Origin: Pseudosulfitobacter pseudonitzschiae
GTDB lineage: Bacteria > Pseudomonadota > Alphaproteobacteria > Rhodobacterales > Rhodobacteraceae
Reading direction: 5' to 3'
Length of the DNA: 64,000 nucleotides
Assembly (NCBI RefSeq): GCF_900129395.1
Contig: NZ_FQVP01000005.1
Location: forward strand, 372,001-436,000
Positions within the stretch are counted from its first letter, which is position 1, and each line of letters begins with the position of its first letter. The position numbers and the translations under genes are program-made. Under the pieces are notes generated by a model. The model worked only from the letters and a program-made list of their open reading frames with translations, was not told the DNA's origin and searched no databases. This document shows, one piece after another, positions 1-64,000 of this stretch.

Positions 1-843
1 TCGCAAGCCTTGTTGGTGACGGCGGACCCATCCGGTTACGTATTGTTCGTGATCCCCTCGGTGCTGGTCAGCCTGGCGGTCACGCCGATCCTGCTGTCGA
101 TCAGCCCGACACCGGCCTTTGACACCACCAAACCGATGTCGCTGCGTGCGCTGGTCAAATTCTCGCCGCTGGGCTGCGTCGGCATGTTCCTGCTGGGCGG
201 CGTGTTCTCTGCCCAATTCGGCATGGCGTCGGTTTACGGGGCGCAGGCGGGGCTGAGCATTGCGCAGATCTCGACCTTTGTGGCGATGTTCTTTGTCGGG
301 GCTGTGATCCTGCAATACCCGATCGGATGGATTTCCGACCGGATGGACCGGCGCCTGTTGATCGTCGCGGTCAGTGCCATCGGCGGTGCCGGTTCGATCC
401 TGGGCATGCTGATGGGCCACAACTTTACCATCCTGCTGGTTTCGGCCTTTTTCGTGGGCGGGATGTCCAACCCTTTGTATTCGCTTCTGATTGCGCACAC
501 GAACGACTTTCTGCAACCCGAAGACATGGCCGCCGCGTCGGGCGGGATGCTGTTTTTGAACGGTCTTGGCGCAGTGGCGGGGCCGCTGATCACCGGTTGG
601 CTGATGGACAAGGTCGGGCCGGGGGGCTTTTATCTGTTCACCGCCGTGCTCTTTGCCGCCCTCGTGGTCTATGCCATCTACCGCTCGACCCAGCGCGCCG
701 CCATTCCGGTGGAAGAGACAGGGTCGTTCGTGGCCATGTCCCCGGCGGGCACCACGGTCGTCGGCATGGAGATCGCGCAGGAATGGGCCATCGAATCCGC
801 CGAAGCCGCGCAGGATGACTCCGACGGCACGGAAGCGGCTTGA
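1..843 (+). CDS. MFS transporter, C-terminal part (5' end outside window)
   Basis: The frame is open to the left edge, so only the C-terminal ~280 residues are seen. They contain about six hydrophobic helices and, between two of them, the motif GWISDRMDRR, the conserved MFS loop signature (GxLaDrxGRr type), followed by helices with the GGMSNPLYSL and NGLGAVAGPLITG small-residue patterns. This resembles the C-terminal half of YcaD-like inner-membrane permeases. The tail is acidic and probably cytoplasmic. Substrate cannot be told from sequence. The next gene is 116 bp downstream and probably a separate unit. Confidence 0.85.
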   Translation, partial: SQALLVTADPSGYVLFVIPSVLVSLAVTPILLSISPTPAFDTTKPMSLRALVKFSPLGCVGMFLLGGVFSAQFGMASVYGAQAGLSIAQISTFVAMFFVGAVILQYPIGWISDRMDRRLLIVAVSAIGGAGSILGMLMGHNFTILLVSAFFVGGMSNPLYSLLIAHTNDFLQPEDMAAASGGMLFLNGLGAVAGPLITGWLMDKVGPGGFYLFTAVLFAALVVYAIYRSTQRAAIPVEETGSFVAMSPAGTTVVGMEIAQEWAIESAEAAQDDSDGTEAA

Positions 844-959
844 TGCTCATGAAACCGGCATCGCCGGATTTATGTCGCCACTGTTGCATTTCGTGAATTG
901 AACCATTTTTACAAAACTTTAACAGTGCAGGGGCAGAGCAGGCGCAAACGGAGTAACCC

Positions 960-1556
960 ATGGCCCAGCAAACCGAAGTGACCGCGGATGACGTTCTGAA
1001 ATTCTGGCTGGACGACTGTACGCCAGCGGATTGGTACAAGGCCGAAGATGCCTTTGACGACAAGATCCGTGCGCAGTTCGGGGATGCCTGGGAGAACCTG
1101 TGCGACGGTCATTATTCGCTTTGGCTGACCTATCCCAGCGGTGCGCTGGCCTATATCATTCTGGCGGACCAGTTTTCGCGCAACATGTTCCGCGGAGAGG
1201 GCAAGGCCTTTGCCAGCGACCGCATTGCCTTGGCTGCCGCCAAATCCGCCATCGACAAGGGGTGGGACCTGCGCATCGATCCGCCAGCGCGGCAGTTTTT
1301 TTACATGCCGCTGATGCATTCGGAAAACCTGTGCGATCAGGAACGCTGTGTGCGGCTGATGTGTGAACGTATGAACGATGGCGGCAACAATCTGCTGCAT
1401 GCACGGGCGCATCGTGAAGTGATCCGCAAATTTGGCCGCTTTCCCTATCGCAACGATGCATTGGGCCGCAGTTCGACAACGCTGGAACAAAGCTATGTCG
1501 AGGACGGCGGTTATCGGACCACGGTGGACGCGCTGGAGCAGACCGAAGCGGCCTGA
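960..1556 (+). CDS. DUF924 family protein
   Basis: A 198-residue soluble protein. It matches the DUF924 family: the opening DVLKFWLDD, the central LADQFSRNMFRG and the PLMHSE motif are that family's hallmarks. It is all-helical by appearance, with no signal peptide, so probably cytoplasmic. The molecular function of the family is not established. The start ATG follows a GGAG sequence at suitable distance. It lies 95 bp ahead of lpdA on the same strand but is unlikely to be functionally tied to it. Confidence 0.85.
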   Translation: MAQQTEVTADDVLKFWLDDCTPADWYKAEDAFDDKIRAQFGDAWENLCDGHYSLWLTYPSGALAYIILADQFSRNMFRGEGKAFASDRIALAAAKSAIDKGWDLRIDPPARQFFYMPLMHSENLCDQERCVRLMCERMNDGGNNLLHARAHREVIRKFGRFPYRNDALGRSSTTLEQSYVEDGGYRTTVDALEQTEAA

Positions 1557-1651
1557 CAACGTTTTGTCGTCCCGAAACCTTGCGGTTGTGACGAAGCGAG
1601 ATATGGTTTAACGCTAAACTATATTCCATTTCGCAGCCAGCGAGGACACAT

Positions 1652-3046
1652 ATGGCCGAGACTTCCTTTGATCTGATCGTGATTGGCGCAGGCCCCGGCG
1701 GCTATGTCGCTGCGATCCGTGGCGCACAGTTGGGCATGAAAGTGGCCATCGTCGAACGTGAAAACCTGGGCGGCATCTGTCTGAACTGGGGCTGTATCCC
1801 GACCAAGGCGTTGCTGCGCACGTCCGAGGTGTTCCACCTGATGCACCGCGCCAAGGAATTCGGGCTGAAGGCCGAGAACGTCGATTTCGATCTGCCCGCC
1901 GTGGTCAAACGCTCGCGCCAGGTGGCGGGGCAGTTGTCGGGCGGCATTGGCCACCTGATGAAAAAGAACAAGATCACCGTGATCATGGGGGCCGCGACGC
2001 TGCCCGCCAAAGGCAAGGTGAAGGTGAAAACCGACAAGGAAACGCTGGACCTGACCGCCAAGAATATCGTTCTGGCAACCGGCGCGCGGGCCCGTGAATT
2101 GCCGGGTCTTGAGGCGGACGGCGATCTGGTCTGGACCTATCGCCACGCGCTGGACCCGAAACGGATGCCCAAGAAGCTGCTGGTCATCGGGTCGGGGGCC
2201 ATCGGCATCGAATTTGCTAGCTTTTACAACACGCTGGGTGCCGACACGACCGTGGTCGAAGTGATGGACCGCGTGCTGCCTGTTGAAGACGAGGAAATCT
2301 CGAAATTCGCCAAGAAGCAGTTCGAAAAGCAAGGCATGAAGATCATGCAAAAGGCGATGGTCAAGAAACTGGACCGCGCCAAGGGCAAGGTCACCGCGCA
2401 TATCGAGGTGGGCGGCAAGGTTGAGACTCAAGAGTTCGACACGGTCATTTCCGCCGTGGGTATCGTCGGCAACGTCGAGGATCTGGGGCTGGAAGCGCTG
2501 GGTGTGAAAATCGACCGCACCCATGTGGTGACAGACGAATATTGCCGCACCGGTGTCGAGGGTCTGTATGCCATCGGTGACATCGCCGGTGCGCCGTGGT
2601 TGGCCCACAAGGCCAGCCACGAGGGCGTGATGGTGGCCGAACTGATGGCCGGGATGCACCCGCACGCCGTCAAACCCGAAAGCATCGCGGGCTGCACCTA
2701 TTGCTATCCGCAGGTCGCATCGGTCGGCTATACCGAGGCCAAGGCCAAGGAACTGGGGTATGACGTCAAAGTGGGTCGTTTCCCCTTTATCGGCAACGGC
2801 AAGGCGATTGCACTTGGCGAGGCCGAGGGCATGGTGAAAACAGTCTTTGACGCGAAAACCGGCGAGTTGCTGGGCGCGCATATGGTCGGTGCGGAAGTGA
2901 CCGAGCTGATCCAGGGCTATGTCGTGGGTCGCCAGTTGGAAACCACCGAAGAGGACCTGATGAACACCGTGTTCCCGCACCCGACGCTCAGCGAGATGAT
3001 GCATGAAAGCGTGCTGGATGCCTATGGCCGCGTGATCCATATGTAA
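1652..3046 (+). CDS. lpdA: dihydrolipoyl dehydrogenase (E3)
   Basis: A 464-residue FAD-dependent pyridine nucleotide-disulfide oxidoreductase that reoxidises dihydrolipoamide in the 2-oxo acid dehydrogenase complexes. Visible: the N-terminal FAD motif GAGPGG (residues 12-17), the redox-active disulfide GGICLNWGC (C43 and C48), the NAD motif GSGAIG in the middle, the second FAD contact YAIGDIAG, and the C-terminal active-site base motif FPHPTLSE (His ~443, Glu ~448). Length is normal. A GAGG ribosome site precedes the ATG. No E1/E2 genes adjoin in the window. A strong hairpin terminator follows. Confidence 0.96.
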   Translation: MAETSFDLIVIGAGPGGYVAAIRGAQLGMKVAIVERENLGGICLNWGCIPTKALLRTSEVFHLMHRAKEFGLKAENVDFDLPAVVKRSRQVAGQLSGGIGHLMKKNKITVIMGAATLPAKGKVKVKTDKETLDLTAKNIVLATGARARELPGLEADGDLVWTYRHALDPKRMPKKLLVIGSGAIGIEFASFYNTLGADTTVVEVMDRVLPVEDEEISKFAKKQFEKQGMKIMQKAMVKKLDRAKGKVTAHIEVGGKVETQEFDTVISAVGIVGNVEDLGLEALGVKIDRTHVVTDEYCRTGVEGLYAIGDIAGAPWLAHKASHEGVMVAELMAGMHPHAVKPESIAGCTYCYPQVASVGYTEAKAKELGYDVKVGRFPFIGNGKAIALGEAEGMVKTVFDAKTGELLGAHMVGAEVTELIQGYVVGRQLETTEEDLMNTVFPHPTLSEMMHESVLDAYGRVIHM

Positions 3047-3066
3047 GGCAGGGGCTGCCCCACGAA

Positions 3067-3100
3067 AAACCGCCCGCAGGTGATGCCTGCGGGCGGTTTG
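3067..3100 (+). terminator. intrinsic terminator after lpdA
   Basis: A perfect 14-bp stem (3067-3080 with 3086-3099) around a 5-base loop, GC-rich and ending in TTT on the plus strand and AAAs on the other side. It can serve both lpdA and the convergent RTX gene that ends at 3137. Confidence 0.85.
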
Positions 3101-3136
3101 CGTTTCACAAGGTGTCTTGGGGAAAGGTTTAAAGCA

Positions 3137-4360
3137 TTAGATAAAGTCCATCATGATAAAAAACTGTTCTTCGGTGGCAAACGAGCCGCCGTTGATGATC
3201 ATCTGGGCCTCGCCGTTGAAATCCACGGTCCAGACGGACCCGACATTGGTGGCCGAAATGCCGGCATCGCGGATCGCCTGAAACCGGTCGCCAAGGTCCA
3301 GATCCATCACGCTGGCGTCCAGCCCTTCGAACCCTTCCAACAGCAGGTGGTCGCCGCCAAAGCGGGTGATGTCCACCAGCTTGGTGCCGCTGATCTTGCC
3401 GCTTTGAAACACAAATGTGTCCGCGCCTTGCTGACCGTGCAGCACGTCATTGCCGCGCCCCGCGATCAGCACATCGTCGCCCGCGCCGGCATAGACAATA
3501 TCCTTGTTCTTGCCGCCGTCCAGCGTGTCGTTGAAATCGCCGCCATAGAGGAAATCATTGCCCTTGCCGCCTTTCAGGTGGTTCACATCGTCCAGCGCAT
3601 CGCTGTCGCCGTTCTTGTCCGAGGCATAGAGTGTGTCGTCGCCCAACCCGCCACGCAGCACGTCGCGCCCGGCGCCGCCCACCAGCATGTCGTCGCCCGC
3701 GTCGCCGTTGATCTTGTCGCCGCCCAGGCCGCCGTGCAATTCGTCGTTGCCCTTGCCGCCGATCAGCAGGTCGTTGCCATCGTCGCCATACATGGTGTCG
3801 TTGCCGTCCAGCCCGCGCAGACGGTCATTGCCGTCCAACCCATGCAACACATCATCCAACGCGGTGCCGCTGAAAATATCCACGCCATCCGTGCCGGTCC
3901 AGTCCAGCGGCTCGGGCGGCAGCACGTTCACCAGGTCCTCTTCGGCCCACGAGGTGACCAACTCGCGCGGGGTGGGGCCTTCGCCGTCAAAGTCGATGTC
4001 GATCCTGAACCCGCCGCCGCGCGTGTCGATCAGCGTCAGTTGATCGATCTGGATGTTGCCAGCGGCCTGAAGCCAGTTGTTCAGCGTGTTGATGTTGGAC
4101 ATCTCGGCAGGGCTGAGCGGCGCAGGCCAGTCGCCGGTAAAGAATGCGGTCACCGATTGCGGTACGCCGTTCACGGTGCCCAGGTTCATGGTTATGGTGA
4201 AGACGTTTTCGGTCTGGAATGTGGTTTCGGGCGCACCCGCCAGCACCGATGAATTGGGCGGAAAGCTGTAGGCTGTCTGGTTGAAGAATGTCAGGTCCAC
4301 ATCGTCCAGTGTCAGCTGTTGCAAGGTGGTCAGATTGATCGCGGTATAGGATACGGGCAT
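3137..4360 (-). CDS. RTX calcium-binding repeat protein
   Basis: A 407-residue acidic protein. Residues ~155-320 hold tandem glycine-rich nonapeptides of the GGxGxDxLx type (e.g. GGLGDDTLY, GGAGRDVLR), which form a calcium-binding parallel beta-roll and are typical of proteins exported by type I secretion. The N-terminal ~150 residues look like a separate beta-rich domain without a recognisable enzyme motif; there is no Sec signal, as expected for type I substrates. No ABC/MFP secretion genes lie in the window. Role unknown; surface or matrix protein is an inference. Confidence 0.85.
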   Translation of the reverse strand: MPVSYTAINLTTLQQLTLDDVDLTFFNQTAYSFPPNSSVLAGAPETTFQTENVFTITMNLGTVNGVPQSVTAFFTGDWPAPLSPAEMSNINTLNNWLQAAGNIQIDQLTLIDTRGGGFRIDIDFDGEGPTPRELVTSWAEEDLVNVLPPEPLDWTGTDGVDIFSGTALDDVLHGLDGNDRLRGLDGNDTMYGDDGNDLLIGGKGNDELHGGLGGDKINGDAGDDMLVGGAGRDVLRGGLGDDTLYASDKNGDSDALDDVNHLKGGKGNDFLYGGDFNDTLDGGKNKDIVYAGAGDDVLIAGRGNDVLHGQQGADTFVFQSGKISGTKLVDITRFGGDHLLLEGFEGLDASVMDLDLGDRFQAIRDAGISATNVGSVWTVDFNGEAQMIINGGSFATEEQFFIMMDFI

Positions 4361-4673
4361 CGTCGAATTCTACCTTTTGGAATGTGTAAGTGATTGGAAT
4401 AAGACGAATTAGGACAGGTTTTCGTTTTGCTTCAAGATGGATAATGCAAGGCAAAGATGACAATTGCAGTTAAGGTTGGCCAAGCTATGTCAAGTGACAT
4501 AACTTTGCTGCGTTCAAGGGGCAGTAACACGATTTTCTGTGCCCGAAATGGGGGCAGAGACGGCGGAATTCGCCCCTGCGCGCGCAGCGATCGCTTTTAC
4601 AGCGCCCCCAAGGCGCGTATGCGTTGATGCGTCAGCGCACCGCTGAACATTTTGACAAAAGGACACATGCGCC
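4361..4673. promoter_or_regulatory. divergent intergenic region with 16-bp palindrome
   Basis: No gene is seen in this 313 bp between the RTX gene and the SDR gene, which point away from each other. It holds a perfect palindrome at 4486-4501 (TATGTCA AG TGACATA), a plausible operator for a dimeric regulator. Which gene it controls is not shown by the sequence. Confidence 0.4.
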
Positions 4674-5438
4674 ATGTCTGACAAAACCCAGGACAACAGC
4701 CCGTTCAAGAAACCCACCGTTGCCGTCACCGGTGCCAGTCGGGGGATCGGACATGCCATCGTCAAGGAGTTCCACAATTCGGGCTGGGAGGTGTTCACGC
4801 TGGCCCGCACGCCGTTCTCGGACGTGTGCCCCTGGGCCGAGGGGATCGTACAGCACATCGAGGTCGACCTTGCCGATCCGGTGTCGATCCGCGCCAGCAT
4901 GGCCGAGTTGAAGAAACGTCTGGGCGCACGGGGGTTGAACGCTTTGGTGAACAACGCCGGAATCTCGCCCAAGGCCGCGGATGGCGGGCGCATGTCCGCG
5001 ACGGGCACATCGCTGGAGGATTTCCAGCGGGTGATGATGGTCAACCTGATGGCGCCGATGATGCTGTGCAGCGAACTGCTGGGCCCCTTGCAACAGGCCA
5101 GGGGCGCGGTGGTCAATGTGACCTCGATCGCTGGTCAGCAGATCCATCCCTTTGCAGGCTCTGCCTATGCAGTGTCCAAGGCGGGGTTGTCGGCGCTGAC
5201 CCGCGAGCTGGCTTTCGAGCTGGGCGACAAGGGGGTGCGGGTGAACGCCGTCTCACCCGGCGAGATTGCCACGTCGATCCTGTCGGCGGGCACCGAGGAG
5301 ATGGTGGAGCAGCAGGTGCCGATGAAACGCCTGGGCAGCCCTGCGGAAGTGGCCGAGGTGGTCAGCTTCCTGTGCAGCGCCAAGGCGTCCTATGTGACGG
5401 GGGCAGAGATCCCGATCAACGGGGGGCAGCACGTCTGA
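4674..5438 (+). CDS. SDR family NAD(P)-dependent oxidoreductase
   Basis: A 254-residue classical short-chain dehydrogenase. It has the Rossmann motif TGASRGIG (residues 19-26), NNAG (93-96), catalytic Ser151, and Tyr165-x3-Lys169 (YAVSK), then the PGEIATSIL segment and the C-terminal VTGAEIPINGG. Complete. The substrate is not deducible. An AAAGGA sequence ~12 bp upstream serves the ATG. It converges on the aminotransferase with a 21-bp gap. Confidence 0.9.
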   Translation: MSDKTQDNSPFKKPTVAVTGASRGIGHAIVKEFHNSGWEVFTLARTPFSDVCPWAEGIVQHIEVDLADPVSIRASMAELKKRLGARGLNALVNNAGISPKAADGGRMSATGTSLEDFQRVMMVNLMAPMMLCSELLGPLQQARGAVVNVTSIAGQQIHPFAGSAYAVSKAGLSALTRELAFELGDKGVRVNAVSPGEIATSILSAGTEEMVEQQVPMKRLGSPAEVAEVVSFLCSAKASYVTGAEIPINGGQHV

Positions 5439-5459
5439 ACGCGCCGCGCCCCCAAGCCC

Positions 5460-6638
5460 TTATTTTCTCGCCAGCCCGGCCGCGAAATCGCACAGGGTTT
5501 CCAGCGCCGCGATGAACCGGTCGTCGTCGATGGTCATCGCAACGCGGATGTGACCCGCCGCCGCCTGACCAAAGCTTTCGCCCGGCATCACCGCAATGTG
5601 GTGCGTGTCCAACAGATCGTTGGCGAAATCATCGCCGCTGAGTCCCGTCGCGCGGATGTCCAGCATCAGGTACATCGCCCCCTGTGCCGGCACCAGTGAA
5701 ATGGTGTTCTGTTTCGCCAGCACCGCCATCGCCTTTTCGCGGCGGCGGCGGAAGGGTTCGGAGACTTCGGCCTCGACCTGCGGGCCCTGGTTCAGGGCAA
5801 AGTTGGCAGCGTCCTGGATATATCCGGGCACACCGTAGGTGGTGTTGGTGGCAAGGTTCACCAGGTTGGCGATCACGTCCTGTGGTCCCACGATCCAGCC
5901 ACAGCGCGACCCGGTCATGGCGTGGGATTTCGACATCGACCCCACCACCAGCGTGCGGTCCGCCATGCCGGGCAGGGCGCGCGGGCTCAGGTGGTCGCCT
6001 GTCCACACTTGCGTGTCATAGACCTCGTCCGAGATCAGCCACAGGTCGTGCGCCTTGCAGACCTGCGCGATCCCGTCCAGCGTTTCGCGGCTGTATACCA
6101 CGCCGGTGGGGTTGTTGGGCGAATTGACCAACAGCGATTTTGCCCCCTGTTCCGCGGCCTGCGCAATATCCGCCGCGCGGGGCTGAAAGGCATTGTCAGC
6201 ATGGGCGGGCACCGATTGCGGCACCGCACTGACCGCGCGGATCGTGCCGGGGTAGGTGGCGTAATAGGGATCGATATACAGCGCCGTATCGCCGGGATCG
6301 CAGGCGACCGAATGCGCCGCGAACAGGGCCGCCTGACCGCCCGGCGTGATGATCACATTGTCGCGCGTGGTCGGCACGCCGGTGCGCGCCTGAACCCGTG
6401 CCGCCACCGTGTCGCGCAGCGTGTTGATGCCCGGCACCATGGCATAGCCTGTGTGCCCGCCCATCGCGCTGCGGTGCATTTCTTGCAGGATGGGGGCGGC
6501 GGTGCGGATGTCGTGTTCGCCAATGGTCAGTTCGGTCACGGCGACGCCTTCGGCGATCATGCCGCGCGCCTTCAGGAACACGTCCCAGCCGTCCGATCCG
6601 CCACCATTGATATTTGTGACCCGATGCGAAATCTTCAT
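5460..6638 (-). CDS. pyridoxal-phosphate aminotransferase (class I/II)
   Basis: A 392-residue fold-type I aminotransferase. Key parts: the SPNNPTG loop (173-179), SDEVYD (203-208) whose Asp contacts the PLP nitrogen, the Schiff-base lysine in GSMSKSH (Lys237), and the C-terminal substrate-carboxylate arginine in HIRVAM. Probably acts on an aspartate- or alanine-like amino acid with 2-oxoglutarate; exact specificity cannot be read. It is a single gene transcribed away from cysS, with a 235-bp divergent gap. Confidence 0.88.
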   Translation of the reverse strand: MKISHRVTNINGGGSDGWDVFLKARGMIAEGVAVTELTIGEHDIRTAAPILQEMHRSAMGGHTGYAMVPGINTLRDTVAARVQARTGVPTTRDNVIITPGGQAALFAAHSVACDPGDTALYIDPYYATYPGTIRAVSAVPQSVPAHADNAFQPRAADIAQAAEQGAKSLLVNSPNNPTGVVYSRETLDGIAQVCKAHDLWLISDEVYDTQVWTGDHLSPRALPGMADRTLVVGSMSKSHAMTGSRCGWIVGPQDVIANLVNLATNTTYGVPGYIQDAANFALNQGPQVEAEVSEPFRRRREKAMAVLAKQNTISLVPAQGAMYLMLDIRATGLSGDDFANDLLDTHHIAVMPGESFGQAAAGHIRVAMTIDDDRFIAALETLCDFAAGLARK

Positions 6639-6873
6639 GTGCTGTTCCTTTGCCGTCCTGATTTTCGGCCAAGGGGTCAGAGCAGCCCTGAATTGTCAAC
6701 ACCAGCGGGGACTTGACCGCGCGTGTCGCTGTGGGTTAGCTGGCGTCATGACAAGAACCTGCATCATTATCACCTGCTGCATTATCTGCTGATCCACTCA
6801 GCGGGCCGGTTCTTTGTTTCCATGACACATCAGAATTGCTAGGCCCGCGCCAACACCTGCGCGAGGACGCCTG

Positions 6874-8229
6874 ATGGACATTCATCTGTATAACACCGCC
6901 ACCCGTCGCAAAGAGCTGTTTGCGCCGTTGGACCCTGAAAATGTGCGGATGTATGTCTGTGGACCGACGGTCTATGACCGCGCCCATCTGGGCAATGCGC
7001 GGCCTGTGCTGGTGTTCGATATTCTTTACCGGCTGCTGAAAACGCAGTATCCGCGCGTGACCTATGTGCGCAATTTCACGGATGTGGACGACAAGATCAA
7101 CGCCCGCGCCGCCGAAAGCGGGCGCAGCATCGGTGAGATCACCGCCGAGACGTCGCAGTGGTTTCTGGATGACATGGGGGCCATCGGCGCGCTGGAGCCG
7201 GATCACATGCCGCGTGCGACGGCCTATATTGCCGAGATGGTCGAGATGATCGCAGGGCTGATCGAGGGCGGCTTTGCCTACGCGCGCGAGGGGCACGTGC
7301 TGTTCCGGGTGCGCGAGTATGCGCGGTATGGCGCGCTGTCGGGGCGGTCGGTTGATGACATGATCGCGGGCGCGCGGGTCGAGGTGGCGCCTTATAAAGA
7401 GGACCCGATGGATTTCGTGCTGTGGAAGCCTTCGGACGACCAGACACCGGGCTGGGACAGCCCGTGGGGACGCGGTCGGCCCGGCTGGCATATCGAATGC
7501 TCGGCCATGGCCAAGGCGCTTTTGGGCGACCGCTTCGACATTCACGGCGGCGGCAACGACCTGATGTTTCCCCACCACGAGAACGAGATCGCGCAAAGCT
7601 GCTGCGCCAATGGCACCGAGCAGATGGCGACCGTGTGGATGCACAACGAGATGTTGCAGGTCGAGGGCAAGAAGATGTCCAAGTCCTTGGGCAATTTCTT
7701 TACCGTGCGCGATTTGCTGGAGCAGGGCGTGCCGGGGGAAGTGATCCGGTTCGTGATGCTGTCGACGCATTACCGCAAGCCGATGGACTGGACCGAGAAG
7801 AAGCGGGCCGAGGCGGAGGCGACGTTGCGCAAGTGGTACGGGCAGGTCGAGGGAGCCGACGCGGGGCAGGTGCCGCAGGCTGTCATGCAGGCGTTGGCCG
7901 ATGATCTGAACACGCCACAGGCAATTGGCGAGATGCACCAGCTTGCTCAAAATAGTGATGCAAGCGCGCTCTTGGCAAGCCTGCGATTGGTTGGACTGGT
8001 TGCAGATGGCGTGCCAGCGTGGGCTGCGGCGACTGATGCGGATTTGAGTGCCTATGAGGCTGCGTTCTCCACCGTCCGTGCTGAGGCCATGGCAACCAAG
8101 GATTTCTCGAAACTGGATGCCATGAAGCAGATGTTGGTGGCAGCTGGCGTCGAAGTGAAGATGCGCAAGGACGGCGTTGATCTGGTCGCTGGGCCTGCGT
8201 TTGATCCTTCCAAGCTGGAGGATCTGTGA
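6874..8229 (+). CDS. cysS: cysteine--tRNA ligase
   Basis: A 451-residue class I aminoacyl-tRNA synthetase charging tRNA-Cys. It carries the HIGH-type motif HLGN (38-41), the KMSKS loop (267-271), and the zinc ligands Cys29, Cys209, His234 and Glu238 (in HHENE) that select cysteine. The C-terminal helical anticodon-binding part is present and slightly short of the usual ~460 residues. Transcribed with cimA but separated from it by a palindromic intergenic repeat. Confidence 0.96.
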
Positions 8230-8253
8230 TGGTGCGCTGTCTTGAATGTCCCG

Positions 8254-8330
8254 CCCGGCGGTACGCCGGGCAGCCCCCGACCGCCCCCCCGGGCGGGGGC
8301 TTCTCCCCCACCCGCGGTCGGGGGCTGCCC
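8254..8330. repeat. intergenic palindromic repeat, copy 1
   Basis: Directly after cysS. A small hairpin (8254-8270) is followed by a large stem: 8268-8283 pairs perfectly with 8315-8330 (16 bp), with a further GC-rich inner stem in the 31-base interval. A related element with nearly the same arms lies at 17453-17583. The two copies share the arm core GGGCAGC-CCCGACCG and the inner ACCCGCGGTC, so this is a dispersed repeat family rather than a plain terminator, though it could also end cysS transcripts. Confidence 0.7.
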
Positions 8331-8407
8331 TATGATCTGAAACGCGAAGGTAAAGTTGCTGCTGGGTTGGTCGCAGACACCAGAGCCCAACTGGTCGGGA
8401 GGGTATC

Positions 8408-10021
8408 ATGACCCGCGAACGCCTCTATCTCTTCGACACCACTCTGCGCGACGGGCAACAAACCCAAGGCGTGCAATTCTCGACCGACGAGAAACTGACC
8501 ATCGCCCGCGCGCTCGACAGCCTTGGCATCGACCACATCGAAGGCGGCTGGCCCGGGGCCAACCCCACCGACAGTGCCTTTTTCGACGCGGCCCCCCAGA
8601 CCCGCGCCACCATGACCGCTTTCGGCATGACCAAGCGCAACGGCATGTCCGCCGAGAACGACGACGTGCTGGCCGCCGTGCTGAACGCAAACACCCCTGC
8701 GGTGTGCCTTGTGGGCAAGACGCATGACTTTCACGTCGAAACCGCCCTTGGCATCACGCTTGCGGAAAACACCGACAACATCGCCAAATCCGTGGCCCAT
8801 CTGGTGGCACAGGGTCGCGAGGCGATCTTTGACGCGGAGCATTTCTTTGACGGGTACAAGGCGAACCCCGACTATGCGCTGCGCGCGATCCGCGCCGCCT
8901 ATGACGCAGGTGCGCGGTGGATTGCGCTGTGCGACACCAATGGTGGTACGCTGCCTGCGGATGTGGGGCGGATCACCGCCGCCGTGATCGCGGCGGGCAT
9001 TCCGGGCGATCACCTTGGCATTCACACCCACAACGACACCGAAAACGCCGTGGCCTGTGCGCTGGCCGCCGTGGACGCAGGTGCGCGGCAAATTCAGGGC
9101 ACGTTGAACGGTCTTGGCGAACGCTGCGGCAATGCCAACCTGACGACGCTGATCCCGATCCTGCTGTTGAAAGAGCCCTACGCCAGCCGGTTCGAGACCG
9201 GCGTGCCGCCCGAGGCGCTGGAGAACCTGACGCGCATCAGCCGGATGCTGGACGAAATCCTGAACCGGGTGCCGCAGAAACAGGCGGCCTTTGTCGGTGC
9301 TTCCGCCTTTGCGCACAAGGCCGGCCTGCACGCCAGTGCGATCGCCAAGGACCCCACGACCTATGAGCACATCGACCCCGCCCGCGTCGGCAACACGCGC
9401 ATCATCCCGATGTCGAACCAGGCGGGCCAGTCGAACCTGCGCGAGCGCCTGACCGGCATGGGGCTGGCCGTGGACCGTGCCGACCCCGCGCTGGGGCGGA
9501 TTCTGGACCGGATCAAGACGCGCGAGGCCGAAGGTTACAGCTATGACACCGCACAGGCGTCGTTCGAGCTGCTGGCGCGCGAGGAGCTGGGGCAATTGCC
9601 CGAGTTCTTTGATGTCAAACGCTATCGCGTGACGGTCGAACGGCGCAAAAACAAATATGACAAGATGATAAGCCTGTCCGAAGCCGTGGTCGTGGTGAAG
9701 GTCGATGGCGAAAAGCTGTTGTCGGTCAGCGAAAGCATGGACGAGACCGGCAGCGACCGTGGCCCGGTGAACGCGCTGTCCAAGGCATTGTCAAAGGATC
9801 TGGGCCGCTATTCGGCGCATCTGGAAGACTTGCGGCTGGTGGATTTCAAGGTGCGTATCACCCAAGGCGGCACCGAGGCCGTTACCCGTGTCATTATCGA
9901 CAGCGAAGACGGGCAAGGGCGGCGGTGGTCTACGGTCGGCGTCAGCGCCAACATAGTCGATGCCTCGTTCGAGGCCTTGCTGGACGCGATCAAATGGAAG
10001 CTGATCCGCGATGTTGCTTAG
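8408..10021 (+). CDS. cimA: citramalate synthase
   Basis: A 537-residue member of the isopropylmalate/citramalate synthase family. It condenses pyruvate with acetyl-CoA to (R)-citramalate, the threonine-independent entry to isoleucine. The N-terminal TIM barrel starts with FDTTLRDGQQT (catalytic Arg and metal-binding Asp), has the metal-binding HTHND and NGLGERCGNANL; the C-terminal ~130 residues form the LeuA-type allosteric domain that senses the end product. The FDTTLRDGQQTQGV start and the overall length favour CimA over LeuA. Its last 11 bp overlap the next gene. Confidence 0.9.
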   Translation: MTRERLYLFDTTLRDGQQTQGVQFSTDEKLTIARALDSLGIDHIEGGWPGANPTDSAFFDAAPQTRATMTAFGMTKRNGMSAENDDVLAAVLNANTPAVCLVGKTHDFHVETALGITLAENTDNIAKSVAHLVAQGREAIFDAEHFFDGYKANPDYALRAIRAAYDAGARWIALCDTNGGTLPADVGRITAAVIAAGIPGDHLGIHTHNDTENAVACALAAVDAGARQIQGTLNGLGERCGNANLTTLIPILLLKEPYASRFETGVPPEALENLTRISRMLDEILNRVPQKQAAFVGASAFAHKAGLHASAIAKDPTTYEHIDPARVGNTRIIPMSNQAGQSNLRERLTGMGLAVDRADPALGRILDRIKTREAEGYSYDTAQASFELLAREELGQLPEFFDVKRYRVTVERRKNKYDKMISLSEAVVVVKVDGEKLLSVSESMDETGSDRGPVNALSKALSKDLGRYSAHLEDLRLVDFKVRITQGGTEAVTRVIIDSEDGQGRRWSTVGVSANIVDASFEALLDAIKWKLIRDVA

Positions 10022-11006
10022 TGTCCTGAAGTTTGCGGCCATTTCTGCCGTTACGTCCCTGGCGATTGCAATCGGGCTGATCGTCACGCAACGCCCCGGC
10101 CCGACCAAGTCAAGCGACGACAGCGGCCTTGATTTCACCGAAACGCTGGCGCGGGGGCTGGAGGATGTGCCCGCCACCACGCCTGTACGGATGCGCGACG
10201 GATATGCGCTGCAAATCCGACGCTACGGGGCGGCGGGGCGCGAAAATGTGCCTCTGGTTGTGCTGATCCACGGATCGGGCTGGCATGGCATGCAGTTTCA
10301 CACGCTGGCTTCTGCGCTGGCGTCCGAGGCCGACGTGGTGGTGCCCGATCTGCGCGGTCACGGCGCGGCACCGGGGCGGCGGGGTGATGTGGATTATATT
10401 GGTCAGTACGAAGATGATCTGGCCGATCTGATCACCGATCAGGCCCGCACGGGGCAAAAGGTTGTGATGGTGGGCCATTCCTCGGGCGGGGGGCTGGTGG
10501 TGCGCATGGCCGGTGGCGCGCATGGCGCAATGATTGATCGCGCCGTTCTGCTGGCTCCGTTCCTGAAACACAACGCGGCCACCACGCGGCGCAATTCAGG
10601 CGGCTGGGCGCGGGTGCTGGTGCGCCGTGTCATCGGGCTGAGCATGCTGAACGCGGTGGGCGTGCGCGCGCTGAACCACCTGACGATCATTCAATTCGAC
10701 ATGCCGCGTGCCGTTCTGGAAGGCCCGTTGGGACGCACGGCGACCACGGCCTATTCCTATCGGTTGAACAGCAGCTTTGCGCCGCGGTCCGATTTTCTGG
10801 GCGATGTTGCGGCACTTCCGCGCTTTGCGCTGGTGGTTGGCGCGCAGGACGAGGCCTTTGTTGCGGACGCCTATGCGCCGCTGATGCGCAGCGTGACCGA
10901 TGTGGGACAGTACCATATCGTCCCGAACGTGGGGCATTTGGACATTGTCGATGCGCCGCAAACGCTGGCTGTTATCCAAGAGGCGATTGATGCCGTTCGA
11001 CAGTGA
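10011..11006 (+). CDS. membrane-anchored alpha/beta hydrolase
   Basis: A 331-residue protein. An N-terminal hydrophobic helix (residues ~3-26) probably anchors it in the inner membrane with the catalytic domain outside. The fold is shown by LVVLIHGSG (oxyanion region), the nucleophile elbow GHSSGG (Ser157), a later Asp in VVGAQDEAF and the catalytic His in VPNVGHLD. Family: monoacylglycerol-lipase/lysophospholipase-like. The start overlaps the end of cimA by 11 bp and the end overlaps the next gene by 17 bp, so translation is coupled. Substrate unknown. Confidence 0.85.
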   Translation: MLLSVLKFAAISAVTSLAIAIGLIVTQRPGPTKSSDDSGLDFTETLARGLEDVPATTPVRMRDGYALQIRRYGAAGRENVPLVVLIHGSGWHGMQFHTLASALASEADVVVPDLRGHGAAPGRRGDVDYIGQYEDDLADLITDQARTGQKVVMVGHSSGGGLVVRMAGGAHGAMIDRAVLLAPFLKHNAATTRRNSGGWARVLVRRVIGLSMLNAVGVRALNHLTIIQFDMPRAVLEGPLGRTATTAYSYRLNSSFAPRSDFLGDVAALPRFALVVGAQDEAFVADAYAPLMRSVTDVGQYHIVPNVGHLDIVDAPQTLAVIQEAIDAVRQ

Positions 11007-11754
11007 CCTGACCGCCTGTGCCGCTTTGGTGCAAAAGGCCGATCCCGACCGCTTTCGCGCCACCATGGCCGCGCCAGTGGCCGCGCGTTCGGTGCTGTTT
11101 GCGCTGTATGCGTTCAACGTCGAGGTGGCGCGCGCGCCTTGGGTTACCCAAGAGGCGATGATCGCCGAGATGCGTCTGCAATGGTGGCGCGATGCGCTGG
11201 AAGAGATCGCAAAAGGCGGCATCGTGCGGCGGCATGAGGTGGTGACGCCGCTGGCCCATGCGCTGGATGCCGATGCGGCCCGCGCGTTGGACCGTTTGGT
11301 CGCCGCGCGGCGCTGGGATATTTACCGCGACCCGTTCGAGGACGCGGCGCATTTTGACAGCTATCTGGCCGACACTTCGGGTGAACTGATGTGGGCGGCG
11401 GCACAGGCATTGGGGGCAGGGGCCGAGGCCGAGGCACCGGTGCGCGCCTTTGGCACCGCGACGGGACTGGCGCGGTTCCTGCAGGCCGTGCCCGAGCTTG
11501 AGGCGCAAAAGCGCGTGCCGCTGGTGGACGGGCGGGCCGAGGCGGTGGCCGATCTGTGCAAGGCTGCGTTGGCATCTATGCCCAACCGTGCGGCGTTGCG
11601 CCGTGTCGCGGGTTCGGGCGCGCCTGCGCTGACCGAAGGGTTCCTGACGCAGGCCATCCTGAAACAGGCGGCCCGCGATCCGGGCCGCGTGGCGGCAGGG
11701 GCGTTGCAGATCAACCCGGCGCGCCAGTCGTTTTTGCTGTGGCGCTGGTCCTGA
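10990..11754 (+). CDS. squalene/phytoene synthase family protein, NDUFAF6-like
   Basis: A 254-residue all-helical protein of the trans-isoprenyl synthase fold. The segment EMRLQWWRDALEEI corresponds to the first Asp-rich helix but has the form seen in NDUFAF6, the mitochondrial complex I assembly factor, and not the catalytic DxxED of true squalene synthases. A role in respiratory complex assembly is therefore more likely than terpenoid synthesis; this is inference from family resemblance. The start ATG was chosen because upstream residues show no family similarity and it overlaps the hydrolase by 17 bp. Confidence 0.75.
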   Translation: MPFDSDLTACAALVQKADPDRFRATMAAPVAARSVLFALYAFNVEVARAPWVTQEAMIAEMRLQWWRDALEEIAKGGIVRRHEVVTPLAHALDADAARALDRLVAARRWDIYRDPFEDAAHFDSYLADTSGELMWAAAQALGAGAEAEAPVRAFGTATGLARFLQAVPELEAQKRVPLVDGRAEAVADLCKAALASMPNRAALRRVAGSGAPALTEGFLTQAILKQAARDPGRVAAGALQINPARQSFLLWRWS

Positions 11755-11758
11755 CGGC

Positions 11759-13033
11759 TTAGGCTGCGGCCTCCTTGGGGCGCAGCATCAGCCAGATCAG
11801 CGACCCGCCCGCCAGAACCAGAAACGGCACCATCGCGATATTGACCGCGGCCCAGCCCTGGACGGGGCTGCCGCCGGAACAGTTCATCAACCCGCCCGAG
11901 GCCAGTGACGCCATGGTCACGCCGCCGAACACCAGCAGGTCGTTCAGGCCCTGCATCCGCCCGCGTTCATGGGGCAGGTGCGATCCCGACAGCATGGTCG
12001 TCGCCCCGATAAAGCCAAAGTTCCAGCCCAGTCCCAGCAGGATCAGCGCGATAAAGAAGTTGGAGAGGGTCACACCGGACAAGGCCACGATGCCAGCCGC
12101 GCCCAGAATGGCGATGCCCAGCCCCATGATCTTTTCCACGCCAAAGCGGTTGATCAGATGCCCGGTAAAGAAAGAGGGCGCAAACATTGCCAGCACGTGG
12201 CCCGTGACCACGTTTGACGCCAGATTGATGAAGGTCGAGCGTTGCTCGGCAGCACTCAGCCCGCTCAGGTCCGTGCCCGGCAACAGGTCGCCCGTCATGC
12301 CACAGCCCACAACCGCCAGCGGGGTCGAGGTCATCACAAGGTTCATCAGCGCGTAGGACACCGTCCCGCAGATCACCGCGACGGCGATGCGCGGCGTTTT
12401 CAACAGCTCAAGACGGCTTCGGCCACTGGGCGCATCCAGCGCAGGGACGGGCGGCTTGGGGATGTCGATGAAGAGAAACAGCAGCGAGCCGACCACGTTG
12501 ACGGTGATCACGGCAAGGTATGTGCCGAGGAAGGGGATCACATAGGCGTCTGCCGTCAGCTTGACCACCTGCGGGCCGATCACCGCAGAGAGCAGCCCCC
12601 CGGCCATCACATAGGAAATTGCCTTGGGGCGGAATTCATCCGACGCGGTGTCGGCGGCGGCAAAGCGGTAAAAGCCCTGGGCCGACATGTAGATACCGGT
12701 CAGAAAGCTGCCCGCCAGAAAGATCGGGAAAGATCCCAGGTACAGGCCGTAAGCCCCCACCATGCCACCCACAGCACCCCCGGTTGCGCCCACGAAAAAG
12801 CCCGCGCGGCGGCCAAAGCGTTGCATGATCGCCGACACCGGCGTCGCCGCCAGCATGGAGCCCAGAACGATCAGCGAAATAGGCAGCGTGGCAAAGCAGA
12901 CGTTGGTCGCCAGCGATTGCCCCGCCAGCCCCGCCACCACGAAAATCATCGGCATCTGGCTGCCCAAAAATGCCTGGGCGCAGACCAGAACGGCCACGTT
13001 ACGCTTGGCCCGGCTGTCATGTGTGTGTGTCAT
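11759..13033 (-). CDS. MFS transporter
   Basis: A 424-residue permease with twelve predicted hydrophobic helices. The loop between helices 2 and 3 reads MQRFGRRAG, the MFS signature position, and a central hydrophilic loop carries KPPVPALDAPSG. The C-terminal half has GGVTMASLASGGLMN, matching proteobacterial MFS proteins of unknown substrate. Start: Met of MTHTHDSRAKRN is chosen because the first helix begins soon after; in-frame ATGs lie 30 and 48 bp farther upstream and cannot be excluded. Converges on the NDUFAF6-like gene with a 4-bp gap. Confidence 0.8.
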   Translation of the reverse strand: MTHTHDSRAKRNVAVLVCAQAFLGSQMPMIFVVAGLAGQSLATNVCFATLPISLIVLGSMLAATPVSAIMQRFGRRAGFFVGATGGAVGGMVGAYGLYLGSFPIFLAGSFLTGIYMSAQGFYRFAAADTASDEFRPKAISYVMAGGLLSAVIGPQVVKLTADAYVIPFLGTYLAVITVNVVGSLLFLFIDIPKPPVPALDAPSGRSRLELLKTPRIAVAVICGTVSYALMNLVMTSTPLAVVGCGMTGDLLPGTDLSGLSAAEQRSTFINLASNVVTGHVLAMFAPSFFTGHLINRFGVEKIMGLGIAILGAAGIVALSGVTLSNFFIALILLGLGWNFGFIGATTMLSGSHLPHERGRMQGLNDLLVFGGVTMASLASGGLMNCSGGSPVQGWAAVNIAMVPFLVLAGGSLIWLMLRPKEAAA

Positions 13034-13266
13034 TTCGAGAGGCGTAAACCTGAAATTTGACATCGGCAAGTATCGGGCCACAGATATTTTCCAGCGGGGC
13101 CTTTTCGCGGCTTCTGCTACGTCACGTCACTTCGGGGGCAATTCAGCGGCTGCGCGCCCGCGAGGCCTGTGCTATAGGCGCCGCACCGGAAAACTGAACG
13201 CAACACTGACCAGCCGATCCCCCGGGGTTTTTCCTCGACCGGCCTGGGACACGGGACCAAGACATC

Positions 13267-13725
13267 ATGACAGAGACCAAACGCATCGTTATCTCCAGCG
13301 ATCACGCCGATATTGCAATGCGCCAGAACATCGCCGCGCATATTGCAAAACAAGGCTGGGAGGTCGTGGACATCGGCCCGACCACATCCGAAAGCACGCA
13401 CTATCCGCTGCACGGCAAAGCCGCGGCCGAACGAGTCGCATCGGGCGATTGCCAGCTTGGCATTTTGTTGTGTGGCACCGGGCAGGGCATCATGATGGCG
13501 GCGAACAAGGTGGCGGGCATCCGTTGCGGCGTGTGCTCTGACACATTCTCGGCCCGCATGATCCGCGAGCACAACGATGCCAACATGATGTCGCTGGGCG
13601 CGCGCGTGCTGGGTGAGGGGCTGGCGCTGGACATCGTCGATGCCTTTCTGAACGCCACGTTTGAAGGTGGCCGTCATGCCACGCGCGTGGATATGATCGA
13701 AGCAGGCGCGGACGTGACCGCCTGA
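13267..13725 (+). CDS. rpiB: ribose 5-phosphate isomerase B
   Basis: A 152-residue RpiB/LacAB family enzyme that interconverts ribose 5-phosphate and ribulose 5-phosphate in the pentose phosphate pathway. The substrate motif SDHA (residues 11-14), the catalytic Cys69 in LLCGTGQG, and REHNDANMMSLG with His102 are all intact. Length is typical. Start ATG as given. Divergent from the MFS gene by ~230 bp; cobK follows 21 bp downstream. Confidence 0.93.
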   Translation: MTETKRIVISSDHADIAMRQNIAAHIAKQGWEVVDIGPTTSESTHYPLHGKAAAERVASGDCQLGILLCGTGQGIMMAANKVAGIRCGVCSDTFSARMIREHNDANMMSLGARVLGEGLALDIVDAFLNATFEGGRHATRVDMIEAGADVTA

Positions 13726-13746
13726 GGCACCTGCAAGGGGTATGGC

Positions 13747-14487
13747 ATGACACCACAAGCGCCGCGTGCGCGCATATTGCTGCTGGGCGGTGCCGGTGAG
13801 ACGGCTGCGGCTCTGGCGGCGGTGCGCGGGCGTGCGGGGCTTGAGGTGCGCGTTCTTTGCGACGGTGCCCCGCCCAAGGGTGTGGTGTCCGACTTGCCGG
13901 AGGTGACGCCGGATCGTGCGGGGCTGACACAGGCGCTGCGGGCAGGTGGCTTTAGCCATCTTCTGGATGTGACCCACGGATTTGCGGGGCGGATCAGCAC
14001 CGACGCGGCGGCGGCTTGCAAGGCGACAGGGGCGCAATATGCGCTGTTGCGTCGGCCTGCCTGGAGGCCTGCACCGGGTGACCGATGGACCGATGTGCCC
14101 GACATGGCCGCGGCATCCGATTCGATTGCGCCCTTCGAACGCGTCTTTACCAACGTGGGCCGTGCGCTGTTGCCGGCGCTTGCGGGGTTCGGTGGGCAGT
14201 TGTTCGTGCGTCAGACCACGCGGCACGCCATGCCGCCACCGCGGGGCAACATTCGCTATGTTTTCGGCAGCCCGCCGTTCTCGCATGACGCCGAGGTGGC
14301 CGTGTTGCGCGAGCTGGCGGTCGATGCCGTCCTGTTTCGCAACACCGGTGGGACCGCGTCGGAAACTAAAGTGTCAGCGGCGCGTGCCTTGGGATTGCAG
14401 ATGGTGATGCTGTCGCGGCCCGTTGCACCGGAAGGCACACATTTGCCCGATGTCGCCGCCGTCGCCCGCTGGGCTGATAGCCTGTGA
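13747..14487 (+). CDS. cobK: precorrin-6A / cobalt-precorrin-6A reductase
   Basis: A 246-residue CobK/CbiJ protein, NADPH-dependent reduction of precorrin-6A in the corrin ring pathway. Recognised from the N-terminal ILLLGGAGETAALA nucleotide site, LDVTHGFA (the DATHPFA box of the family), and the C-terminal FRNTGGTASETKVSAAR followed by VVMLSRP-like residues. No other cobalamin gene lies nearby, so it stands apart from a cob cluster here. Its stop overlaps the following GTG start by 4 bp (GTGA). Confidence 0.85.
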   Translation: MTPQAPRARILLLGGAGETAAALAAVRGRAGLEVRVLCDGAPPKGVVSDLPEVTPDRAGLTQALRAGGFSHLLDVTHGFAGRISTDAAAACKATGAQYALLRRPAWRPAPGDRWTDVPDMAAASDSIAPFERVFTNVGRALLPALAGFGGQLFVRQTTRHAMPPPRGNIRYVFGSPPFSHDAEVAVLRELAVDAVLFRNTGGTASETKVSAARALGLQMVMLSRPVAPEGTHLPDVAAVARWADSL

Positions 14488-15116
14488 GCGTGGGGCGCAT
14501 CATCGAAACCGACGCCGACGTGGCCGAAGGGGCTGCGTGGCTGGCTGCAAACGATCCACAGATGGCGCGGGCGCTGGCGCAGACAGGTCCCTTGCCGTTG
14601 CGCCGCCGGCCGGACGGCTTTGCGCATCTTCTGTCCGCGATCGTCAGCCAACAGGTCAGCACGGCCTCTGCTGCCGCGATCTGGGCGCGGATGGAAGGTG
14701 CGGGCCTGACGACGCAATCCGCTGTTCTGGCTGCGGGTGATGACGGTCTGCGCGCTGTCGGCCTGAGCCGTCAGAAGATTGCCTATGCGCAGGCGCTGGC
14801 GGGGGCGGATATCGACTATGCCGCCTTGCGCGACGCGCCCGACGCGCAGGTCATTGCCACATTGGTCGCGGTCAAGGGCATCGGTGTGTGGACCGCCGAG
14901 ATCTATGCCATGTTCAGCCTGGGCCGTGCCGATGTGTTCGCGCCGGGCGATCTGGCACTGCAAGAGGCGGCGCGGGTGCTGTATGATCTGCCCGCACGGC
15001 CCACGCCCAAACAGCTGCGGACGATGGCCGAACGCTGGACACCGTGGCGATCGGTTGCGGCGCGCTGCCTGTTTGCGTACTACCGAGTAGCAAAAGGCAG
15101 GGAAGGGATCACATGA
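14484..15116 (+). CDS. DNA-3-methyladenine glycosylase II (AlkA-like)
   Basis: A 210-residue HhH-GPD base-excision repair glycosylase. The helix-hairpin-helix VKGIGVWTAEIYAMF (residues 130-144) and catalytic Asp156 in FAPGDLALQ are clear; ISQQVS-type residues (IVSQQVST, 53-60) line the lesion pocket. It lacks the N-terminal AlkA domain and the iron-sulfur cluster cysteines of Nth/MutY, so fits the short AlkA/Mag1 form. Start is GTG, overlapping the cobK stop (GTGA); it also overlaps the next gene by ATGA, giving a coupled trio. Confidence 0.88.
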   Translation: MSVGRIIETDADVAEGAAWLAANDPQMARALAQTGPLPLRRRPDGFAHLLSAIVSQQVSTASAAAIWARMEGAGLTTQSAVLAAGDDGLRAVGLSRQKIAYAQALAGADIDYAALRDAPDAQVIATLVAVKGIGVWTAEIYAMFSLGRADVFAPGDLALQEAARVLYDLPARPTPKQLRTMAERWTPWRSVAARCLFAYYRVAKGREGIT

Positions 15117-15778
15117 CTCGCGTTCTTCAATCGCAACGCCGCGAACCGGCATCAGGCGAGGTCCGCTCGGCCGTCGTCTTTCTGCATGGCTACGGCGCAA
15201 ACGGGGCTGACCTCCTTGGGCTGGCCGATCCGTTGTCGGAACATCTGCCCGACACGCTGTTCGTCTCGCCCGATGCGCCGGAACGCATCGACGGGATGCC
15301 CAATGCCTTTCAATGGTTCCCGATCCCCTGGATCGACGGATCAAGCGAAGAAGAGGCCGAACGCGGGATGCGCGCAGCTGTCGAGGATGTGAACGCATAT
15401 CTGGACGCGCTGATGGTCGACGAGGATCTGATGCCCGAGCAGGTCGCGCTGTTCGGGTTCAGCCAGGGCACGATGATGGCGCTGCACGTGGCCCCGCGCC
15501 GCGAGGATGCGCTGGCCGGAGTGGTGGCGTTTTCGGGGCGTTTGCTGAATCCCGAGGTGCTGGCGGACGAGGTTGTCTCGCGTCCTCCGGTCCTGTTGGT
15601 TCATGGCGATCAGGATGACGTTGTGCCACCGCAGTCGCTGCCACAGGCCGCCGAAGCCCTGCAGGAAGCGGGCTGGAAAGACGTGTTTGCGCATGTAATG
15701 AAAGGCACCGCCCATGGCATCGCGCCGGATGGTCTGAGCATTTCACTGGCATTTTTGCGCGACAAACTGGGATTCTGA
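15113..15778 (+). CDS. carboxylesterase / phospholipase family alpha/beta hydrolase
   Basis: A 221-residue serine esterase of the YpfH/EstB (Abhydrolase_2) family. VVFLHGYGAN gives the oxyanion hole, the nucleophile is Ser117 in GFSQG, the acid is Asp168 in HGDQDDVVP, and the base His201 in GTAHGI. Cytoplasmic, complete, substrate unknown. The ATG follows GGAAGGGA at good distance and overlaps the glycosylase stop (ATGA), so an ATG 69 bp upstream in the same frame was rejected. Confidence 0.88.
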   Translation: MTRVLQSQRREPASGEVRSAVVFLHGYGANGADLLGLADPLSEHLPDTLFVSPDAPERIDGMPNAFQWFPIPWIDGSSEEEAERGMRAAVEDVNAYLDALMVDEDLMPEQVALFGFSQGTMMALHVAPRREDALAGVVAFSGRLLNPEVLADEVVSRPPVLLVHGDQDDVVPPQSLPQAAEALQEAGWKDVFAHVMKGTAHGIAPDGLSISLAFLRDKLGF

Positions 15779-15786
15779 CGCCGATT

Positions 15787-15806
15787 AGGGCTGCAACCCT
15801 TTTTTT
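15787..15806 (+). terminator. weak terminator-like hairpin
   Basis: A 4-bp stem AGGG/CCCT with a six-base loop followed by seven Ts just after the esterase. The T-run is convincing but the stem is short, so this may be an inefficient terminator. Confidence 0.35.
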
Positions 15807-15869
15807 CAACGAATTTTTATGCCTCACTTGTCACAATAGCAAAAGAGCAATGGCAAGCAGGGATAGAGC

Positions 15870-16478
15870 ATGTTGAATAAACAGGTGAAATCCGCCTTAA
15901 CTCAGGCGGTTATGGGAATTTCGGTTTTGTTGGGGGCGCAGTTCTATGCACCTGTCGTCTACGCCCAACGCGGCACCGGAGATTTTGTTCCACCGATCAC
16001 GCTGGAAAAAGAGCTGGGCCGCAAATTTATTTTGCGCATGGCCGGAATGCCCGAGGGTGTCGGCCGTGCGATGATGCAGATTGATGCACCCGATCAGGCG
16101 ATGAACCGGCATCAAGAGGTGTCGGACCTGTCGGGGGCCGATGTCTGGGTCGTCGGCTTGCAGGATTGGCAACAGACCGACTGGCTGCGCGATACCCCGT
16201 GGAGCGCGCTGTTTGCCGAACGTCTGAACGAAACACCGGACAGCACCGTTTACCGGTCGTTCCAATGGCGCGTGCGCACGGGCCAATATGTCGACGTGCA
16301 TTTCGTGAACCTGTCGCAGACCCAGGACATGCCGCCGCTGTGCCTGGCGTTGGCGGTTTATGATCTGAGCCGCGAAATCATGCCGGAATTGCGCGTGAAC
16401 GGACGGGCGATCCGGTCGGCGCGGGCACGCAGCTGCGCACGCGAGGGATGGCGCGATATGCCGTTCGCCAGCAATTAA
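15870..16478 (+). CDS. secreted hypothetical protein
   Basis: A 202-residue protein with a Sec-type signal: basic start MLNKQVKS, hydrophobic core AVMGISVLLGAQFY and likely cleavage after VVYA. The mature part is predicted periplasmic, with two late Cys residues (in PPLC and RSCA) that could form a disulfide. No recognised domain. A strong terminator follows, so it is a single-gene unit. Confidence 0.65.
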   Translation: MLNKQVKSALTQAVMGISVLLGAQFYAPVVYAQRGTGDFVPPITLEKELGRKFILRMAGMPEGVGRAMMQIDAPDQAMNRHQEVSDLSGADVWVVGLQDWQQTDWLRDTPWSALFAERLNETPDSTVYRSFQWRVRTGQYVDVHFVNLSQTQDMPPLCLALAVYDLSREIMPELRVNGRAIRSARARSCAREGWRDMPFASN

Positions 16479-16504
16479 AGGCGATTCCAGTTGTAAATGC
16501 GGCC

Positions 16505-16532
16505 ACAGGCACCCTTTGGGGTGCCTGTTTTT
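16505..16532 (+). terminator. intrinsic terminator
   Basis: A perfect 10-bp stem (16505-16514 with 16519-16528) with a TTTG loop and a run of Ts, ending the secreted hypothetical gene. Confidence 0.85.
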
Positions 16533-16709
16533 GTAACGGGGATGTGAAATTTTGCCCCTTTGCGCGCATCGAACATCTTGTGGGAAAAACCGGACTTGTC
16601 AGAAACTTGCTACGAGATATAGTCAGTGACATCAGGCGTGAGCAGATGCTCTGACCCGATGTCGCAGGGGCGGCGCGGGTGTCAAATCGGGCGAGGATGA
16701 TTGCACGAA

Positions 16710-17294
16710 ATGGACGGCGATTTCAGAACGGAATTCACACGCGCTCCGGGCGCGTTGAAACAGCATCCGGCACTGGTGCTGAATGCGGATTACAGGCCAC
16801 TCAGTTACTATCCTTTGTCGCTGTGGCCCTGGCAGGAAGCGGTCAAGGCGGCCTGGCTGGATCGGGTGGACATCGTCGCCGAATACGACGAAGTGGTCCG
16901 AAGCCCCAGTACGGTGTTCAGGATACCGTCCGTTGTCGTCCTCAAAGATTATGTCAAACCTCAAAAGCGCGTGGCCTTCACGCGCTTTAATTTATTTTTA
17001 AGGGATGAATTCCGTTGCCAGTACTGTGGCGCGCGGGGCGATCTGACCTTTGACCACGTGGTGCCACGTGCCAGCGGGGGCGTGACCAGCTGGCAGAACG
17101 TCGTCGCGGCCTGCAGCCCGTGCAACCTGAAAAAAGGGTCCAAGGCGCTGCATCGTACCGGCATGGCGCTGCGCAAACCACCGCGCCAGCCCGCCGCAGA
17201 GGAATTGCGCAACATGGGCCGGAAGTTCCCGCCCAACCATCTGCACGAGGCGTGGATGGACTTTTTGTATTGGGACGCAGAGCTGGAGGCTTAA
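16710..17294 (+). CDS. HNH endonuclease
   Basis: A 194-residue protein with an HNH nuclease domain in its middle: zinc-binding CQYC and CSPC pairs flank LTFDHVVPRASGG, whose His is the metal/catalytic residue, followed by NVVAACSPCN. The start is ATG at 16710 because the GAGGA sequence at 16694 is properly spaced to it and too close to the TTG at 16701. Stand-alone chromosomal HNH proteins of this type are common in alphaproteobacteria; their job is not known. Confidence 0.85.
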   Translation: MDGDFRTEFTRAPGALKQHPALVLNADYRPLSYYPLSLWPWQEAVKAAWLDRVDIVAEYDEVVRSPSTVFRIPSVVVLKDYVKPQKRVAFTRFNLFLRDEFRCQYCGARGDLTFDHVVPRASGGVTSWQNVVAACSPCNLKKGSKALHRTGMALRKPPRQPAAEELRNMGRKFPPNHLHEAWMDFLYWDAELEA

Positions 17295-17452
17295 GGCTCG
17301 GGAACTGGTGCTGGAACGGGTTGGGCGGTGGCCTGCGAATTCGACGCGATTTTCGGAACGTCGTGCCTGAGTGGTGTTATGCGATAGACCGCAAGGCGTT
17401 CTCAACGCCAACCCCAATCACCAAAGCCCGGAACAAGGCACGCAGTGCCGCC

Positions 17453-17583
17453 GGGCAGCGCCCGACCGCCCCATGGGCGGGCGCTTCTTCACCGTCTTGC
17501 ACCTCATCACACCCACGCCAAAGCGGGTAAATGAAGTGGTATGAGTGAAGGTAGCTGCGCCCACCCGCGGTCAGGCGCTGCCC
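17453..17583. repeat. intergenic palindromic repeat, copy 2, interrupted
   Basis: Lies in the 425-bp gap 17295-17719, which otherwise holds no gene. Arms 17453-17468 and 17568-17583 match those of copy 1 at 8254-8330 (one mismatch within the stem), but the interval is 99 bases instead of 31. The extra ~65 bases sit between the CTTCTTCAC and TGCGCCCACCC parts of the element, so this copy carries an insertion or is a longer subtype. Confidence 0.65.
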
Positions 17584-17719
17584 TGTGTGGACCGGTTCGA
17601 GCCAATGGTAACCGGACCTTCGCCGCGATCTGACGAAGGTTCGGTTGTCCAATCATGGCCCGTCTTTGAAGGCCTCAAAACCACCGCACGCGCCACGTCT
17701 GCCTGCAAGATAAGCCAGT

Positions 17720-18766
17720 CTATGCCTTCGCGCGTTGCAGCATCCCGAACAGGTCGCGCGGATCATCGGGGTCGGCGAGCAAATCCAGCGGATGGAAATA
17801 ATCCGTCCCCGCGATCTGGTCGCGCACGTAGCGCAGGGCGCTGAAATCCTCGGTGGCAAAGCCCACGCTGTCGAACAGGGTGATCTGCGATTGCGACGTG
17901 CGCCCCGGCTTGGCGCCGCTCAGAACCTCCCAGAATTCGGTGACCGGGTGGTCGGGGGCAAGCTGCTGGATCTCGCCCTCGATCCGGGTCTGGGCCGGGA
18001 ATTCCACAAAGATGTCCGACCGCGTCAGGATGGCCGGGGCCAGCTCCGTTTTGCCCGGACAGTCGCCGCCGATGGCGTTGATGTGCACGCCGGCGCCGAC
18101 CATGTTGTCGGTCAGGATCGTCGCATATTGCTTGTCCGCCGTGCAGGTGGTCAGGATCTGTGCGCCTTCAATGGCCTCCTGTGCGCTGTCGCAGGACACA
18201 ACGGTCAGCCCGCTGTTCGCCAAGTTGGCGGCGCATTTCGCGGTGGCTTTGGTGTCGACGTCATAGAGCCGTACCGTGTCAATGCCAACAATTGCCTTCA
18301 TCGCGATGCTCTGGAATTCGGACTGCGCGCCGTTGCCGATCATGGCCATTGTCGTGGCCCCCTTGGGCGCCAGCACCCGCGCCACCAGCGCCGAGGTGGC
18401 CGCCGTGCGCATGGCGGTCAGCATGGTCATCTCGGACAGCAATACAGGATAACCCGTCGCCACATCCGCCAGCAGGCCAAAGGCGGTGACCGTCTGCAAT
18501 CCGTCGGCGGTGTTCTTGGGGTGGCCGTTCACGTATTTGAACCCGTAGACCTCGCCGTCCGAGGTCGGCATCAGTTCGATTACGCCCTCGGGTGAATGCG
18601 ACGCCACGCGGGGCGATTTGTCGAACAGCTCCCAGCGGCGAAAATCGGCTTCGATATAGTCGGCCAGACCCTTCAGCGCGTCCTCGATCCCGATGTGGTG
18701 GATCAGCTGCATCATGTGATCGACGGATACGAAGGGCACAAGGGCCTTGTCGGAGGGGGTCAGCAT
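17720..18766 (-). CDS. ocd: ornithine cyclodeaminase
   Basis: A 348-residue member of the ornithine cyclodeaminase/mu-crystallin family; converts ornithine to proline plus ammonia with bound NAD. Visible: the substrate-site lysine region GFKYVNGHPKNT, MTAMRTAATSALVA (Arg contact), the Rossmann motif MIGNGAQSEF, and CTADKQ / INAIGGDCPGKTEL. The start is the ATG at 18766, which has AAGGAG seven bases upstream; that ribosome site overlaps the stop codon of the arginase gene. Together the two genes form an arginine to proline route. Confidence 0.92.
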   Translation of the reverse strand: MLTPSDKALVPFVSVDHMMQLIHHIGIEDALKGLADYIEADFRRWELFDKSPRVASHSPEGVIELMPTSDGEVYGFKYVNGHPKNTADGLQTVTAFGLLADVATGYPVLLSEMTMLTAMRTAATSALVARVLAPKGATTMAMIGNGAQSEFQSIAMKAIVGIDTVRLYDVDTKATAKCAANLANSGLTVVSCDSAQEAIEGAQILTTCTADKQYATILTDNMVGAGVHINAIGGDCPGKTELAPAILTRSDIFVEFPAQTRIEGEIQQLAPDHPVTEFWEVLSGAKPGRTSQSQITLFDSVGFATEDFSALRYVRDQIAGTDYFHPLDLLADPDDPRDLFGMLQRAKA

Positions 18767-18776
18767 GGCGGTCTCC

Positions 18777-19700
18777 TTAACTGAAGGCGCGTGTGGGGCG
18801 GTCAAAGATGCGGCGGCCAAGCGCCGATGCGGTCAGCTCCACCATCAGCTGTGCGGTGCGGCCGCGTTCGTCCAAGAAGGGGTTCAGTTCGACCAGGTCG
18901 AGCGAGGTCATCAGCCCGCTGTCGTGCAGCATTTCCATCACCAGATGCGCCTCGCGCACCGTGGCACCGCCCGGAACCGTGGTGCCGACGGCAGGGGCGA
19001 CGGAAGGGTCCAGGAAATCCACGTCCAGCGAGACATGCAGCATCCCGTCCGCGGCACGCACCGTGTCGAGAAAGGCATTCAGCGGACCCGCTATGCCGTG
19101 TTCATCGATGGCGCGCATGTCGATATAGGTCACATCCGTGTCCTGCAGCGCCGCGCGTTCCGCCGGATCGACCGAGCGCAGGCCCAGCATACAGATGTTG
19201 GCGTGCGGCACGGGGTGGTCGACCGCCGGAAAGCCGTCAAAGCCCTCACGGCCCGCGAGGTAACCCATCGGTGTGCCGTGCAGGTTGCCAGAGTCGGTGG
19301 TCTGCGGGGTATGGTAATCGGTGTGCGCGTCCAGCCAGAGCACGAACAGGGGTTTGTCCTGCGCGGCGGCATGGCGGGTGGCGCCCAGCACAGTGCCAAG
19401 CGCAAGCGCATGATCGCCCCCCATGAAAATCGGGAAACCGTCCTGCAGCGCCGCCTCGCTGGCATCAGCCAGCGCTTTGGTCCAGGCAATGGTTTCAGCC
19501 AGCTTGTGCAACCGATCATGCGGGATCGGATCAACCGGAGCAGGGGTGACATTACCACGGTCCTGCACCTTGTGACCCAGCGATTGCAGCGCACCGGCCA
19601 GGTCGGCGGTGCGATAGGCATCAGGCCCCATCAGGCAACCGGTGCGGCGCTTGCCGCAGTCCATCGGCGCACCGATCAGAATGCAGTTTTGAGTGGTCAT
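18777..19700 (-). CDS. rocF: arginase
   Basis: A 307-residue ureohydrolase giving ornithine and urea from arginine. Mn-binding motifs are intact: GGDHAL, WLDAHTDYHT and SLDVDFLDP, followed by the GGATVREAH loop. These features distinguish arginase from agmatinase only by overall resemblance; the downstream ornithine cyclodeaminase supports arginase. The start is ATG at 19700 with AGGAGA upstream; an in-frame extension to 19757 lacks a ribosome site. Ten bases separate it from ocd. Confidence 0.92.
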   Translation of the reverse strand: MTTQNCILIGAPMDCGKRRTGCLMGPDAYRTADLAGALQSLGHKVQDRGNVTPAPVDPIPHDRLHKLAETIAWTKALADASEAALQDGFPIFMGGDHALALGTVLGATRHAAAQDKPLFVLWLDAHTDYHTPQTTDSGNLHGTPMGYLAGREGFDGFPAVDHPVPHANICMLGLRSVDPAERAALQDTDVTYIDMRAIDEHGIAGPLNAFLDTVRAADGMLHVSLDVDFLDPSVAPAVGTTVPGGATVREAHLVMEMLHDSGLMTSLDLVELNPFLDERGRTAQLMVELTASALGRRIFDRPTRAFS

Positions 19701-19808
19701 GGCGGCTCTCCTATCTGGTTGGAACAAATGGTATTGTGCGAAACGGGTTGCCTGCAAGCGACCAAAGTGATCGTATCGGGTGGCGATTGATCAAAACGGA
19801 AGGCTAAA

Positions 19809-20234
19809 ATGGACGAAATGGACAGGCGGCTGATCGCGGCGCTGCGCCACGATGCGCGCGCATCGCTGTCGGATCTGGCGGCCAGCCTGGGCGTGACCCG
19901 CACCACCGTGCGCGGACGCATCGAAAAACTGCAGGCGCGGGGCGATATCCTGGGCTTTTCTGTGGTCCTGCGAGAGGATGCGCTGCACGATCCCGTGCGC
20001 GGATTGATGATGATCGGAATCGAAGGACGCGGCACCGAACGGATCATCCGCCAGCTTCACGGCATCAGCGCCGTGCGCCACATCCATTCGACCAACGGAC
20101 GCTGGGACGTGATCGTCGAGATCGGGACGGAAACGCTGGAAAGCTTTGACAGGGTGTTGTTCGACATCCGCCGCCTGGACGGGGTGGTCGCTTCGGAGAC
20201 CTCGTTGCTGCTGTCGACGCGGAAATCGTCCTAG
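19809..20234 (+). CDS. Lrp/AsnC family transcriptional regulator
   Basis: A 141-residue regulator: winged HTH at residues ~3-60 (RRLIAALRHDARAS, then SDLAASLGVTRTTV as recognition region), and a RAM ligand domain (VRHIHSTNGRWDVIVEIG). It is divergent from arginase-ocd with 108 bp between starts, the usual layout of an amino-acid-sensing regulator next to its target, so control of arginine/ornithine catabolism is a likely role (inference). The stop overlaps the convergent dsbB stop by 4 bp. Confidence 0.88.
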   Translation: MDEMDRRLIAALRHDARASLSDLAASLGVTRTTVRGRIEKLQARGDILGFSVVLREDALHDPVRGLMMIGIEGRGTERIIRQLHGISAVRHIHSTNGRWDVIVEIGTETLESFDRVLFDIRRLDGVVASETSLLLSTRKSS

Positions 20235-20689
20235 GCGCGGCGCAGCGCCATCAGCCAGCAACCGACCAGCACAAAGGACAGGATCGCATTCCAGCCCGCC
20301 ATCGACAGGCCTGCCAACTGCCAGACGATATCGTCGCAGCGGGTCAGGGGGGCGTTCATGATCTGGTCGAACAGCGCATCCGTGCTCATCCCCGAGATGT
20401 CGCCCGAGGTGCAGGTTGTCGGACCTTCCCACCATTTCCATTCCACGCCCGCGTGATAGACGCCAAAGCCGCCGGTCACTGCGGCACTGAGCGCGCCCAG
20501 CAGGATCAGCAGGCGGTTGGGCATCCACAGCGCAATCGCACCGATGACAATGGCGACAACATGGGGATAGCGCTGCCAATAGCACAGCTTGCACGGGTGA
20601 AACCCGCCCAAGAACTGAAACCCCAATGCGCCCAGCATCAGGGCGGCGGACCCAAAGGTTGCAATCGCGATCCAGTGGCGCTGTGTCAT
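20231..20689 (-). CDS. dsbB: disulfide bond formation protein B
   Basis: A 152-residue inner-membrane quinone reductase that reoxidises DsbA. Four hydrophobic helices; the first periplasmic loop pair CKLC (Cys33/Cys36) lies just after helix 1 and the second pair is Cys93 and Cys118, as in DsbB. Start ATG 20689 overlaps the stop of the upstream yqaA-like gene (ATGA). Its own stop overlaps that of the convergent Lrp gene. Confidence 0.88.
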   Translation of the reverse strand: MTQRHWIAIATFGSAALMLGALGFQFLGGFHPCKLCYWQRYPHVVAIVIGAIALWMPNRLLILLGALSAAVTGGFGVYHAGVEWKWWEGPTTCTSGDISGMSTDALFDQIMNAPLTRCDDIVWQLAGLSMAGWNAILSFVLVGCWLMALRRA

Positions 20690-21264
20690 AGATACCTCGT
20701 GGCAAAGAACCCGCCGATCAAAAGCAGCAGGCAAAGGGTAAAGACAAGGCCCAAACGCCGCTCGATGAAATCACGAATTGGTGCGCCAAACTTCCAGAGC
20801 AGGCCCGCGACGACAAAGAACCGTATCCCGCGCGCCAGGATGGAGGTTGCGACAAAGGTGCCCAGCGGCATTCCGGTCCAGCCGGACATGATGGTGATCA
20901 CCTTGAACGGGAAGGGGGTGATGCCCGCGCCCAGAACCGCCCAGAACCCCATGTCGTTGAACCGCGTGCTGAACTCGGCCATCGCGTCGGCCTTGCCCAG
21001 CATGGCCAGGATCGGGCGGCCCAATGTCTCGAACGCCTGCGCGCCGATGGCATAGCCCAACAGCCCGCCCAGCACCGACGCCACAAGGGCCACGCCGGCG
21101 ATCAACCAAGCCCGCGAGGGGCGGGCGATGATCATCGGGATCATCAGGACATCGGGGGGGATCGGAAAGACGGAGCTTTCGATAAAAGCGATGAAGGCCA
21201 GAAACCACAAGGCCTTGGGATGGTCCGCGAGGCGCAGAACCCAGTCATATAAATTGCGTATCAC
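20686..21264 (-). CDS. YqaA/DedA-type VTT membrane protein
   Basis: A 192-residue membrane protein of the SNARE-associated/VTT (DedA-related) superfamily: FIESSVFPIPPDVLMIP near the N-terminus and GAGITPFPFKVITIMSG later are the paired re-entrant signatures of the YqaA branch. Likely a lipid-related transporter, not proven. Start: GTG at 21264 is preferred because AGAGGG lies a few bases upstream and homologues begin with an xxxLYDW stretch; an ATG at 21294 has no ribosome site. Confidence 0.8.
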   Translation of the reverse strand: MIRNLYDWVLRLADHPKALWFLAFIAFIESSVFPIPPDVLMIPMIIARPSRAWLIAGVALVASVLGGLLGYAIGAQAFETLGRPILAMLGKADAMAEFSTRFNDMGFWAVLGAGITPFPFKVITIMSGWTGMPLGTFVATSILARGIRFFVVAGLLWKFGAPIRDFIERRLGLVFTLCLLLLIGGFFATRYL

Positions 21265-21399
21265 CCGATGGCCCTCTTTGCGGCGCTTTGTCATGCCAGA
21301 CCATGTGGGACAAAGCCCGTCAAGACTGTGCGCGACAGGACTTCGCTGCAAAAAGCCTCTGGACGTGCGCAAACCAGCAGGCTAAACGGCGCATGTGAG

Positions 21400-21483
21400 G
21401 CCCAAGTGGCGGAATGGTAGACGCAGGGGATTCAAAATCCCCCGCCGCGAGGCGTGCCGGTTCGAGTCCGGCCTTGGGTACCA
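21400..21483 (+). tRNA. tRNA-Leu (CAA)
   Basis: An 84-base cloverleaf. The acceptor stem GCCCAAG pairs with CTTGGGT (one G-U), the anticodon loop TTCAAAA gives CAA at 21433-21435, the long variable arm is typical of leucine, the T-loop is TTCGAGT, and CCA is encoded (21481-21483). Its 3' end is the integration target of the 34-kb element that follows. Confidence 0.96.
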
Positions 21484-21485
21484 CC
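21465..21485 (+). other. attL core
   Basis: The T-arm and acceptor 3' half of tRNA-Leu plus the CCA and two more bases. Identical to 55688-55708; the flanking bases differ on both sides, which fixes the core at 21 bp. The tRNA remains intact on this side. Confidence 0.92.
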
Positions 21486-21527
21486 TCATCAACGTGCTGC
21501 TGATATTGTTCAGTTTTTTTCGTTTTC

Positions 21528-21555
21528 TGTCCCACGGGATAATATCGTGGGACAC
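21528..21555. promoter_or_regulatory. candidate integrase arm-type sites, left
   Basis: TGTCCCACG (21528-21536) and its inverse CGTGGGACA (21546-21554) lie between attL and int. The core word TGGGACA recurs three times just inside attR (55543-55648) and the element ends are where arm sites of a lambda-type integrase are expected. There is no T-run, so it is not a good terminator for int. Confidence 0.5.
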
Positions 21556-21571
21556 TTTGATCTCGAACAGA

Positions 21572-22669
21572 TCAGAAAACGACGTGTCGAATACCGTCCA
21601 TTGCGAGTGCCGCCATTCGGCGACGATCTGCATTTTCAGTGTAGATCGCGCTCGTCGCGGGCTTGGTGTGTGCCATCACAGACATGATCTGATGCTGTGT
21701 GCATCCAGCTTCTGCCAGCAGTTCGCCCATTGCCTTTCTGACACCGTGTTGTGAACGGCCGGTTAGTCCCGCCTGTGCTGTCCATGCCTGGATCATTCGA
21801 CGTAACGATTCCGGCGTTCGGTATGGGCGCCCATGCTGGCTGAGCAGGTAGGTTGCGCCTTCGACGGTTGGCGCCCGCAATTCTTCCAGCAGCTGCGGTG
21901 CGATCGGGATAGACACGAACGCAGATCCGCGTTTCTGCGGTTGCCAGTCCAGCCAAAGACGGCCGTCGCGCGTGACTTCATGCTTCCTGCCGTGCTTCAC
22001 GGTGTCGCTGATGCGTCCGGCTGTGAACATCGCCAGAAACAGCCAGCGGCGTGCTGTCGTGCCCTTTCCGTGTGTTTTCAGGAAGGCTTTCAGATCCTCA
22101 GCTGACCAAGGCGTTGCGCCACCTTTGGAAACGTGCACCTTGCGCACACCTGCGACTGGATTAACCGACACCCTCCGACGCTCGATCCCCCATTTGTAGG
22201 CGGCGCTGAGGCCCTTCAGCGTGTTGTCTGCCTGCGCCGTGCGTCCGCCCCAGCTGTCGCGTATCAGCACGAAAGCTTCTGGTGGCAGATCGACGTGCAG
22301 GGATCCTATGCGATCGCCCTGATCGTCAGTCACATCCATGGCCCGGGTCAGCAGCGACTTGCGCTGTTTCAACGTGAGGGGCGACATTAGCTTCGCCAAC
22401 ACCTGACCCTCGATCCATGTCAGATAGCCCTGGATCAGCTCGTCTGCAGAGTAGCGCGCAACTGGCGGCAGGGCAGTCGGTGCATCGACGGTACTGCCTG
22501 CACGGGCTGCGTAATAGTGTTCGGAGAATGTGGGATGCTCAGGCCCCACGGGTATCCGGATGCGGCGCTTTGGATTGCCCTCGACCCGCACCCTGTGGCG
22601 CACTTCGCCCGAGGGGAGCTTTTCGGGTACGTAACCCTTAAATCTGACCTTCACATCGATGTCCGTCAT
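21572..22669 (-). CDS. int: tyrosine-type site-specific integrase
   Basis: A 365-residue phage-type integrase. An N-terminal arm-binding-like part (residues ~1-60), a SAM-like core-binding domain (~70-175), and the catalytic domain with Arg219 (TAGRISD), His308-x2-Arg311 (HGVR), His334 and the nucleophile Tyr343 (SAIYTEN). It would catalyse recombination between tRNA-Leu and the element. The start ATG 22669 overlaps the preceding small gene by ATGA; upstream codons in the same frame show no integrase similarity. Last gene of the leftward operon, reading toward attL. Confidence 0.93.
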   Translation of the reverse strand: MTDIDVKVRFKGYVPEKLPSGEVRHRVRVEGNPKRRIRIPVGPEHPTFSEHYYAARAGSTVDAPTALPPVARYSADELIQGYLTWIEGQVLAKLMSPLTLKQRKSLLTRAMDVTDDQGDRIGSLHVDLPPEAFVLIRDSWGGRTAQADNTLKGLSAAYKWGIERRRVSVNPVAGVRKVHVSKGGATPWSAEDLKAFLKTHGKGTTARRWLFLAMFTAGRISDTVKHGRKHEVTRDGRLWLDWQPQKRGSAFVSIPIAPQLLEELRAPTVEGATYLLSQHGRPYRTPESLRRMIQAWTAQAGLTGRSQHGVRKAMGELLAEAGCTQHQIMSVMAHTKPATSAIYTENADRRRMAALAMDGIRHVVF

Positions 22670-22851
22670 TGTCCAAACCTGCGCGGTTCGGCGCGGTTCT
22701 GATGTAAGGGTATGACCTTCTGTCCGCTGTCGGCAATGATTCTGACCGATCCGTCCTTGTCGACAATGACCTCGGCTATGAGCATGCCGCATGCTTTCGC
22801 TGCCTCGATGGCATTGGTGATTACTGCTTTGGTCGCTCTCGGGGCTGGCAT
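22666..22851 (-). CDS. small phage-type protein next to int
   Basis: A 61-residue protein (starts MPAPRATKAVI, contains AEVIVDKDGSVRIIADSG). Similar short proteins sit beside integrases in Rhodobacteraceae prophages as far as I recall, with unknown function; an excisionase-like role is possible by position only. Overlaps int by 4 bp and is separated by 3 bp from the upstream gene. Confidence 0.6.
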   Translation of the reverse strand: MPAPRATKAVITNAIEAAKACGMLIAEVIVDKDGSVRIIADSGQKVIPLHQNRAEPRRFGQ

Positions 22852-22854
22852 AAG

Positions 22855-23097
22855 TCAGTTGCCTTCTTTGGTTACGCGCAGAGCCTTGCGCAGGTCATAG
22901 TCCCGTGTCGCGTCGTCCCATGCATCGCTCGGGCAATCCCGCCAACCGGCATTCATAACGGGGATCCAGATCGGGATCAGCCAAAGCAGCTTGATGCGCC
23001 GCTCGGCGCGCCAAGAAATGCCTTCATGTCCTTGGCTTGTGACCATGACGATCGCGGGCCGGACCCGGTAATCCTCAAGCTCTCTTGCGTTGCTCAT
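22855..23097 (-). CDS. hypothetical protein
   Basis: An 80-residue protein starting MSNARELEDYRV and carrying a hydrophobic patch LLWLIPIWIPVMN. No recognised domain. Start is fixed by a 4-bp ATGA overlap with the upstream Cys-rich gene. Confidence 0.55.
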   Translation of the reverse strand: MSNARELEDYRVRPAIVMVTSQGHEGISWRAERRIKLLWLIPIWIPVMNAGWRDCPSDAWDDATRDYDLRKALRVTKEGN

Positions 23098-23654
23098 TCT
23101 TCCACCTCGATCCGCTTGACGGCCTTGAACGGCCAGTCCCGACCTTCCATCGCAGCCCGATCGCGCAGGGCGCGCGCCTGGGCCTTCGTCCCGCTCCAGG
23201 CGTACCGCGTGCCATGGGTCACACCCGCGCCGGAGAGGTGCAGGTATTGCTTGGTGCCCGTGATCCTGAACCGCACCTTGGGCGTCTCTGTGCGGTACTC
23301 GGTTTTGATCCGGGGCAGCCCGCTGGTGAGCATGGTCATGTCTCGACCTCCGAAGAATAGTTGATGAAGCGCCGACCCCGCACCGGCGCCGGACAAAAAC
23401 ACGGCCCCCAGTGACCACCAGTCGATGCGTTTGTGGCTTGGCCTGTCTGCGACGATCCACCAAGGCACAGTGCGGGCACGGCACAGATCGCAGTCGCTGG
23501 CGCCGCAGCGGCACGCCAGCTCAGACATCGCGCCGCAGCCAAAGCAGTCGGGGCGCCCGCAGGGGCACTTGGGTATGTGGCGGCGGGCAGGGCAGTCGCG
23601 GCCCTGATTGCAGCGGCCGTTGCATGGGGGGCAACTCAAGGTACAACAGCTCAT
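23094..23654 (-). CDS. Cys-rich phage-type hypothetical protein
   Basis: A 186-residue frame in two parts. Residues 1-60 contain about thirteen cysteines in CxxC-like pairs (CNQGRDC, CPCGRPDCFGC), suggesting zinc binding, then a hydrophobic stretch near residues 80-100. The rest, from an internal MTMLTSGLP, is basic and could be a separately started protein. Start ATG 23654 overlaps the HNH gene by ATGA. Function unknown. Confidence 0.55.
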   Translation of the reverse strand: MSCCTLSCPPCNGRCNQGRDCPARRHIPKCPCGRPDCFGCGAMSELACRCGASDCDLCRARTVPWWIVADRPSHKRIDWWSLGAVFLSGAGAGSALHQLFFGGRDMTMLTSGLPRIKTEYRTETPKVRFRITGTKQYLHLSGAGVTHGTRYAWSGTKAQARALRDRAAMEGRDWPFKAVKRIEVEE

Positions 23655-24265
23655 AGGGACCGGCCCTTCCTTGCTTCCCGTGCGCTGTGCTCGAGCCGCG
23701 CAATGGCCAGAAGGGTGGGACGCACCTCCGGCTCGAAGCGGTCATAGCTTTTGCCATGGGGGCCACCGGACAGGCGGGGCATGCAGGCCTTGGGGACCAG
23801 GGCCCAGTTCGCGGGATCACAGTTAGTCTTGTCGCCATCCAGGCACTTCAGAACGTGACCTTCGGGGATCGGGCCGTTGGCCTGTTCCCAAAGCCAGCAG
23901 TGCTTGAGAACCGGACGCGTGGGCGCGCCCGTTCGCGGGTTCGGCGCATCGATGACCAGGATCACGTAGCCCTTCCTGTTCACGCGCTCATAGCCGACGG
24001 GGCGACAGTTCCGGGGGCGTTGGCCTTTCTTGAAGTAGTTCTTGACCCTGTTCTCGTTGAAGGGCGGTGTCTGCCCCTCAAAGAGACCGGTGTTTCCGTT
24101 GCGCCACCCCTTGCGGGCGCAGAGCCGCTTGATGTGTTCGACGGACACATCCGTCCGCCGCGACCAGGCGGCGAACCTTGCATGCAGGTCGCGGCGGGCC
24201 ATCTTGTGGTGGGCCTTGATGAAGGCCAGCTCGGCCTCTGTGTACCGGATCCTGACGCCCTTCAT
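23651..24265 (-). CDS. phage-type HNH nuclease
   Basis: A 204-residue protein. An N-terminal helical DNA-binding-like part (YTEAELAFIKAHH ... DVSVEHIKRLCARKGW) precedes an HNH core: KHCWLWEQANGPIPEGHVLKC and DKTNCDPANWALV, as in phage homing-type HNH endonucleases. It could nick or cut DNA; target unknown. Start overlaps the upstream gene by ATGA. Confidence 0.8.
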   Translation of the reverse strand: MKGVRIRYTEAELAFIKAHHKMARRDLHARFAAWSRRTDVSVEHIKRLCARKGWRNGNTGLFEGQTPPFNENRVKNYFKKGQRPRNCRPVGYERVNRKGYVILVIDAPNPRTGAPTRPVLKHCWLWEQANGPIPEGHVLKCLDGDKTNCDPANWALVPKACMPRLSGGPHGKSYDRFEPEVRPTLLAIARLEHSAREARKGRSL

Positions 24266-24519
24266 GACCCGCCCCGCGCTTTGTCCTGGTTGCCGATCTT
24301 GGGCAGGTGGGGCAGGATTGTGGGCCCGTGCTCCGCAAAGAGCTTTGCGGCTTTGAGGCTCAAATCGGCATTGGTGCTGATCCGGTCGGCAAGGCCGACC
24401 ATGGCGGCCGCTTTCCGGATCTCGGTATCGGTCTGTTCGGGGGAAAGGCTCTGATCCGCGAGGCGGTCAAGCTGGTCGAACAGGTGATCGTTCAGGTCGG
24501 CAAGGCTGACTTTGGACAT
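24262..24519 (-). CDS. hypothetical phage-type protein
   Basis: An 85-residue helical protein (MSKVSLADLNDHLF ...) with no recognised domain. Preceded by AGGAGA six bases upstream of the ATG. The gene downstream overlaps it by ATGA; the ParB-like gene ends 14 bp upstream. Confidence 0.6.
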   Translation of the reverse strand: MSKVSLADLNDHLFDQLDRLADQSLSPEQTDTEIRKAAAMVGLADRISTNADLSLKAAKLFAEHGPTILPHLPKIGNQDKARGGS

Positions 24520-24533
24520 GGTGGTTCTCCTGG

Positions 24534-26378
24534 TTAAGCTCTGTTGCCGGGGGCGATCTCCGGCGGCAGCCAGCTGTCGATCCGCGCGGTGTCGGCGCGG
24601 CCGAGGCCCATGGCCTCGCGCACGGAGAGGTCATGCAGCAGGCCGTGCAGGTCCTTGACCTTGTGGCCCTTGCCCTGCGCCGCGAAAGCCTGCACCCGCT
24701 CGTCGTCGCGGGTGAGGCCAGTCAGCGCGACAAAGTGGTCGACCAGGTGCGTCTGGCTGCAGCGGCTGAAGTAGATCGGCGCATCGGGCGTCCACGTCTT
24801 GCGGATGTCGATCGACAGATCCGCGGCCAGCATGGCCCCCAGCAGGGCGGTGCTGTGCTGCGGGCGCTGGACGGTGCGGGCCAGGTGCTGTGCCAGCACC
24901 GTGTTGCGGTGCTTCTTGCCCTTGGCCCGGAAGGCCGCGAAGTCGGCGGCCATGTCGGCGGGCGCGGGCTTGCCGCTGGCGTTGCTGGTCTCGGTCAGCC
25001 GCTTGTCGAGGATCAGCGCGCTGTCGGCCGCGTCATGTTTTTCCGGGATGATGGATTGGTCGCTCAGGGTCACGGCCAGCAAGGCGGCGTAGGTCGGCAG
25101 CTGCGCCTCGACCTGGTAGGCCAGCAGGTCCAGCAGCAACTCGGGCTTGTCCACCAGGGCGGTTTGCAGGGCCAGCGTCTGGATGCGGTGCAGGTCCTCG
25201 ATCGCGGCCTGTGCGACGGGCGGCTGGCGGGTCGTGGTCTTGTCGATGCCGTTGCCATCTGCGCCGGTGGGGGACTTGCCTGGCTTGGGGCGAAAGGCGT
25301 CGCTGACCTTCAGCTCGCCCTTGTCGTTGACGTAGAGCCAGACGCCCGCGGTCTCGATGTCCTCCGGCTCATAGTCACCCTTGGCGCGGGCGCGCAGGCT
25401 CTGCAGCGTGGAATAGCCCTCTTCGTCCAGAGATCCGTCTTCTTCCAGCTCTTCCAGCCGGTCCCGTTCGTCCTGGTCTGCCTCGGGCAGCTCGACGGGC
25501 ACGCGGTAGATGCGCTCAAAGCCATCGGTCTGCCTGTAGCCCAGGTAGGCGTCCTCATAGACAGGCAGAACAAAGGCCCAGCCGCTGTGCGCCGCTTCGG
25601 CCTCGACGGCCAGGTCCAGCTTGTGGCGGAACAGCCTGTCCAGCAGATCGCCGTCGTGCAGCAGGGTCTCGTCGTCGAAGAGGTTCTCGGTCAGCGCCCC
25701 GCCCTCGCCACGGTAGGTGTCGAGACCGACGAACACGGCGCGTCGGTCGGTCGCCTCGATCCGGCCATCGCGCAGGGCGTGGATGATCTGGTGCCCACGA
25801 AGTTCGCCCGCAAGAACAGCCTTCAGCACGCGCTCCAGCCGTGCCGTGTCGTCGAGCGACTGGGTCAGCGCCTTGGCCATGTCGAGACTGATCCTGTTCT
25901 CGCGCAGGGCCATCAGGGCCGGGGCGGGCAGGGCGGCCAGTGCCAGCCGCCCACGCACATGGCGTACGGGCTTGGCGAAAGCGCGGGCAATGTCCTCGGG
26001 GGTGCGGCCGAGCTTGGCCATGGCGGCGTAGGCGCGGATCTCGTCGGCCGGGTGATGATCAACACGGGCGTGGGTCTCGGCACCGGCCCAGGCTTGGGCG
26101 GTGGCGGGATCGTCGGTGACCAGGACAGGGATCGGGTCGATCACATCATCGCCGGTCAGCTTGTTCAGCCCGCGCAGGCGGCGGCCCCCCGCGACGATCT
26201 CGACGCCGGTGTCGGTCTGCAAGCCGATCAGGTTGGTGAGCAAGCCGCTGACGCGCAGGCTGTCGGTCAGCTGGTCGATCTCGGCCTCGGGTGGTGCTGC
26301 GCGGGTGTTCAAGGCGCTGATCTTCAGCTCCGCCAGCGGGATCCACCGCACGGCATCAATGGGGGCTTGGATGTTCAT
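24534..26378 (-). CDS. ParB-N domain protein
   Basis: A 614-residue protein whose first ~100 residues are a ParB/Sulfiredoxin-fold N-terminal domain (IPLAELKISALNTRA, then EIVAGGRRLRGL, the ParB box II), followed by a ParB-like HTH region (ADEIRAYAAMAKLGRTPEDIARAF). The long C-terminal part is acidic in the middle and unrecognised. No parA is present, so partition is uncertain; such orphan ParB-like proteins occur in phages and mobile elements as regulators or CTP-dependent clamps. Start ATG 26378 overlaps the upstream gene (ATGA). Confidence 0.8.
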   Translation of the reverse strand: MNIQAPIDAVRWIPLAELKISALNTRAAPPEAEIDQLTDSLRVSGLLTNLIGLQTDTGVEIVAGGRRLRGLNKLTGDDVIDPIPVLVTDDPATAQAWAGAETHARVDHHPADEIRAYAAMAKLGRTPEDIARAFAKPVRHVRGRLALAALPAPALMALRENRISLDMAKALTQSLDDTARLERVLKAVLAGELRGHQIIHALRDGRIEATDRRAVFVGLDTYRGEGGALTENLFDDETLLHDGDLLDRLFRHKLDLAVEAEAAHSGWAFVLPVYEDAYLGYRQTDGFERIYRVPVELPEADQDERDRLEELEEDGSLDEEGYSTLQSLRARAKGDYEPEDIETAGVWLYVNDKGELKVSDAFRPKPGKSPTGADGNGIDKTTTRQPPVAQAAIEDLHRIQTLALQTALVDKPELLLDLLAYQVEAQLPTYAALLAVTLSDQSIIPEKHDAADSALILDKRLTETSNASGKPAPADMAADFAAFRAKGKKHRNTVLAQHLARTVQRPQHSTALLGAMLAADLSIDIRKTWTPDAPIYFSRCSQTHLVDHFVALTGLTRDDERVQAFAAQGKGHKVKDLHGLLHDLSVREAMGLGRADTARIDSWLPPEIAPGNRA

Positions 26379-26656
26379 TGGAGGATGTCCTTCTGTGTGC
26401 GGGTGATCCGGCGTGCGAAGTGTTCGGCGAGGCCCATGACCTCCTTGAGGTCCGGCTTTGCGCAGACGTAGCGGGCGGGCTGACCGTCGAACCAAGGGGC
26501 CACGCGCAGCTCGAACAGCGCGTCACCGGTGCCCATGGCCTTGATCTTGTGGATGGATGCTGTGACGGCACCGTGGGTCAGGGTGGCCGAGGTTGGCCCG
26601 GTGCGCTTCCACCCCGTGTCGGCCCTGCCGGGCGCGTGAGTGGTGGCAGTGGTCAT
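26375..26656 (-). CDS. hypothetical protein
   Basis: A 93-residue protein (MTTATTHAPGRAD ... ARRITRTQKDILQ). The C-terminal part FELRVAPWFDGQPARYVCAK looks like a small beta-rich domain; no family recognised. Both ends overlap neighbours by ATGA. Confidence 0.55.
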   Translation of the reverse strand: MTTATTHAPGRADTGWKRTGPTSATLTHGAVTASIHKIKAMGTGDALFELRVAPWFDGQPARYVCAKPDLKEVMGLAEHFARRITRTQKDILQ

Positions 26657-26868
26657 GGCAGGGCCGCGTATCCGGTGGCCAGCAGCGCGGCGGCAATGAA
26701 GGCCAGCGCGCAAAGCTTGCGGGTGGATAGGGAGGGAAGGCCGGACTTATAGGGACTGCCTGTGTAGCGCAACAGGTCCGCCACCAGCTGGTAGGCCAGG
26801 AACCCGCTGACGAAAGCACCAACCGCAAGCGCGCCAACGGCCAGAAGCTCGGAGGGCAGGCCGTTCAT
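26653..26868 (-). CDS. small two-helix membrane protein
   Basis: A 71-residue protein with two hydrophobic segments (residues ~8-28 and ~52-70) separated by a basic loop. The size and topology resemble a small holin or superinfection-exclusion protein, but position in an int-side operon does not support lysis. Ends overlap neighbours by ATGA. Confidence 0.5.
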   Translation of the reverse strand: MNGLPSELLAVGALAVGAFVSGFLAYQLVADLLRYTGSPYKSGLPSLSTRKLCALAFIAAALLATGYAALP

Positions 26869-26945
26869 CCCGCCACCCGCGCCGGAGTGATTTGAGTGCA
26901 GCGCTGTGCGCCAGCCCTGAACAGGATGTCGAAAAGACCGCTCAT
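26865..26945 (-). CDS. 26-residue microprotein in the int operon
   Basis: Reads MSGLFDILFRAGAQ and ends ARVAG. Its ATG overlaps the upstream stop and its own stop overlaps the downstream start, both as ATGA. Without it the chain of coupled genes from 27235 to 24534 would have a gap, which is the main support. No homologue can be judged at this length. Confidence 0.45.
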   Translation of the reverse strand: MSGLFDILFRAGAQRCTQITPARVAG

Positions 26946-27235
26946 GCCCCGACGCCGCCGGAAGGGGTGTTGGCGGCAAGACGTTTGAGTTCGCGGACGC
27001 GGGCAGAGATCCGCGGCAGGCGCCGGTTCAGATCCATCTGCAAGACCGAGACGGGCGCGGTGATCAGGTGGTGCGGCGCGCCAATGCGGTCGAGATGGAC
27101 CGTTTGGCCGCGGGCTTGCTTCAGCGTGATCCACGCGCCGACGATGGCCGTCGCGTGTGGCACGCGTCCGCTGCTCGGCGCCAGCAGCGTGCGGCGGTGG
27201 TGGTCGTTGGTGGGGGTGGGGCGCTGATTTGACAT
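26942..27235 (-). CDS. first gene of leftward phage operon
   Basis: A 97-residue basic protein starting MSNQRPTPTNDHHRR. No recognised domain. The start at 27235 is preferred over 27247 because GGAGAG lies just ahead. It is the promoter-proximal gene of the leftward operon running to int, directly downstream of the O-L operators. Confidence 0.6.
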   Translation of the reverse strand: MSNQRPTPTNDHHRRTLLAPSSGRVPHATAIVGAWITLKQARGQTVHLDRIGAPHHLITAPVSVLQMDLNRRLPRISARVRELKRLAANTPSGGVGA

Positions 27236-27271
27236 TGCTCTCTCCATGCCGAGTGGCGGTATGGAGGGAAG

Positions 27272-27324
27272 TGTTACATGGGGACAAAAGTCCCTGTCAA
27301 TACGTTTGGGGGATTTATATCCCC
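27272..27324 (-). promoter_or_regulatory. leftward promoter with two repressor operators
   Basis: On the minus strand TTGACA (27300-27295) and a weak -10 GTAACA (27277-27272) are 17 bp apart. The spacer is filled by the palindrome GGGAC AAAA GTCCC (27281-27294). A second palindrome GGGGAT TTAT ATCCCC spans 27309-27324 just upstream of the -35. Both match the operators beside the repressor gene, so repression of the leftward operon by that protein is very likely. Confidence 0.75.
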
Positions 27325-27503
27325 ATTTCGGCGGCGAGGCTGTTTGAGATTCTGATCGTTGGAGGCCGCCGTCAAAGGATTGCCAGCCGCTCAGGCGGGT
27401 TGGTGGTTGTGGATTTTTTGGGGAGGGGTAGCTTTGCGGAGTCGTTTTTGAGGTGCCTAAGCCAAGAGCTTTCTAGCTCTGAGTTTAGATTGATGTCGGG
27501 TGA

Positions 27504-28133
27504 TCACAGTCGGCGGGCCAGATCCGCGGGCAAATGTAACCGAACCCGTGATGCCCATTTGAGCTTCACGTCGTGCTGATTGTGGGCGCCGGGATTCAAA
27601 GAGATCAGGTTGAAGAGCCCAGGTTCTGATCCCGCGCGCACCTGTTTGACCCATCCCATGCCATCGATGTCTTCACAGACGCAGCGGTGGCCAACAGCGT
27701 CGGACGGCACCCCGTCTGCTGTGTCGCGGGTGTAGAATAGCAGATCACCCGATGAAAATACCGGCTCCATGCTGTCGCCGATAACTTCAACCGCGACGAT
27801 GCCGCTGGGTGAGAGCTGGGGAGGGCACTCAACCTGTGGCCCGTCGCCTTTTTCATAGGCATCAAAGACGGGAACTTTTGCTCCTGCGCCGACTTGCCCT
27901 GCTATGCTTACCGTGTTCGTTTGTGAAAAGTCAGCGTTCAAAAACTGGTCTAGCGTCAAGCCAATTGCTGACGCGACTTTCTGCGCATCATCCACGTTTG
28001 TGGATTGAGTTTTGCCCTGCTTAACCTTTTTCAATTGTTCATAAGAAACGCCCGCGCTCTCGGCGATGTGCCGAAGCGATTTTCCTGAATAGATCAGGGC
28101 CTTAGCGAGTGCGTCTGAAAAGGTCGTCGGCAT
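27504..28133 (-). CDS. S24-type phage repressor (XRE HTH + LexA-like peptidase)
   Basis: A 209-residue CI-like repressor. Residues ~5-60 are a helix-turn-helix (KSLRHIAESAGVSYEQLKKVKQG). After a linker with a possible Ala-Gly cleavage site (QVGAGAKV, ~81-87) comes the S24 peptidase: nucleophile Ser121 in GDSMEP and general base Lys163 in WVKQV. This predicts RecA-dependent self-cleavage and induction after DNA damage. The start MPTTFSDAL is chosen because upstream codons run through operator DNA. There is no ribosome site; the transcript may be leaderless. Between this gene and the leftward operon (27236-27503) only the O-L region is seen. Confidence 0.88.
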   Translation of the reverse strand: MPTTFSDALAKALIYSGKSLRHIAESAGVSYEQLKKVKQGKTQSTNVDDAQKVASAIGLTLDQFLNADFSQTNTVSIAGQVGAGAKVPVFDAYEKGDGPQVECPPQLSPSGIVAVEVIGDSMEPVFSSGDLLFYTRDTADGVPSDAVGHRCVCEDIDGMGWVKQVRAGSEPGLFNLISLNPGAHNQHDVKLKWASRVRLHLPADLARRL

Positions 28134-28135
28134 AA

Positions 28136-28213
28136 GGGGACAATAGTCCACCTCGGGCGTTGTCACTAGGCGATGATTGTCCCTTGCATGGAGGGGACTT
28201 TTATCCCTATAAC
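28136..28213 (+). promoter_or_regulatory. divergent switch region with three repressor operators
   Basis: Three 16-bp sites of form GGGGAY-N4-RTCCCY: 28136-28151, 28169-28184 (one half-site mismatch) and 28193-28208. Rightward promoter: TTGCAT (28184-28189) and TATAAC (28208-28213) with the third operator in the spacer. The first operator overlaps the likely -10 (TATTGT) of the leftward repressor promoter. Centres are 33 and 24 bp apart. The layout parallels lambda O-R with P-RM and P-R. Confidence 0.7.
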
Positions 28214-28218
28214 CGGGT

Positions 28219-28416
28219 ATGACCAGAGAGCAGCTTGTATCAGACATTGAAGAATTTGCCGCGATTAACAAGATCGCGCCAGCGACGGTCACTAGCCGGG
28301 CGGTCGGCAATAGTCGCCTGTACCGACGGCTGAAAACTGGGAAAAGCTGCACTCTTGAAGTGGCGGCAAGACTGAAGAAGTTCATGGAAATTCCCCCGTC
28401 GGAGGACGCAGCATGA
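28219..28416 (+). CDS. Cro-position small DNA-binding protein
   Basis: A 65-residue protein starting MTREQLVSDIEEF with NKIAPATVTSRAVGNSRLYRR, a compact helix-turn-helix-like pattern. It is divergent from the S24 repressor, first in the rightward operon, and of Cro size, so an early repressor role is inferred from position. The ATG lies ~6 bases after the -10 box, so the mRNA is predicted leaderless. Overlaps the next gene by ATGA. Confidence 0.65.
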   Translation: MTREQLVSDIEEFAAINKIAPATVTSRAVGNSRLYRRLKTGKSCTLEVAARLKKFMEIPPSEDAA

Positions 28417-28784
28417 GCGCCGCGGTCTCTCGTTCAAACAAAACGGGGCGCGCTGCCTGCACACCCCGTTCCGCCCCTCAATCTGTTTCAGATGTTGCCT
28501 CTTCACAGAACGCAACATGTGATCGGAATTCAGGAATGTCTCCAAGAAAGTTTTCCCACCGCGCGAAGGTGCTGACCTATCGCCAGCACTTCGCGGCCCG
28601 CTGGTCTGATTTTGTCCGCAGCAATTTCGATAGCCCCGAGCACGCAGCCATGGAGTTTGGTGTCGACGGGTCCACCGCCAAGAAGTGGTGGGCTGGTAGC
28701 CACGCACCCTCCGGTTTTGCCGTGGGCTATGCTTATGAGCACTACGGAATGCAGGCGGCCAGCACGCTGAAGGCCAGCGCATGA
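28413..28784 (+). CDS. phage-type regulatory/HTH-like protein
   Basis: A 123-residue basic protein. The C-terminal ~70 residues contain SPEHAAMEFGVDGSTAKKWWAG, an HTH-like arrangement (skip-turn-recognition) seen in small Rhodobacteraceae prophage proteins. The N-terminal ~45 residues are Ser/Arg-rich and possibly disordered. ATGA overlaps on both sides. Confidence 0.6.
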   Translation: MSAAVSRSNKTGRAACTPRSAPQSVSDVASSQNATCDRNSGMSPRKFSHRAKVLTYRQHFAARWSDFVRSNFDSPEHAAMEFGVDGSTAKKWWAGSHAPSGFAVGYAYEHYGMQAASTLKASA

Positions 28785-28921
28785 CCGGTGTTTTGCGCTG
28801 GATTCTCATCAAGGAAATCAGCGCCGCCGTGCGTCTTGGTGCGCTTGGTGATTGGTGGGCAGCTTCAGCTGTCCGCCGTTTGAGAAAACTTTCTGCAAGT
28901 TCTCCGGGGGGCGGCAAATGA
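28781..28921 (+). CDS. 46-residue small protein
   Basis: Reads MTGVLRWILIKEIS and ends SPGGGK: a short amphipathic/hydrophobic start, then a basic tail. Its start and stop both overlap neighbours by ATGA, the main evidence that it is translated. No domain. Confidence 0.45.
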   Translation: MTGVLRWILIKEISAAVRLGALGDWWAASAVRRLRKLSASSPGGGK

Positions 28922-29235
28922 TGTCTTCGCAAGGTTTCCCATCCGTCGATCTTTCCTCCTCCCGGGGTCGATGGTCCGCGCACACCGGTGGCGGCCGGTG
29001 TGCGCAACAGTTTGATCCGTTCCGCTGTGCGTCTCGCACGGGGATGTGCGCGCGGCGTCGAGCGGGTCAAAGTCGGGGCGGCGGTTTGAGGGTTGCCGCC
29101 GTCCCGACACACCCAGGTTCGCTCATGGTACCTAAGCTGTTCGCCCGTGTTCGCCCGTGCTCGCCTACGTGCGCCTACCTGTTCAATCTAATGCTGTGGA
29201 AGGCTTCTGCAAAGGTACCAGAGGTGAACCCATGA
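28918..29235 (+). CDS. doubtful small gene
   Basis: A 105-codon frame starting ATGATG and overlapping the previous stop. Its composition (many Arg, Cys, Ser) is unlike its neighbours and a 10-bp tandem repeat, which would shift frame with copy number, lies inside it. It may be non-coding leader DNA rather than a gene. Confidence 0.25.
   Translation: MMSSQGFPSVDLSSSRGRWSAHTGGGRCAQQFDPFRCASRTGMCARRRAGQSRGGGLRVAAVPTHPGSLMVPKLFARVRPCSPTCAYLFNLMLWKASAKVPEVNP
29141..29180 (+). repeat. 10-bp tandem repeat, four units
   Basis: Units TCGCCCGTGT, TCGCCCGTGC, TCGCCTACGT and GCGCCTACCT in direct succession. The period of 10 is about one helical turn and not a multiple of three. Confidence 0.6.
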
Positions 29236-29438
29236 CAATGAAACAAGTCGCTTCAGAAAGTAATTGTGCTTCACGGATTGCCGTCTTTGCTACATCAACA
29301 ATTTCGCGCGGCGGGACTTTGCTTGTCCTCATGATCCGTACCCGGGGGCGCGGTGCTGCGCGAATGCCCCCGATCTGCCTCGATCACTGGCTGGCCGGGT
29401 TTGGGCCCGGTCAGCCCTTTTTGCGGGGCAGGGCATGA
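29232..29438 (+). CDS. doubtful small gene overlapping a terminator-like hairpin
   Basis: A 68-codon frame beginning MTMKQVAS and linked by ATGA to both neighbours. No similarity recognised, and its 3' part contains a terminator-like hairpin, so it may be a leader peptide or non-coding. Confidence 0.3.
   Translation: MTMKQVASESNCASRIAVFATSTISRGGTLLVLMIRTRGRGAARMPPICLDHWLAGFGPGQPFLRGRA
29391..29422 (+). terminator. intra-operon terminator/attenuator-like hairpin
   Basis: Stem 29391-29399 (CTGGCCGGG) with 29406-29414 (CCCGGTCAG, one G-U), loop of six, then CCC and TTTTT. Sits 13 bp before the next start codon inside the rightward operon, where an antitermination-controlled terminator is found in many temperate phages. 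Confidence 0.5.
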
Positions 29439-29632
29439 ATCTGCGCAACCAGGTGCACGCGATACTGTCTGCCAGGTGGGAGAACAGCGGCAATCATGAT
29501 TTTGACCTGGGCCCGCTCGGCGTGGCCGAGCAGCTTGTGGCTTCCGGTGACATCGATGCAGGCGGGCGCGGCGCAGAGGCCTTCTTGATCTTTGCCGCGA
29601 TGGCCGTGGCTGAATGGCGGTCAGAGCGATGA
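29435..29632 (+). CDS. hypothetical phage-type protein
   Basis: A 65-residue protein starting MNLRNQVHAILSARW, helical, acidic in the middle (DFDLGPLGVAEQL). No recognised domain. ATGA overlaps with both neighbours. Confidence 0.5.
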   Translation: MNLRNQVHAILSARWENSGNHDFDLGPLGVAEQLVASGDIDAGGRGAEAFLIFAAMAVAEWRSER

Positions 29633-30405
29633 GCCAGAACAGATCCTCTGCCGTCATGCAGCAACGGGCCGAGCCGACCGACAGCCTGGACGACTTCCCG
29701 ACGCCGCCGTGGGCCACGCGGGCGCTGCTGGCGTTCCTGAAGCAGATGAACCAGCCGCTGGATGTGCAGCACGCCTGGGAGCCTGCCTGCAACCGTGGCC
29801 AGATGGCCCGTGTGCTGGGTGAGGAATTTGCCGAGGTCTGGGCCACGGATGTGCACGACTATGGCTATGAGGGCATGGCGGGCCGCGTCGATTTCCTGAT
29901 GCCGGACCTCGAGCCGCCGGTCGGCATCGATTGGATCATCACCAACCCGCCGTTCCGTCTGGGCCCGCAGTTCATCCTGCGGGCGCTGGAGCTGGCCGAG
30001 GTCGGCGTGGCGGTCCTTGTGCGCACGTCCTTCGACGAGGGCACCGCGCGCTACCAAGCCCTCTTCCGCGACAGGCCGGAGACCTGGGCGCTGCCCTTCG
30101 TCGAGCGCGTGGTGATGTGGCAGGGGGTTCTGCTGGATCCGGACGTGCCGGTCTGGCGCCCCTCGAAGGACGATCCCGACGATTTGACCAAGGGCAAGAT
30201 GGAAAAGCCCAGCAGTGCCACGTCGTATCAGTGGCTGATCTGGTTGAAGCCAGCCGTTGCCGTCGATGAGATCGCCGCCTCGTTCAAGCGGCGCATTCCC
30301 CCGTGCCGCAAGGCTCTGACCCGTCCCGGGGATTACCCGCCCGTGCCTGCGCATCTGCGCGCGCCTGCCGGTCTGTCACCGGCGCCCTTGCTGAAGGAGC
30401 TTTGA
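29629..30405 (+). CDS. phage-type SAM-dependent DNA methyltransferase
   Basis: A 258-residue class I methyltransferase. FPTPPWATRALL (23-34) is a typical start of phage N6-adenine methylases; EPACNRGQMA (51-60) is a variant of the AdoMet motif, with Asn-Arg in place of the usual Gly; TNPPF (105-109) is the catalytic DPPY-type motif for N6-adenine. No cognate restriction gene adjoins, so protection of element DNA or regulation is likely. Ends in TGATG shared with the next start. Confidence 0.8.
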   Translation: MSQNRSSAVMQQRAEPTDSLDDFPTPPWATRALLAFLKQMNQPLDVQHAWEPACNRGQMARVLGEEFAEVWATDVHDYGYEGMAGRVDFLMPDLEPPVGIDWIITNPPFRLGPQFILRALELAEVGVAVLVRTSFDEGTARYQALFRDRPETWALPFVERVVMWQGVLLDPDVPVWRPSKDDPDDLTKGKMEKPSSATSYQWLIWLKPAVAVDEIAASFKRRIPPCRKALTRPGDYPPVPAHLRAPAGLSPAPLLKEL

Positions 30406-30896
30406 TGTCTGTCGCCGACTTTAACGCCACCGATCTGAGCGATGATGTGGATCTGCTGAGCCTGTCGATGGCGCAGTTCTACGCGGCACACGACCGTGTC
30501 GTGGCCCGTCATGAAGCGGAACGCAGCAATCCCAAACATGGCCGCAAGGACACAGAGGTGCGCCCGGTCTGGCCACAGGAGTGGCGCAGGACGCAAGCGG
30601 ATCACGGTGTGGGCCGCCAGCTCAGCCGGTTCTGGTGCGCGGTGCTGCAGCAAGCCATCCTCGAGGCCTGCGAGGAGTACGCCAAGCGGGGACAGGTCCC
30701 GGCTTGGGTCGGGTCACGGGGCCCGCGCGAGGTTGGCAACCTGGCCGGTTTGAACGGCGAGGCCGTGGCCGAAGTCCTGCAGGGCCATTTTGCATCGCAG
30801 GCCGGGGTCATGGACCTGCACGCCGCCATCCGCGCCGGTGCCTCCCACGAGCCCCGCAAGGCGGCGCGCGAGAAGCAAAAGGTGGACCAGCTGTGA
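30405..30896 (+). CDS. hypothetical phage-type protein
   Basis: A 163-residue protein starting MSVADFNATDLSDD. The central RPVWPQEWRRTQADHGVGRQLSRFW and later EEYAKRGQVPAWVGSRG are distinctive but not a family I can name. The ATG follows AAGGAG and shares one base with the methyltransferase stop. Confidence 0.6.
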   Translation: MSVADFNATDLSDDVDLLSLSMAQFYAAHDRVVARHEAERSNPKHGRKDTEVRPVWPQEWRRTQADHGVGRQLSRFWCAVLQQAILEACEEYAKRGQVPAWVGSRGPREVGNLAGLNGEAVAEVLQGHFASQAGVMDLHAAIRAGASHEPRKAAREKQKVDQL

Positions 30897-31564
30897 GACA
30901 AGCAACCTCTTCAAATCCGGGCGCCGTCTTTCGCCTGGTCGGCAATACCGAGCTTCCCGAGTATCCCGTTTCGTCATCGGTGCGATTGGACAGTCACGGG
31001 TTCATCGCGTGGGAGTTCCGGCGGTATCTCAACTCGGACATGCGCTGGAATGCGACCCACGAGGTCAAGGGCATGTGGTTCGACCTCGCACAGATGTCCC
31101 ATGAGCAAACGCCGGTCGGGACATTGCCGGACGATCACGCGCGGCTGGCCCGCATGCTCGTGCCCTTTGTCGATCTCATGACCTTCGAGGCGCTGGTCGA
31201 GCGGCCCTACGGGGTGCTGCATGGCTGGCACCCTTGCGTGTGTGACGATGGCACCGTGCGCCTGATGCACAACACGGTGACCCGCGTGGTGCTCGAGGCG
31301 CTGACCCGCAAGGAACTGAACGCCGCGCGCACGGACAGCGCCTCGGCGCGCAAGCGGCTGGACCGCCTGGCGGTGGCGCTGGCCGGTGTGGCGCCCTCGA
31401 TCGCGATGGAGCCTGCGCAGGTCTACTGGGTGGACGCGCATATCCGCGACGCCATGGACCGCGAGGGCAACAAGCGCCGCACCGAGGCGCAGCTGCACGG
31501 CGCCATCCAGGCCTGCCTCGAGAAGGTGGCCGCAGGCTTCTTCCGCAAATCGCAAAGGGAATGA
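30893..31564 (+). CDS. DUF1376-like putative replication protein
   Basis: A 223-residue protein starting with GTG (overlap GTGA). The part GFIAWEFRRYLNSDMRW ... GMWFDLAQMSHEQTPVGTLPDDHARLARML follows the pattern of the DUF1376/YdaU-like N-terminal domain (short strand, helix, then LPDD-LARL), commonly found in phage replication-initiation proteins. The iteron-like array starts 5 bp after its stop, supporting a replication role (inference). The C-terminal half is helical and basic. Confidence 0.6.
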   Translation: MRQATSSNPGAVFRLVGNTELPEYPVSSSVRLDSHGFIAWEFRRYLNSDMRWNATHEVKGMWFDLAQMSHEQTPVGTLPDDHARLARMLVPFVDLMTFEALVERPYGVLHGWHPCVCDDGTVRLMHNTVTRVVLEALTRKELNAARTDSASARKRLDRLAVALAGVAPSIAMEPAQVYWVDAHIRDAMDREGNKRRTEAQLHGAIQACLEKVAAGFFRKSQRE

Positions 31565-31568
31565 CATG

Positions 31569-31672
31569 TGTCTCTATGTGTCCACGGACACATAGAGACA
31601 GTCCCGGGACACATAAGGACAGTCGCGGACACATAGACGGACATAACGGCGACTTAAGGGGTCTATGTGTCC
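31569..31672. repeat. iteron-like array, candidate replication origin
   Basis: The 9-mer GGACACATA occurs three times in direct orientation (31586, 31607, 31627; spacing 21 and 20 bp) and twice inverted (TATGTGTCC at 31575-31583 and 31664-31672). The first direct and inverted copies form a perfect 15-bp inverted repeat with a 2-bp centre (31569-31583 / 31586-31600). Two direct copies are followed by GACAGTC. The array lies between the DUF1376-like gene and the next gene and is followed by AT-richer DNA (31681-31705). Confidence 0.7.
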
Positions 31673-31775
31673 CGCACCACAAGACAAGACACGACAATAT
31701 AAGAAACCAAGGGCGCGGCAGGACGCAAACGGGGTTGAGGGTTGAAACGAAGCTGGCTGGGAAAAGGGGTAAGGC

Positions 31776-32378
31776 ATGGATGAACGGGCACAGAAAGACG
31801 GGGAGAAGCGGGTGCGGCACCTGCTGATCGATCAATTGGAACGGTTGGGGCTGATGCGACCGGCGGGCATGGCCAAGCCTGCGTTCGAGGCGATGCAGGA
31901 CGAGCTGTGCCAGCGGCTGGCCTACATGACGGCCGACGGCCTGGGCGCGCTGGCCGAGGACATGGCCGGGCGCGGCGGCGGCAAGGAACGCGACCGGTTC
32001 CCGCTGGCGGCGCGGGTGCTGGAACGGGCGCGGGTGATCGAGGCGCCACAGGCGGATGCCTCGCCGCTGATCCGCAAGGTCTTTGCGGCGCGGCTCGGCG
32101 AGGCGGCGTTGGCGCAGGGCTTTGCGCCCGAGCTGATGCGGTGGCTGCGGTCGAACCGGCAGTGGCCGAGCAGCTTCGTGGTCAACGGGATCCGCGACGG
32201 CGCGCGGGAGAACCTGCGCCGGGCCGAGGATCTGCGGGCGTCGCAGGGCAGGGGGCAGGAGCTGGGCACGGGCGACCTCGCCTGGCTGGAGGCGCGGCAG
32301 GCGGAGATCGCCCGCTGCGTGCAGGCCCGTGAGCTGGGGCTGGGCGATGCGGCCGGTCGGGGAGGGGCTGCGGCATGA
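31776..32378 (+). CDS. hypothetical phage-type protein
   Basis: A 200-residue helical, charged protein (MDERAQKDGEKRVR ... GAAA). RWLRSNRQWPSSFVVNGIRDGAREN is its most distinctive part. No domain recognised. The start codon lies ~100 bp after the iteron array; ends with ATGA overlap to the next gene. Confidence 0.6.
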   Translation: MDERAQKDGEKRVRHLLIDQLERLGLMRPAGMAKPAFEAMQDELCQRLAYMTADGLGALAEDMAGRGGGKERDRFPLAARVLERARVIEAPQADASPLIRKVFAARLGEAALAQGFAPELMRWLRSNRQWPSSFVVNGIRDGARENLRRAEDLRASQGRGQELGTGDLAWLEARQAEIARCVQARELGLGDAAGRGGAAA

Positions 32379-33040
32379 GCGTGCAGGGTGTGATCAAGCC
32401 GGACAGCATGGGCCGCGTGCGGCGGGAGATCTCGATCCAGCGGCTGCTGGAGTGGGCCTTCGCGGATGAATGCGCGCAGGTGGACTTCGAGGACCCGGGC
32501 CGCCTGGTGCAAGGCTATTGGCCCACGGGCAATGCCTACCGGATGGCGCAGCGCGGTGTGCTGGGCTGCCGGATCGACGGCGGCGGCCGGTCCGATCCGG
32601 ATCCGGATGCGGATCTGGTCGCGTCGGCCGTTGCAACGCTGCCGGAGCGCTGTGGCGGGCGCCGGATGGCGGTGGCGATGGCGGACTATGCGCGGGCGCG
32701 GCGGGTGCCGGACTGCATGGAGGATGCGCGCATCGAGTGCGTGGTCACGGACTGGACCAGCAACCGCTATGGCAGGCGGGCGAAGACCGAGCGCATCGGA
32801 ACCGAAATCGAGATCCGGGGCAAACGGCGGGTGAGCGTGCCGGTGCTGATCTGCCCGATCAGCTTCAGCCCGACGCAGGCCCAGATCGGTGCGGCGCGCC
32901 GTGCCTACCTGGCATGGTACGGCGCCCTGCTGGAGCTGCGCGGCACGTTCCAGGCGCACCAGAACCTGAGCCGCTGGAAGGTGACCTCGGCCATGCCGGT
33001 GATGCGACCGTGGAACAAGGAAGGGGCCAAAAGGTCATAG
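32375..33040 (+). CDS. hypothetical late-early phage-type protein
   Basis: A 221-residue protein starting MSVQGVIKPDSMGRVRREISIQ with SPTQAQIGAARRAYLAWYGALL near the end. By position (last gene before where a terminase would follow) it could be an antiterminator or late regulator, but no motif confirms this. A hairpin terminator follows at 33069. Confidence 0.6.
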   Translation: MSVQGVIKPDSMGRVRREISIQRLLEWAFADECAQVDFEDPGRLVQGYWPTGNAYRMAQRGVLGCRIDGGGRSDPDPDADLVASAVATLPERCGGRRMAVAMADYARARRVPDCMEDARIECVVTDWTSNRYGRRAKTERIGTEIEIRGKRRVSVPVLICPISFSPTQAQIGAARRAYLAWYGALLELRGTFQAHQNLSRWKVTSAMPVMRPWNKEGAKRS

Positions 33041-33068
33041 CTGACTGGACGACGTGGCGGCACCACGC

Positions 33069-33104
33069 AAGCGCCCGGATCGGATTGCCCGCTCCGGGCG
33101 CTTT
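33069..33104 (+). terminator. terminator-like hairpin ending phage-type block
   Basis: Perfect 11-bp stem (33069-33079 with 33093-33103), 13-base loop, but only TTT after it. Marks the end of the phage-like region. The next ~160 bp to mcrC hold no gene beyond a 17-codon frame at 33196. Confidence 0.6.
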
Positions 33105-33267
33105 GCATTGGGGGGGGAGCGGCGCGTGCCGGTGGTGTGAAACTCGACACGGAGGGTGGAGAGCGGTTGTTCGCTGCACCCGAGCGGATTAAGATATGCC
33201 GCAAGTAAAGCAGCCATTCACAGTCCGAAGGGAACTATCACGGTGCTGATGCCTGCGCCAAGGTCAG

Positions 33268-34551
33268 CTATTCGGTCGTAACCAAATGGACCAGCGATGC
33301 TGTTATCAGTGATTGGTTAAGTGAAACGTCAATAGTGGATACCAAGAGCTTTCTTTTGGCCTCGGCAGTACCGATTGCATATGCCTGCTGCTGCGGAATA
33401 CCAGATAGCCCATGGTGATGCGGGTAGAGCAGCATGACGCGGTCGCATTTGTATAGTTCTGAATAAGCCATCAACTGATATACATCGTCCTGACTAATGC
33501 CTTGTTTGGCGTCCTCAATACGGGGAGATATGCGTTTCCACTTTGTGTCGATGACCATGACTACTTCACCGTGGTGACGAATTATGATGTCAGGGCGCGT
33601 TCTAAATCGGCCTTGCTCCCCCTCAAACAAGCAGTCCTTTTGACCACCTTGGGAAGTAGCTGTGAACGGGGTGCCAGCAAGCCCTCGTTTAAGAAGCTTG
33701 GTGACATACTCCTCAAAGAGCACATTCATTTCAAACAAGAGGGCGTGGCCGCCACTGGCTCCTGAATTTGTTGTTTGGTGGCGATCCCCTAAAAGAAGCT
33801 TGGCAAGTGATAATAACTCGCGCCATCTGTCATTGGTGCGATCAAGTGTAATACGGTCCCAGCGAAGCGCCGAGGGTGCGACGTCGGTGATGTCGGCGTA
33901 GGCAAAAGAGAGTTCACGCAGAGACCTAAGATTATCCGCGGCGGTCGCAACCCGAGACAGTTTAGAAATTGCGGCCTTCAGGACCCGATTGAGGTCAATG
34001 TCCGGAGAGAGCTCGTCATATTCGCACGCCAGATGCTGGGGCTGTGCCGCTAGAACAGAAAACTGCCTTGTGATATTCAGACGCCCACGCAGCGCTGGAA
34101 GATCATCTGTGTGGGCGATGTAGCGACGCGGGATCCCATGACGCACGGCTTCTGTCATCTTGTTGCAGAAGATCCTGATCAGGATCTCAAGCAGAGTGTC
34201 GCGCTGCCATCCCAGACTCGCTGTATTCTGTGCGTCAATGCGAAGATCGCGCGCCACAGACAGCATGTGAACAAGACGTCGGCGTAGAGTTTCTGGCGCT
34301 GCGTCGTGCTCCCCTGATGCTTCAATTTTGGGGAGTATCTCAAGCTGGCAGTCTGTGGCGGCAATTACCCCGACCACACCCCGAGCACGCAGGTGCTTGC
34401 GGCGGTGCTCCAAAACACCTTCTCCGCTGCTGCCTGAAAAAACGGATTGCCGCGCTACTTTTGCGAGGCGGTCAGCCTGGCCTTCGGTAATGGGATCGCT
34501 GTCCGTTCCGAAGGAGATTTTCTCCCATTCACGGATGCTGCACGAGTTCAT
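33268..34551 (-). CDS. mcrC: McrC-type restriction nuclease subunit
   Basis: A 427-residue protein of the McrC (5-methylcytosine restriction) family. The C-terminal part contains a PD-(D/E)xK nuclease core: RTRPDIIIRH (metal-binding Asp) and, ~20 residues on, MVIDTKWK (the DxK pair). The N-terminal part (ATDCQLEILPKIE ... DDLPALRGRLNI) is the conserved McrC N-domain that contacts the McrB ring. Start ATG shares its first base with the mcrB stop, so translation is coupled. Lower GC than the flanking phage genes. Confidence 0.9.
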   Translation of the reverse strand: MNSCSIREWEKISFGTDSDPITEGQADRLAKVARQSVFSGSSGEGVLEHRRKHLRARGVVGVIAATDCQLEILPKIEASGEHDAAPETLRRRLVHMLSVARDLRIDAQNTASLGWQRDTLLEILIRIFCNKMTEAVRHGIPRRYIAHTDDLPALRGRLNITRQFSVLAAQPQHLACEYDELSPDIDLNRVLKAAISKLSRVATAADNLRSLRELSFAYADITDVAPSALRWDRITLDRTNDRWRELLSLAKLLLGDRHQTTNSGASGGHALLFEMNVLFEEYVTKLLKRGLAGTPFTATSQGGQKDCLFEGEQGRFRTRPDIIIRHHGEVVMVIDTKWKRISPRIEDAKQGISQDDVYQLMAYSELYKCDRVMLLYPHHHGLSGIPQQQAYAIGTAEAKRKLLVSTIDVSLNQSLITASLVHLVTTE

Positions 34552-37355
34552 CAGGCCATCAATCTTGCATAGTCAAAGCCTTCATCTGCATCCTTCAGGC
34601 TCCAGCGGAACCTTGTTGGGCCATCCGCGTCGCTGTCCATTCCCGGAGGTGCTTCCAACAGTTCTCGCTTCAGAAAGCCGCCAGTAATTGGACCTTCATG
34701 AGCCTCGGCATCCCCCAACACTGCGGCAACCTTGTGCCAATCCTCGAAGAAATACTCTGCCAGCAGCGGGATCACCTTATGGCGCATTGTCTCGTCAACG
34801 CCTTCGCGGGACGCGCAGCCAATGAAATAGGCATGCCCGATCCGATGCTCGCGATCATACAAGTATTCAATGCGATCGTTAATGACGCGTAAGATCTTGG
34901 GTAGATCAAGACCACAAAGCTGTGCTGCATCGTGGAGCGTTTCGGGATCAGGTTCGATCTCTTTGAATTCGAACCTTCGACGCAGGGCAGTGTCGAGGAG
35001 CGCGATCGAGCGGTCAGCGGTGTTCATTGTGCCAAGGATATGCAAATTGCTGGGGAGCCCGAAGTCTTCGCCAGAGTAAGGCAGGCGCACCTTAAGAGCG
35101 TTTTCCATCCCCAACCGCTTGTCCGGTTCAATCAAGGTGATCAGTTCGCCGAAGACTTTCGAAATATTGGCACGGTTGATCTCGTCGATGATCAGCACAT
35201 GAGGGAGCTGTTCGAGGACCGCTTCTTCATTCACGCTATTGATCAGGCGGAGAAGGGCGGGCTTCTTTAGCTTGCTTTCCCCCAGGCGGTAGATCGAACG
35301 CATCGTGAAATTCGAGCCGTATAAATCTGATACCGGAAGCCCCTGACGGTCTACCCAAAGCCAGTTCACGGACCTGCGATGGCAATATTTTTGATTGTCT
35401 CTCTGCTTGTACTCATACTCTCCCGTCACTTCTCCGATTGCTCGGAACAGACTATTGCCCTTCGAAACAATGAGGATATCACCGACCTGAACCTGGTTGC
35501 GGAAGGCGTCAACAAGAGCGACTTGGCCGGATTGTTTCGTGACAGGTCCTTCGCGGCGCCCTTCGGCACGGCATATCTTCAAAATTTCTTCAGGGTCGGT
35601 ATATTTGGGGTCGCTGAAATCAATGTCTTCCCATCCTAAGAGAGTGTGACCTTCCGAGATTGCCTCATCGAACAGGTATTGTTCAGAGGGATCCTTTCCA
35701 GCGGCAATCGACATTTTGAAAACCTGTCGGCCCTCTAAGGAAAAGTCGTCGTCTCCAGTGCTTTCGGATCCGCCGAATTGAGCTTGCTCTGCCATTCGCC
35801 GAATAACGCCAGGGACGGTCTGCAGCCTAAACCCGGTTCCAGAACTGCTGTCTCCCTCTGCATCAGTGGTAGGTTGCCGGCCTTCTACAAAGTCTTCGTA
35901 GGACATCGATTGATGGAAGGTTACAAATTCTATCCGCTTCTCCGCTTTCAGGCGGTTGTAGGCCTCCATAACCGCCTTGCGGTCTTGCGGGACCTCTTCG
36001 CCACACAGGCGCAACGCTTCGGTTGCCGTCGCATGTGTTTTACCGGTGCCGGGCGGGCCGTAGAGAATCAGGTTCTTCGCTTGTTCCATATCTAATCCCT
36101 GTTCTGGCCGTAGTATTGTTTCCGGTGTGGTTGCGCCGGGGGTACGGGTCAATTGATAGGTGAATTCGGTCGTGCTGCTGGGCTGCGGCTCTGTGTAGGT
36201 GGGCTTGGGAAGGCCAGTCATTTCTTGAAATTTCGAACCCAAGAGTGCGCTGCAAATGTTTGGATGAGAGTTTTGTAGACCTATTTCTTTTCCAAGCTCT
36301 CCAGCTTTGATCGTAACGAAAGCCTGTCCCTCCTCACGGGCTGGTTCAATATGGTAGTTCAGTGCGCAAGCCCGGATGCGATCGGCATCTCGAATAAGGT
36401 GACTATAGCGCTCTGGCGGCTCAACAGGGGTATTGTCCTGATCTACGATAATGTAGCCGGCGTTGTGGAGACGGGCGGCTGCATCCGATTTTTGCCCCCA
36501 CCCGCCATTCAGCGTCGTTTTTCCGAGTAGAAAGCCAACCAGTGGTTTGGTCGGGTAAGGCTGTGTGGCTGTTCTCCGCGTTGATCTCACCCAGTAGTCT
36601 CTGGGATCACCGAAAGCATCGAACACCTCCTTCTGGGAGCCATCAAATACATAAGCGTCATAGGCGACCATGGCCGCTTCAACATTCTGTCGAGAGAAAT
36701 CGGCGGGTTGCTTGTCTTTCTCTCTGTTGTCGATCAGTTCAAAGCCCAATTCTTTCAAACGCTCGAATGACTGGCTTTCTCCAAAGCCGTTGAAAAACTC
36801 CTTAGCAGATAGGGCAGGCCCGTCTGGTAAATTTGCAACTGCCGCGGCTACGATCGCTTTTGCGGGGTAACGTTGCGCCTCACTGTCGTCGTGGCCGGCC
36901 TCAGCGACCGGTCGTGTCGTCCAAACCTGCGGCTTTCCGAAGCTGCGTTTCTGTAGAAATGCTTCGAGGCCCTGCGCGTCGCAATCATCCATGGCAGCGA
37001 TGATTTCGGATTTAGTCAGCTCTCGAAGGTAATGTGAGTGTTCCAGTTTGTTGGGCATGGATGAGCTGTTGCGAATAAAGTCAGCATATAGGCTGATGGA
37101 TCGGCGCAGGCTTGCCAGACCGTTCCTTAGATTACCATCAATCTGCACAGGTGATGGATTGGGAGCATTGTTTCTCTCGTTTTCCGTGCTGTAGGAAAAC
37201 TGCCGCAACAGGTCTTTTAGTTCTTGCCCTGCAAGGACCTCATCCAAATCCCCGATCGCATTCTCAACTCGGCGCGCCGTGCTAATTCTGGAACCTATTG
37301 ATGTTTCACTTTGCCCTTGGGCTTCGAGCCATTTCCGAAATTCAGATTCTTGCAT
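34551..37355 (-). CDS. mcrB: McrB-type AAA+ GTPase with extended N-terminus
   Basis: A 934-residue motor/recognition subunit. Walker A GPPGTGKT (~431-438), Walker B VLIIDEINRAN (~718-728) and the McrB signature NTADRS (~778) identify the GTPase. The ~285 residues between Walker A and B, far more than usual, include a segment (HTLLGWEDIDFSD ... QVQVGDILIVSKG) resembling an EVE/PUA-like modified-base reader. The N-terminal ~430 residues show two related ~110-residue blocks (YPAKAIVAAAVANLP and YPTKPLVGFLLGKT), like ScoMcrA head domains. The target modification cannot be read off. Confidence 0.88.
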   Translation of the reverse strand: MQESEFRKWLEAQGQSETSIGSRISTARRVENAIGDLDEVLAGQELKDLLRQFSYSTENERNNAPNPSPVQIDGNLRNGLASLRRSISLYADFIRNSSSMPNKLEHSHYLRELTKSEIIAAMDDCDAQGLEAFLQKRSFGKPQVWTTRPVAEAGHDDSEAQRYPAKAIVAAAVANLPDGPALSAKEFFNGFGESQSFERLKELGFELIDNREKDKQPADFSRQNVEAAMVAYDAYVFDGSQKEVFDAFGDPRDYWVRSTRRTATQPYPTKPLVGFLLGKTTLNGGWGQKSDAAARLHNAGYIIVDQDNTPVEPPERYSHLIRDADRIRACALNYHIEPAREEGQAFVTIKAGELGKEIGLQNSHPNICSALLGSKFQEMTGLPKPTYTEPQPSSTTEFTYQLTRTPGATTPETILRPEQGLDMEQAKNLILYGPPGTGKTHATATEALRLCGEEVPQDRKAVMEAYNRLKAEKRIEFVTFHQSMSYEDFVEGRQPTTDAEGDSSSGTGFRLQTVPGVIRRMAEQAQFGGSESTGDDDFSLEGRQVFKMSIAAGKDPSEQYLFDEAISEGHTLLGWEDIDFSDPKYTDPEEILKICRAEGRREGPVTKQSGQVALVDAFRNQVQVGDILIVSKGNSLFRAIGEVTGEYEYKQRDNQKYCHRRSVNWLWVDRQGLPVSDLYGSNFTMRSIYRLGESKLKKPALLRLINSVNEEAVLEQLPHVLIIDEINRANISKVFGELITLIEPDKRLGMENALKVRLPYSGEDFGLPSNLHILGTMNTADRSIALLDTALRRRFEFKEIEPDPETLHDAAQLCGLDLPKILRVINDRIEYLYDREHRIGHAYFIGCASREGVDETMRHKVIPLLAEYFFEDWHKVAAVLGDAEAHEGPITGGFLKRELLEAPPGMDSDADGPTRFRWSLKDADEGFDYARLMA

Positions 37356-37371
37356 CTTTAGCTCTCAATAT

Positions 37372-37608
37372 TCAGGCCGCGACGACCAGATTGTTTACAC
37401 CTCTGACCACCCGCATAAAGTCGTCAGGCTTTGTTGCAGCAAAGACCTCAGAATTAAGCGTTTGCCCACCCGCGTTGTGGGATAATGTTGTAAACACAAT
37501 GCGTACCTCAAAGTTTCCTTTAATTATATCCCATCCACCTAAGGACAAGAAAACTTTGACGGAGCCGCGGCCAAGGATCACTTCGTTCCGCATGCCCGAC
37601 CTTACCAT
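37372..37608 (-). CDS. uncertain small gene upstream of mcrB
   Basis: A 78-codon frame (MVRSGMRNEVILGRG ... VNNLVVAA) ending 16 bp before mcrB on the same strand. No ribosome site is evident and no family is recognised; its VFTTLSHNAGG and DDFMRVVRG stretches look protein-like. The rest of the gap 37356-37696 is AT-richer and shows nothing else. Confidence 0.3.
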   Translation of the reverse strand: MVRSGMRNEVILGRGSVKVFLSLGGWDIIKGNFEVRIVFTTLSHNAGGQTLNSEVFAATKPDDFMRVVRGVNNLVVAA

Positions 37609-37696
37609 GAAAAATACGACGTGATGCGTGAATGGCGGGTTTCTGGAAGCTGCACTGTGGCGAAGCCGCGTTTTATGAAAGGCTGGATTGGGCCGT

Positions 37697-38581
37697 TCAC
37701 TGCAGAACATCACGCCAAGAGTGCTTCGGCTGAAACCCGACGAGCTTCTTCGCCTTCTTGTTGCAAAAGAAGGTTTCTTTTCGGCCCATTTTGCCACGAA
37801 CTTCGACATTCTTGTAGAACTGTTCGATCACCTGATCCGTGGTGATACCAACCGACATGTCGTCGTTCGATACGTTGAACACTTCAAACCCCAAACCGTC
37901 GGCCTTCAGACAGCAGTCGACCATATGCCCGAGATCGCGGGCATCAATATACGCGAATATATTGCGCCGCCGCAGGGCCGGGTTTTCCATGAAAGCGGGG
38001 AAAACTTCGGCATATTCATGTGGCTCTATCACGTTGTTGATCCGCAATCCGTAAATGTCGGCACCGGACCGCGCCTGAAAGGAACGTGCGGTCGCCTCGT
38101 TGCAAACTTTCGACATGGCGTAGCTGTCGTGGGGCACGGTCGGGTGGGTTTCATCAACCGGCACAAAATCCGGTTTCAACTCACCGTCCGCGAAACATAT
38201 GCCATAGGTCGTCTCGGAACTTGCAAATATCACCTTCGGGACGCCGAGCTTCACAGCCGCCTCGATGACGTTATAGGTGCTCAGAGTATTCTGCCGAAAA
38301 CACTCGCCATCTGTGCCGATCATGACGCGTGGAATGGCCGCGAAATGCACAACCGCATCATATTTCGGAACGCCCGTTCCTGCGTCCAGTTCAGCAGCTT
38401 CGGTGAACTGGGACATGGCACCAATGACCTGCCCTGAATCGCACAGATCCACCAACAATTCGGGACACTCCAGCCCGGACGGTGATCGGTCAACATTTAC
38501 GACATGGTGGCCTTGTGCCTGAAGATGCTGGATGGCCCATCGGCCAGCCTTGCCGCTGCCACCTGTGAAGAAAACTCGCAT
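37697..38581 (-). CDS. NAD-dependent epimerase/dehydratase
   Basis: A 294-residue extended SDR. N-terminal nucleotide motif TGGSGKAG (GxxGxxG), then VVHFAAIPR, ASSETTYG (catalytic Ser/Thr region) and the YAMSK catalytic pair (Tyr-x3-Lys). RINNVIEPHEY and DARDLGHMVDCCLKA fit uronate-dehydrogenase/sugar-epimerase relatives; substrate unknown. The start MRVFFTGG is preferred over a Met ten codons upstream because the fold begins at once and GAGGG precedes it. Could serve polysaccharide precursor synthesis for the locus at 46-50 kb, but that is speculation. Confidence 0.82.
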   Translation of the reverse strand: MRVFFTGGSGKAGRWAIQHLQAQGHHVVNVDRSPSGLECPELLVDLCDSGQVIGAMSQFTEAAELDAGTGVPKYDAVVHFAAIPRVMIGTDGECFRQNTLSTYNVIEAAVKLGVPKVIFASSETTYGICFADGELKPDFVPVDETHPTVPHDSYAMSKVCNEATARSFQARSGADIYGLRINNVIEPHEYAEVFPAFMENPALRRRNIFAYIDARDLGHMVDCCLKADGLGFEVFNVSNDDMSVGITTDQVIEQFYKNVEVRGKMGRKETFFCNKKAKKLVGFQPKHSWRDVLQ

Positions 38582-38683
38582 TGAACCCTCTATCTGTTCG
38601 CTCAAAGGCATCTGTTTTGTTGTGCCTGACCTTGAACTACCAATGGTGGGTAGTTCAAGGCAGACTGCCAGGATGATCTCCCG

Positions 38684-38700
38684 CCCCCCCCCGGGGGGGG
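38684..38700. repeat. C9G8 homopolymer palindrome
   Basis: Nine Cs directly followed by eight Gs, about 100 bp upstream of the epimerase start. Either a natural slippery hairpin tract or an assembly joint. It marks a change of gene content on its two sides. Confidence 0.6.
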
Positions 38701-38851
38701 TATGCTAAAAACTCAGCCGTCCGACATAGGACCGGCGGGGGAACATTTCTTTCCGTGCACGCGAAATTGGAGAAAAAAGCCCAATGGGAAAGCTATTGGG
38801 GTACAAACGGTGTTCCGAACACTTGGTTCTTGCCTAACGCCACCGCAGCTG

Positions 38852-39016
38852 TTCATTGATCTGGCTTTGACGATGCCGTTCACTATCGCGCTTAAGATTT
38901 GGGTTAGATATCCGAATGCCGAAGAACGGCGGGTCATGTTTGTTGCCGTGAGCAGGGCCCGGAGAACGGTGACCATCCATATATCCGACGCGCGCCCCTC
39001 CGTCGTTGTCGAATAA
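38852..39016 (+). pseudogene. remnant of UvrD/PcrA-type helicase C-terminus
   Basis: The frame ends with PNAEERRVMFVAVSRARRTV, a good match to helicase motif VI of UvrD-like enzymes (EERRLxYVAxTRAR), then stops after DARPSVVVE. Nothing upstream in this frame resembles the rest of a helicase, and the homopolymer tract lies ~150 bp upstream, so this is a decayed 3' fragment. Confidence 0.6.
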
Positions 39017-39198
39017 TTTCTGAAAGAGCCCGAGTTCGGCGTGGTTGTGCCAGGAAGGCTCAGAAGCACGTCTATATGGGTGGGAATTTGCTCTTGGTTC
39101 GCGCAGTGCGCGGAAAGCTGCGTGTGTTGGAAGAGCATCGGAACAAAGCACCGTTTCTGTCGGTTTTCCTTACATCACACAGACAGGAGGAATATCTG

Positions 39199-39552
39199 AT
39201 GGAACAATCGACACAACGAAGTCTTGTATCGTCGTCCGATGTCAACGGCACGGCGGTTTATGGAAACGATGGTGTCCAAATTGGAACTATCGACCACCTT
39301 ATGATCGACAAGGAGTCCGGACGGGTCGCGTACGCTGTTATGGGCTTCGGCGGATTTCTGGGATTGGGTGAGGACCATTTTCCCGTGCCGTGGGGCAAGC
39401 TCCGCTTTGACACGGCACATAACGGGTTTGTGACGGATCTCACCGAAAGTGAAGTGACCGGCGCGCCTGACCGCCACGACGATTGGCGTACGGATCGCGA
39501 CTGGGAGCGGCGCACTCATGAACACTATGGCGTTCCGTTTTACTGGATGTGA
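39199..39552 (+). CDS. PRC-barrel domain protein
   Basis: A 117-residue protein. Residues ~8-75 form a PRC barrel: SSDVNGTAVYGNDGVQIGTIDHL and YAVMGFGGFLGLGEDHFPVPW are the family's characteristic strands. PRC-barrel proteins of this small type are stress-associated in alphaproteobacteria. AGGAGG lies at ideal distance from the ATG, fixing the start. First gene of a stress-type cluster with the BON and DESFPASDPP proteins. Confidence 0.88.
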   Translation: MEQSTQRSLVSSSDVNGTAVYGNDGVQIGTIDHLMIDKESGRVAYAVMGFGGFLGLGEDHFPVPWGKLRFDTAHNGFVTDLTESEVTGAPDRHDDWRTDRDWERRTHEHYGVPFYWM

Positions 39553-39661
39553 GCTGTTGCCAAGGCAAAATCGTCTGCCAAGGCAAAATCGTCGCCGACC
39601 GCGACAGCGGGCGGTCCGCACCTATAACTTGGCCTTAATCGACTAATTCTAGGGGATAAAG

Positions 39662-39961
39662 ATGCCACCCGAAGATGCAAGTGAGGACAAGGCCCACACC
39701 TCGACTGATCGGGAAATCGAGAAAGATGTGGTCCGGCGGCTTGATGAGGATCAAGGCATAGATGCGTCGGAAATCACGATTGAGGTTGCCGATGCCAAGG
39801 TGAAATTGACCGGTACAGTGTCGTCCAAGGACGAACTGGAACGCGCCGGGACTATTGCATGCACAGCGTCGGGTGTTCGTCATGTAGAGAACGCCATCCA
39901 GTCCACGTCTTCGGCCTATCACCGCTGGACCAATAAGATGCCTGGTGAACAAGAACTTTAA
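39662..39961 (+). CDS. BON domain protein
   Basis: A 99-residue protein. The BON domain occupies ~17-80: DREIEKDVVRRLDED, ASEITIEVADAKVKLTGTV and GVRHVENAI, the standard order. No signal peptide, unlike OsmY, so probably cytoplasmic. The GGGGAT upstream gives a fair ribosome site. Stress or membrane-associated role by family. Confidence 0.88.
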   Translation: MPPEDASEDKAHTSTDREIEKDVVRRLDEDQGIDASEITIEVADAKVKLTGTVSSKDELERAGTIACTASGVRHVENAIQSTSSAYHRWTNKMPGEQEL

Positions 39962-40022
39962 GAACGGTGACGGTTTAGGCATATAGCCGAGCGATTTCTT
40001 GATCTTAAAAAGGGGGAATTTT

Positions 40023-40278
40023 ATGAGCCCGGCCGATACAAATCTGGAAAAACAAAAGCTCGTCACCGTGGACCTTTGATCGGGATGGGTGTCATTGCCG
40101 TGTTTGGTGTCGCGCTAATTCTGTACTGGCTGAACTGGTCGTTATTGCGCCCACCGTCGATGAACACGGTAAGAGTACGACTCCGGCTGAATACCGCGAC
40201 GGGGATGTGAAAGTGCCTGACGGTGCGCCAACGCAAACGATAACGCCAGATGATCCCGAAGTTGAAGTCGAAAAATGA
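40023..40278 (+). pseudogene. frameshifted small membrane protein gene
   Basis: The start MSPADTNLEKQK has a good ribosome site (AAGGGGG) but the frame stops after 18 codons. A second frame continues with LIGMGVIAVFGVALILYWL, a clean transmembrane helix, and a third continues with VVIAPTVDEHGKSTTPAEYR to a stop at 40278. Two frameshifts would restore one ~84-residue single-pass protein. Either a recent pseudogene or sequencing errors. Confidence 0.6.
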
Positions 40279-40318
40279 ACTGAGCCGGCTTTTTTAGGCC
40301 GTACGTAAAGGAAATATC

Positions 40319-40633
40319 ATGTCAGACAGAAGTGAAAAGAAGAGGATCATTCCACCCGACGAGCTGAGGCGAGACGGAAACACGATTAACCAGTCCGCCC
40401 AACAGATTGATCCGGCGGGGCGGCATCGTGTGGATGTGAACGCCAATGCTCAGGGAGATCTGAACACGAAGCAACCCGGCGAATTGCCGTCCGACGCGGA
40501 GGAGGACTCCGAGGAAAAGCAGGTGCGCAATGCCGGTCCTGGACAGATGCGTAACCCGCCCCAGACGTGGACCTTAGTGGACGAGGAAAGCGACGAGTCC
40601 TTTCCGGCCAGTGACCCGCCCGGGAATTATTGA
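40319..40633 (+). CDS. small stress-type protein with DESFPASDPP tail
   Basis: A 104-residue, very hydrophilic protein, probably disordered. The C-terminal DESDESFPASDPPGNY-like end (DEESDESFPASDPP) is a conserved motif of small proteobacterial proteins found with stress genes; its function is unknown to me. Preceded by AAAGGA. Last clear gene of the stress cluster before the ISL3 element; 40634-40843 holds no convincing gene. Confidence 0.75.
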   Translation: MSDRSEKKRIIPPDELRRDGNTINQSAQQIDPAGRHRVDVNANAQGDLNTKQPGELPSDAEEDSEEKQVRNAGPGQMRNPPQTWTLVDEESDESFPASDPPGNY

Positions 40634-40843
40634 CATTACAGGAGTGTTTGAATGCCCAAAGCATTCCGTGAAAAACGCACTGCGCAGAGCGATCGCCAGA
40701 ACAGTCAGAGCGGTCACGAGGGCGGTGGAGAGTGTCATGAACCTTGTGTATTTGGTCTGGTCTACATTTTGCAGCATTTTTTGCCAAAAGTCGGCTATGC
40801 GGGAAAAAGCATGTCTATCGGCACGCAAACTTGCCCCCCTATC

Positions 40844-42530
40844 GGCATGCAAAAATGACTCTGACTCAAAGTTGATGCACCTTTTCAACTATGATGCTGC
40901 GACAAGCCGAGCCTTGAGCAGGTCGATATTCGCGCGACCATACATCTGGCGTTTCAGCGTCTTCAGGCGATTGATTTGGCCCCCGGTCTGCCCGTTCGAC
41001 CAAGGCTCCCGCAGCGCGGCAGCAACTGCGGCCTGGTCGCTACGAAGGCCACGCGCGAAGGATGAGAGCATGCTGTCCTCGGCTTCGTCGAGCCAGGCGG
41101 CCAGGGCATTCTCACGGGCGTTTCGCACCATGTCAGTGAATCGGTAGGTCAGTTCCCGGGCGGTTGCCAGAGCTGGTAGCGCCGCTTCGATCCGCGCGAC
41201 CTGGATTGCATCGGCACGGGTCAGATGATCTCGTCCCATGGTCAGGAGCCGCGCAATCGTTCGGGCAGGTGGCGACTTTCTTGTTCCGGACGGCACCGCT
41301 TGTTCGGCGCGGCGCAGACGTGTTGCCCACTCGCCGACGACCCGGAGACTGCCTTGAAATCCATCATCCCGTAACCGGCGCCAGAGTTCTGCGCCATTAC
41401 GGCATCCGCCGCTCCACTCCCGTTCCAGCCGAGGCAACCAAGCGGTCAAGCTGCTCTCGCGGATGCGGAAAACATCTTCTCGCTCACCGCTGGTGATCTG
41501 GCGGACCAAGCCGCGGCTCAGCCCGGTCAGGCGCACGATCCGTTTGATGGGAACACCCTCGTCTGCCACTCGGCGGACCATGTGGTTGGTCTGCTGGCGC
41601 CTTTGAAAACCCTCGAATTGCAGCCTTTCCGCTGCCGTCAAAAGCCTCGGATCGAGGGTCGCTACCCCGATAGCCTTGCGAATGGCTGGCATGTTCCGCT
41701 GCACGGCGGCCAGGAAGGCGGCACTTGCATTCTCTAACAGATGCCAACGATCCGCGACTTGAACCGCGTCCGGCAGGGCACGCGCGGTGGCACCGCCGTA
41801 GCCACCATTGCGATCACGGGCAACAACCTCGATCCCGGGACGCGCGCGGAGCCACGCTTCTACAGTGGCGGGCTCCCGGTCGGGGAGCAGATCGATGACC
41901 TTCCGCCGTTCGAGATCGCAGATCAGCGTACCGTAGCGCTGTCCCTTCCGCCATGCCCAGTCGTCGATACCCACCACGCGGGGGTCCGCGACAGCCCCCT
42001 CGGTCTTCGCCCGAACGCTGCGCAGGAACGTGTCTTTGCTCACCGGTAGCAAAAGCCGTCCGGCAAGCGCCTGCGCGGGGCGCCCACCGAGAGCAATGCC
42101 GATGTGACGCACCAGTTCCTGCAAGCGTGACGTCCGGCGCGCATGTGGCCGCGTGACATCAGGCGGGAACCGTTCAGAAAAAATCTTCGTTGGGCAACCT
42201 ACAGCGCGGCAACGAAATCGACGAACCAGCAGCACCAGTTCAACTTCTCGGCCATGGGCGGGAAGATCGGCTGGCCGACGCCAAAACTTGCTGTGGACAT
42301 GACGAGAGACCGCGCCGCAGCGGGGACATGCTGCCGAGGCATCCAGGGAACGTGCGTGGACCCGGATCCTGTTGCCATCAAGCTCAATCTGGCCGGCCTT
42401 CAACCCTGCCGGTAGAAAATCTCGTCGCGAAAACCATGAACCCATCGGCAATCTCCATCAAGTTAGCCGAGATATAGCGTTCTGGCAACTCAACTGCACC
42501 AAATGCGCGACAGAGCCATTTTTGCATGCC
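40844..42530 (-). mobile_element. ISL3 family insertion sequence
   Basis: Ends are 40844-40863 and 42511-42530, inverted repeats GGCATGCAAAAATGRCTCTG with one mismatch, continuing imperfectly inward for ~18 bp. Encloses one transposase gene. No clear 8-bp target duplication is seen. A second partial copy of the left-end word (ATCGGCACGCAAACTTG) lies just outside, at about 40818. Confidence 0.75.
40889..42451 (-). CDS. ISL3 family transposase
   Basis: A 520-residue transposase. N-terminal zinc ribbon (ACPRCG ... FRCRAVGCPTKIFSERFP), then an HTH-like region, then the DDE nuclease: VVGIDDWAWRKGQRYGTLICDLERRKV (first Asp), VARDRNGGYGGATARALPDAVQVADRWHL (second Asp) and the distal Glu region EPWSNGQTGGQINRLKTLKRQMYG. 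All ISL3 hallmarks, full length, likely active. Confidence 0.93.
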   Translation of the reverse strand: MPMGSWFSRRDFLPAGLKAGQIELDGNRIRVHARSLDASAACPRCGAVSRHVHSKFWRRPADLPAHGREVELVLLVRRFRCRAVGCPTKIFSERFPPDVTRPHARRTSRLQELVRHIGIALGGRPAQALAGRLLLPVSKDTFLRSVRAKTEGAVADPRVVGIDDWAWRKGQRYGTLICDLERRKVIDLLPDREPATVEAWLRARPGIEVVARDRNGGYGGATARALPDAVQVADRWHLLENASAAFLAAVQRNMPAIRKAIGVATLDPRLLTAAERLQFEGFQRRQQTNHMVRRVADEGVPIKRIVRLTGLSRGLVRQITSGEREDVFRIRESSLTAWLPRLEREWSGGCRNGAELWRRLRDDGFQGSLRVVGEWATRLRRAEQAVPSGTRKSPPARTIARLLTMGRDHLTRADAIQVARIEAALPALATARELTYRFTDMVRNARENALAAWLDEAEDSMLSSFARGLRSDQAAVAAALREPWSNGQTGGQINRLKTLKRQMYGRANIDLLKARLVAAS

Positions 42531-42860
42531 TGTTCACACAGAAATTCGATGGCGCAAGCCTGTAGCGGTGACAGGGGCCGGACCGGGGACTTCAGTCAGG
42601 ACACATGCGATGGTTCCGCGCAAGGCGTGACCGAAGACTCGCAAGGCGCCGCTCACCAAAGAGCGCGCCTTTCAGTGGACAGGCCTCAGCTCACGGAACG
42701 CTGCGCAAAGGATGGAGGCGCTTCACAGTCTCTGATGCGTTAGGACCGGCTCGTTCCTGTGTAGTCGAGTGTTCCAACGGAATAAGCCCAAAACGTCAAA
42801 TGCTGCGCATCGCCGGAACGATCACTCTATGACTTCTGCAGGCACAGTTGTTTGCTCGAA
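42531..42860. other. region without clear gene
   Basis: 330 bp between the IS and the TetR promoter. A frame on the plus strand reads GDRGRTGDFSQDTCDGSAQGV and ends near 42743, possibly the tail of a gene cut by the IS, but no family is recognised. Confidence 0.4.
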
Positions 42861-42895
42861 TTGACATAATACCAACTGGTTGGTATGTATATTCT
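42861..42895 (+). promoter_or_regulatory. tetR promoter with palindromic operator
   Basis: TTGACA (42861-42866), 17-bp spacer, TATGTA (42884-42889). A perfect palindrome ATACCAAC TG GTTGGTAT (42869-42886) fills the spacer and enters the -10. The start codon of tetR (42896) falls where transcription should begin, so the mRNA is predicted leaderless and autorepressed. Confidence 0.75.
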
Positions 42896-43546
42896 ATGTC
42901 ACGTCCAACGAAACATGCTCCAGAACGCGGGGATGCCCGAAACAGGCTGCTGGAAGCGGCCCGCGACATCGTGCGGAAGCAAGGATTCGCCGCGACGACC
43001 GTCGACGATCTCTGCAAGGCAGCTGGGGTGACGAAAGGGGCGTTTTTCCATCATTTCAAATCAAAGGACGCGCTCGGCGTCGCCGCAGCAAATTTCTGGA
43101 CGGACACAACGGGCGCTTTCTTCGAGGGTGCGCCTTATCATGCGCCAAGCGATCCATTTGATCGCGTCTTGGCCTATATCGCCTTCCGTCGCGCGATGAT
43201 CACCAACGACATACCGGAATTCACCTGTCTTGTTGGCACTCTGGTGCAAGAGGTTCATGCGACCGCGCCGGAGATCCGCGACGCGGCCGGTGTCAGCATC
43301 TTCGGCCATGCCGAAACGCTCGAAGCCGATATCGCGGCGGCGATCGAAGTGCGGGGCATCTCACCGGATGGTTGGACGCCACAATCCCTCTCTCGCCATT
43401 TTCAGACCGTCATTCAGGGCGGTTTCATCCTTGCCAAAGCTGGCAATGACCCTGAGCTCGCACGAGACGCTCTGGACCACCTCGACCGCTATGTCCGCTG
43501 CCTGTTCGGCGTCCATGCGGTCGCCTATTCAGGAGATCCACGATGA
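42896..43546 (+). CDS. TetR family transcriptional regulator
   Basis: A 216-residue TetR repressor. HTH in residues ~15-60: RNRLLEAARDIVRKQGFAATTVDDL and AAGVTKGAFFHHFKSKDALG. The C-terminal ligand domain includes PEFTCLVGTLVQEVHATAPEIR, like the AcrR-type C-domain. Start at 42896 because upstream codons overlap the promoter and operator. First gene of a four-gene operon with ATGA coupling; it likely controls itself and the three genes behind it. Confidence 0.9.
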   Translation: MSRPTKHAPERGDARNRLLEAARDIVRKQGFAATTVDDLCKAAGVTKGAFFHHFKSKDALGVAAANFWTDTTGAFFEGAPYHAPSDPFDRVLAYIAFRRAMITNDIPEFTCLVGTLVQEVHATAPEIRDAAGVSIFGHAETLEADIAAAIEVRGISPDGWTPQSLSRHFQTVIQGGFILAKAGNDPELARDALDHLDRYVRCLFGVHAVAYSGDPR

Positions 43547-44010
43547 CTGACCGACCGAACTCCCGCCTGTGTATCTTTCTCAAAGAAGGGGCCGAAGACG
43601 CCGCCCGCTTTTATGCGGCGACGCTTCCCGAAACCTCGGTCGACTTTGTACAGCCTATTGGGCCGAACATGTCGATGGTTCTGTGGACCTGCATGGGCAC
43701 GCGATACATGCTCATGGACGGGAACGAGACTTTTGCGCCACAACACGATCATTCAATTTCGGTGGCTACGCTCGACCAGGCCGAAACCGACCGGCTTTGG
43801 GAGGCCCTGAGCGAAGACGGCAGCGAAGGACGGTGCGGCTGGCTTTGTGACCGTTTTGGCGTGCATTGGCAGATTGTGCCGACGGCCATGACGCATATGT
43901 TGTCCGATCCCGACCGAGACGCCGCGGGGCGCGCGCAGGCCGCCATGATAGGGATGACGAAGATCGACATCGCCGCCATGCGCGCCGCATTCGATGGTGT
44001 ATCCGAATGA
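43543..44010 (+). CDS. VOC/PhnB-like family protein
   Basis: A 155-residue vicinal-oxygen-chelate fold protein: LCIFLKEGAEDAARFYAATLPE, MSMVLWTCMGTRYMLMDG and GRCGWLCDRFGVHWQIVPT are the PhnB/3-demethylubiquinone-methyltransferase-like pattern. Cytoplasmic; function of such proteins is largely unknown. ATGA overlaps at both ends with TetR and the GFA-type gene. Confidence 0.85.
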   Translation: MTDRPNSRLCIFLKEGAEDAARFYAATLPETSVDFVQPIGPNMSMVLWTCMGTRYMLMDGNETFAPQHDHSISVATLDQAETDRLWEALSEDGSEGRCGWLCDRFGVHWQIVPTAMTHMLSDPDRDAAGRAQAAMIGMTKIDIAAMRAAFDGVSE

Positions 44011-44516
44011 CTGAGATCACCTGCACCTGTGGCGCCGTGGCGCTTTCGCTTTCCGGGCCGCCGATACTGGTCGCAGAATGCCATTGCACCTCCTGTCGCA
44101 CGGCGGCTGACCGCCTGGGCGTGGCGATCACGGAGCCGAACGGGGGCACCCGCTTTGTCGTGCAACGCAAGGATCGGGCAGTGCTGCAGCGGGGGCTGGA
44201 ACATCTTGCCGCGTTCAGGCTGACTCCGCAATCGGGCACACAGCGGATCGTCGCGACATGCTGCAACAGCCCGATTTGGCTGCAGTTCAAGGGCGGTCAT
44301 TGGCTTAGCCTCTATGCCGCCCAGTGGCCCGATGGCGCCGCCCCAGGGCCGGATCTGCGCACCATGACCCGCGACGCCCCGGATAAGTTGCCCGATGATC
44401 TGCCCAATGCCGCTACCCAGTCGACCGGGTTTATGGCGCGACTGCTGTGGGCATGGATCTGCATGGGTTTTCGCAACCCGCCCGTCGCTGATGTAAGGAG
44501 AGTGCTCGATGTCTGA
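44007..44516 (+). CDS. GFA/CENP-V domain protein
   Basis: A 169-residue protein with the zinc-binding pattern of glutathione-dependent formaldehyde-activating-like proteins: TCTCGAVALSLSG, ECHCTSCRTAA and a later ATCCNSPIWLQF. The second zinc cluster is altered compared with the canonical CxxCGT. A conjugate-detoxification role is only suggested by the family. Start is fixed by the ATGA overlap. Confidence 0.8.
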   Translation: MTEITCTCGAVALSLSGPPILVAECHCTSCRTAADRLGVAITEPNGGTRFVVQRKDRAVLQRGLEHLAAFRLTPQSGTQRIVATCCNSPIWLQFKGGHWLSLYAAQWPDGAAPGPDLRTMTRDAPDKLPDDLPNAATQSTGFMARLLWAWICMGFRNPPVADVRRVLDV

Positions 44517-44802
44517 CGACAAGATTGAAGTTGAAAACCCGAATACGCCTGGCCGCACCACTCGGCTCGACCGCGCCAAATACGAGGCGATGCAGGCGGC
44601 GTTTCTTCCGATTTTGCCGAAAGACCCGCCGGGCCTTAAAGTGGCCGAGGCCAAAGCGGCCTTGTTGCCGCATCTGGACCAGAGCCTGTTTCCGGGCGGC
44701 GCTAAAGCGGGCTGGTGGCTGAAAACGGTACAGCTCGATCTTGAAGCAAAAGGCATCATCGCTCGCGCAGATGGAAGCCCGGTACGGCTCTATCGAAAAT
44801 GA
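44509..44802 (+). CDS. DUF6958 family protein
   Basis: A 97-residue protein: VENPNTPGRTTRLDRAKYEAM at the start and AGWWLKTVQLDLEAKGIIAR near the end match the DUF6958 pattern, small proteins often found behind GFA or PhnB genes. Overlaps the GFA gene by 8 bp. Function unknown. Confidence 0.75.
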   Translation: MSDDKIEVENPNTPGRTTRLDRAKYEAMQAAFLPILPKDPPGLKVAEAKAALLPHLDQSLFPGGAKAGWWLKTVQLDLEAKGIIARADGSPVRLYRK

Positions 44803-45216
44803 CAAGAGTCGCGGACATTTTGTCTGACTTTACGAAAGCCAGGTTTGTCCGCTCCCCTGTCACACCACGCTAGTTTCATGCTGCACTTAGGACGAGCGGC
44901 AGCTTTTGGTTGCGATAGCGCGGCGAAAATCGTGCGTTGGTTAGGTTACTGGGCTAGGTTTGGAAAGGGTGCTTTCTGCGCATAGCCAACCATTAGTCAG
45001 TTCGCGAAGAGTAAGCGCTCTCCGCCTTTCGTGTAGAGGGTCATCCCACCGACGCGAACGGCCCGGACCGGACATTCGCCAAGATGGTCACCTCTGCGGC
45101 GCAGCTTCACCAAACCGGCCATTGCTTCATCTTGCAGCATTTTTAACGGGTGAAGATCGGTTGAACGGTCAAAGCGGACATCAACACTTAGAAGGTCAAC
45201 GTCCGCTCTGCTATGC
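44803..45216. other. region without clear gene
   Basis: No supported gene. A minus-strand frame starting with GTG at 45242 and ending at 44997 is protein-like in part (MAGLVKLRRRGDHLGECP) but has no ribosome site and overlaps the SDR fragment; probably decayed DNA. Confidence 0.4.
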
Positions 45217-45540
45217 CTAAAATTTGTTAATCGAGTTTCCACCGTCGGCGACTATGGCGCTACCGGTCACAAAGGATGCGCTCTCGGAAAGCAAGAATAA
45301 TGCGACCTGCGCAATTTCTGACGGGTCAGCCATCCGTTTTAACGCATGAAGGCCGCGCACGACCTCATGAAAGCCGGGATCATCTCCTGCCATGGCGGTC
45401 ATTGTGCCTCCTGGCAGGAGCGCATTGACCCGAATGTTCTCTGCGCCGTGTTCTGCAGCGAGCACTTGAGTCATACTAATCAGCCCCGCCTTGGCGGCTG
45501 CATAGGCAGCCATGCCAGGGTCAGGACCCATTAACTGATT
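45217..45540 (-). pseudogene. SDR gene truncated at 5' end by an IS remnant
   Basis: The last ~105 residues of a classical SDR: AAYAAAKAG (catalytic Tyr-Lys), NIRVNALLPGGTMT and FVTGSAIVADGGNS. The Rossmann half with TGxxxGIG is missing; the frame runs into IS5-type DNA at ~45541. Non-functional. Confidence 0.85.
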
Positions 45541-45660
45541 GAGCTTGTGGCGCTGTCATGATTCACGGCCCCCAGTTTTAGGGGGATATGATGAGCAATC
45601 TTTATTGGCTGACGGAGGCGCAAATGCAGCGGCTTCGGCCGTACTTTCCAAAGAGCCGCA
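45541..45660 (+). mobile_element. IS5-type fragment
   Basis: After a leader, ATGAGCAATC begins SNLYWLTEAQMQRLRPYFPKS, the typical N-terminus of IS5/IS427-type transposases. It breaks off after ~24 codons. No right end is found. It cuts the SDR gene and lies ~130 bp upstream of the GH8 gene; 45661-45788 holds nothing clear apart from possible promoter DNA. Confidence 0.75.
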
Positions 45661-45788
45661 TTGCCGCCATTCGCTGCACAAGCAGTATATTGGGCTGGTT
45701 GTGATTGAATACCGCACTCCTTACGCTTTACATTCTGATTGGTCTGGCAAAAGCGCCAACACGTTATAGTCCATCATCGAGTTGATCC

Positions 45789-46772
45789 ATGAATAGACGC
45801 CACTTGTTACTGGCTTTGCCGAGCTTGGCTGCATTACCTGCTTGGGGTCAGCAATGGCTAGTGGATGCGTGGAACCGCTGGAAAAGCAACTACCTCGCGA
45901 GTGATGGCCGCGTGGTCGATGACGGGAATGGCGGAATCAGCCATTCCGAAGGCCAAGCCTACGGACTTTTGCTCGCGCAGGCGTTTGGCGATCGAACGGC
46001 ATTTAATCTGATCGAGACCTGGACCCAAGCCAAGCTAGGGATTCGGGCGGACGGGCTAATGGCTTGGAAATGGCAACTAGACGGGCTCGCGGATACCAGG
46101 AATGCAACCGATGGGGACCTTTTACGCGCTTGGACGCTGTTGCGTGCCAGCCGCGATTCAGGGTGGCTTGGGCATGAGGATAAAATCGCGCCGATATGCC
46201 GCGCACTTGTCGAAAAATGCCTTGCTCCCGACCCACGTGCGCCGCTTGAGTTGCTGCTTAAACCCGCAAGCCACACGACCGCGGACGGAAACTCGGTCAT
46301 TCTGAACCCCTCCTATTATATGATTCGGGCGCTTATTGAGCTAGGCGACGCGACAGGCGAGGTTGAACTTTTGCGTGCGGCCGCCCATGGGGAGCGTTTG
46401 TTGATCACTCCAAACGCGTTGCGGGACTGGATCAACGTGACCCCAGGCGGCATCAAACCCGCGTTAAACCTTTCGAACAATTTTGGCTGGGATGCACTAC
46501 GCCTTCCGCTCTATCTCTTTTGGTCTGGGCGCGCGGCCCATCCCGCGATGCAAATCGTTAGTACCCGTTTTGCGGCTGCCATGCTGGATCGGCATGTGGC
46601 AACAGTTACAGACTCTTCGGGGAAAATGCTCGTCCAGAGTGATGCAGCTGGCTTTCGTGCGGTAGCGGATCTTGCTGCGGGCAGACCCCCCACCTTGCCA
46701 AATCCCGGTCAGGGCTACTATGCGGATACACTTGCACTTCTGGCGCAAATCGCATGGCGGGAAGGCAAATAA
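45789..46772 (+). CDS. glycoside hydrolase family 8 endoglucanase
   Basis: A 327-residue secreted GH8 enzyme, like BcsZ of cellulose operons. Tat-like/Sec signal MNRRHLLLALPSLAALPAWG (cleavage near residue 20). SEGQAYG holds the catalytic Glu54; RNATDGD the conserved acidic pair (Asp108/Asp110); ILNPSYYMIR and NFGWDALRLPLYL line the cleft. It probably trims the beta-glucan made by the downstream synthase in the periplasm. 113 bp separate it from the HlyD-like gene. Confidence 0.87.
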   Translation: MNRRHLLLALPSLAALPAWGQQWLVDAWNRWKSNYLASDGRVVDDGNGGISHSEGQAYGLLLAQAFGDRTAFNLIETWTQAKLGIRADGLMAWKWQLDGLADTRNATDGDLLRAWTLLRASRDSGWLGHEDKIAPICRALVEKCLAPDPRAPLELLLKPASHTTADGNSVILNPSYYMIRALIELGDATGEVELLRAAAHGERLLITPNALRDWINVTPGGIKPALNLSNNFGWDALRLPLYLFWSGRAAHPAMQIVSTRFAAAMLDRHVATVTDSSGKMLVQSDAAGFRAVADLAAGRPPTLPNPGQGYYADTLALLAQIAWREGK

Positions 46773-46885
46773 TCGCCATTTTCTGATTGTACGATGCTGT
46801 TCACTGCTGGTTTGCCTAGGGTCGCCATGCGGTCCATACAAGGGTACAACCTTTCGTAGATTAAATCTGAAGCTGGAGAGACCGC

Positions 46886-48058
46886 ATGAAGCTGCTACGC
46901 CTGATCATTAGTATCTTTCTTATCGCGGTGGCGCTATGGGTCATCATCGCCGAGCAAATGGCCGGAGCGAGTGCCAACGCCTTTGTAAATGCGCCGGTGG
47001 TGACAGTTCGCGCCGATACAGCCGGTGACCTTACGCTACCCAACCTCCCGTTTGGCGCACGCGTACAAAAGGGTGAGACGCTTGCCTCTATAGACGATCC
47101 GCTGGTCGACAACATTCGATTGAACGATTTGCGAATGGAACAGAGCTTCATTGAGGCAGAGATCGCCCGCCTTGAAGCGGATCTGAAAAGCACTGAGGCG
47201 CTACGGACTAGCCTGCTGGACCGTGTCGAAACTTTCCGCGTGGCGCGGCTGAAAGAGCTGAGCACCCGTCTCGAACACGCCCGTATCCGGCTTGCCATTT
47301 TGGAGGGAGGCGAACTGCCAGAGAACACAGATCAAGAGATTCTCTCGCTTGTGGGAGAGCTGCCAGGCCGCATTCCTATGGAGCCGGGGCTGGTGCCGCT
47401 GATCCTCGATCACGCTCGTGAACGGGTCGAAGTGTTGCAGATTGCCCTTGATACTGCGCGCGCTGGAGTTTTCCTCGGCGACGGATACAACGATTCTCCC
47501 AATGCCCAGCAGCGCGCAACAGAATTGAAAACCGTTATTTCGCAGCTCCAGAATGGGCTTGCGGAAGCGCAAAGGAGGCTTAGGGCAATCACCACGCGCA
47601 GTCAGCGCGAAAATCTGCTTGTGAACGCGGCAGGCGGTAGAGAAATAACCTCTCCAGTCAACGGACTTTACTGGGAGGTGCTTCAATCCGATGGCATCAA
47701 CGTGCAGCGAGGCGATCCGATCCTCAGACTGGTGAACTGTGATGCGACCTTTGTCTCGCTTTCTGTCACCGAGCGTGTATTCAATTCGCTACAAATTGGC
47801 GAAGCCGCTTCATTTCGCCTGACTGGAAGAGAAGAAGTCTTTGAGGGCACCGTCGCCCGTCTGGCGGGGGCCGGTGCGGCGTCTATCTACCAGAGCCTCG
47901 CAGTTGCACCTTCCCAAAAGCACCTTGAACGTTATGACGTCGCTTTGTTGGTGCCGGAACTGACTGCGGATAGCGAGCGCGGTTGCGCCATCGGGCGCAC
48001 CGGACGCGCATTTTTTGATGAGCGCCCCCTCAATTGGTTCCGGGCTATGCTGGATTGA
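46886..48058 (+). CDS. HlyD-like membrane-fusion protein, BgsB-like
   Basis: A 390-residue protein: one N-terminal membrane helix (residues ~4-25), a biotinyl-lipoyl hybrid motif (VTVRADTAGDLTLPNLPFGARVQKGETLASIDD), a long helical hairpin (~80-250), then the second lipoyl half (EITSPVNGLYWEVLQSDGINVQRGDPILRLV) and a beta-barrel end. Adaptors of this kind pair with GT2 synthases in alginate (Alg44) and mixed-linkage beta-glucan (BgsB) systems and replace BcsB. Ends in TGATG with the synthase. Confidence 0.82.
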   Translation: MKLLRLIISIFLIAVALWVIIAEQMAGASANAFVNAPVVTVRADTAGDLTLPNLPFGARVQKGETLASIDDPLVDNIRLNDLRMEQSFIEAEIARLEADLKSTEALRTSLLDRVETFRVARLKELSTRLEHARIRLAILEGGELPENTDQEILSLVGELPGRIPMEPGLVPLILDHARERVEVLQIALDTARAGVFLGDGYNDSPNAQQRATELKTVISQLQNGLAEAQRRLRAITTRSQRENLLVNAAGGREITSPVNGLYWEVLQSDGINVQRGDPILRLVNCDATFVSLSVTERVFNSLQIGEAASFRLTGREEVFEGTVARLAGAGAASIYQSLAVAPSQKHLERYDVALLVPELTADSERGCAIGRTGRAFFDERPLNWFRAMLD

Positions 48059-50037
48059 TGCTGCCCTTTCCGCATCTTGGTGAATTGGGCTCGGCCGCCA
48101 TGCACCTTCTTTTGGTGGTCGGTGTCGGGACACTGATACCGCTCTTTGTCGACCCTCTGAAACACTGGCATCGTGCGCTATTGCTTGGCGTCGCTGGTAT
48201 TCTTGCCCTGCGCTATATGTGGTGGCGGGCCACACAGACGCTAGCGCCCCCCGAACTCAGTCTCGACATGGTCGGAAGCTGGCTTCTCTTCGGGCTTGAA
48301 GCCTTTTCAATCGTCGGGTCACTCAGCGCCTTTCTGATCCTGTCGCGCTACAAATTGCGCAGCAAGGAGGCCGACGCCCATGCAGGCTGGTGGGGTCGGC
48401 AAGAACCGCGGGTGGCGATCCTGATCGCCACCTATAACGAAGATAAGGAAATCCTCGAACGGACCATCGTCGGTGCAAAGTTCCTGCGGCATCAGAACAA
48501 GGAAATTATCGTTTGCGACGACAACCGGCGGGATTGGCTGCGTCATTTCTGCGAAGAGCTGGAGGTGCGCTACATGCGCCGCCCGACCAATGAAGGGCAG
48601 AAAGCCGGTAATATCAACCACGCGCTGGACCGTCTGGCCGAGGATGTAATCCCTCCTGACTTCGTGGCCGTGCTCGACGCCGATTTTGTGCCACATCGGG
48701 GCTTTTTATCCCGGACGCTGGCGCTGTTTCATGACCCCGAAGTTGGTCTGGTCCAGACTCCACAGCACTTTTTCAACCAAGACCCGATCCAGCATAACTT
48801 CAATGTCGGGCGGTCCTATCCCGATGAACAACGTTTCTTCTTTGACCACATGCAGCCCTCTCGGGATGGCTGGGGCATTGCCTTTTGCTGCGGCACATCC
48901 TCGGTCTGCCGCTGGCGTGCCCTCCGCGAGATCGGCGGGTTCAACACCGAATCCGTAACTGAAGATTTTATGCTGACACTCGCGCTTCAAAACGATGGCT
49001 GGCGATCTGTTTACCTCTCAGAGCCACTCTCCGAAGGTCTCGCACCGGAAGGGCTGAAGGAGTATGTGACCCAACGCGCGCGCTGGTGCCTTGGCCTGAT
49101 GCAGATTGCGCGATCTTCCCTCGGACCGCTGTCGGCAAACAACCTGCGGCTGCGTGACCGATGGAGCGTTCTGGATTCGATCCTGTTTTGGACAACCACC
49201 TATCCGTTCCGCATCGCGGCCATCATCTTTCCACTCCTTTACTGGTTTTTCGACATCATCGTCGTCAATGCACGGTTGCCTGATGTGATCAGCTATTTCG
49301 GATCCTATTATTTCTGGATCCTCATCACACTGAACTTTCTGACCCGTGGTATGGTTGTGCCAATCCTGAACGATGTCAGTCAGCTTCTGGGTGCGATCCC
49401 GATCAGCCGTGCTGCCTTTACAGGATTGTTCAAGCCGCATGGGCACCCATTTTCGGTGACTGCCAAAGGCGGAGACCGCTCGAAAGTGGTGGTGCAGTGG
49501 CGCCTGATGATGCCGTTTCTAATTGGCTTTTTGCTAACGCTTATCGGCTTGCTTCTTGGGATCATCTTCGACCAATACGCCACCTTTTCTTCCGGTGACG
49601 GGAAATGGGTCATCCTTTTTTGGAGCCTGTACAATCTAGCGGTATTGGCCGTGACATGTCTTGCCTGTGTGGAGCGCCCGCGCAAAGAGCTGCACGTCAG
49701 CGACAAGCCGGAACGCGCGGTCTTTTCGACCGATGGGCGTCATCACGAGCTTTGGATTACGTCTCTGACTATGGACACGGTGCGTATTCGCGGCCTCTCG
49801 ATCCCCATTCAGTCCCGTGGACATTTGGTGATCGAGAGCATCCCGGGGCGCATTGAAACCTACGCCATATCAGAAGTTGCAGACGGGGCGCGTCTCCAAT
49901 TGTTGCCAACGGAAGCGCAGCGCGAAGCATTCTTCGTTAAATTCTACGCCGATGGCCATGAGCCGGGGGTCAACGAAGTCAAAATGAGGAACCTGGTCCG
50001 TGACATCTTTCGTGGCTTTGGGATCAGGCGACACTGA
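48058..50037 (+). CDS. GT2 beta-glucan synthase, BgsA-like
   Basis: A 659-residue processive family 2 glycosyltransferase. N-terminal helices (~15-100), then the catalytic domain: CDDN (153-156), DADF (207-210), TED (301-303) and QRARW (339-343), the D, DxD, TED and Q(R/Q)xRW motifs of cellulose-type synthases; further helices to ~570. The C-terminal ~90 residues sit where BcsA has PilZ, but only a weak trace remains (ERPRKEL ... SLTMDTVRIRG), as in Sinorhizobium BgsA, which responds to c-di-GMP without a PilZ. Product therefore more likely mixed-linkage glucan than cellulose; inferred. Start ATG shares a base with the bgsB-like stop. Confidence 0.85.
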   Translation: MLPFPHLGELGSAAMHLLLVVGVGTLIPLFVDPLKHWHRALLLGVAGILALRYMWWRATQTLAPPELSLDMVGSWLLFGLEAFSIVGSLSAFLILSRYKLRSKEADAHAGWWGRQEPRVAILIATYNEDKEILERTIVGAKFLRHQNKEIIVCDDNRRDWLRHFCEELEVRYMRRPTNEGQKAGNINHALDRLAEDVIPPDFVAVLDADFVPHRGFLSRTLALFHDPEVGLVQTPQHFFNQDPIQHNFNVGRSYPDEQRFFFDHMQPSRDGWGIAFCCGTSSVCRWRALREIGGFNTESVTEDFMLTLALQNDGWRSVYLSEPLSEGLAPEGLKEYVTQRARWCLGLMQIARSSLGPLSANNLRLRDRWSVLDSILFWTTTYPFRIAAIIFPLLYWFFDIIVVNARLPDVISYFGSYYFWILITLNFLTRGMVVPILNDVSQLLGAIPISRAAFTGLFKPHGHPFSVTAKGGDRSKVVVQWRLMMPFLIGFLLTLIGLLLGIIFDQYATFSSGDGKWVILFWSLYNLAVLAVTCLACVERPRKELHVSDKPERAVFSTDGRHHELWITSLTMDTVRIRGLSIPIQSRGHLVIESIPGRIETYAISEVADGARLQLLPTEAQREAFFVKFYADGHEPGVNEVKMRNLVRDIFRGFGIRRH

Positions 50038-50042
50038 TAAGC

Positions 50043-50675
50043 TCAGTATGTGTTGACGGACACCCCAATAAAAACTTCCTTCGCATCAAAGCGGTACCCC
50101 CCGCGAAAACTGGTTGGCCCGCCGTTTAGGCGATAGTTCACCGCAACGGATTGTTCGGAGTAATTGTCGCTGCCACCCGCGGTGAGATCGACGGACAGAC
50201 CCTGTGCGTTGCCGATCTGGGCAAGGGTAAACCAGTCATTCTCATTCGTATTGTATTGAGCCGATAGGAATAAAAACCCAAAGTTGGTTGGTTGATAGCG
50301 CTCTAAAATTATTTTTCCGCCAAGTTTAATGCGTTTCACTTCATCACTGGTGCCGAGGCTGGGACCGATTTTCAAGGTCCCAAAATCCTCGATGGCGAAA
50401 TCGCGAGTGACATGGATACCGGCGCTCCAGCCGCTCTCATAGTTTGAATAGTTCGCACCATAGCTCATCTTGCCCCGCGTCGCAGCCAGCACGGCGTCCG
50501 CAGTAGGCGCGCCCAGATCAAGCTGGAAAAAAGTGCCGTCTGCTTGTGCTGCACTGCTCGCGAGGCACAGCAAAGGTATGGCCAGTGACAATCGCGTATA
50601 CGTCGTGTTGTCGTTTCGTCTGGCATACCAAGATGGGTGAGCCCTGAACTGCATTGTATAGCCCGTCTTGCTCAC
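50043..50675 (-). CDS. putative outer-membrane barrel protein
   Basis: A 210-residue protein. Signal peptide with core LSLAIPLLCLASSAAQA, then strands with alternating aromatic/polar residues and a C-terminal FIGVSVNTY, typical of small outer-membrane barrels. Start is GTG at 50675: GAGGAG precedes it and it overlaps the sensor stop (GTGA). It converges on the synthase with 5 bp between. A role in glucan export or anchoring, comparable to BcsS, is plausible but unproven. Confidence 0.65.
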   Translation of the reverse strand: MSKTGYTMQFRAHPSWYARRNDNTTYTRLSLAIPLLCLASSAAQADGTFFQLDLGAPTADAVLAATRGKMSYGANYSNYESGWSAGIHVTRDFAIEDFGTLKIGPSLGTSDEVKRIKLGGKIILERYQPTNFGFLFLSAQYNTNENDWFTLAQIGNAQGLSVDLTAGGSDNYSEQSVAVNYRLNGGPTSFRGGYRFDAKEVFIGVSVNTY

Positions 50676-51898
50676 GTTTTTCTCCTCGTCTTCTTTTGGT
50701 GCCAAGGTTCGTCAGAGTTTTGGTCTGAGGTATCTCCATCTCTGAGTGGGGTCACTTCTGCGCCACTTGGCATGGCTCGCCGCGAGTGAGTTTCCTGATA
50801 TGCTTTCAGTTTCGCATGCAACGCTAGGGTGCCCTGAATTCGCGTCAGAGCTTGGGATAGCGCGATCGCTTCGCGCGAGCTTCGGCTTTCCAGCGGGTAT
50901 TCAAAGTCGCCTTCCGCCATAGCTATTGCGGTGCTGGTCAAGTCTTGCAGTGGGCTCAGCACGATACGTGCAACCAACAATGTAACGATTAAAACAAAGC
51001 CCGCCGCGAACAAAACTGCGACAACAGAGGTGCGAAGCAATTGCGGCATAACGTCGATCAAATTACTCGAATCCAAAACAGCAAAGACCCGCCAGCCGAA
51101 GTCCGGAAGTTCATCGCTAACGAAGTTCGGGGAAAAGGCATAAAGCCCGTCCGTCTTGTCGAGCAGGTAGAAGGTGTTGCCTAGATCTCGCCCCAGCTTG
51201 GCCTGAACTATTGCAGCTTCGGGAAGGCTGTGCGCCGTCTCGCGGGTGTCTGCAAGCGTTTCCCCCTCCCGGTTCTGCACCACCACATCAATGTTCAACT
51301 GTTTTCGCGCACGGATAAGAAAGTTTTGCACCCAAGCCATCCGAAGACTGTAGACAAGTACCCCCGTAACCTCGCCACTTTCCTCATCCAGAACCGGCGT
51401 CGAGAGGTTGAGTAGAGATTGCTTTCTATGGTTTTCGTCACGTTCAAGGAAGTCGCTGGTATAGACATTTCCTACATTGGCCTGGCGCAGTCCCTCGCGG
51501 TACCAGCGACGCTCACTCACGACCTCTCCCTCACGCAAACGGTTCGAGCCCGATTTAATTCGGCCGTCCAGATCAGCAACACCCGCCCACGCAACCTGCC
51601 CCCCGGTCTGTGCCACTGCATCCACAAAATCATCAATCTCTTCCTTGCTGGAATTACTGATATTGCGGGCAACGGCGTGAAGACTGTCCCACTCCCGTTT
51701 CAGGGCTGTGTTAAAGCTAAGACCGATGGCATCAGCACCGCGCAGAACGATGTCATGTCGCAATCGCTGCTGCGCCAGATTGCTACGCTGCGTGACAATG
51801 TAAGCCACGAACACCGCGGCACAGAAAACCGAGACAATCAGCGCTGCCGCAATCCAAAAGATGGCACGGGGTGCAGGTTTTTTCTGTGCTCTACGCAT
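50672..51898 (-). CDS. CACHE-HAMP sensor without output domain
   Basis: A 408-residue membrane protein: helix 1 (~13-36), a periplasmic double-CACHE-like domain (~45-280; GVADLDGRIKSGSNRL, ERRWYREGL, VLVYSLRM, FAVLDSS), helix 2 (~285-308), a HAMP linker (LSPLQDLTSTAIAMAEGDFEYPL), then only ~50 charged residues. No kinase, GGDEF/EAL or MCP signalling domain follows, so either it is truncated or signals through a partner. Co-transcribed with the barrel gene and convergent to the glucan synthase; a regulator of that locus by position. Confidence 0.8.
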   Translation of the reverse strand: MRRAQKKPAPRAIFWIAAALIVSVFCAAVFVAYIVTQRSNLAQQRLRHDIVLRGADAIGLSFNTALKREWDSLHAVARNISNSSKEEIDDFVDAVAQTGGQVAWAGVADLDGRIKSGSNRLREGEVVSERRWYREGLRQANVGNVYTSDFLERDENHRKQSLLNLSTPVLDEESGEVTGVLVYSLRMAWVQNFLIRARKQLNIDVVVQNREGETLADTRETAHSLPEAAIVQAKLGRDLGNTFYLLDKTDGLYAFSPNFVSDELPDFGWRVFAVLDSSNLIDVMPQLLRTSVVAVLFAAGFVLIVTLLVARIVLSPLQDLTSTAIAMAEGDFEYPLESRSSREAIALSQALTRIQGTLALHAKLKAYQETHSRRAMPSGAEVTPLRDGDTSDQNSDEPWHQKKTRRKT

Positions 51899-52324
51899 TT
51901 TGCATTTCCTCTCTGAGATCCACCTGTGAAGCTGAATTAGTACCCAACCTTAGCGCGAAGTAGCTGAATGAGGCAAATCTGCCTAAGTCCGTTCCATTCT
52001 GAAACGGGAACATGGCAATTAGGTGACCAGGAATGCGAAATTGACAGGTTGGGCGTTGCAAAGAAGGTTCCTGCGGATGGTTTTATGCTTGGTGCCGCCT
52101 CAATAGGAAGGAGGCTATCCGTGTCCGGTGGAATGTCCGCTTCCGCGGTGGATCTCAGGCGAGTTCGCACTTGCGGCGAACTTCCGGAATCCGCCCATGG
52201 TGCCGATTGACGCGAACGTCCCGAAGCCGACATTGTCGCTCTACGTAGTAAAAGTCCACCTACGGAACATTGCGACATTCTGAGGCTTAGATTGTCCTGG
52301 CGGGGCTGACTTGAAATGAACCGA
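51899..52324. other. region without clear gene
   Basis: About 425 bp between the sensor and arsH with no supported coding frame on either strand and no clear hairpin. It probably holds the sensor promoter (minus strand) and degraded DNA at a cargo-module junction. Confidence 0.4.
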
Positions 52325-53035
52325 TCAGATAGCTTTCTGATTTACGCGTACTGACAACTCCTCGGCGCTTTCTTTTCGCTCGCTGTAGCGATCCAACAGG
52401 TAATCCTTGCTGTCTCTGGCCAGAATCGTAAATTTCATGAGTTCTTCCATGACATCAACCACCCGGTCATAGAATGGCGACGGCTTCATACGGCCAGCCC
52501 CGTCAAACTCCAGAAATGCTTTCGGAGTGGAGGACTGGTTCGGGATCGTCAAGAGGCGCATCCAGCGCCCGAGGATGCGGAGCTGGTTCACGGCATTGAA
52601 GCTTTGTGAGCCACCGCTGACCTGCATGACGGCCAGCGTCTTGCCCTGCGTCGGCCGCACACCACCAAGAGAGAGTGGAATCCAGTCGATCTGCGTTTTC
52701 ATGATGCCAGTCATGGCACCGTGCCGTTCTGGTGAACACCAGACCATTCCTTCGGACCAGGTGACGAGATCACGCAGCTCCTTCACCTTTGGATGAAGGT
52801 CCTCTGCATCATCCGGCAGCGGCAGGCCAGATGGGCAATAGGTACGCGTTTCGGCTCCCAATCGCCTAAGTATGCGAGCCGCTTCCTCGGTCATCAACCG
52901 ACTGAATGACCGGCCCCGGAGCGAACCGTAAAGCAGCAGAATCCGTGGGGCGTGCTCAGCCCGTGCAGAACTCAGCAAGCGATCCCTGTCAGGGGCTTGG
53001 ATGTGCTCTTCGTCAAGGTTTGGGGTATCAGCCAA
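52325..53035 (-). CDS. arsH: ArsH NADPH-dependent FMN reductase
   Basis: A 236-residue flavodoxin-fold oxidoreductase: [16 protein letters not shown] (FMN phosphate site), [22 protein letters not shown] and [18 protein letters not shown] are ArsH signatures. Known to oxidise trivalent methyl/organoarsenicals. Start: a TTG at 53035 has GGAGG 8 bp upstream and overlaps arsC by 8 bp; an earlier TTG at 53056 lacks one. Last gene of the arsenic operon. Confidence 0.9.
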
Positions 53036-53450
53036 CTCGGTTTCCCTCCGCGTCAATTAACGGCGTACCATCCTCTTTCGTCATTGGGCCAGGTGGCAGG
53101 TGGTCGAGAAGATCCAGTACCGCTTCGCTTGGTCGGCAAAGCCGGGTGCCTTTGGGGGAGCAAACGATAGGACGGTTCACCAAAACGGGATGCTCCAGCA
53201 TCGCTGCCAACAACGCGTCGTCGTCTACTGACGGATCGAGCAGCCCCATTTCCTTGGCTGGAGATTTTGTTGTCCGTAGTCCTGTACGCGGTGTCAAATC
53301 CGCAGCGGCAAACAGTGCCAACAGCTGCGGACGGGTCCAGCCCGTGTCGAGATAGGAGATGACCACGGGCGTCTCGCCCGAAGCTTCGATGATGGCCAGG
53401 ACGTTGCGGGACGTGCCGCAATCAGGATTGTGATGAATAACGACGGTCAT
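53028..53450 (-). CDS. arsC: glutaredoxin-coupled arsenate reductase
   Basis: A 140-residue ArsC of the plasmid R773 type. The catalytic cysteine is Cys11 in [10 protein letters not shown], and [16 protein letters not shown] carries the conserved arginines. Reduces arsenate to arsenite with glutathione/glutaredoxin. It overlaps acr3 by ATGA and arsH by 8 bp. The operon also encodes a second, unrelated arsenate reductase at 54540. Confidence 0.92.
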
Positions 53451-54514
53451 GCTGAATCCTTTCCGGAGGAAAACCAGTGCTGAGTTCTGTTTGCGAATGC
53501 GACGAGCGACAGCATCACCGGCACTTCGACCAACACACCGACGACTGTTGCCAGCGCAGCCCCAGACCCCAGGCCGAACAGGCTGATCGCGACGGCAACG
53601 GCCAGTTCGAAGAAGTTGGAGGTGCCGATGAGGGCACAGGGTGCCGCGACGTTGAAGGGAATGCCCCAAGCTCGCGCAGCACCGTAGGCCAAAAAGAAGA
53701 TGCCATAGGACTGGATTAAGAGCGGCACGGCAATCAGGGCGATCACGAGTGGGCGCTCAAGGATCACTTCCCCCTGAAAAGCAAAGAGTAGCACGACAGT
53801 AACCAGCAAGCCGATGATCGAGAACGGTTGAACGCGCGATTTGAAGGTATCGACAGCCGCTTCGCCGCCCTTGGCGATCAGACGCTTTCGCGTCATGTAT
53901 CCGACCAACAGCGGCAACATGACATAGAGGCCAACCGACAACAGCAGGGTGTCCCAAGGCACGACAATGTTCGTCGCCCCAAGCAGGAAGGCCACGATGG
54001 GCGCAAAGGCAAAGACCATGACGACATCGTTCACACTGACTTGCACCAGCGTATAGGTGGCGTCGCCGCGCGTCAGGTTCGACCAGACAAACACCATCGC
54101 GGTGCAGGGCGCAGCACCCAACAAGATCACGCCCGCGAGATAGGCTTGGGCGTCATCTGGCGGGATCAGGCCTGCAAAGACGTAGCTGAAAAACAGCACA
54201 CCGAGTGCTGCCATCGTGAACGGCTTGATCAACCAGTTCACCACCAGTGTAACAACCAGTCCTTTCGGCTTATCGCCCACTTGACGCAGCGCACCAAAGT
54301 CCACACCGACCATCATAGGATAGACCATGGCCCAGATCAGCACCGCCACGGGTAGGTTGACTGAAGCGATCTCCAGCGCAGCGAGTGCAGCAAACACACC
54401 CGGAAACAAGTTTCCAAGCAATAGCCCTGCGCCAATTGCCAATGTTACCCAGATGGAGAGCCAACGTTCAAAAGGTCCCAAGCCCGCCGCAGCGGGAAGC
54501 GATGTATCAGTCAT
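53447..54514 (-). CDS. acr3: ACR3 family arsenite efflux permease
   Basis: A 355-residue, ten-helix inner-membrane carrier that exports arsenite. The essential cysteine is Cys137 in [27 protein letters not shown] and [18 protein letters not shown] are the paired discontinuous-helix motifs of the family. Complete. Placed between the two arsenate reductases, so arsenite from either is exported. Confidence 0.95.
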
Positions 54515-54539
54515 GTCAGGCTTTCAGAAAAGTGGGGGG

Positions 54540-55049
54540 TTAATTGGCGTGGGCGGCAGAACGGCCAATCTCGTCGAGGTTGCGCTGGAGAGCCATCCGA
54601 TCAAGCGCGCCAAGCGGCAGGCTGACGAAGATGGAAATCCGGCTGCGGAGCATCCGATAGGTTTCCGAAAAGGCCAGCCGTTTGACGGCTTCCGGACCTT
54701 CAACGCCTGCGGGGTCAGGCATTCCCCAATGTGCGGTCATCGGCTGGCCGGGCCAAAAGGGACACTCCTCAGCCGCAGCATTATCGCAAACCGTAAACAC
54801 AAAATCCATTTGCGGCGCATCGGGGCCTGCAAATTCATCCCAGCTTTTTGATCGCGCGATGCTTGTGTCATGGTTAAGGCCATGCAGGAGATCAATCGTG
54901 TAGGGATGCGGTGTCGGACCTGGCCGTGATCCAGCGGAAAATGCTCTGAATTTTCCCATCCCTTCCCGATTCATGATGGCTTCCGCCATAATCGAACGGG
55001 CAGAATTTCCAGTGCAAAGGAACAAAACGTTGAAGATGTCCTTGTTCAT
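54540..55049 (-). CDS. arsC2: LMW phosphatase-type arsenate reductase
   Basis: A 169-residue low-molecular-weight tyrosine-phosphatase fold: the P-loop FLCTGNSARS with nucleophile Cys12 and general acid Asp in MPDPAGV. VFTVCDNAAAEECPFWPG carries two more cysteines that could relay the disulfide to thioredoxin or mycothiol-like partners. An AGGAGA sequence precedes the ATG. It follows arsR by 9 bp. Confidence 0.88.
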   Translation of the reverse strand: MNKDIFNVLFLCTGNSARSIMAEAIMNREGMGKFRAFSAGSRPGPTPHPYTIDLLHGLNHDTSIARSKSWDEFAGPDAPQMDFVFTVCDNAAAEECPFWPGQPMTAHWGMPDPAGVEGPEAVKRLAFSETYRMLRSRISIFVSLPLGALDRMALQRNLDEIGRSAAHAN

Positions 55050-55058
55050 GTCTGTCTC

Positions 55059-55391
55059 CTAACAGGCGCAAGCGAGTTCGTTGATAACGGGTTGGCACAT
55101 TTCCGGGCGGCCTCCGCAGCAGTCCTCCATCAGGAACGCAAGCAAGCCGCGCATTCCCTCCATGTCGGCAAAATAGCGAATACTGCGTCCCTCGCGCTCG
55201 CTTCGGATCAGACCCGCCCGCGCCAGTATCGCGAGGTTGTTCGACATCGTGTTTTGAAGGACATTGAGGGTCTGGCCGATGTCGCCAGCGGACATGCCAG
55301 TCTCGCCAGCCTTGATGAGGAGACGGAATACATCGAGGCGAATGGCCTGACTGAGTGCAGCGAAAGCGTCGAGAGCGTGATTCTTATCCAT
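55059..55391 (-). CDS. arsR: ArsR family arsenite-responsive repressor
   Basis: A 110-residue winged-HTH repressor: DAFAALSQAIRLDVFRLL, SAGDIGQTLNVLQNTMSNNLAIL as recognition helices. The C-terminal tail has cysteines in EDCCGG, MCQP and ACAC, candidates for As(III) binding of the C-terminal type. Start ATG 55391 (MDKNHALDAF) has no ribosome site; the transcript probably begins just ahead of it. First gene of the ars operon, reading away from attR. Confidence 0.9.
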   Translation of the reverse strand: MDKNHALDAFAALSQAIRLDVFRLLIKAGETGMSAGDIGQTLNVLQNTMSNNLAILARAGLIRSEREGRSIRYFADMEGMRGLLAFLMEDCCGGRPEMCQPVINELACAC

Positions 55392-55393
55392 AA

Positions 55394-55427
55394 ATCTAGA
55401 ATTGTAGATATGTATAGCTTGAGTCAA
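55394..55427 (-). promoter_or_regulatory. arsR promoter/operator
   Basis: On the minus strand TTGACT (55427-55422) and TACAAT (55406-55401), spaced 15 bp. An inverted repeat ATCTA-N6-TAGAT (55394-55409) covers the -10 and start site. The leader is only a few bases. Confidence 0.55.
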
Positions 55428-55542
55428 GATTGCTTTTTGTCACCTGAGCGTTTGCCAATTTTCCTGCTTAGCTGACGTTCACCTAAACGCAGCAAAGGTC
55501 TGCTCTCCGCCCTTGAAGGCCGAGTATGAGACAAGTTGACTA

Positions 55543-55648
55543 TGTCCCAAAGCAAGATTTTTGAACCACGTTCAGCAAAAGATCGTGGGACACGTCGGTC
55601 ATAAGTTGTTGATATTTATGAAGTCTAATGACGGTTGCTTTGGGACAC
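55543..55648. promoter_or_regulatory. candidate integrase arm-type sites, right
   Basis: TGTCCCA (55543-55549), CGTGGGACAC (55584-55593) and TTTGGGACAC (55639-55648) in the gene-free DNA (55428-55687) just inside attR. The same word occurs as an inverted pair next to attL. Confidence 0.5.
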
Positions 55649-55687
55649 CCCTAGGTTGAAAACAAAGCAATTTTCCCAACTAAGGTC

Positions 55688-55708
55688 AGTCCGGCCTTGG
55701 GTACCACC
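55688..55708 (+). other. attR core
   Basis: Exact copy of 21465-21485 (3' end of tRNA-Leu plus flank), without the rest of the tRNA. Right boundary of the element. Confidence 0.92.
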
Positions 55709-55752
55709 CTGATTTTGTTGCAGAAATCGGGGGCCTCACAGGGGAACACAAA

Positions 55753-55799
55753 CATCGGTGTTATCGGAGTGTTACCACCTTTGTCACCGATGGGTGCTT
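55753..55799 (+). terminator. possible original tRNA-Leu terminator
   Basis: CATCGGTG (55753-55760) pairs with CACCGATG (55785-55792) across a long loop and is followed by a T-run at 55798. Before integration this would have followed the tRNA directly. The long loop makes it uncertain. Confidence 0.3.
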
Positions 55800-55814
55800 T
55801 TTCGTTCTCACAGA

Positions 55815-55945
55815 TCACCGCTTCGCCCTCATCTGAATCACTTTGTTGGCCGCCTCAGACCGGCCGCGCGCATAAATATCCGTGGTCGATCGCTGGGTGT
55901 GCTGGGCGGCGTGTCGCAGTGAATAGGGGGCGATCAGGCTTTGGC
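55815..55945 (-). pseudogene. C-terminal remnant of a second tyrosine integrase
   Basis: Minus-strand frame PYSLRHAAQHTQRSTTD then IYARGRSEAANKVIQ, ending at a stop at 55815-55817. It matches the end of tyrosine recombinases: His near the H-x2-R/H-W boxes and the nucleophile Tyr in STTDIYA. Not part of the integrase at 21572 and outside attR, so a scar of an earlier insertion at this tRNA. Confidence 0.65.
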
Positions 55946-56143
55946 CTCGGTGATGCCCCCTGCGCGGCTGTCCCTGAGTTGCAGGTCTCCGAGCAGGTCG
56001 ATTTCCAGACCCGCAAGCGTCATTCGATCCAGTTCTTCAACAGCCAGGAACGTGCCGCTTGCTTCGGGGGGGCCAAGTTTGCCAAGTGAGGTCAGCGAAG
56101 CGCCCATCGCGACGCGCCCAAGGGCGAATTCCTTTGCTGGTCA

Positions 56144-56722
56144 TCAGTGACCGCCGTCCCGCAGGCGGGCTTGGGGCGCGCGTTGTGACGCCTGTGCGGG
56201 TGCCGCCGCGATCCATGTTGCAGATCGGTCGTCCCAAACAAGCCCCGCGGCCACTTTGGCGGCATAAAGCCCTCCATCGCCGAACCCGTAGCTCACCGTT
56301 TCCGGGATACACTCAAGCCGACTGAGGACCTCGCCGTTGCGGGCGACTTCGACCCATCCGAAATGCCGGGGACCAAGCTGCATCTCCTCGTCCGAGAAGG
56401 GCCGCTCGAAACCGCCGCCAACTTCATAGCTGAAGCCGTCTTTGTAGAATGTGACCCGCTCGTGTATGGCCGTCCCCGAACCGGACCAGGGTTCGAAATC
56501 CACCAGCGCCACCGGTTCCGAAAGAAACAGATCGGGCGCGCCGCCAATGGGTCCATAGCGATAGGTCGCAACCTGGTTGTCCGAACAGACCATGACCTCT
56601 GTGTCGCGATCCGCAATCTGGCAGGAGGTGAACATTTCCAGCCCATCCGGACAGCCCGCGTTTGCGGCACTGGCGAAACACCCTCCAAGTCCAACAAGAC
56701 AGGCACCCGTCAACTTGCGCAA
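56144..56722 (-). CDS. secreted hypothetical protein
   Basis: A 192-residue protein with a signal peptide (ACLVGLGGCFASAANA, cleavage near residue 22). The mature part has several Cys (AGCPDG, TSCQIA, VMVCSD, LECIPE) that may form disulfides. No family recognised. Region 55946-56143 shows no gene. Confidence 0.65.
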   Translation of the reverse strand: MRKLTGACLVGLGGCFASAANAGCPDGLEMFTSCQIADRDTEVMVCSDNQVATYRYGPIGGAPDLFLSEPVALVDFEPWSGSGTAIHERVTFYKDGFSYEVGGGFERPFSDEEMQLGPRHFGWVEVARNGEVLSRLECIPETVSYGFGDGGLYAAKVAAGLVWDDRSATWIAAAPAQASQRAPQARLRDGGH

Positions 56723-57586
56723 ATTCCTATTCCCTCTGTCACAGGTAACACGTGGACCTTTTCCCGCAGATCAGGTGGTTTGCCTATCCAAAACTGCCGC
56801 AGAGGCGGCTTATCGTAGGGGGGCAGATCGTCTGCCAGAGGATCAACGCCTATGTACCCCCTGCGAACAAACGCACAGTCGCTGAACAGGCGTCGTGGCA
56901 ACGGCCACCCCCTTGAATGCGGGGACGAATCGGTCCGATAAGCTGCTTTATTGGCCAATTTGAGCCAAAATCTCATTTAGGACACAATTGGTTCCGGTTT
57001 GGGAACGTGCGCGGTCCTGGTCATCGATAAATTAGGGCAAAAACTAGGCACAACCTGAGGGATGCGTGTTGTTTCTGTATTGGAAACGGACTTCTTGGGT
57101 TTTGTCTGTTTTCACGTGTTTCAGGGGCAAGAAACATTGAATTTTGCGATCTCTCGCGGAAACAATCTGGGCAAAGGCCTGCACAACTTCTGGCTGAATT
57201 GCGCCTCAACTTTGTTTAAAATGCAGCAATGTTGCGAATTTACGGACATTTTTTCCTTTGTTCGCCCCATTGGCAATTGTATGACTGATCCTGCCCAACT
57301 GGGGGGCGATGTCTGTAGGTCACGGGGGCGACCGCACTGAGGCACACCAAATTTCGGTGTGGAAGATGTGCGTCCGCCGGGTTGCTGCCGCAACACCGTA
57401 TACGCAATGTGGTCAAGGTCTCTCCTTGGCGACTGAACCTGTGTGTCAGGTCATCTTCCCATCATTTGTGTGTTTCTGCGCGGGTCGCCCGACCGATGCA
57501 GGAATCGTTCTTTAAAGGGTTCGAGTTTGGTTAGTCCGCGGCGGTGCGGCATTGGCGTGCGCCACGCCTTTAGAGGAAATACACTG
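56723..57586. other. long region without clear gene, upstream of giant RTX gene
   Basis: About 860 bp. Short frames on both strands (e.g. 56710-56976 minus, 57062-57340 plus) have odd composition and no ribosome sites. Lower GC than surroundings between 56950 and 57270. Most likely regulatory and untranslated leader DNA of the RTX gene. Confidence 0.4.
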
Positions 57587-60500
57587 ATGACATTTTTTTA
57601 TGATCCGAAGACTCCCGTGGACCCGAAGACGCCCGAGAAAACCACACGCGACGGCGTGGTGGACGGTGACAACAATGCCAACGTGATCAACGCGGCCTAT
57701 ACCGGTGACCCGGAAGGCGACAAGATTGACAACAACGATGCGATCATCGGCACGGACACCGGTGATCAGGATATCGTTGATGCGCGGGGCGGAGACGACA
57801 AGGTCTATGCGGGCGCAGACGATGACGAAGTTTATGCAGGCGCGGGCAACGACACTGTATACGGCGGCACCGGCGACGACCTGATCTATGGTGACAGCGG
57901 CTATACCGGCGGCACCATCGGCAAGACCACCGGCGACGAGAACATGTTCCGCTGGAGCGAGTTGCCCGATCCCGATGGATCATGGCATGGCAAGGTCGAC
58001 GACGGCGACGATCTGGAAAACATGACGCTGACCCAACAGGTTGGTGGCGTCAAAGTGACCGTGAAAACGCCGCCGCGTCCCTCGTGGCACTCGAACGGTC
58101 TTGAAACCGAGTTTGACAACGAAGCCATTTACGTTGGCGGTCTCAAGGACAGCATCAACACCCGTTCCAGCCTGGAGTCCGAAGCGGACAACGGTGAAAG
58201 CGGCACCTACAAGATCGGCTTTGACAAGGCGGTTGATCAGGTTCGGTTCAACATCACCGACATCGATGCCGATGTGGGGTATGTCCGCGTGCTGGCTTAT
58301 GGGCCCGATGGCACGCTTATCCCGGTTGATTTTCAGGCCGGTTCCGGTCTGTCCGTGGGTGGCAACAACACCATCACCGCCAATGACGACCACCAGGATG
58401 CACGCACCGATGCAGACGCGTCGGTGACCGTCACAATCACCGGCCCCGTCAGCCGGATCGAAGTGATCCACGCAGGCGACGGCCATGGCCAGTCGAACAT
58501 CTACATTTCCGACATCGGCATCGTCGAAACCTTTGAAACCATCGAAGGCACCGACGGCGAAGCAACCGCAGCACAGGGTGCGGGCGCCGATTTCCTGAAC
58601 GGCGACGCAGGCAACGACACGATCTATGGTCAGGGCGGTGACGACACCATCAACGGGGGTGACGACGACGACCTTCTGGTTGGTGGTTCGGGCAACGACA
58701 GCATCGACGGTGGTTCGGGCAATGATGTGATCTATGGCGACAATGCCGGTGAAACACCGCCCTCGTCGACCGAGACCGTGCGCGAAAGCTTTGAGTGGGA
58801 TCAGGCGGGCGTGGCCAACGGCCATGACCTCGACGGGTTCACCCAGAACACCGGGAACGTGAATGTCACGTTCAAGATTCTGCAGGAAACCGGTGCCGCT
58901 GATACCGAATTCTCGACCGACCAGCAAAAAATCCACTCGATCAAGGATGACGGCAAAGGCGTCGACGCCTACAGCTCGCTGGACAGCGAAACCAAGGGGC
59001 AGGGCAACCAGGCCGATTACGAGCTGTCGTTCAGCGATGCGGTGGAAAACGTGTCCTTCCGCGTCAACGACATCGACGGTGACGGTGTTGTGCGCATTCG
59101 TGCCTATGACGCGAACGGCAAGGAAATCAACGTCGACATGACCGGCGGTGCCAAGCTGACGCTGATCGACAGCGACGGCAAATTCGGTGTCGACACGGCG
59201 GACAGCAACGGCGGCTACGAGGAAGATACCTCGGGCAACTATTCGATCCTGGTGGACATTCCTGGCCCCGTCAGCCGGATCACCATTGAGCATGATCAGA
59301 ACGGTTCGAACAACTCGGGCATCAATGTCACAGACATTTATTTCGATGCAAAGGTCGGTGTGCCGGCCGGTGAGGACGGCAACGACGTCCTGAACGGCGG
59401 CGACGGCGACGACATGATCTTTGGCGAAGGCGGCAACGACACGCTGACCGGCGGCCAAGGTGACGACACACTGTCCGGCGGCGATGATGCCGACGTGATC
59501 TTTGGCGGCGCGGGCGATGTGGTCGATGGCGGGGCAGGCGGCTTTGACGCTGATCCGGCCAAGAACACCGACAACGATACGCTGGACCTGACCGGCCAGG
59601 GGCCGTTCTATATCACCGACAAGGTTGTGGACAGCAACGGCAACGGTTTCAACGGTACAATCGTCTTTGTGGACGGTGACGGCAAACCGACAGGCGACAC
59701 GCTGACGTTCACCGAGATTGAAAACATCATCGGCGACGAAGTGAACCGCGGCCCCGACGCCATGGACGACACCGCGACCACGGATGAGGACACAGCGGTC
59801 ACCATCGACGTGCTGGCCAACGACACCGATCCCGATGGCGACACGCTGACCATCAAGTCGGCCACTGTGCCTGCCGATCAGGGCACCGTTGAAATCGTTG
59901 ACAACAAGCTGGTGTTCACGCCCGCCGAGAACTTCAACGGCGACGCGACCATCACTTACGTGGTTCAGGACGGCAACGGCGGTGAGGACACCGGCGAGGC
60001 GGTTGTGACCGTAAACCCGGTCAACGACGATCCGGTTGCCGTGGACGACACAGCGACCACCGACGAAGACACTGCCGTGACCGTGGACGTGCTGGCGAAT
60101 GATACCGATGTGGACGGCGACACGCTGACGATCAAATCAGCCACTGTGCCTGCCGATCAGGGCACCGTGGAGATCGTGGACAACAAACTGGTGTTCACGC
60201 CCGCCGAGAACTTCAACGGCGACGCGACCATCACTTACGTGGTTCAGGACGGCAACGGCGGCGAAGACACCGGCGAGGCGGTTGTGACCGTAAACCCGGT
60301 CAACGACGATCCGGTTGCCGTGGACGACACCGCGACCACCGACGAGAACACGGCCGTCACAATCGACGTTCTGGCCAACGACACTGATGTGGACGGCGAC
60401 ACGCTGACCATCAAATCGGCGACTGTGCCTGCCGATCAGGGCACCGTGGACATCGTTGACAACAAGGTGGTATTCACACCCGCAACCGACTTTGTCGGGG

Positions 60501-62887
60501 ATGCGACCATCACCTACGTGGTTCAGGACGGCAACGGCGGTGAAGACACCGGCGAAGCGGTTGTGACCGTGAACAACGTCAACGACGCACCCGATGCGGT
60601 GGATGACGTAGCTGCAACCTTCAACCAGGACCCGGTTCTGATCGACGCGCTGGCCAATGACACCGATCCTGATGGCGACAAGCTGACCATCACCAATGTT
60701 TCGGTTCCTGCGGCTTTGGGTGTGGCGATCATCCAGGACAACAAGGTCCTGTTCACACCTGCCGCAGACTACGAAGGCATCGTGAACATCAGCTACACCG
60801 TCGAAGACCCCTCCGGGGCGTCCGACACGGCCAACATCCAGGTTACGGTCAACGACGGTATCGTCAGCGGCACAGCCGGCAATGATCTGATCAACGCAGG
60901 CTATACCGGTGATGTCGGTGGCGACATGGTCGATGCGGGCGACAACGAGTTCTCGGACGATCCGACCAAGGCCGATGACGACATCATCGAGGCTGGCGAT
61001 GGCAATGACACCGTGTTCGCGGGCAACGGCAACGATCTGGTCAATGGCGGCGAAGGCAATGACAGCCTGAACGGCGGCATGGGCAATGACACACTGAACG
61101 GTGAGGGCGGCAACGACACCATCAACGGCGGTGCCGGTGACGATCTGATCAACGGCGGCGCGGGTGACGATGTCATCAAGGGCGGCGACGGGTCCGACAC
61201 CATCTATGGCGGTGACGGCAACGACGTGATCACCTCGAGCGATCCCGACAACGATTTCAAGATCGACAAGGGCTATCCGGGTCTGTTCACCGGCGAAGAA
61301 GGTACGCCAGCTGCCGAAAACGAGCGTGACTTTGTGGACGGCGGTGCCGGCAACGACACCATCAGCACCGGCGACGACCGCGACACCGTCTTTGGTGGCA
61401 CTGGCAACGATGTGATCGACGCAGGCATTGACGACGATGAAGTGCACGGCGACGACGGCGACGACCGGATTGTCGGCGGCGAAGGCAGCGACATCATCTA
61501 CGGTGGCATCGGCAACGACACGATCTACGCCGGCAACGACCCGCTGAAGGTCCCGGATTCGACCAACATCGAAGACGACGGATCGAACCCCTTCGGTGCC
61601 GACAAACGTCAGGACAACGGCCGTGACACCGTCTATGGCGGCGAAGGCAACGACGTGATCTATGGCGCGGACGACGATGACCTGCTGTACGGTGACGAAG
61701 GCGACGATTATATCGACGGCGAAATCGACGACGACACCATCTTTGGTGGTGTTGGCAATGACACCCTTATGGGCGGTCAGGGCAACGACGAGATCGACGG
61801 CGGCGAAGGCAACGATTACATCAACGCGGGCCGCAACGCCGACACCGTCTATGGCGGCGCAGGCAACGATACGATCTTTGGCGAAAACGGCGCAGACAAG
61901 TTGTATGGCGGCGACGGCGACGACTGGATCGACGGCGGCACCGGTGACGACACGCTGGATGGTGGCGACGGCGATGACATGATCATTGGTGCAACCGGTG
62001 ACGACGTGATGACCGGCGGCGCGGGCAATGACACCATCGACGGTGGCAACGGCGGCGACGACATGATGTCGGGCGGCGACGGGCGCGACACCTTCCTGAA
62101 CGCCAACGCGGGTGACACCGTGGACGGCGGTACGGGCGGCGACGACTTTGACACGCTGGATCTGACAGGTGCTGGCAAATACGAGTATGTGTCGCGCACC
62201 GTGGACGCGGATGGCGACTCGACCTCGGGCACCATCCGGTTCCTGAACGCCGATGGCACCAGCAAGGGCACGCTCGATTTCTACGAGATTGAATCGATCA
62301 TCCCCTGCTTTACCCCCGGCACCCTGATCGCCACACCCAAAGGCGAGCGTCGTGTCGAGGACCTGCAAGTCGGTGACCGGGTTATCACCCGCGACAATGG
62401 CATTCAGGAAATCCGCTGGGTGGGTCAAAAGGCGATGACAGGCGCCGAGTTCGAGCGTGCAGAGCACCTCAAGCCGGTCCTGATCCAGAAAGGTGCGCTG
62501 GGTGGCGGTCTGCCAGAACGTGACATGATGGTGTCGCCCAACCACCGCGTTCTGGTGGCCAATGACAAAACCGCGCTCTATTTCGAAGAGCGTGAGGTTC
62601 TGGTCGCGGCGAAACACCTGACCGGACTTAAGGGGGTCGACATTGTTGACGTCAGCGCAACAACGTACATCCACCTGATGTTCGACCAGCACGAAGTGAT
62701 CCTGTCGGACGGGGCCTGGACCGAAAGCTTCCAGCCTGGCGACCTGACACTGGCCGGTATCGGCAATGCACAGCGCAACGAACTTTTTGAACTCTTCCCC
62801 GAGTTGAAAACGCGCGAAGGCATCGACGCCTATACATCGGCACGCCGGTCCCTGAAAAAGCACGAGGCGGTCCTTCTGACCAAGTAA
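57587..62887 (+). CDS. giant RTX / cadherin-like / Hint domain protein
   Basis: A 1,766-residue, very acidic protein. Order: short RTX block (~45-105); a beta-sandwich module (~120-320); RTX; a second related module (~395-590); RTX; four cadherin/VCBS-like repeats (~727-1090, 93-residue period); a long RTX region (~1095-1520); and a C-terminal Hint domain starting CFTPGTLIATPKG (Cys ~1574) with VSPNHRVLV. Likely exported by a type I system, with calcium-driven folding; Hint may cleave the chain. No Asn-final splicing motif, so splicing is unlikely. The ATG at 57587 follows AGAGGA. Confidence 0.88.
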   Translation: MTFFYDPKTPVDPKTPEKTTRDGVVDGDNNANVINAAYTGDPEGDKIDNNDAIIGTDTGDQDIVDARGGDDKVYAGADDDEVYAGAGNDTVYGGTGDDLIYGDSGYTGGTIGKTTGDENMFRWSELPDPDGSWHGKVDDGDDLENMTLTQQVGGVKVTVKTPPRPSWHSNGLETEFDNEAIYVGGLKDSINTRSSLESEADNGESGTYKIGFDKAVDQVRFNITDIDADVGYVRVLAYGPDGTLIPVDFQAGSGLSVGGNNTITANDDHQDARTDADASVTVTITGPVSRIEVIHAGDGHGQSNIYISDIGIVETFETIEGTDGEATAAQGAGADFLNGDAGNDTIYGQGGDDTINGGDDDDLLVGGSGNDSIDGGSGNDVIYGDNAGETPPSSTETVRESFEWDQAGVANGHDLDGFTQNTGNVNVTFKILQETGAADTEFSTDQQKIHSIKDDGKGVDAYSSLDSETKGQGNQADYELSFSDAVENVSFRVNDIDGDGVVRIRAYDANGKEINVDMTGGAKLTLIDSDGKFGVDTADSNGGYEEDTSGNYSILVDIPGPVSRITIEHDQNGSNNSGINVTDIYFDAKVGVPAGEDGNDVLNGGDGDDMIFGEGGNDTLTGGQGDDTLSGGDDADVIFGGAGDVVDGGAGGFDADPAKNTDNDTLDLTGQGPFYITDKVVDSNGNGFNGTIVFVDGDGKPTGDTLTFTEIENIIGDEVNRGPDAMDDTATTDEDTAVTIDVLANDTDPDGDTLTIKSATVPADQGTVEIVDNKLVFTPAENFNGDATITYVVQDGNGGEDTGEAVVTVNPVNDDPVAVDDTATTDEDTAVTVDVLANDTDVDGDTLTIKSATVPADQGTVEIVDNKLVFTPAENFNGDATITYVVQDGNGGEDTGEAVVTVNPVNDDPVAVDDTATTDENTAVTIDVLANDTDVDGDTLTIKSATVPADQGTVDIVDNKVVFTPATDFVGDATITYVVQDGNGGEDTGEAVVTVNNVNDAPDAVDDVAATFNQDPVLIDALANDTDPDGDKLTITNVSVPAALGVAIIQDNKVLFTPAADYEGIVNISYTVEDPSGASDTANIQVTVNDGIVSGTAGNDLINAGYTGDVGGDMVDAGDNEFSDDPTKADDDIIEAGDGNDTVFAGNGNDLVNGGEGNDSLNGGMGNDTLNGEGGNDTINGGAGDDLINGGAGDDVIKGGDGSDTIYGGDGNDVITSSDPDNDFKIDKGYPGLFTGEEGTPAAENERDFVDGGAGNDTISTGDDRDTVFGGTGNDVIDAGIDDDEVHGDDGDDRIVGGEGSDIIYGGIGNDTIYAGNDPLKVPDSTNIEDDGSNPFGADKRQDNGRDTVYGGEGNDVIYGADDDDLLYGDEGDDYIDGEIDDDTIFGGVGNDTLMGGQGNDEIDGGEGNDYINAGRNADTVYGGAGNDTIFGENGADKLYGGDGDDWIDGGTGDDTLDGGDGDDMIIGATGDDVMTGGAGNDTIDGGNGGDDMMSGGDGRDTFLNANAGDTVDGGTGGDDFDTLDLTGAGKYEYVSRTVDADGDSTSGTIRFLNADGTSKGTLDFYEIESIIPCFTPGTLIATPKGERRVEDLQVGDRVITRDNGIQEIRWVGQKAMTGAEFERAEHLKPVLIQKGALGGGLPERDMMVSPNHRVLVANDKTALYFEEREVLVAAKHLTGLKGVDIVDVSATTYIHLMFDQHEVILSDGAWTESFQPGDLTLAGIGNAQRNELFELFPELKTREGIDAYTSARRSLKKHEAVLLTK
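59765..60860 (+). repeat. four tandem 279-bp cadherin-like coding repeats
   Basis: Units start at 59765, 60044, 60323 and 60602, each beginning DDTATTDE-like and 93 codons long. The first two are nearly identical at DNA level over whole stretches, the third somewhat less, the fourth clearly diverged. A zone prone to unequal recombination and assembly collapse. Confidence 0.9.
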
Positions 62888-62928
62888 GCGCGCCTCGCGC
62901 ACACCCAAAATATGCAGTGAGTGAGTCG

Positions 62929-62988
62929 CCGGTGTGGTCCCAGACCACACCGGACGAGGATAACGGCGCAGGGGGCTGCGCCGTTTTT
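62929..62988 (+). terminator. tandem hairpins, terminator of the giant RTX gene
   Basis: First hairpin 62929-62938 with 62944-62953 (10 bp perfect); second 62962-62971 with 62976-62985 (10 bp perfect) followed by TTT, the likely terminator. Confidence 0.85.
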
Positions 62989-63193
62989 CGCGTTCAATGG
63001 TGCGGGATTTTGAAGACTGTTTCTTAAAACGAAAATGTGCCGCATTTCACTGGGGCAACTAAGGCAAATTTACGTGATATTGGGCCAGAATATGTCCAAT
63101 CCCCATATACTTCCCAGAATTGTAGGTTAATACATCTTTAAGACGAGCGTGGGGGCGCGACGTCTACCTACTCAGCATTGGGAAACCGCTGCC

Positions 63194-64000
63194 ATGACAG
63201 TGATCAATGGAACGAATAACAACGACACCCTTCAGGGTGGCGCTGGTAATGATTCAATTTATGGCTACAACGGCCAGGACCGCATCTCGGGCGAGGGCGG
63301 CAACGACTACATCTCGGGCGGCGCTGGCAACGACACGCTTTTTGGCGATGCAGGCGAAGGCACGGCCCCCGGCAAGGACGCCTCTGCGCTGTCGTTGCGC
63401 AGCGAGAACGTGGTGTCCCAAACCTATTTCGGAAACAATGCCAGCGCGGGCGACTCGGCTATTTACAGCAACGTCGCAACGCTGGCGGATGGCACGCCGA
63501 TTTCGGGCCGTCTGGTTCTGGTGTCCAAATCCGACAGCAAACTTTCGGTCGATCTGACCGGTGGCAAGGGGTCGGAAATTCTGCTGAACAATCAGTTCAT
63601 CAGTTCCGGCAAGGGTGACACCGCCACGTTCCGGTTCGAGTTTTTCAACCCTGCCACGGGCCAGCCCGTTGCGCTGAACTCGGTTGCGACGTTCAATGAC
63701 CTGGATAAAAACGGACCCGGCGACCAAGAGGCTGTGACGCTGCAAGCCTCCAGCTTTTCGGCCTTTGGCGTGGCGTCGAATTCGGTTTTGAACGTTCAGA
63801 CCACTGCGACGACGGTCAAGGCAATCGGCAGCGGACAGAACGATCCCGCCGATCAAGAAGCATGGTTTAGCGCGCAGTTCGAAAACCGCACATTCATCGA
63901 ATTCACGCTGGAATCGCGCAGCACGCAGTCGGGCTTTACCTTCTCGGGCGACCTGATTGACAATGCGGTCGTGACCCCCATCGTGGCGGGCAACGACACC
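63194..64000 (+). CDS. RTX repeat protein, N-terminal part (runs off window)
   Basis: Starts [18 protein letters not shown] and continues [29 protein letters not shown]: four or so RTX nonapeptides at the very N-terminus, then a non-repeat region (from ~60) with [16 protein letters not shown] and [13 protein letters not shown]. The frame is open to the right edge (269 codons seen). Probably another type I-secreted surface protein; the terminator of the previous gene and ~200 bp separate the two. Confidence 0.85.

Follow-up and report, generated by a model that had tools for sequence, protein, structure and literature searches.

The window, the whole 64,000-nucleotide stretch of Pseudosulfitobacter pseudonitzschiae DNA that was analysed, carries an island at a tRNA-Leu gene that measures 34,223 bp from att to att. 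Its ends and its phage-like left part comprise the following features, where G004 is a sister species, G001 and G003 are other genomes of the genus and the co-resident prophage (C23) is a related phage in the same genome.

21400..21483, plus strand: tRNA-Leu(CAA), integration site (ARAGORN; Rfam 21400-21480)
21465..21485, plus strand: exact 21-bp att repeat, tRNA side (repeat comparison; empty-site stretches of G001 and G003)
21572..22792, minus strand: tyrosine integrase, 406 aa (97% aa identity in G004; dN 0.014, dS 0.350)
23651..24265, minus strand: phage HNH endonuclease (phrog_1891, annotation match)
24262..24519, minus strand: small phage protein (phrog_2044, PHROG match)
24534..26495, minus strand: ParB-like protein (87% aa identity to the co-resident prophage)
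27504..28385, minus strand: S24-peptidase (LexA/CI-type) repressor (ORF as called, true start maybe further in; 99% aa identity in G004)
29614..30405, plus strand: N6-MTase-like phage protein (94-97% aa identity in three block copies)
30893..31564, plus strand: putative replication protein, 223 aa (residues 105-223 identical in G004; weak PHROG match, E 0.0095)
31575..31672, both strands: five iterons, GGACACATA (three on plus, two on minus), candidate origin
32375..33040, plus strand: p32375, final early-block gene (phrog_9306; in phages upstream of HNH and TerS)
55573..55708, plus strand: conserved right end with the second att repeat at 55688-55708 (G004 81% identical over 55573-55723)

The att copies at 21465-21485 and 55688-55708 are exact direct repeats and the integrase at 21572-22792 (minus strand) adjoins the tRNA gene, as an earlier note on this DNA had it. 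With up to three mismatches allowed, these were the only two matches within the window, and 0 were expected in 100 shuffles. Among six genomes of the genus, the tRNA-Leu site was readable in four: it was filled in the window genome and G004 and empty in G001 and G003, in whose fetched stretches the att sequence is single copy; the empty site that the earlier note had proposed to look for is found there. With att sites and an integrase, the island has the make-up of an integrative element, as phage satellites do.

Base composition shifts at ~33 kb inside the island. An integrase-like remnant was seen by eye immediately right of attR, from which we conclude that the site probably hosted more than one element over time. 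Both observations would suit two neighbouring elements mistaken for one, a small phage-derived element and an unrelated island that shares an end with it, but no third att copy exists at up to three mismatches and both the right end and the cassette described below are common to G004; we regard this explanation as highly improbable.

HNH, ParB-like, S24 repressor, N6-MTase-like and replication-type genes with iterons together bear out the early-phage control region recognised before; we take an NPPF motif as the ground for the N6-MTase-like label. Between the window and G004, the integrase has a dS of 0.35, close to the host mean of 0.34, and an omega of 0.04: purifying selection has maintained it across a divergence as deep as that of the two host species. 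Omega lay at 0.04-0.14 across the integrase, HNH (101 of 204 aa), ParB (180 aa), repressor, MTase and p32375, and at 0.18-0.31 in three small ORFs, with p31776 outside the comparison. The integrase, HNH, ParB, repressor, MTase, p31776 and p32375 genes are all free of internal stops; the mobility and control genes of the island show neither the relaxed selection nor the disruption expected of a decayed prophage. An ORF at 22855-23514, open in the window, has stops in G004 and G003 and was dropped as a gene.

The remainder of the island consists of the following features.

33268..37355, minus strand: cargo locus A, McrC-like protein (33268-34551) and McrB-like AAA protein (34551-37355) (Pfam; PADLOC matches the AAA protein only)
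37697..38611, minus strand: NAD-dependent epimerase, cargo locus A
38693..38793, plus strand: putative packaging-site (cos-like) cassette, ~101 bp, noncoding (model match 38703-38784)
39076..39552, plus strand: PRC-barrel protein, cargo locus B
40844..42530, minus strand: ISL3-type insertion sequence, 1,687 bp, with terminal inverted repeats (36 nt, 81% complementary)
45789..50037, plus strand: GH8, HlyD-like and GT2/cellulose-synthase-like genes, cargo locus B
52325..55427, minus strand: arsenic-type genes (FMN reductase, ArsC, SBF/ACR3-type, LMWP, ArsR-type HTH)

The 22 kb of cargo reported earlier is present, not as one run but as two blocks with a phage-derived cassette between them at 38.7 kb; this cassette had not been noticed in the sequence-only reading. 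No capsid, tail, portal, terminase or conjugation gene was recognised, in agreement with that reading: tblastn (E 1e-3) with 18 late-region proteins of the co-resident prophage gave 0 matches in the window (19 on the late stretch of the prophage itself, as positive control), and Pfam named no conjugation genes among 40 window ORFs. For 65 cargo proteins from four elements, no head, tail or packaging families appeared among the 25 listed of 44 matched PHROG families, and the control for this search was positive. The island is without recognisable virion genes of its own, as phage satellites are, and it keeps early phage genes with the late genes gone, as decayed prophages do.

In terminase-bearing prophages the cassette lies directly upstream of the small terminase gene (TerS), between HNH and TerS, and because of this position we interpret it as cos. 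The island copy stands without phage neighbours, flanked on the left by the defence module and on the right by host-type cargo. Its sequence is 95% identical to that of G004 and 92% identical to that of the co-resident prophage, which it matches at 58 of 60 core bases; as in phage satellites, a putative packaging signal is shared with the potential helper. The cassette model recognised 73 sites: TerS follows in 31, and none was seen in 42, several of which are weak matches or lie at contig ends. Two of the latter, G004 C20 and G423 C21, have less than 0.7 kb visible downstream, and the end of G004 C20 and the start of C4, with an identical core, are probably one contig-split locus that makes two entries in the 73. 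The HNH gene was kept at 5 of the 42 TerS-less sites, as simple decay would leave it. Homology of the window past the cassette stops at ~38806, before TerS, and the late-gene relics that a decayed prophage would have beside its packaging site were not found in the window. In the alignment, judged by eye, a few apparent first TerS codons follow the cassette in the G004 and G003 elements.

The early block in the co-resident prophage runs on into terminase, portal, capsid and tail genes, and this continuity marks the island, by its sequence, as phage-derived. C23 is apparently complete; no att repeat was found for it, and its end was placed from a tRNA-Gly gene. The earlier note had asked whether close homologues of the block always continue into late genes: they do in C23, but in the copies of G004 and G003 no late genes were recognised, a mixed outcome. 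In G004, integrase, early block, cassette and right end all recur at this tRNA-Leu gene, but the cargo flanking the cassette differs on either side: a type I RM system takes the place of McrBC, and other genes follow cos; the block with other cargo at tRNA-Leu, which the note had suggested searching for, therefore exists in the sister species. No terminase was seen in this element, and late genes were not recognisable in it, in the tRNA-Val copy of G003 or in the G115 island, a more distant one at tRNA-Arg with the same cassette. Because of these copies, the window island is evidently not a lone decayed prophage, and the related elements in G004 and G003 and the cassette-bearing one in G115 support the proposed family of satellite-like or phage-derived islands. 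A single-copy decayed prophage had been our initial expectation, which was weakened by G004 contigs carrying the same element without late genes.

The early block of G003 is badly deleted, and its element holds transposase-like genes (by eye). The sole terminase in the G003 genome is a distant PF03354 protein and the G115 genome has none, so that neither shows a close resident helper. G005 carries the cassette and an HNH remnant at tRNA-Gly and looks like an ordinary decayed prophage; G239, G250, G582 and G525 keep both the cassette and the HNH gene and have a plainly decayed look. We read G004:C17 (15.6 kb) and G004:C5 as the two halves of a complete G004 prophage, which would join, because the C17 integrase starts with the same residues as that of C23. 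As a circular element G004:C17 was rejected, its ends matching over 203 bp at 97.5% and not exactly, and a p32375 profile match in G004 C11 was ignored as a TctA-like permease by eye.

Besides the 34,223 bp of the window island, island lengths were 31,041 bp in G003, 33,265 bp in G115 and ~32,181 bp in G004 (n = 4, three att-bounded and the last pieced from contigs). Two prophages measured 32,507 and 33,728 bp, and C23 ~32.4 kb or more. The arm from integrase to cos varied from 7.9 to 17.2 kb while island totals stayed near 33 kb. For G533, a 17-bp att pair ending at tRNA-Glu was chosen over two other pairs (score 15-16). Elements with no convincing att pair were left out of the sizes, namely the terminase-less Pm_C29, G340_C7, G338 and G582 and the prophages Pm_C10a, G491, G594, G643, G575_C7 and G556.

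A defective prophage would have had its late half deleted and host-type genes gathered between the phage end and attR, with the cassette a relic and the element no longer mobile. The phage nature of the early block, the survival of the cassette in the decayed-looking G005, G239, G250, G582 and G525 copies, all with an HNH gene, the partly deleted G003 block with its transposase-like genes and the ISL3 element within the window cargo fit this account. It is nevertheless rather unlikely given an intact integrase at host-level dS and omega 0.04, open repressor, ParB and MTase genes (omega 0.04-0.13 against G004 over the compared parts), a cassette conserved though both flanks were replaced, differently in two species, and lengths held within 31.0-34.2 kb despite variable arms.

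In the co-resident prophage (L031), tblastn of the early region gave no match for either the island repressor or the island integrase, and apart from the 97% G004 copy, integrase relatives were at most 51% identical among 198 family genomes drawn. The main early-block genes have a dS of 0.03-0.21 against G004, below the 0.35 of the integrase, and the block and the integrase therefore have different histories. This pattern could arise if a genomic island, equipped with an integrase of its own for tRNA-Leu, had recombined with a resident prophage and acquired cos and the early block from it, a de novo and not a reductive origin; such an island may also be packaged. The gene order from integrase through p32375 to the cassette is that of the phage map, however, and the apparent first TerS codons in two sister elements point the same way, which makes this origin improbable.

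The island is probably a full-length cos satellite, reduced from an HK97-type siphophage and packaged by a helper. The left half of the phage would have been kept (integrase, repressor, replication-type genes and the ~101-bp cos cassette), with exchangeable cargo in place of the HNH gene left of cos and of the entire late half, terminase to tail, on the right. DNA damage would inactivate the S24 repressor, the integrase would excise a 34-kb circle at att, and the island's own replication genes and iterons would amplify it. A co-induced C23-type helper would provide terminase, head and tail, its terminase would cut the satellite cos and pack one unit length, and the recipient would integrate the island at tRNA-Leu; the island would thus probably travel inside the particles of the co-resident phage. 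We counted in favour of a satellite that G004 and G423 have several terminase-less sites alongside a single cassette-bearing phage. Counted against it were the lack of a visible close resident helper in G003 and G115, the G005-type decay, the block deletions of G003 and a cos type shared with the resident phage, as would equally be seen in islands left over from that phage. Quite possibly, such elements form a recurrent Rhodobacteraceae family of natural cosmid-like satellites, in which the siphophage late half was traded for interchangeable host cargo, the ~100-bp cos and total phage length are under selection, one helper serves several satellites per genome, and defence and metabolic slots lie left and right of cos, respectively.

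Lambda dgal-type transducing phages keep int, early genes, cos and att, carry bacterial DNA in place of late genes and need a helper. Unlike these, the island is no laboratory product, its integrase and cassette have stayed conserved across species, and its cargo seems, from gene names, unlike the DNA beside the att site. P4-like satellites have a cos site. In the island, P4-type primase, helicase or capsid-size genes were not named by Pfam (40 ORFs) or PHROGs (10 ORFs), with some proteins remaining unnamed. The cited part of PMC9122126 describes defence hotspots as cargo of P4-like satellites, which the island would resemble as a satellite with defence cargo; satellites are typically 6-18 kb and usually much smaller than their helpers in the section cited of PMC11389934, in contrast to the 34,223 bp of the island. 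EcCICFT073, as portrayed in an excerpt of PMC6092414, lacks its own TerS, carries its helper's cos sequence and is packaged in full-size heads. The island is like cos-packaged phage-inducible chromosomal islands (PICIs; EcCICFT073, SaPIbov5) in lacking TerS (EcCICFT073) and having a putative cos of the helper type, but PICIs are small and unlike phages in gene content, whereas its early genes are the phage's own (aa identity with the co-resident prophage 87% for ParB and 94% for MTase) and it has phage length with ~22 kb of cargo. In E. coli O157 Sakai, an extract of PMC2669165 reports that prophages without head and packaging genes had their DNA in particles, with other prophages supplying what they lacked; in the island, by comparison, the late half is exchangeable cargo, only the cos-like cassette is left and the arrangement recurs in several genera.

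A 2024 review asks, in the section cited, how often helpers mobilise defective prophages and whether these persist for long enough to turn into efficient satellites (PMC11389934). In the present case the integrase is under selection, the cassette is near-identical to that of a co-resident phage whose early region has no island-type repressor, and the islands measured have helper length. An environmental genus not known to be pathogenic now allows a direct test of the question. If the satellite reading is true, ordinary-looking phage particles could carry ~20 kb of genes for metal resistance, polysaccharides, transport and defence from one marine bacterium to another, and viral surveys that demand virion genes could miss such transfer. 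IMG/VR selects for virion genes, so a scan there says little; of two exact cassette patterns, the second found no contig and the first found two, one of which shares its name and length with a 32,025-bp virus record. Over 13,766 bases, this record is identical to the C23 prophage stretch.

An element at tRNA-Leu had been described from the sequence as flanked by exact 21-bp att repeats with its integrase on the tRNA side, followed by an early-phage control region and cargo, and this observation was confirmed. The two att copies are identical, no third copy was found in the window by a pattern scan allowing 3 mismatches, and the left copy overlaps the 3′ end of tRNA-Leu(CAA), next to which lies a tyrosine integrase of 406 aa. 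The control region comprises HNH (phrog_1891), small phage protein (phrog_2044), ParB-like, S24 repressor, N6-MTase-like and replication-type genes with iterons, and the cargo includes McrBC, an epimerase, an ISL3 transposase, GH8/HlyD/GT2 genes and an arsenic-type gene group. The positions used below are as follows.

21465-21485, left att repeat
37697-38611, epimerase gene
38693-38793, noncoding segment of ~101 bp (the cassette), a candidate cos site
55688-55708, right att repeat (attR)
55788-55946 (-), frame SLRHAAQHTQRSTTDIYARGRSEAANKV..., which by eye resembles the C-terminal end of another tyrosine integrase

When the tRNA-Leu site was compared in 6 genus genomes, it was occupied in the window genome and in the sister species Sulfitobacter sp. 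20_GPM-1509m (G004). In G001 and G003 the same tRNA-Leu has one att copy within the sequence retrieved and is followed, after no more than about 0.4 kb, by DNA matching the window's right flank; about 3 kb intervenes in G002, and G005 had no match to this flank. The DNA at 55709-57132, which includes the integrase-like frame just right of attR, is missing from the empty sites and probably remains from an earlier element integrated at this tRNA.

A second copy of the phage-type early genes (the block) was found on contig C23 of the window genome, where it continues into HNH, small and large terminase (TerS and TerL), portal, S49 protease, HK97-type capsid and tape measure genes of an apparently complete prophage. 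Island and C23 proteins share 87% (ParB) and 94% (MTase) amino acid identity. The 18 proteins called on the 16-kb late-region stretch of C23 gave no tblastn match in the window and 19 matches on the C23 stretch itself, in agreement with the earlier observation that no virion gene is recognisable. Given the shared block and the lack of late-protein matches, the island is therefore phage-derived with its late half missing.

The element in G004, split over contigs C11, C18 and C8, shares its integrase, block and right end, and also its tRNA-Leu site, with the window element, at DNA identities of 92.9% over window 17724-23573, 93–97% across block pieces and 81% over 55573-55723. It likewise contains no C23-type late genes. 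The cassette separates two cargo blocks in both elements, and the G004 cargo differs: type I restriction genes replace McrBC and are followed by other host-type genes, encoding a CDP-alcohol transferase, ABC transporter parts, a GMC oxidoreductase and a CoA-transferase. To the right of attR, G004 encodes a Hint-domain protein (L265 1391-2272); the C23 prophage also has one between HNH and cassette (L031 243-1148).

PHROGs was run on 65 of the 68 cargo proteins of four elements (3 overlapping ORFs omitted, 3 border-spanning genes unlisted), and no head, tail or packaging family was so named among the 25 shown of 44 matched, many of which are nameless; 15 late C23 proteins run as a control matched terminase, portal, head and tail families. 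In the slot between the last early-block gene (p32375) and the cassette, PADLOC (6 elements, 10 proteins) gave defence-type matches for the McrB-like protein of the window, the type I RM of G004 C8 and an Aga_REase-type protein and a dGTPase of G004 C20, a weak NERD-type match in C17 of Pseudooceanicola marinus LMG 23705 (G423), and nothing for the McrC-like protein and epimerase of the window or for single proteins from G423 C28 and G003. The slot between cassette and attR held host-type genes in all four elements examined.

The window cassette is 95% identical to that of G004 (38693-38793), 92% to the C23 prophage (38694-38791) and 85% to an element in G003 (38684-38806). In C23 it stops just short of the TerS gene; among 12 TerS-bearing stretches, the TerS frame opens -0.23 to +0.17 kb from the cassette start, and an HNH gene lies ≤0.6 kb upstream of the cassette in 10. 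In HNH-TerS-TerL phages the cos site occupies such a position, and from position alone we infer that the cassette is a cos site.

A sequence-only cassette model made from 11 sites was searched against 394 family genomes, 6 genus genomes, G423, 20 genomes of the genus of G117 and 390 order genomes, the last overlapping earlier draws. Three virus records behind named loci were also searched; their TerS-bearing sites, one each, had been used in model building and were left out of the count. This gave 39 + 10 + 6 + 18 = 73 distinct places in four groups, including 8 of the 11 model sites, with TerS downstream in 11, 1, 5 and 14 of them, respectively (31/73). TerS was not seen at the other 42, two of which have <0.7 kb of downstream DNA. 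At least 11 of these 42 have ParB, MTase or p32375 upstream (window, G004 C8/C20/C11, G003, G080 C5 and five of G423), and the remainder include fragments and more distant elements.

In the window the cassette is phage DNA between non-phage DNA, with neighbours that differ between window and G004. It differs from that of C23 at 7 of 84 positions, less than the dS between these elements for ParB (0.40), MTase (0.20) and p32375 (2.1); this low divergence and the exchanged neighbours make it look selected. Within a 60-base core, 58 bases are the same in the window and the co-resident prophage. For 16 terminase-less sites sharing a genome with one of 11 compared terminase-bearing sites (G423 outside this count), the best match was the phage of the same genome in 14, and in the other two (window and G167) a phage from another genome led by 0.01–0.02. 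The 22-base core of the G423 phage, CTCCTGACCGGTGAGGGGACCG, is exact in 6 of the 9 terminase-less G423 sites and also in G117. Such a match is equally predicted by decay from the resident phage and is not decisive alone.

Decay is the main rival: the elements would be decayed prophages gathering cargo. In G005 (G005:C1 around 58734; L334, L335), a cassette and an HNH remnant adjoin the host genes found on the right of the C23 prophage, at the tRNA-Gly site that the C23-type prophage occupies in the window genome; here a prophage appears to have been lost except for its packaging site. The HNH gene is kept and TerS gone in G239, G250, G582 and G525; in G115 an HNH match was marginal (E 1e-3) in one search and not repeated in another. 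Decay cases thus exist, and a terminase-less cassette does not on its own establish a satellite. What sets the window type apart is that its integrase and repressor are intact, that the DNA flanking the cassette has been replaced on either side and that its length is that of a phage.

Length was compared in 4 islands, restricted to elements with both ends located. From att to att the window island spans 34,223 bp, the G003 element at tRNA-Val 31,041 bp (48-bp perfect repeat), the G115 element at tRNA-Arg 33,265 bp (55-bp repeat, 2 mismatches) and the G004 element about 32,181 bp, pieced from contigs assuming colinear gaps. In this order, the int-to-cos arms are 17.2, 12.2, 7.9 and about 17.1 kb and the cos-to-att arms 17.0, 18.8, 25.4 and 15.0 kb, so the arms differ while their sum is nearly constant (n=4). 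Subtracting the ISL3 element (1,687 bp) leaves 32,536 bp in the window island. Prophages with cassette, terminase, portal, capsid and an att pair measure 32,507 bp (G590) and 33,728 bp (G533). The C23 prophage extends at least about 32.4 kb from an integrase near the contig end to a tRNA-Gly end, the latter a presumed border since no att repeat was found for C23; its IMG/VR entry is a 32,025-bp record.

Between window and G004, dS is 0.226–0.437 (mean 0.337) in ten host genes near the site and 0.350 in the integrase, whose dN is 0.014; the integrase thus either dates back at this site to the separation of the species or was acquired from a pool of like divergence, and it has remained intact. 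Such upkeep would not be expected of a dead prophage. Over comparable parts only, block dS was 0.16 (HNH), 0.13 (ParB), 0.034 (repressor), 0.207 (MTase), 0.082 (replication protein) and 0.147 (p32375); two small ORFs were at 0.15–0.17, and ORF 26653, at 0.40, was unlike the mostly lower block genes. Much of the block was thus replaced at a later time.

The distribution of cassettes and terminases within genomes would fit several islands sharing one helper. G004 has one PF03354 terminase genome-wide, adjoining one of its 7 cassette places (or 6 loci, should C20 and C4 belong to a single one). G423 has a terminase at 1 of 10 places and a second PF03354 terminase elsewhere, and the window genome has two places and a single PF03354 terminase, that of C23. 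The PF03354 search found only a distant terminase in G003 and none in G115, so no close helper is seen in these hosts now, which counts against a satellite.

On balance, we consider a phage-length cos satellite that evolved by reduction the best reading and a probable one, with the dynamic steps of its cycle as we infer them, and regard cargo-gathering decayed prophages as rather improbable. PICIs carrying cos are described as packaged by helper cos phages (PMC6092414), and defective O157 prophages that lack head genes have been reported as packaged DNA (PMC2669165). A review presents the reductive evolution of satellites as a model that still raises questions, and puts their usual size at 6–18 kb (PMC11389934). 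A term search of the main text of a Rhodobacteraceae prophage survey (PMC8224337) gave no occurrence of 'satellite'. Judged by titles and abstract starts among the matches listed, the open literature showed no recognised description of such a family under roseobacter, alphaproteobacterial or Sulfitobacter satellites, nor under phage-length, cos-type or cargo-bearing ones.

Several further loci were noted. An epimerase with the same start (first 55 residues shown) lies directly left of the cassette in G004:C5 (10655-11569; L340) and in the window, and cassette and neighbour may have travelled together across two loci and two species. G423:C28 (L360, L361) has two unlike cassettes separated by 29.5 kb that include an integrase, which resembles a tandem arrangement of two such islands. 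A related element in G080:C5 694000-733999 (L318, L319) has ParB and cassette, then a 2769-aa reading frame where the terminase is expected; a serine recombinase lookalike was seen by eye, and a tyrosine-integrase profile search of this element was without match. G340 and G065 each have several TerS-less sites whose cassette core is clearly distinct (GACCGCGC..., ACCGGCGCGGG...); these may represent satellite lineages of their own.
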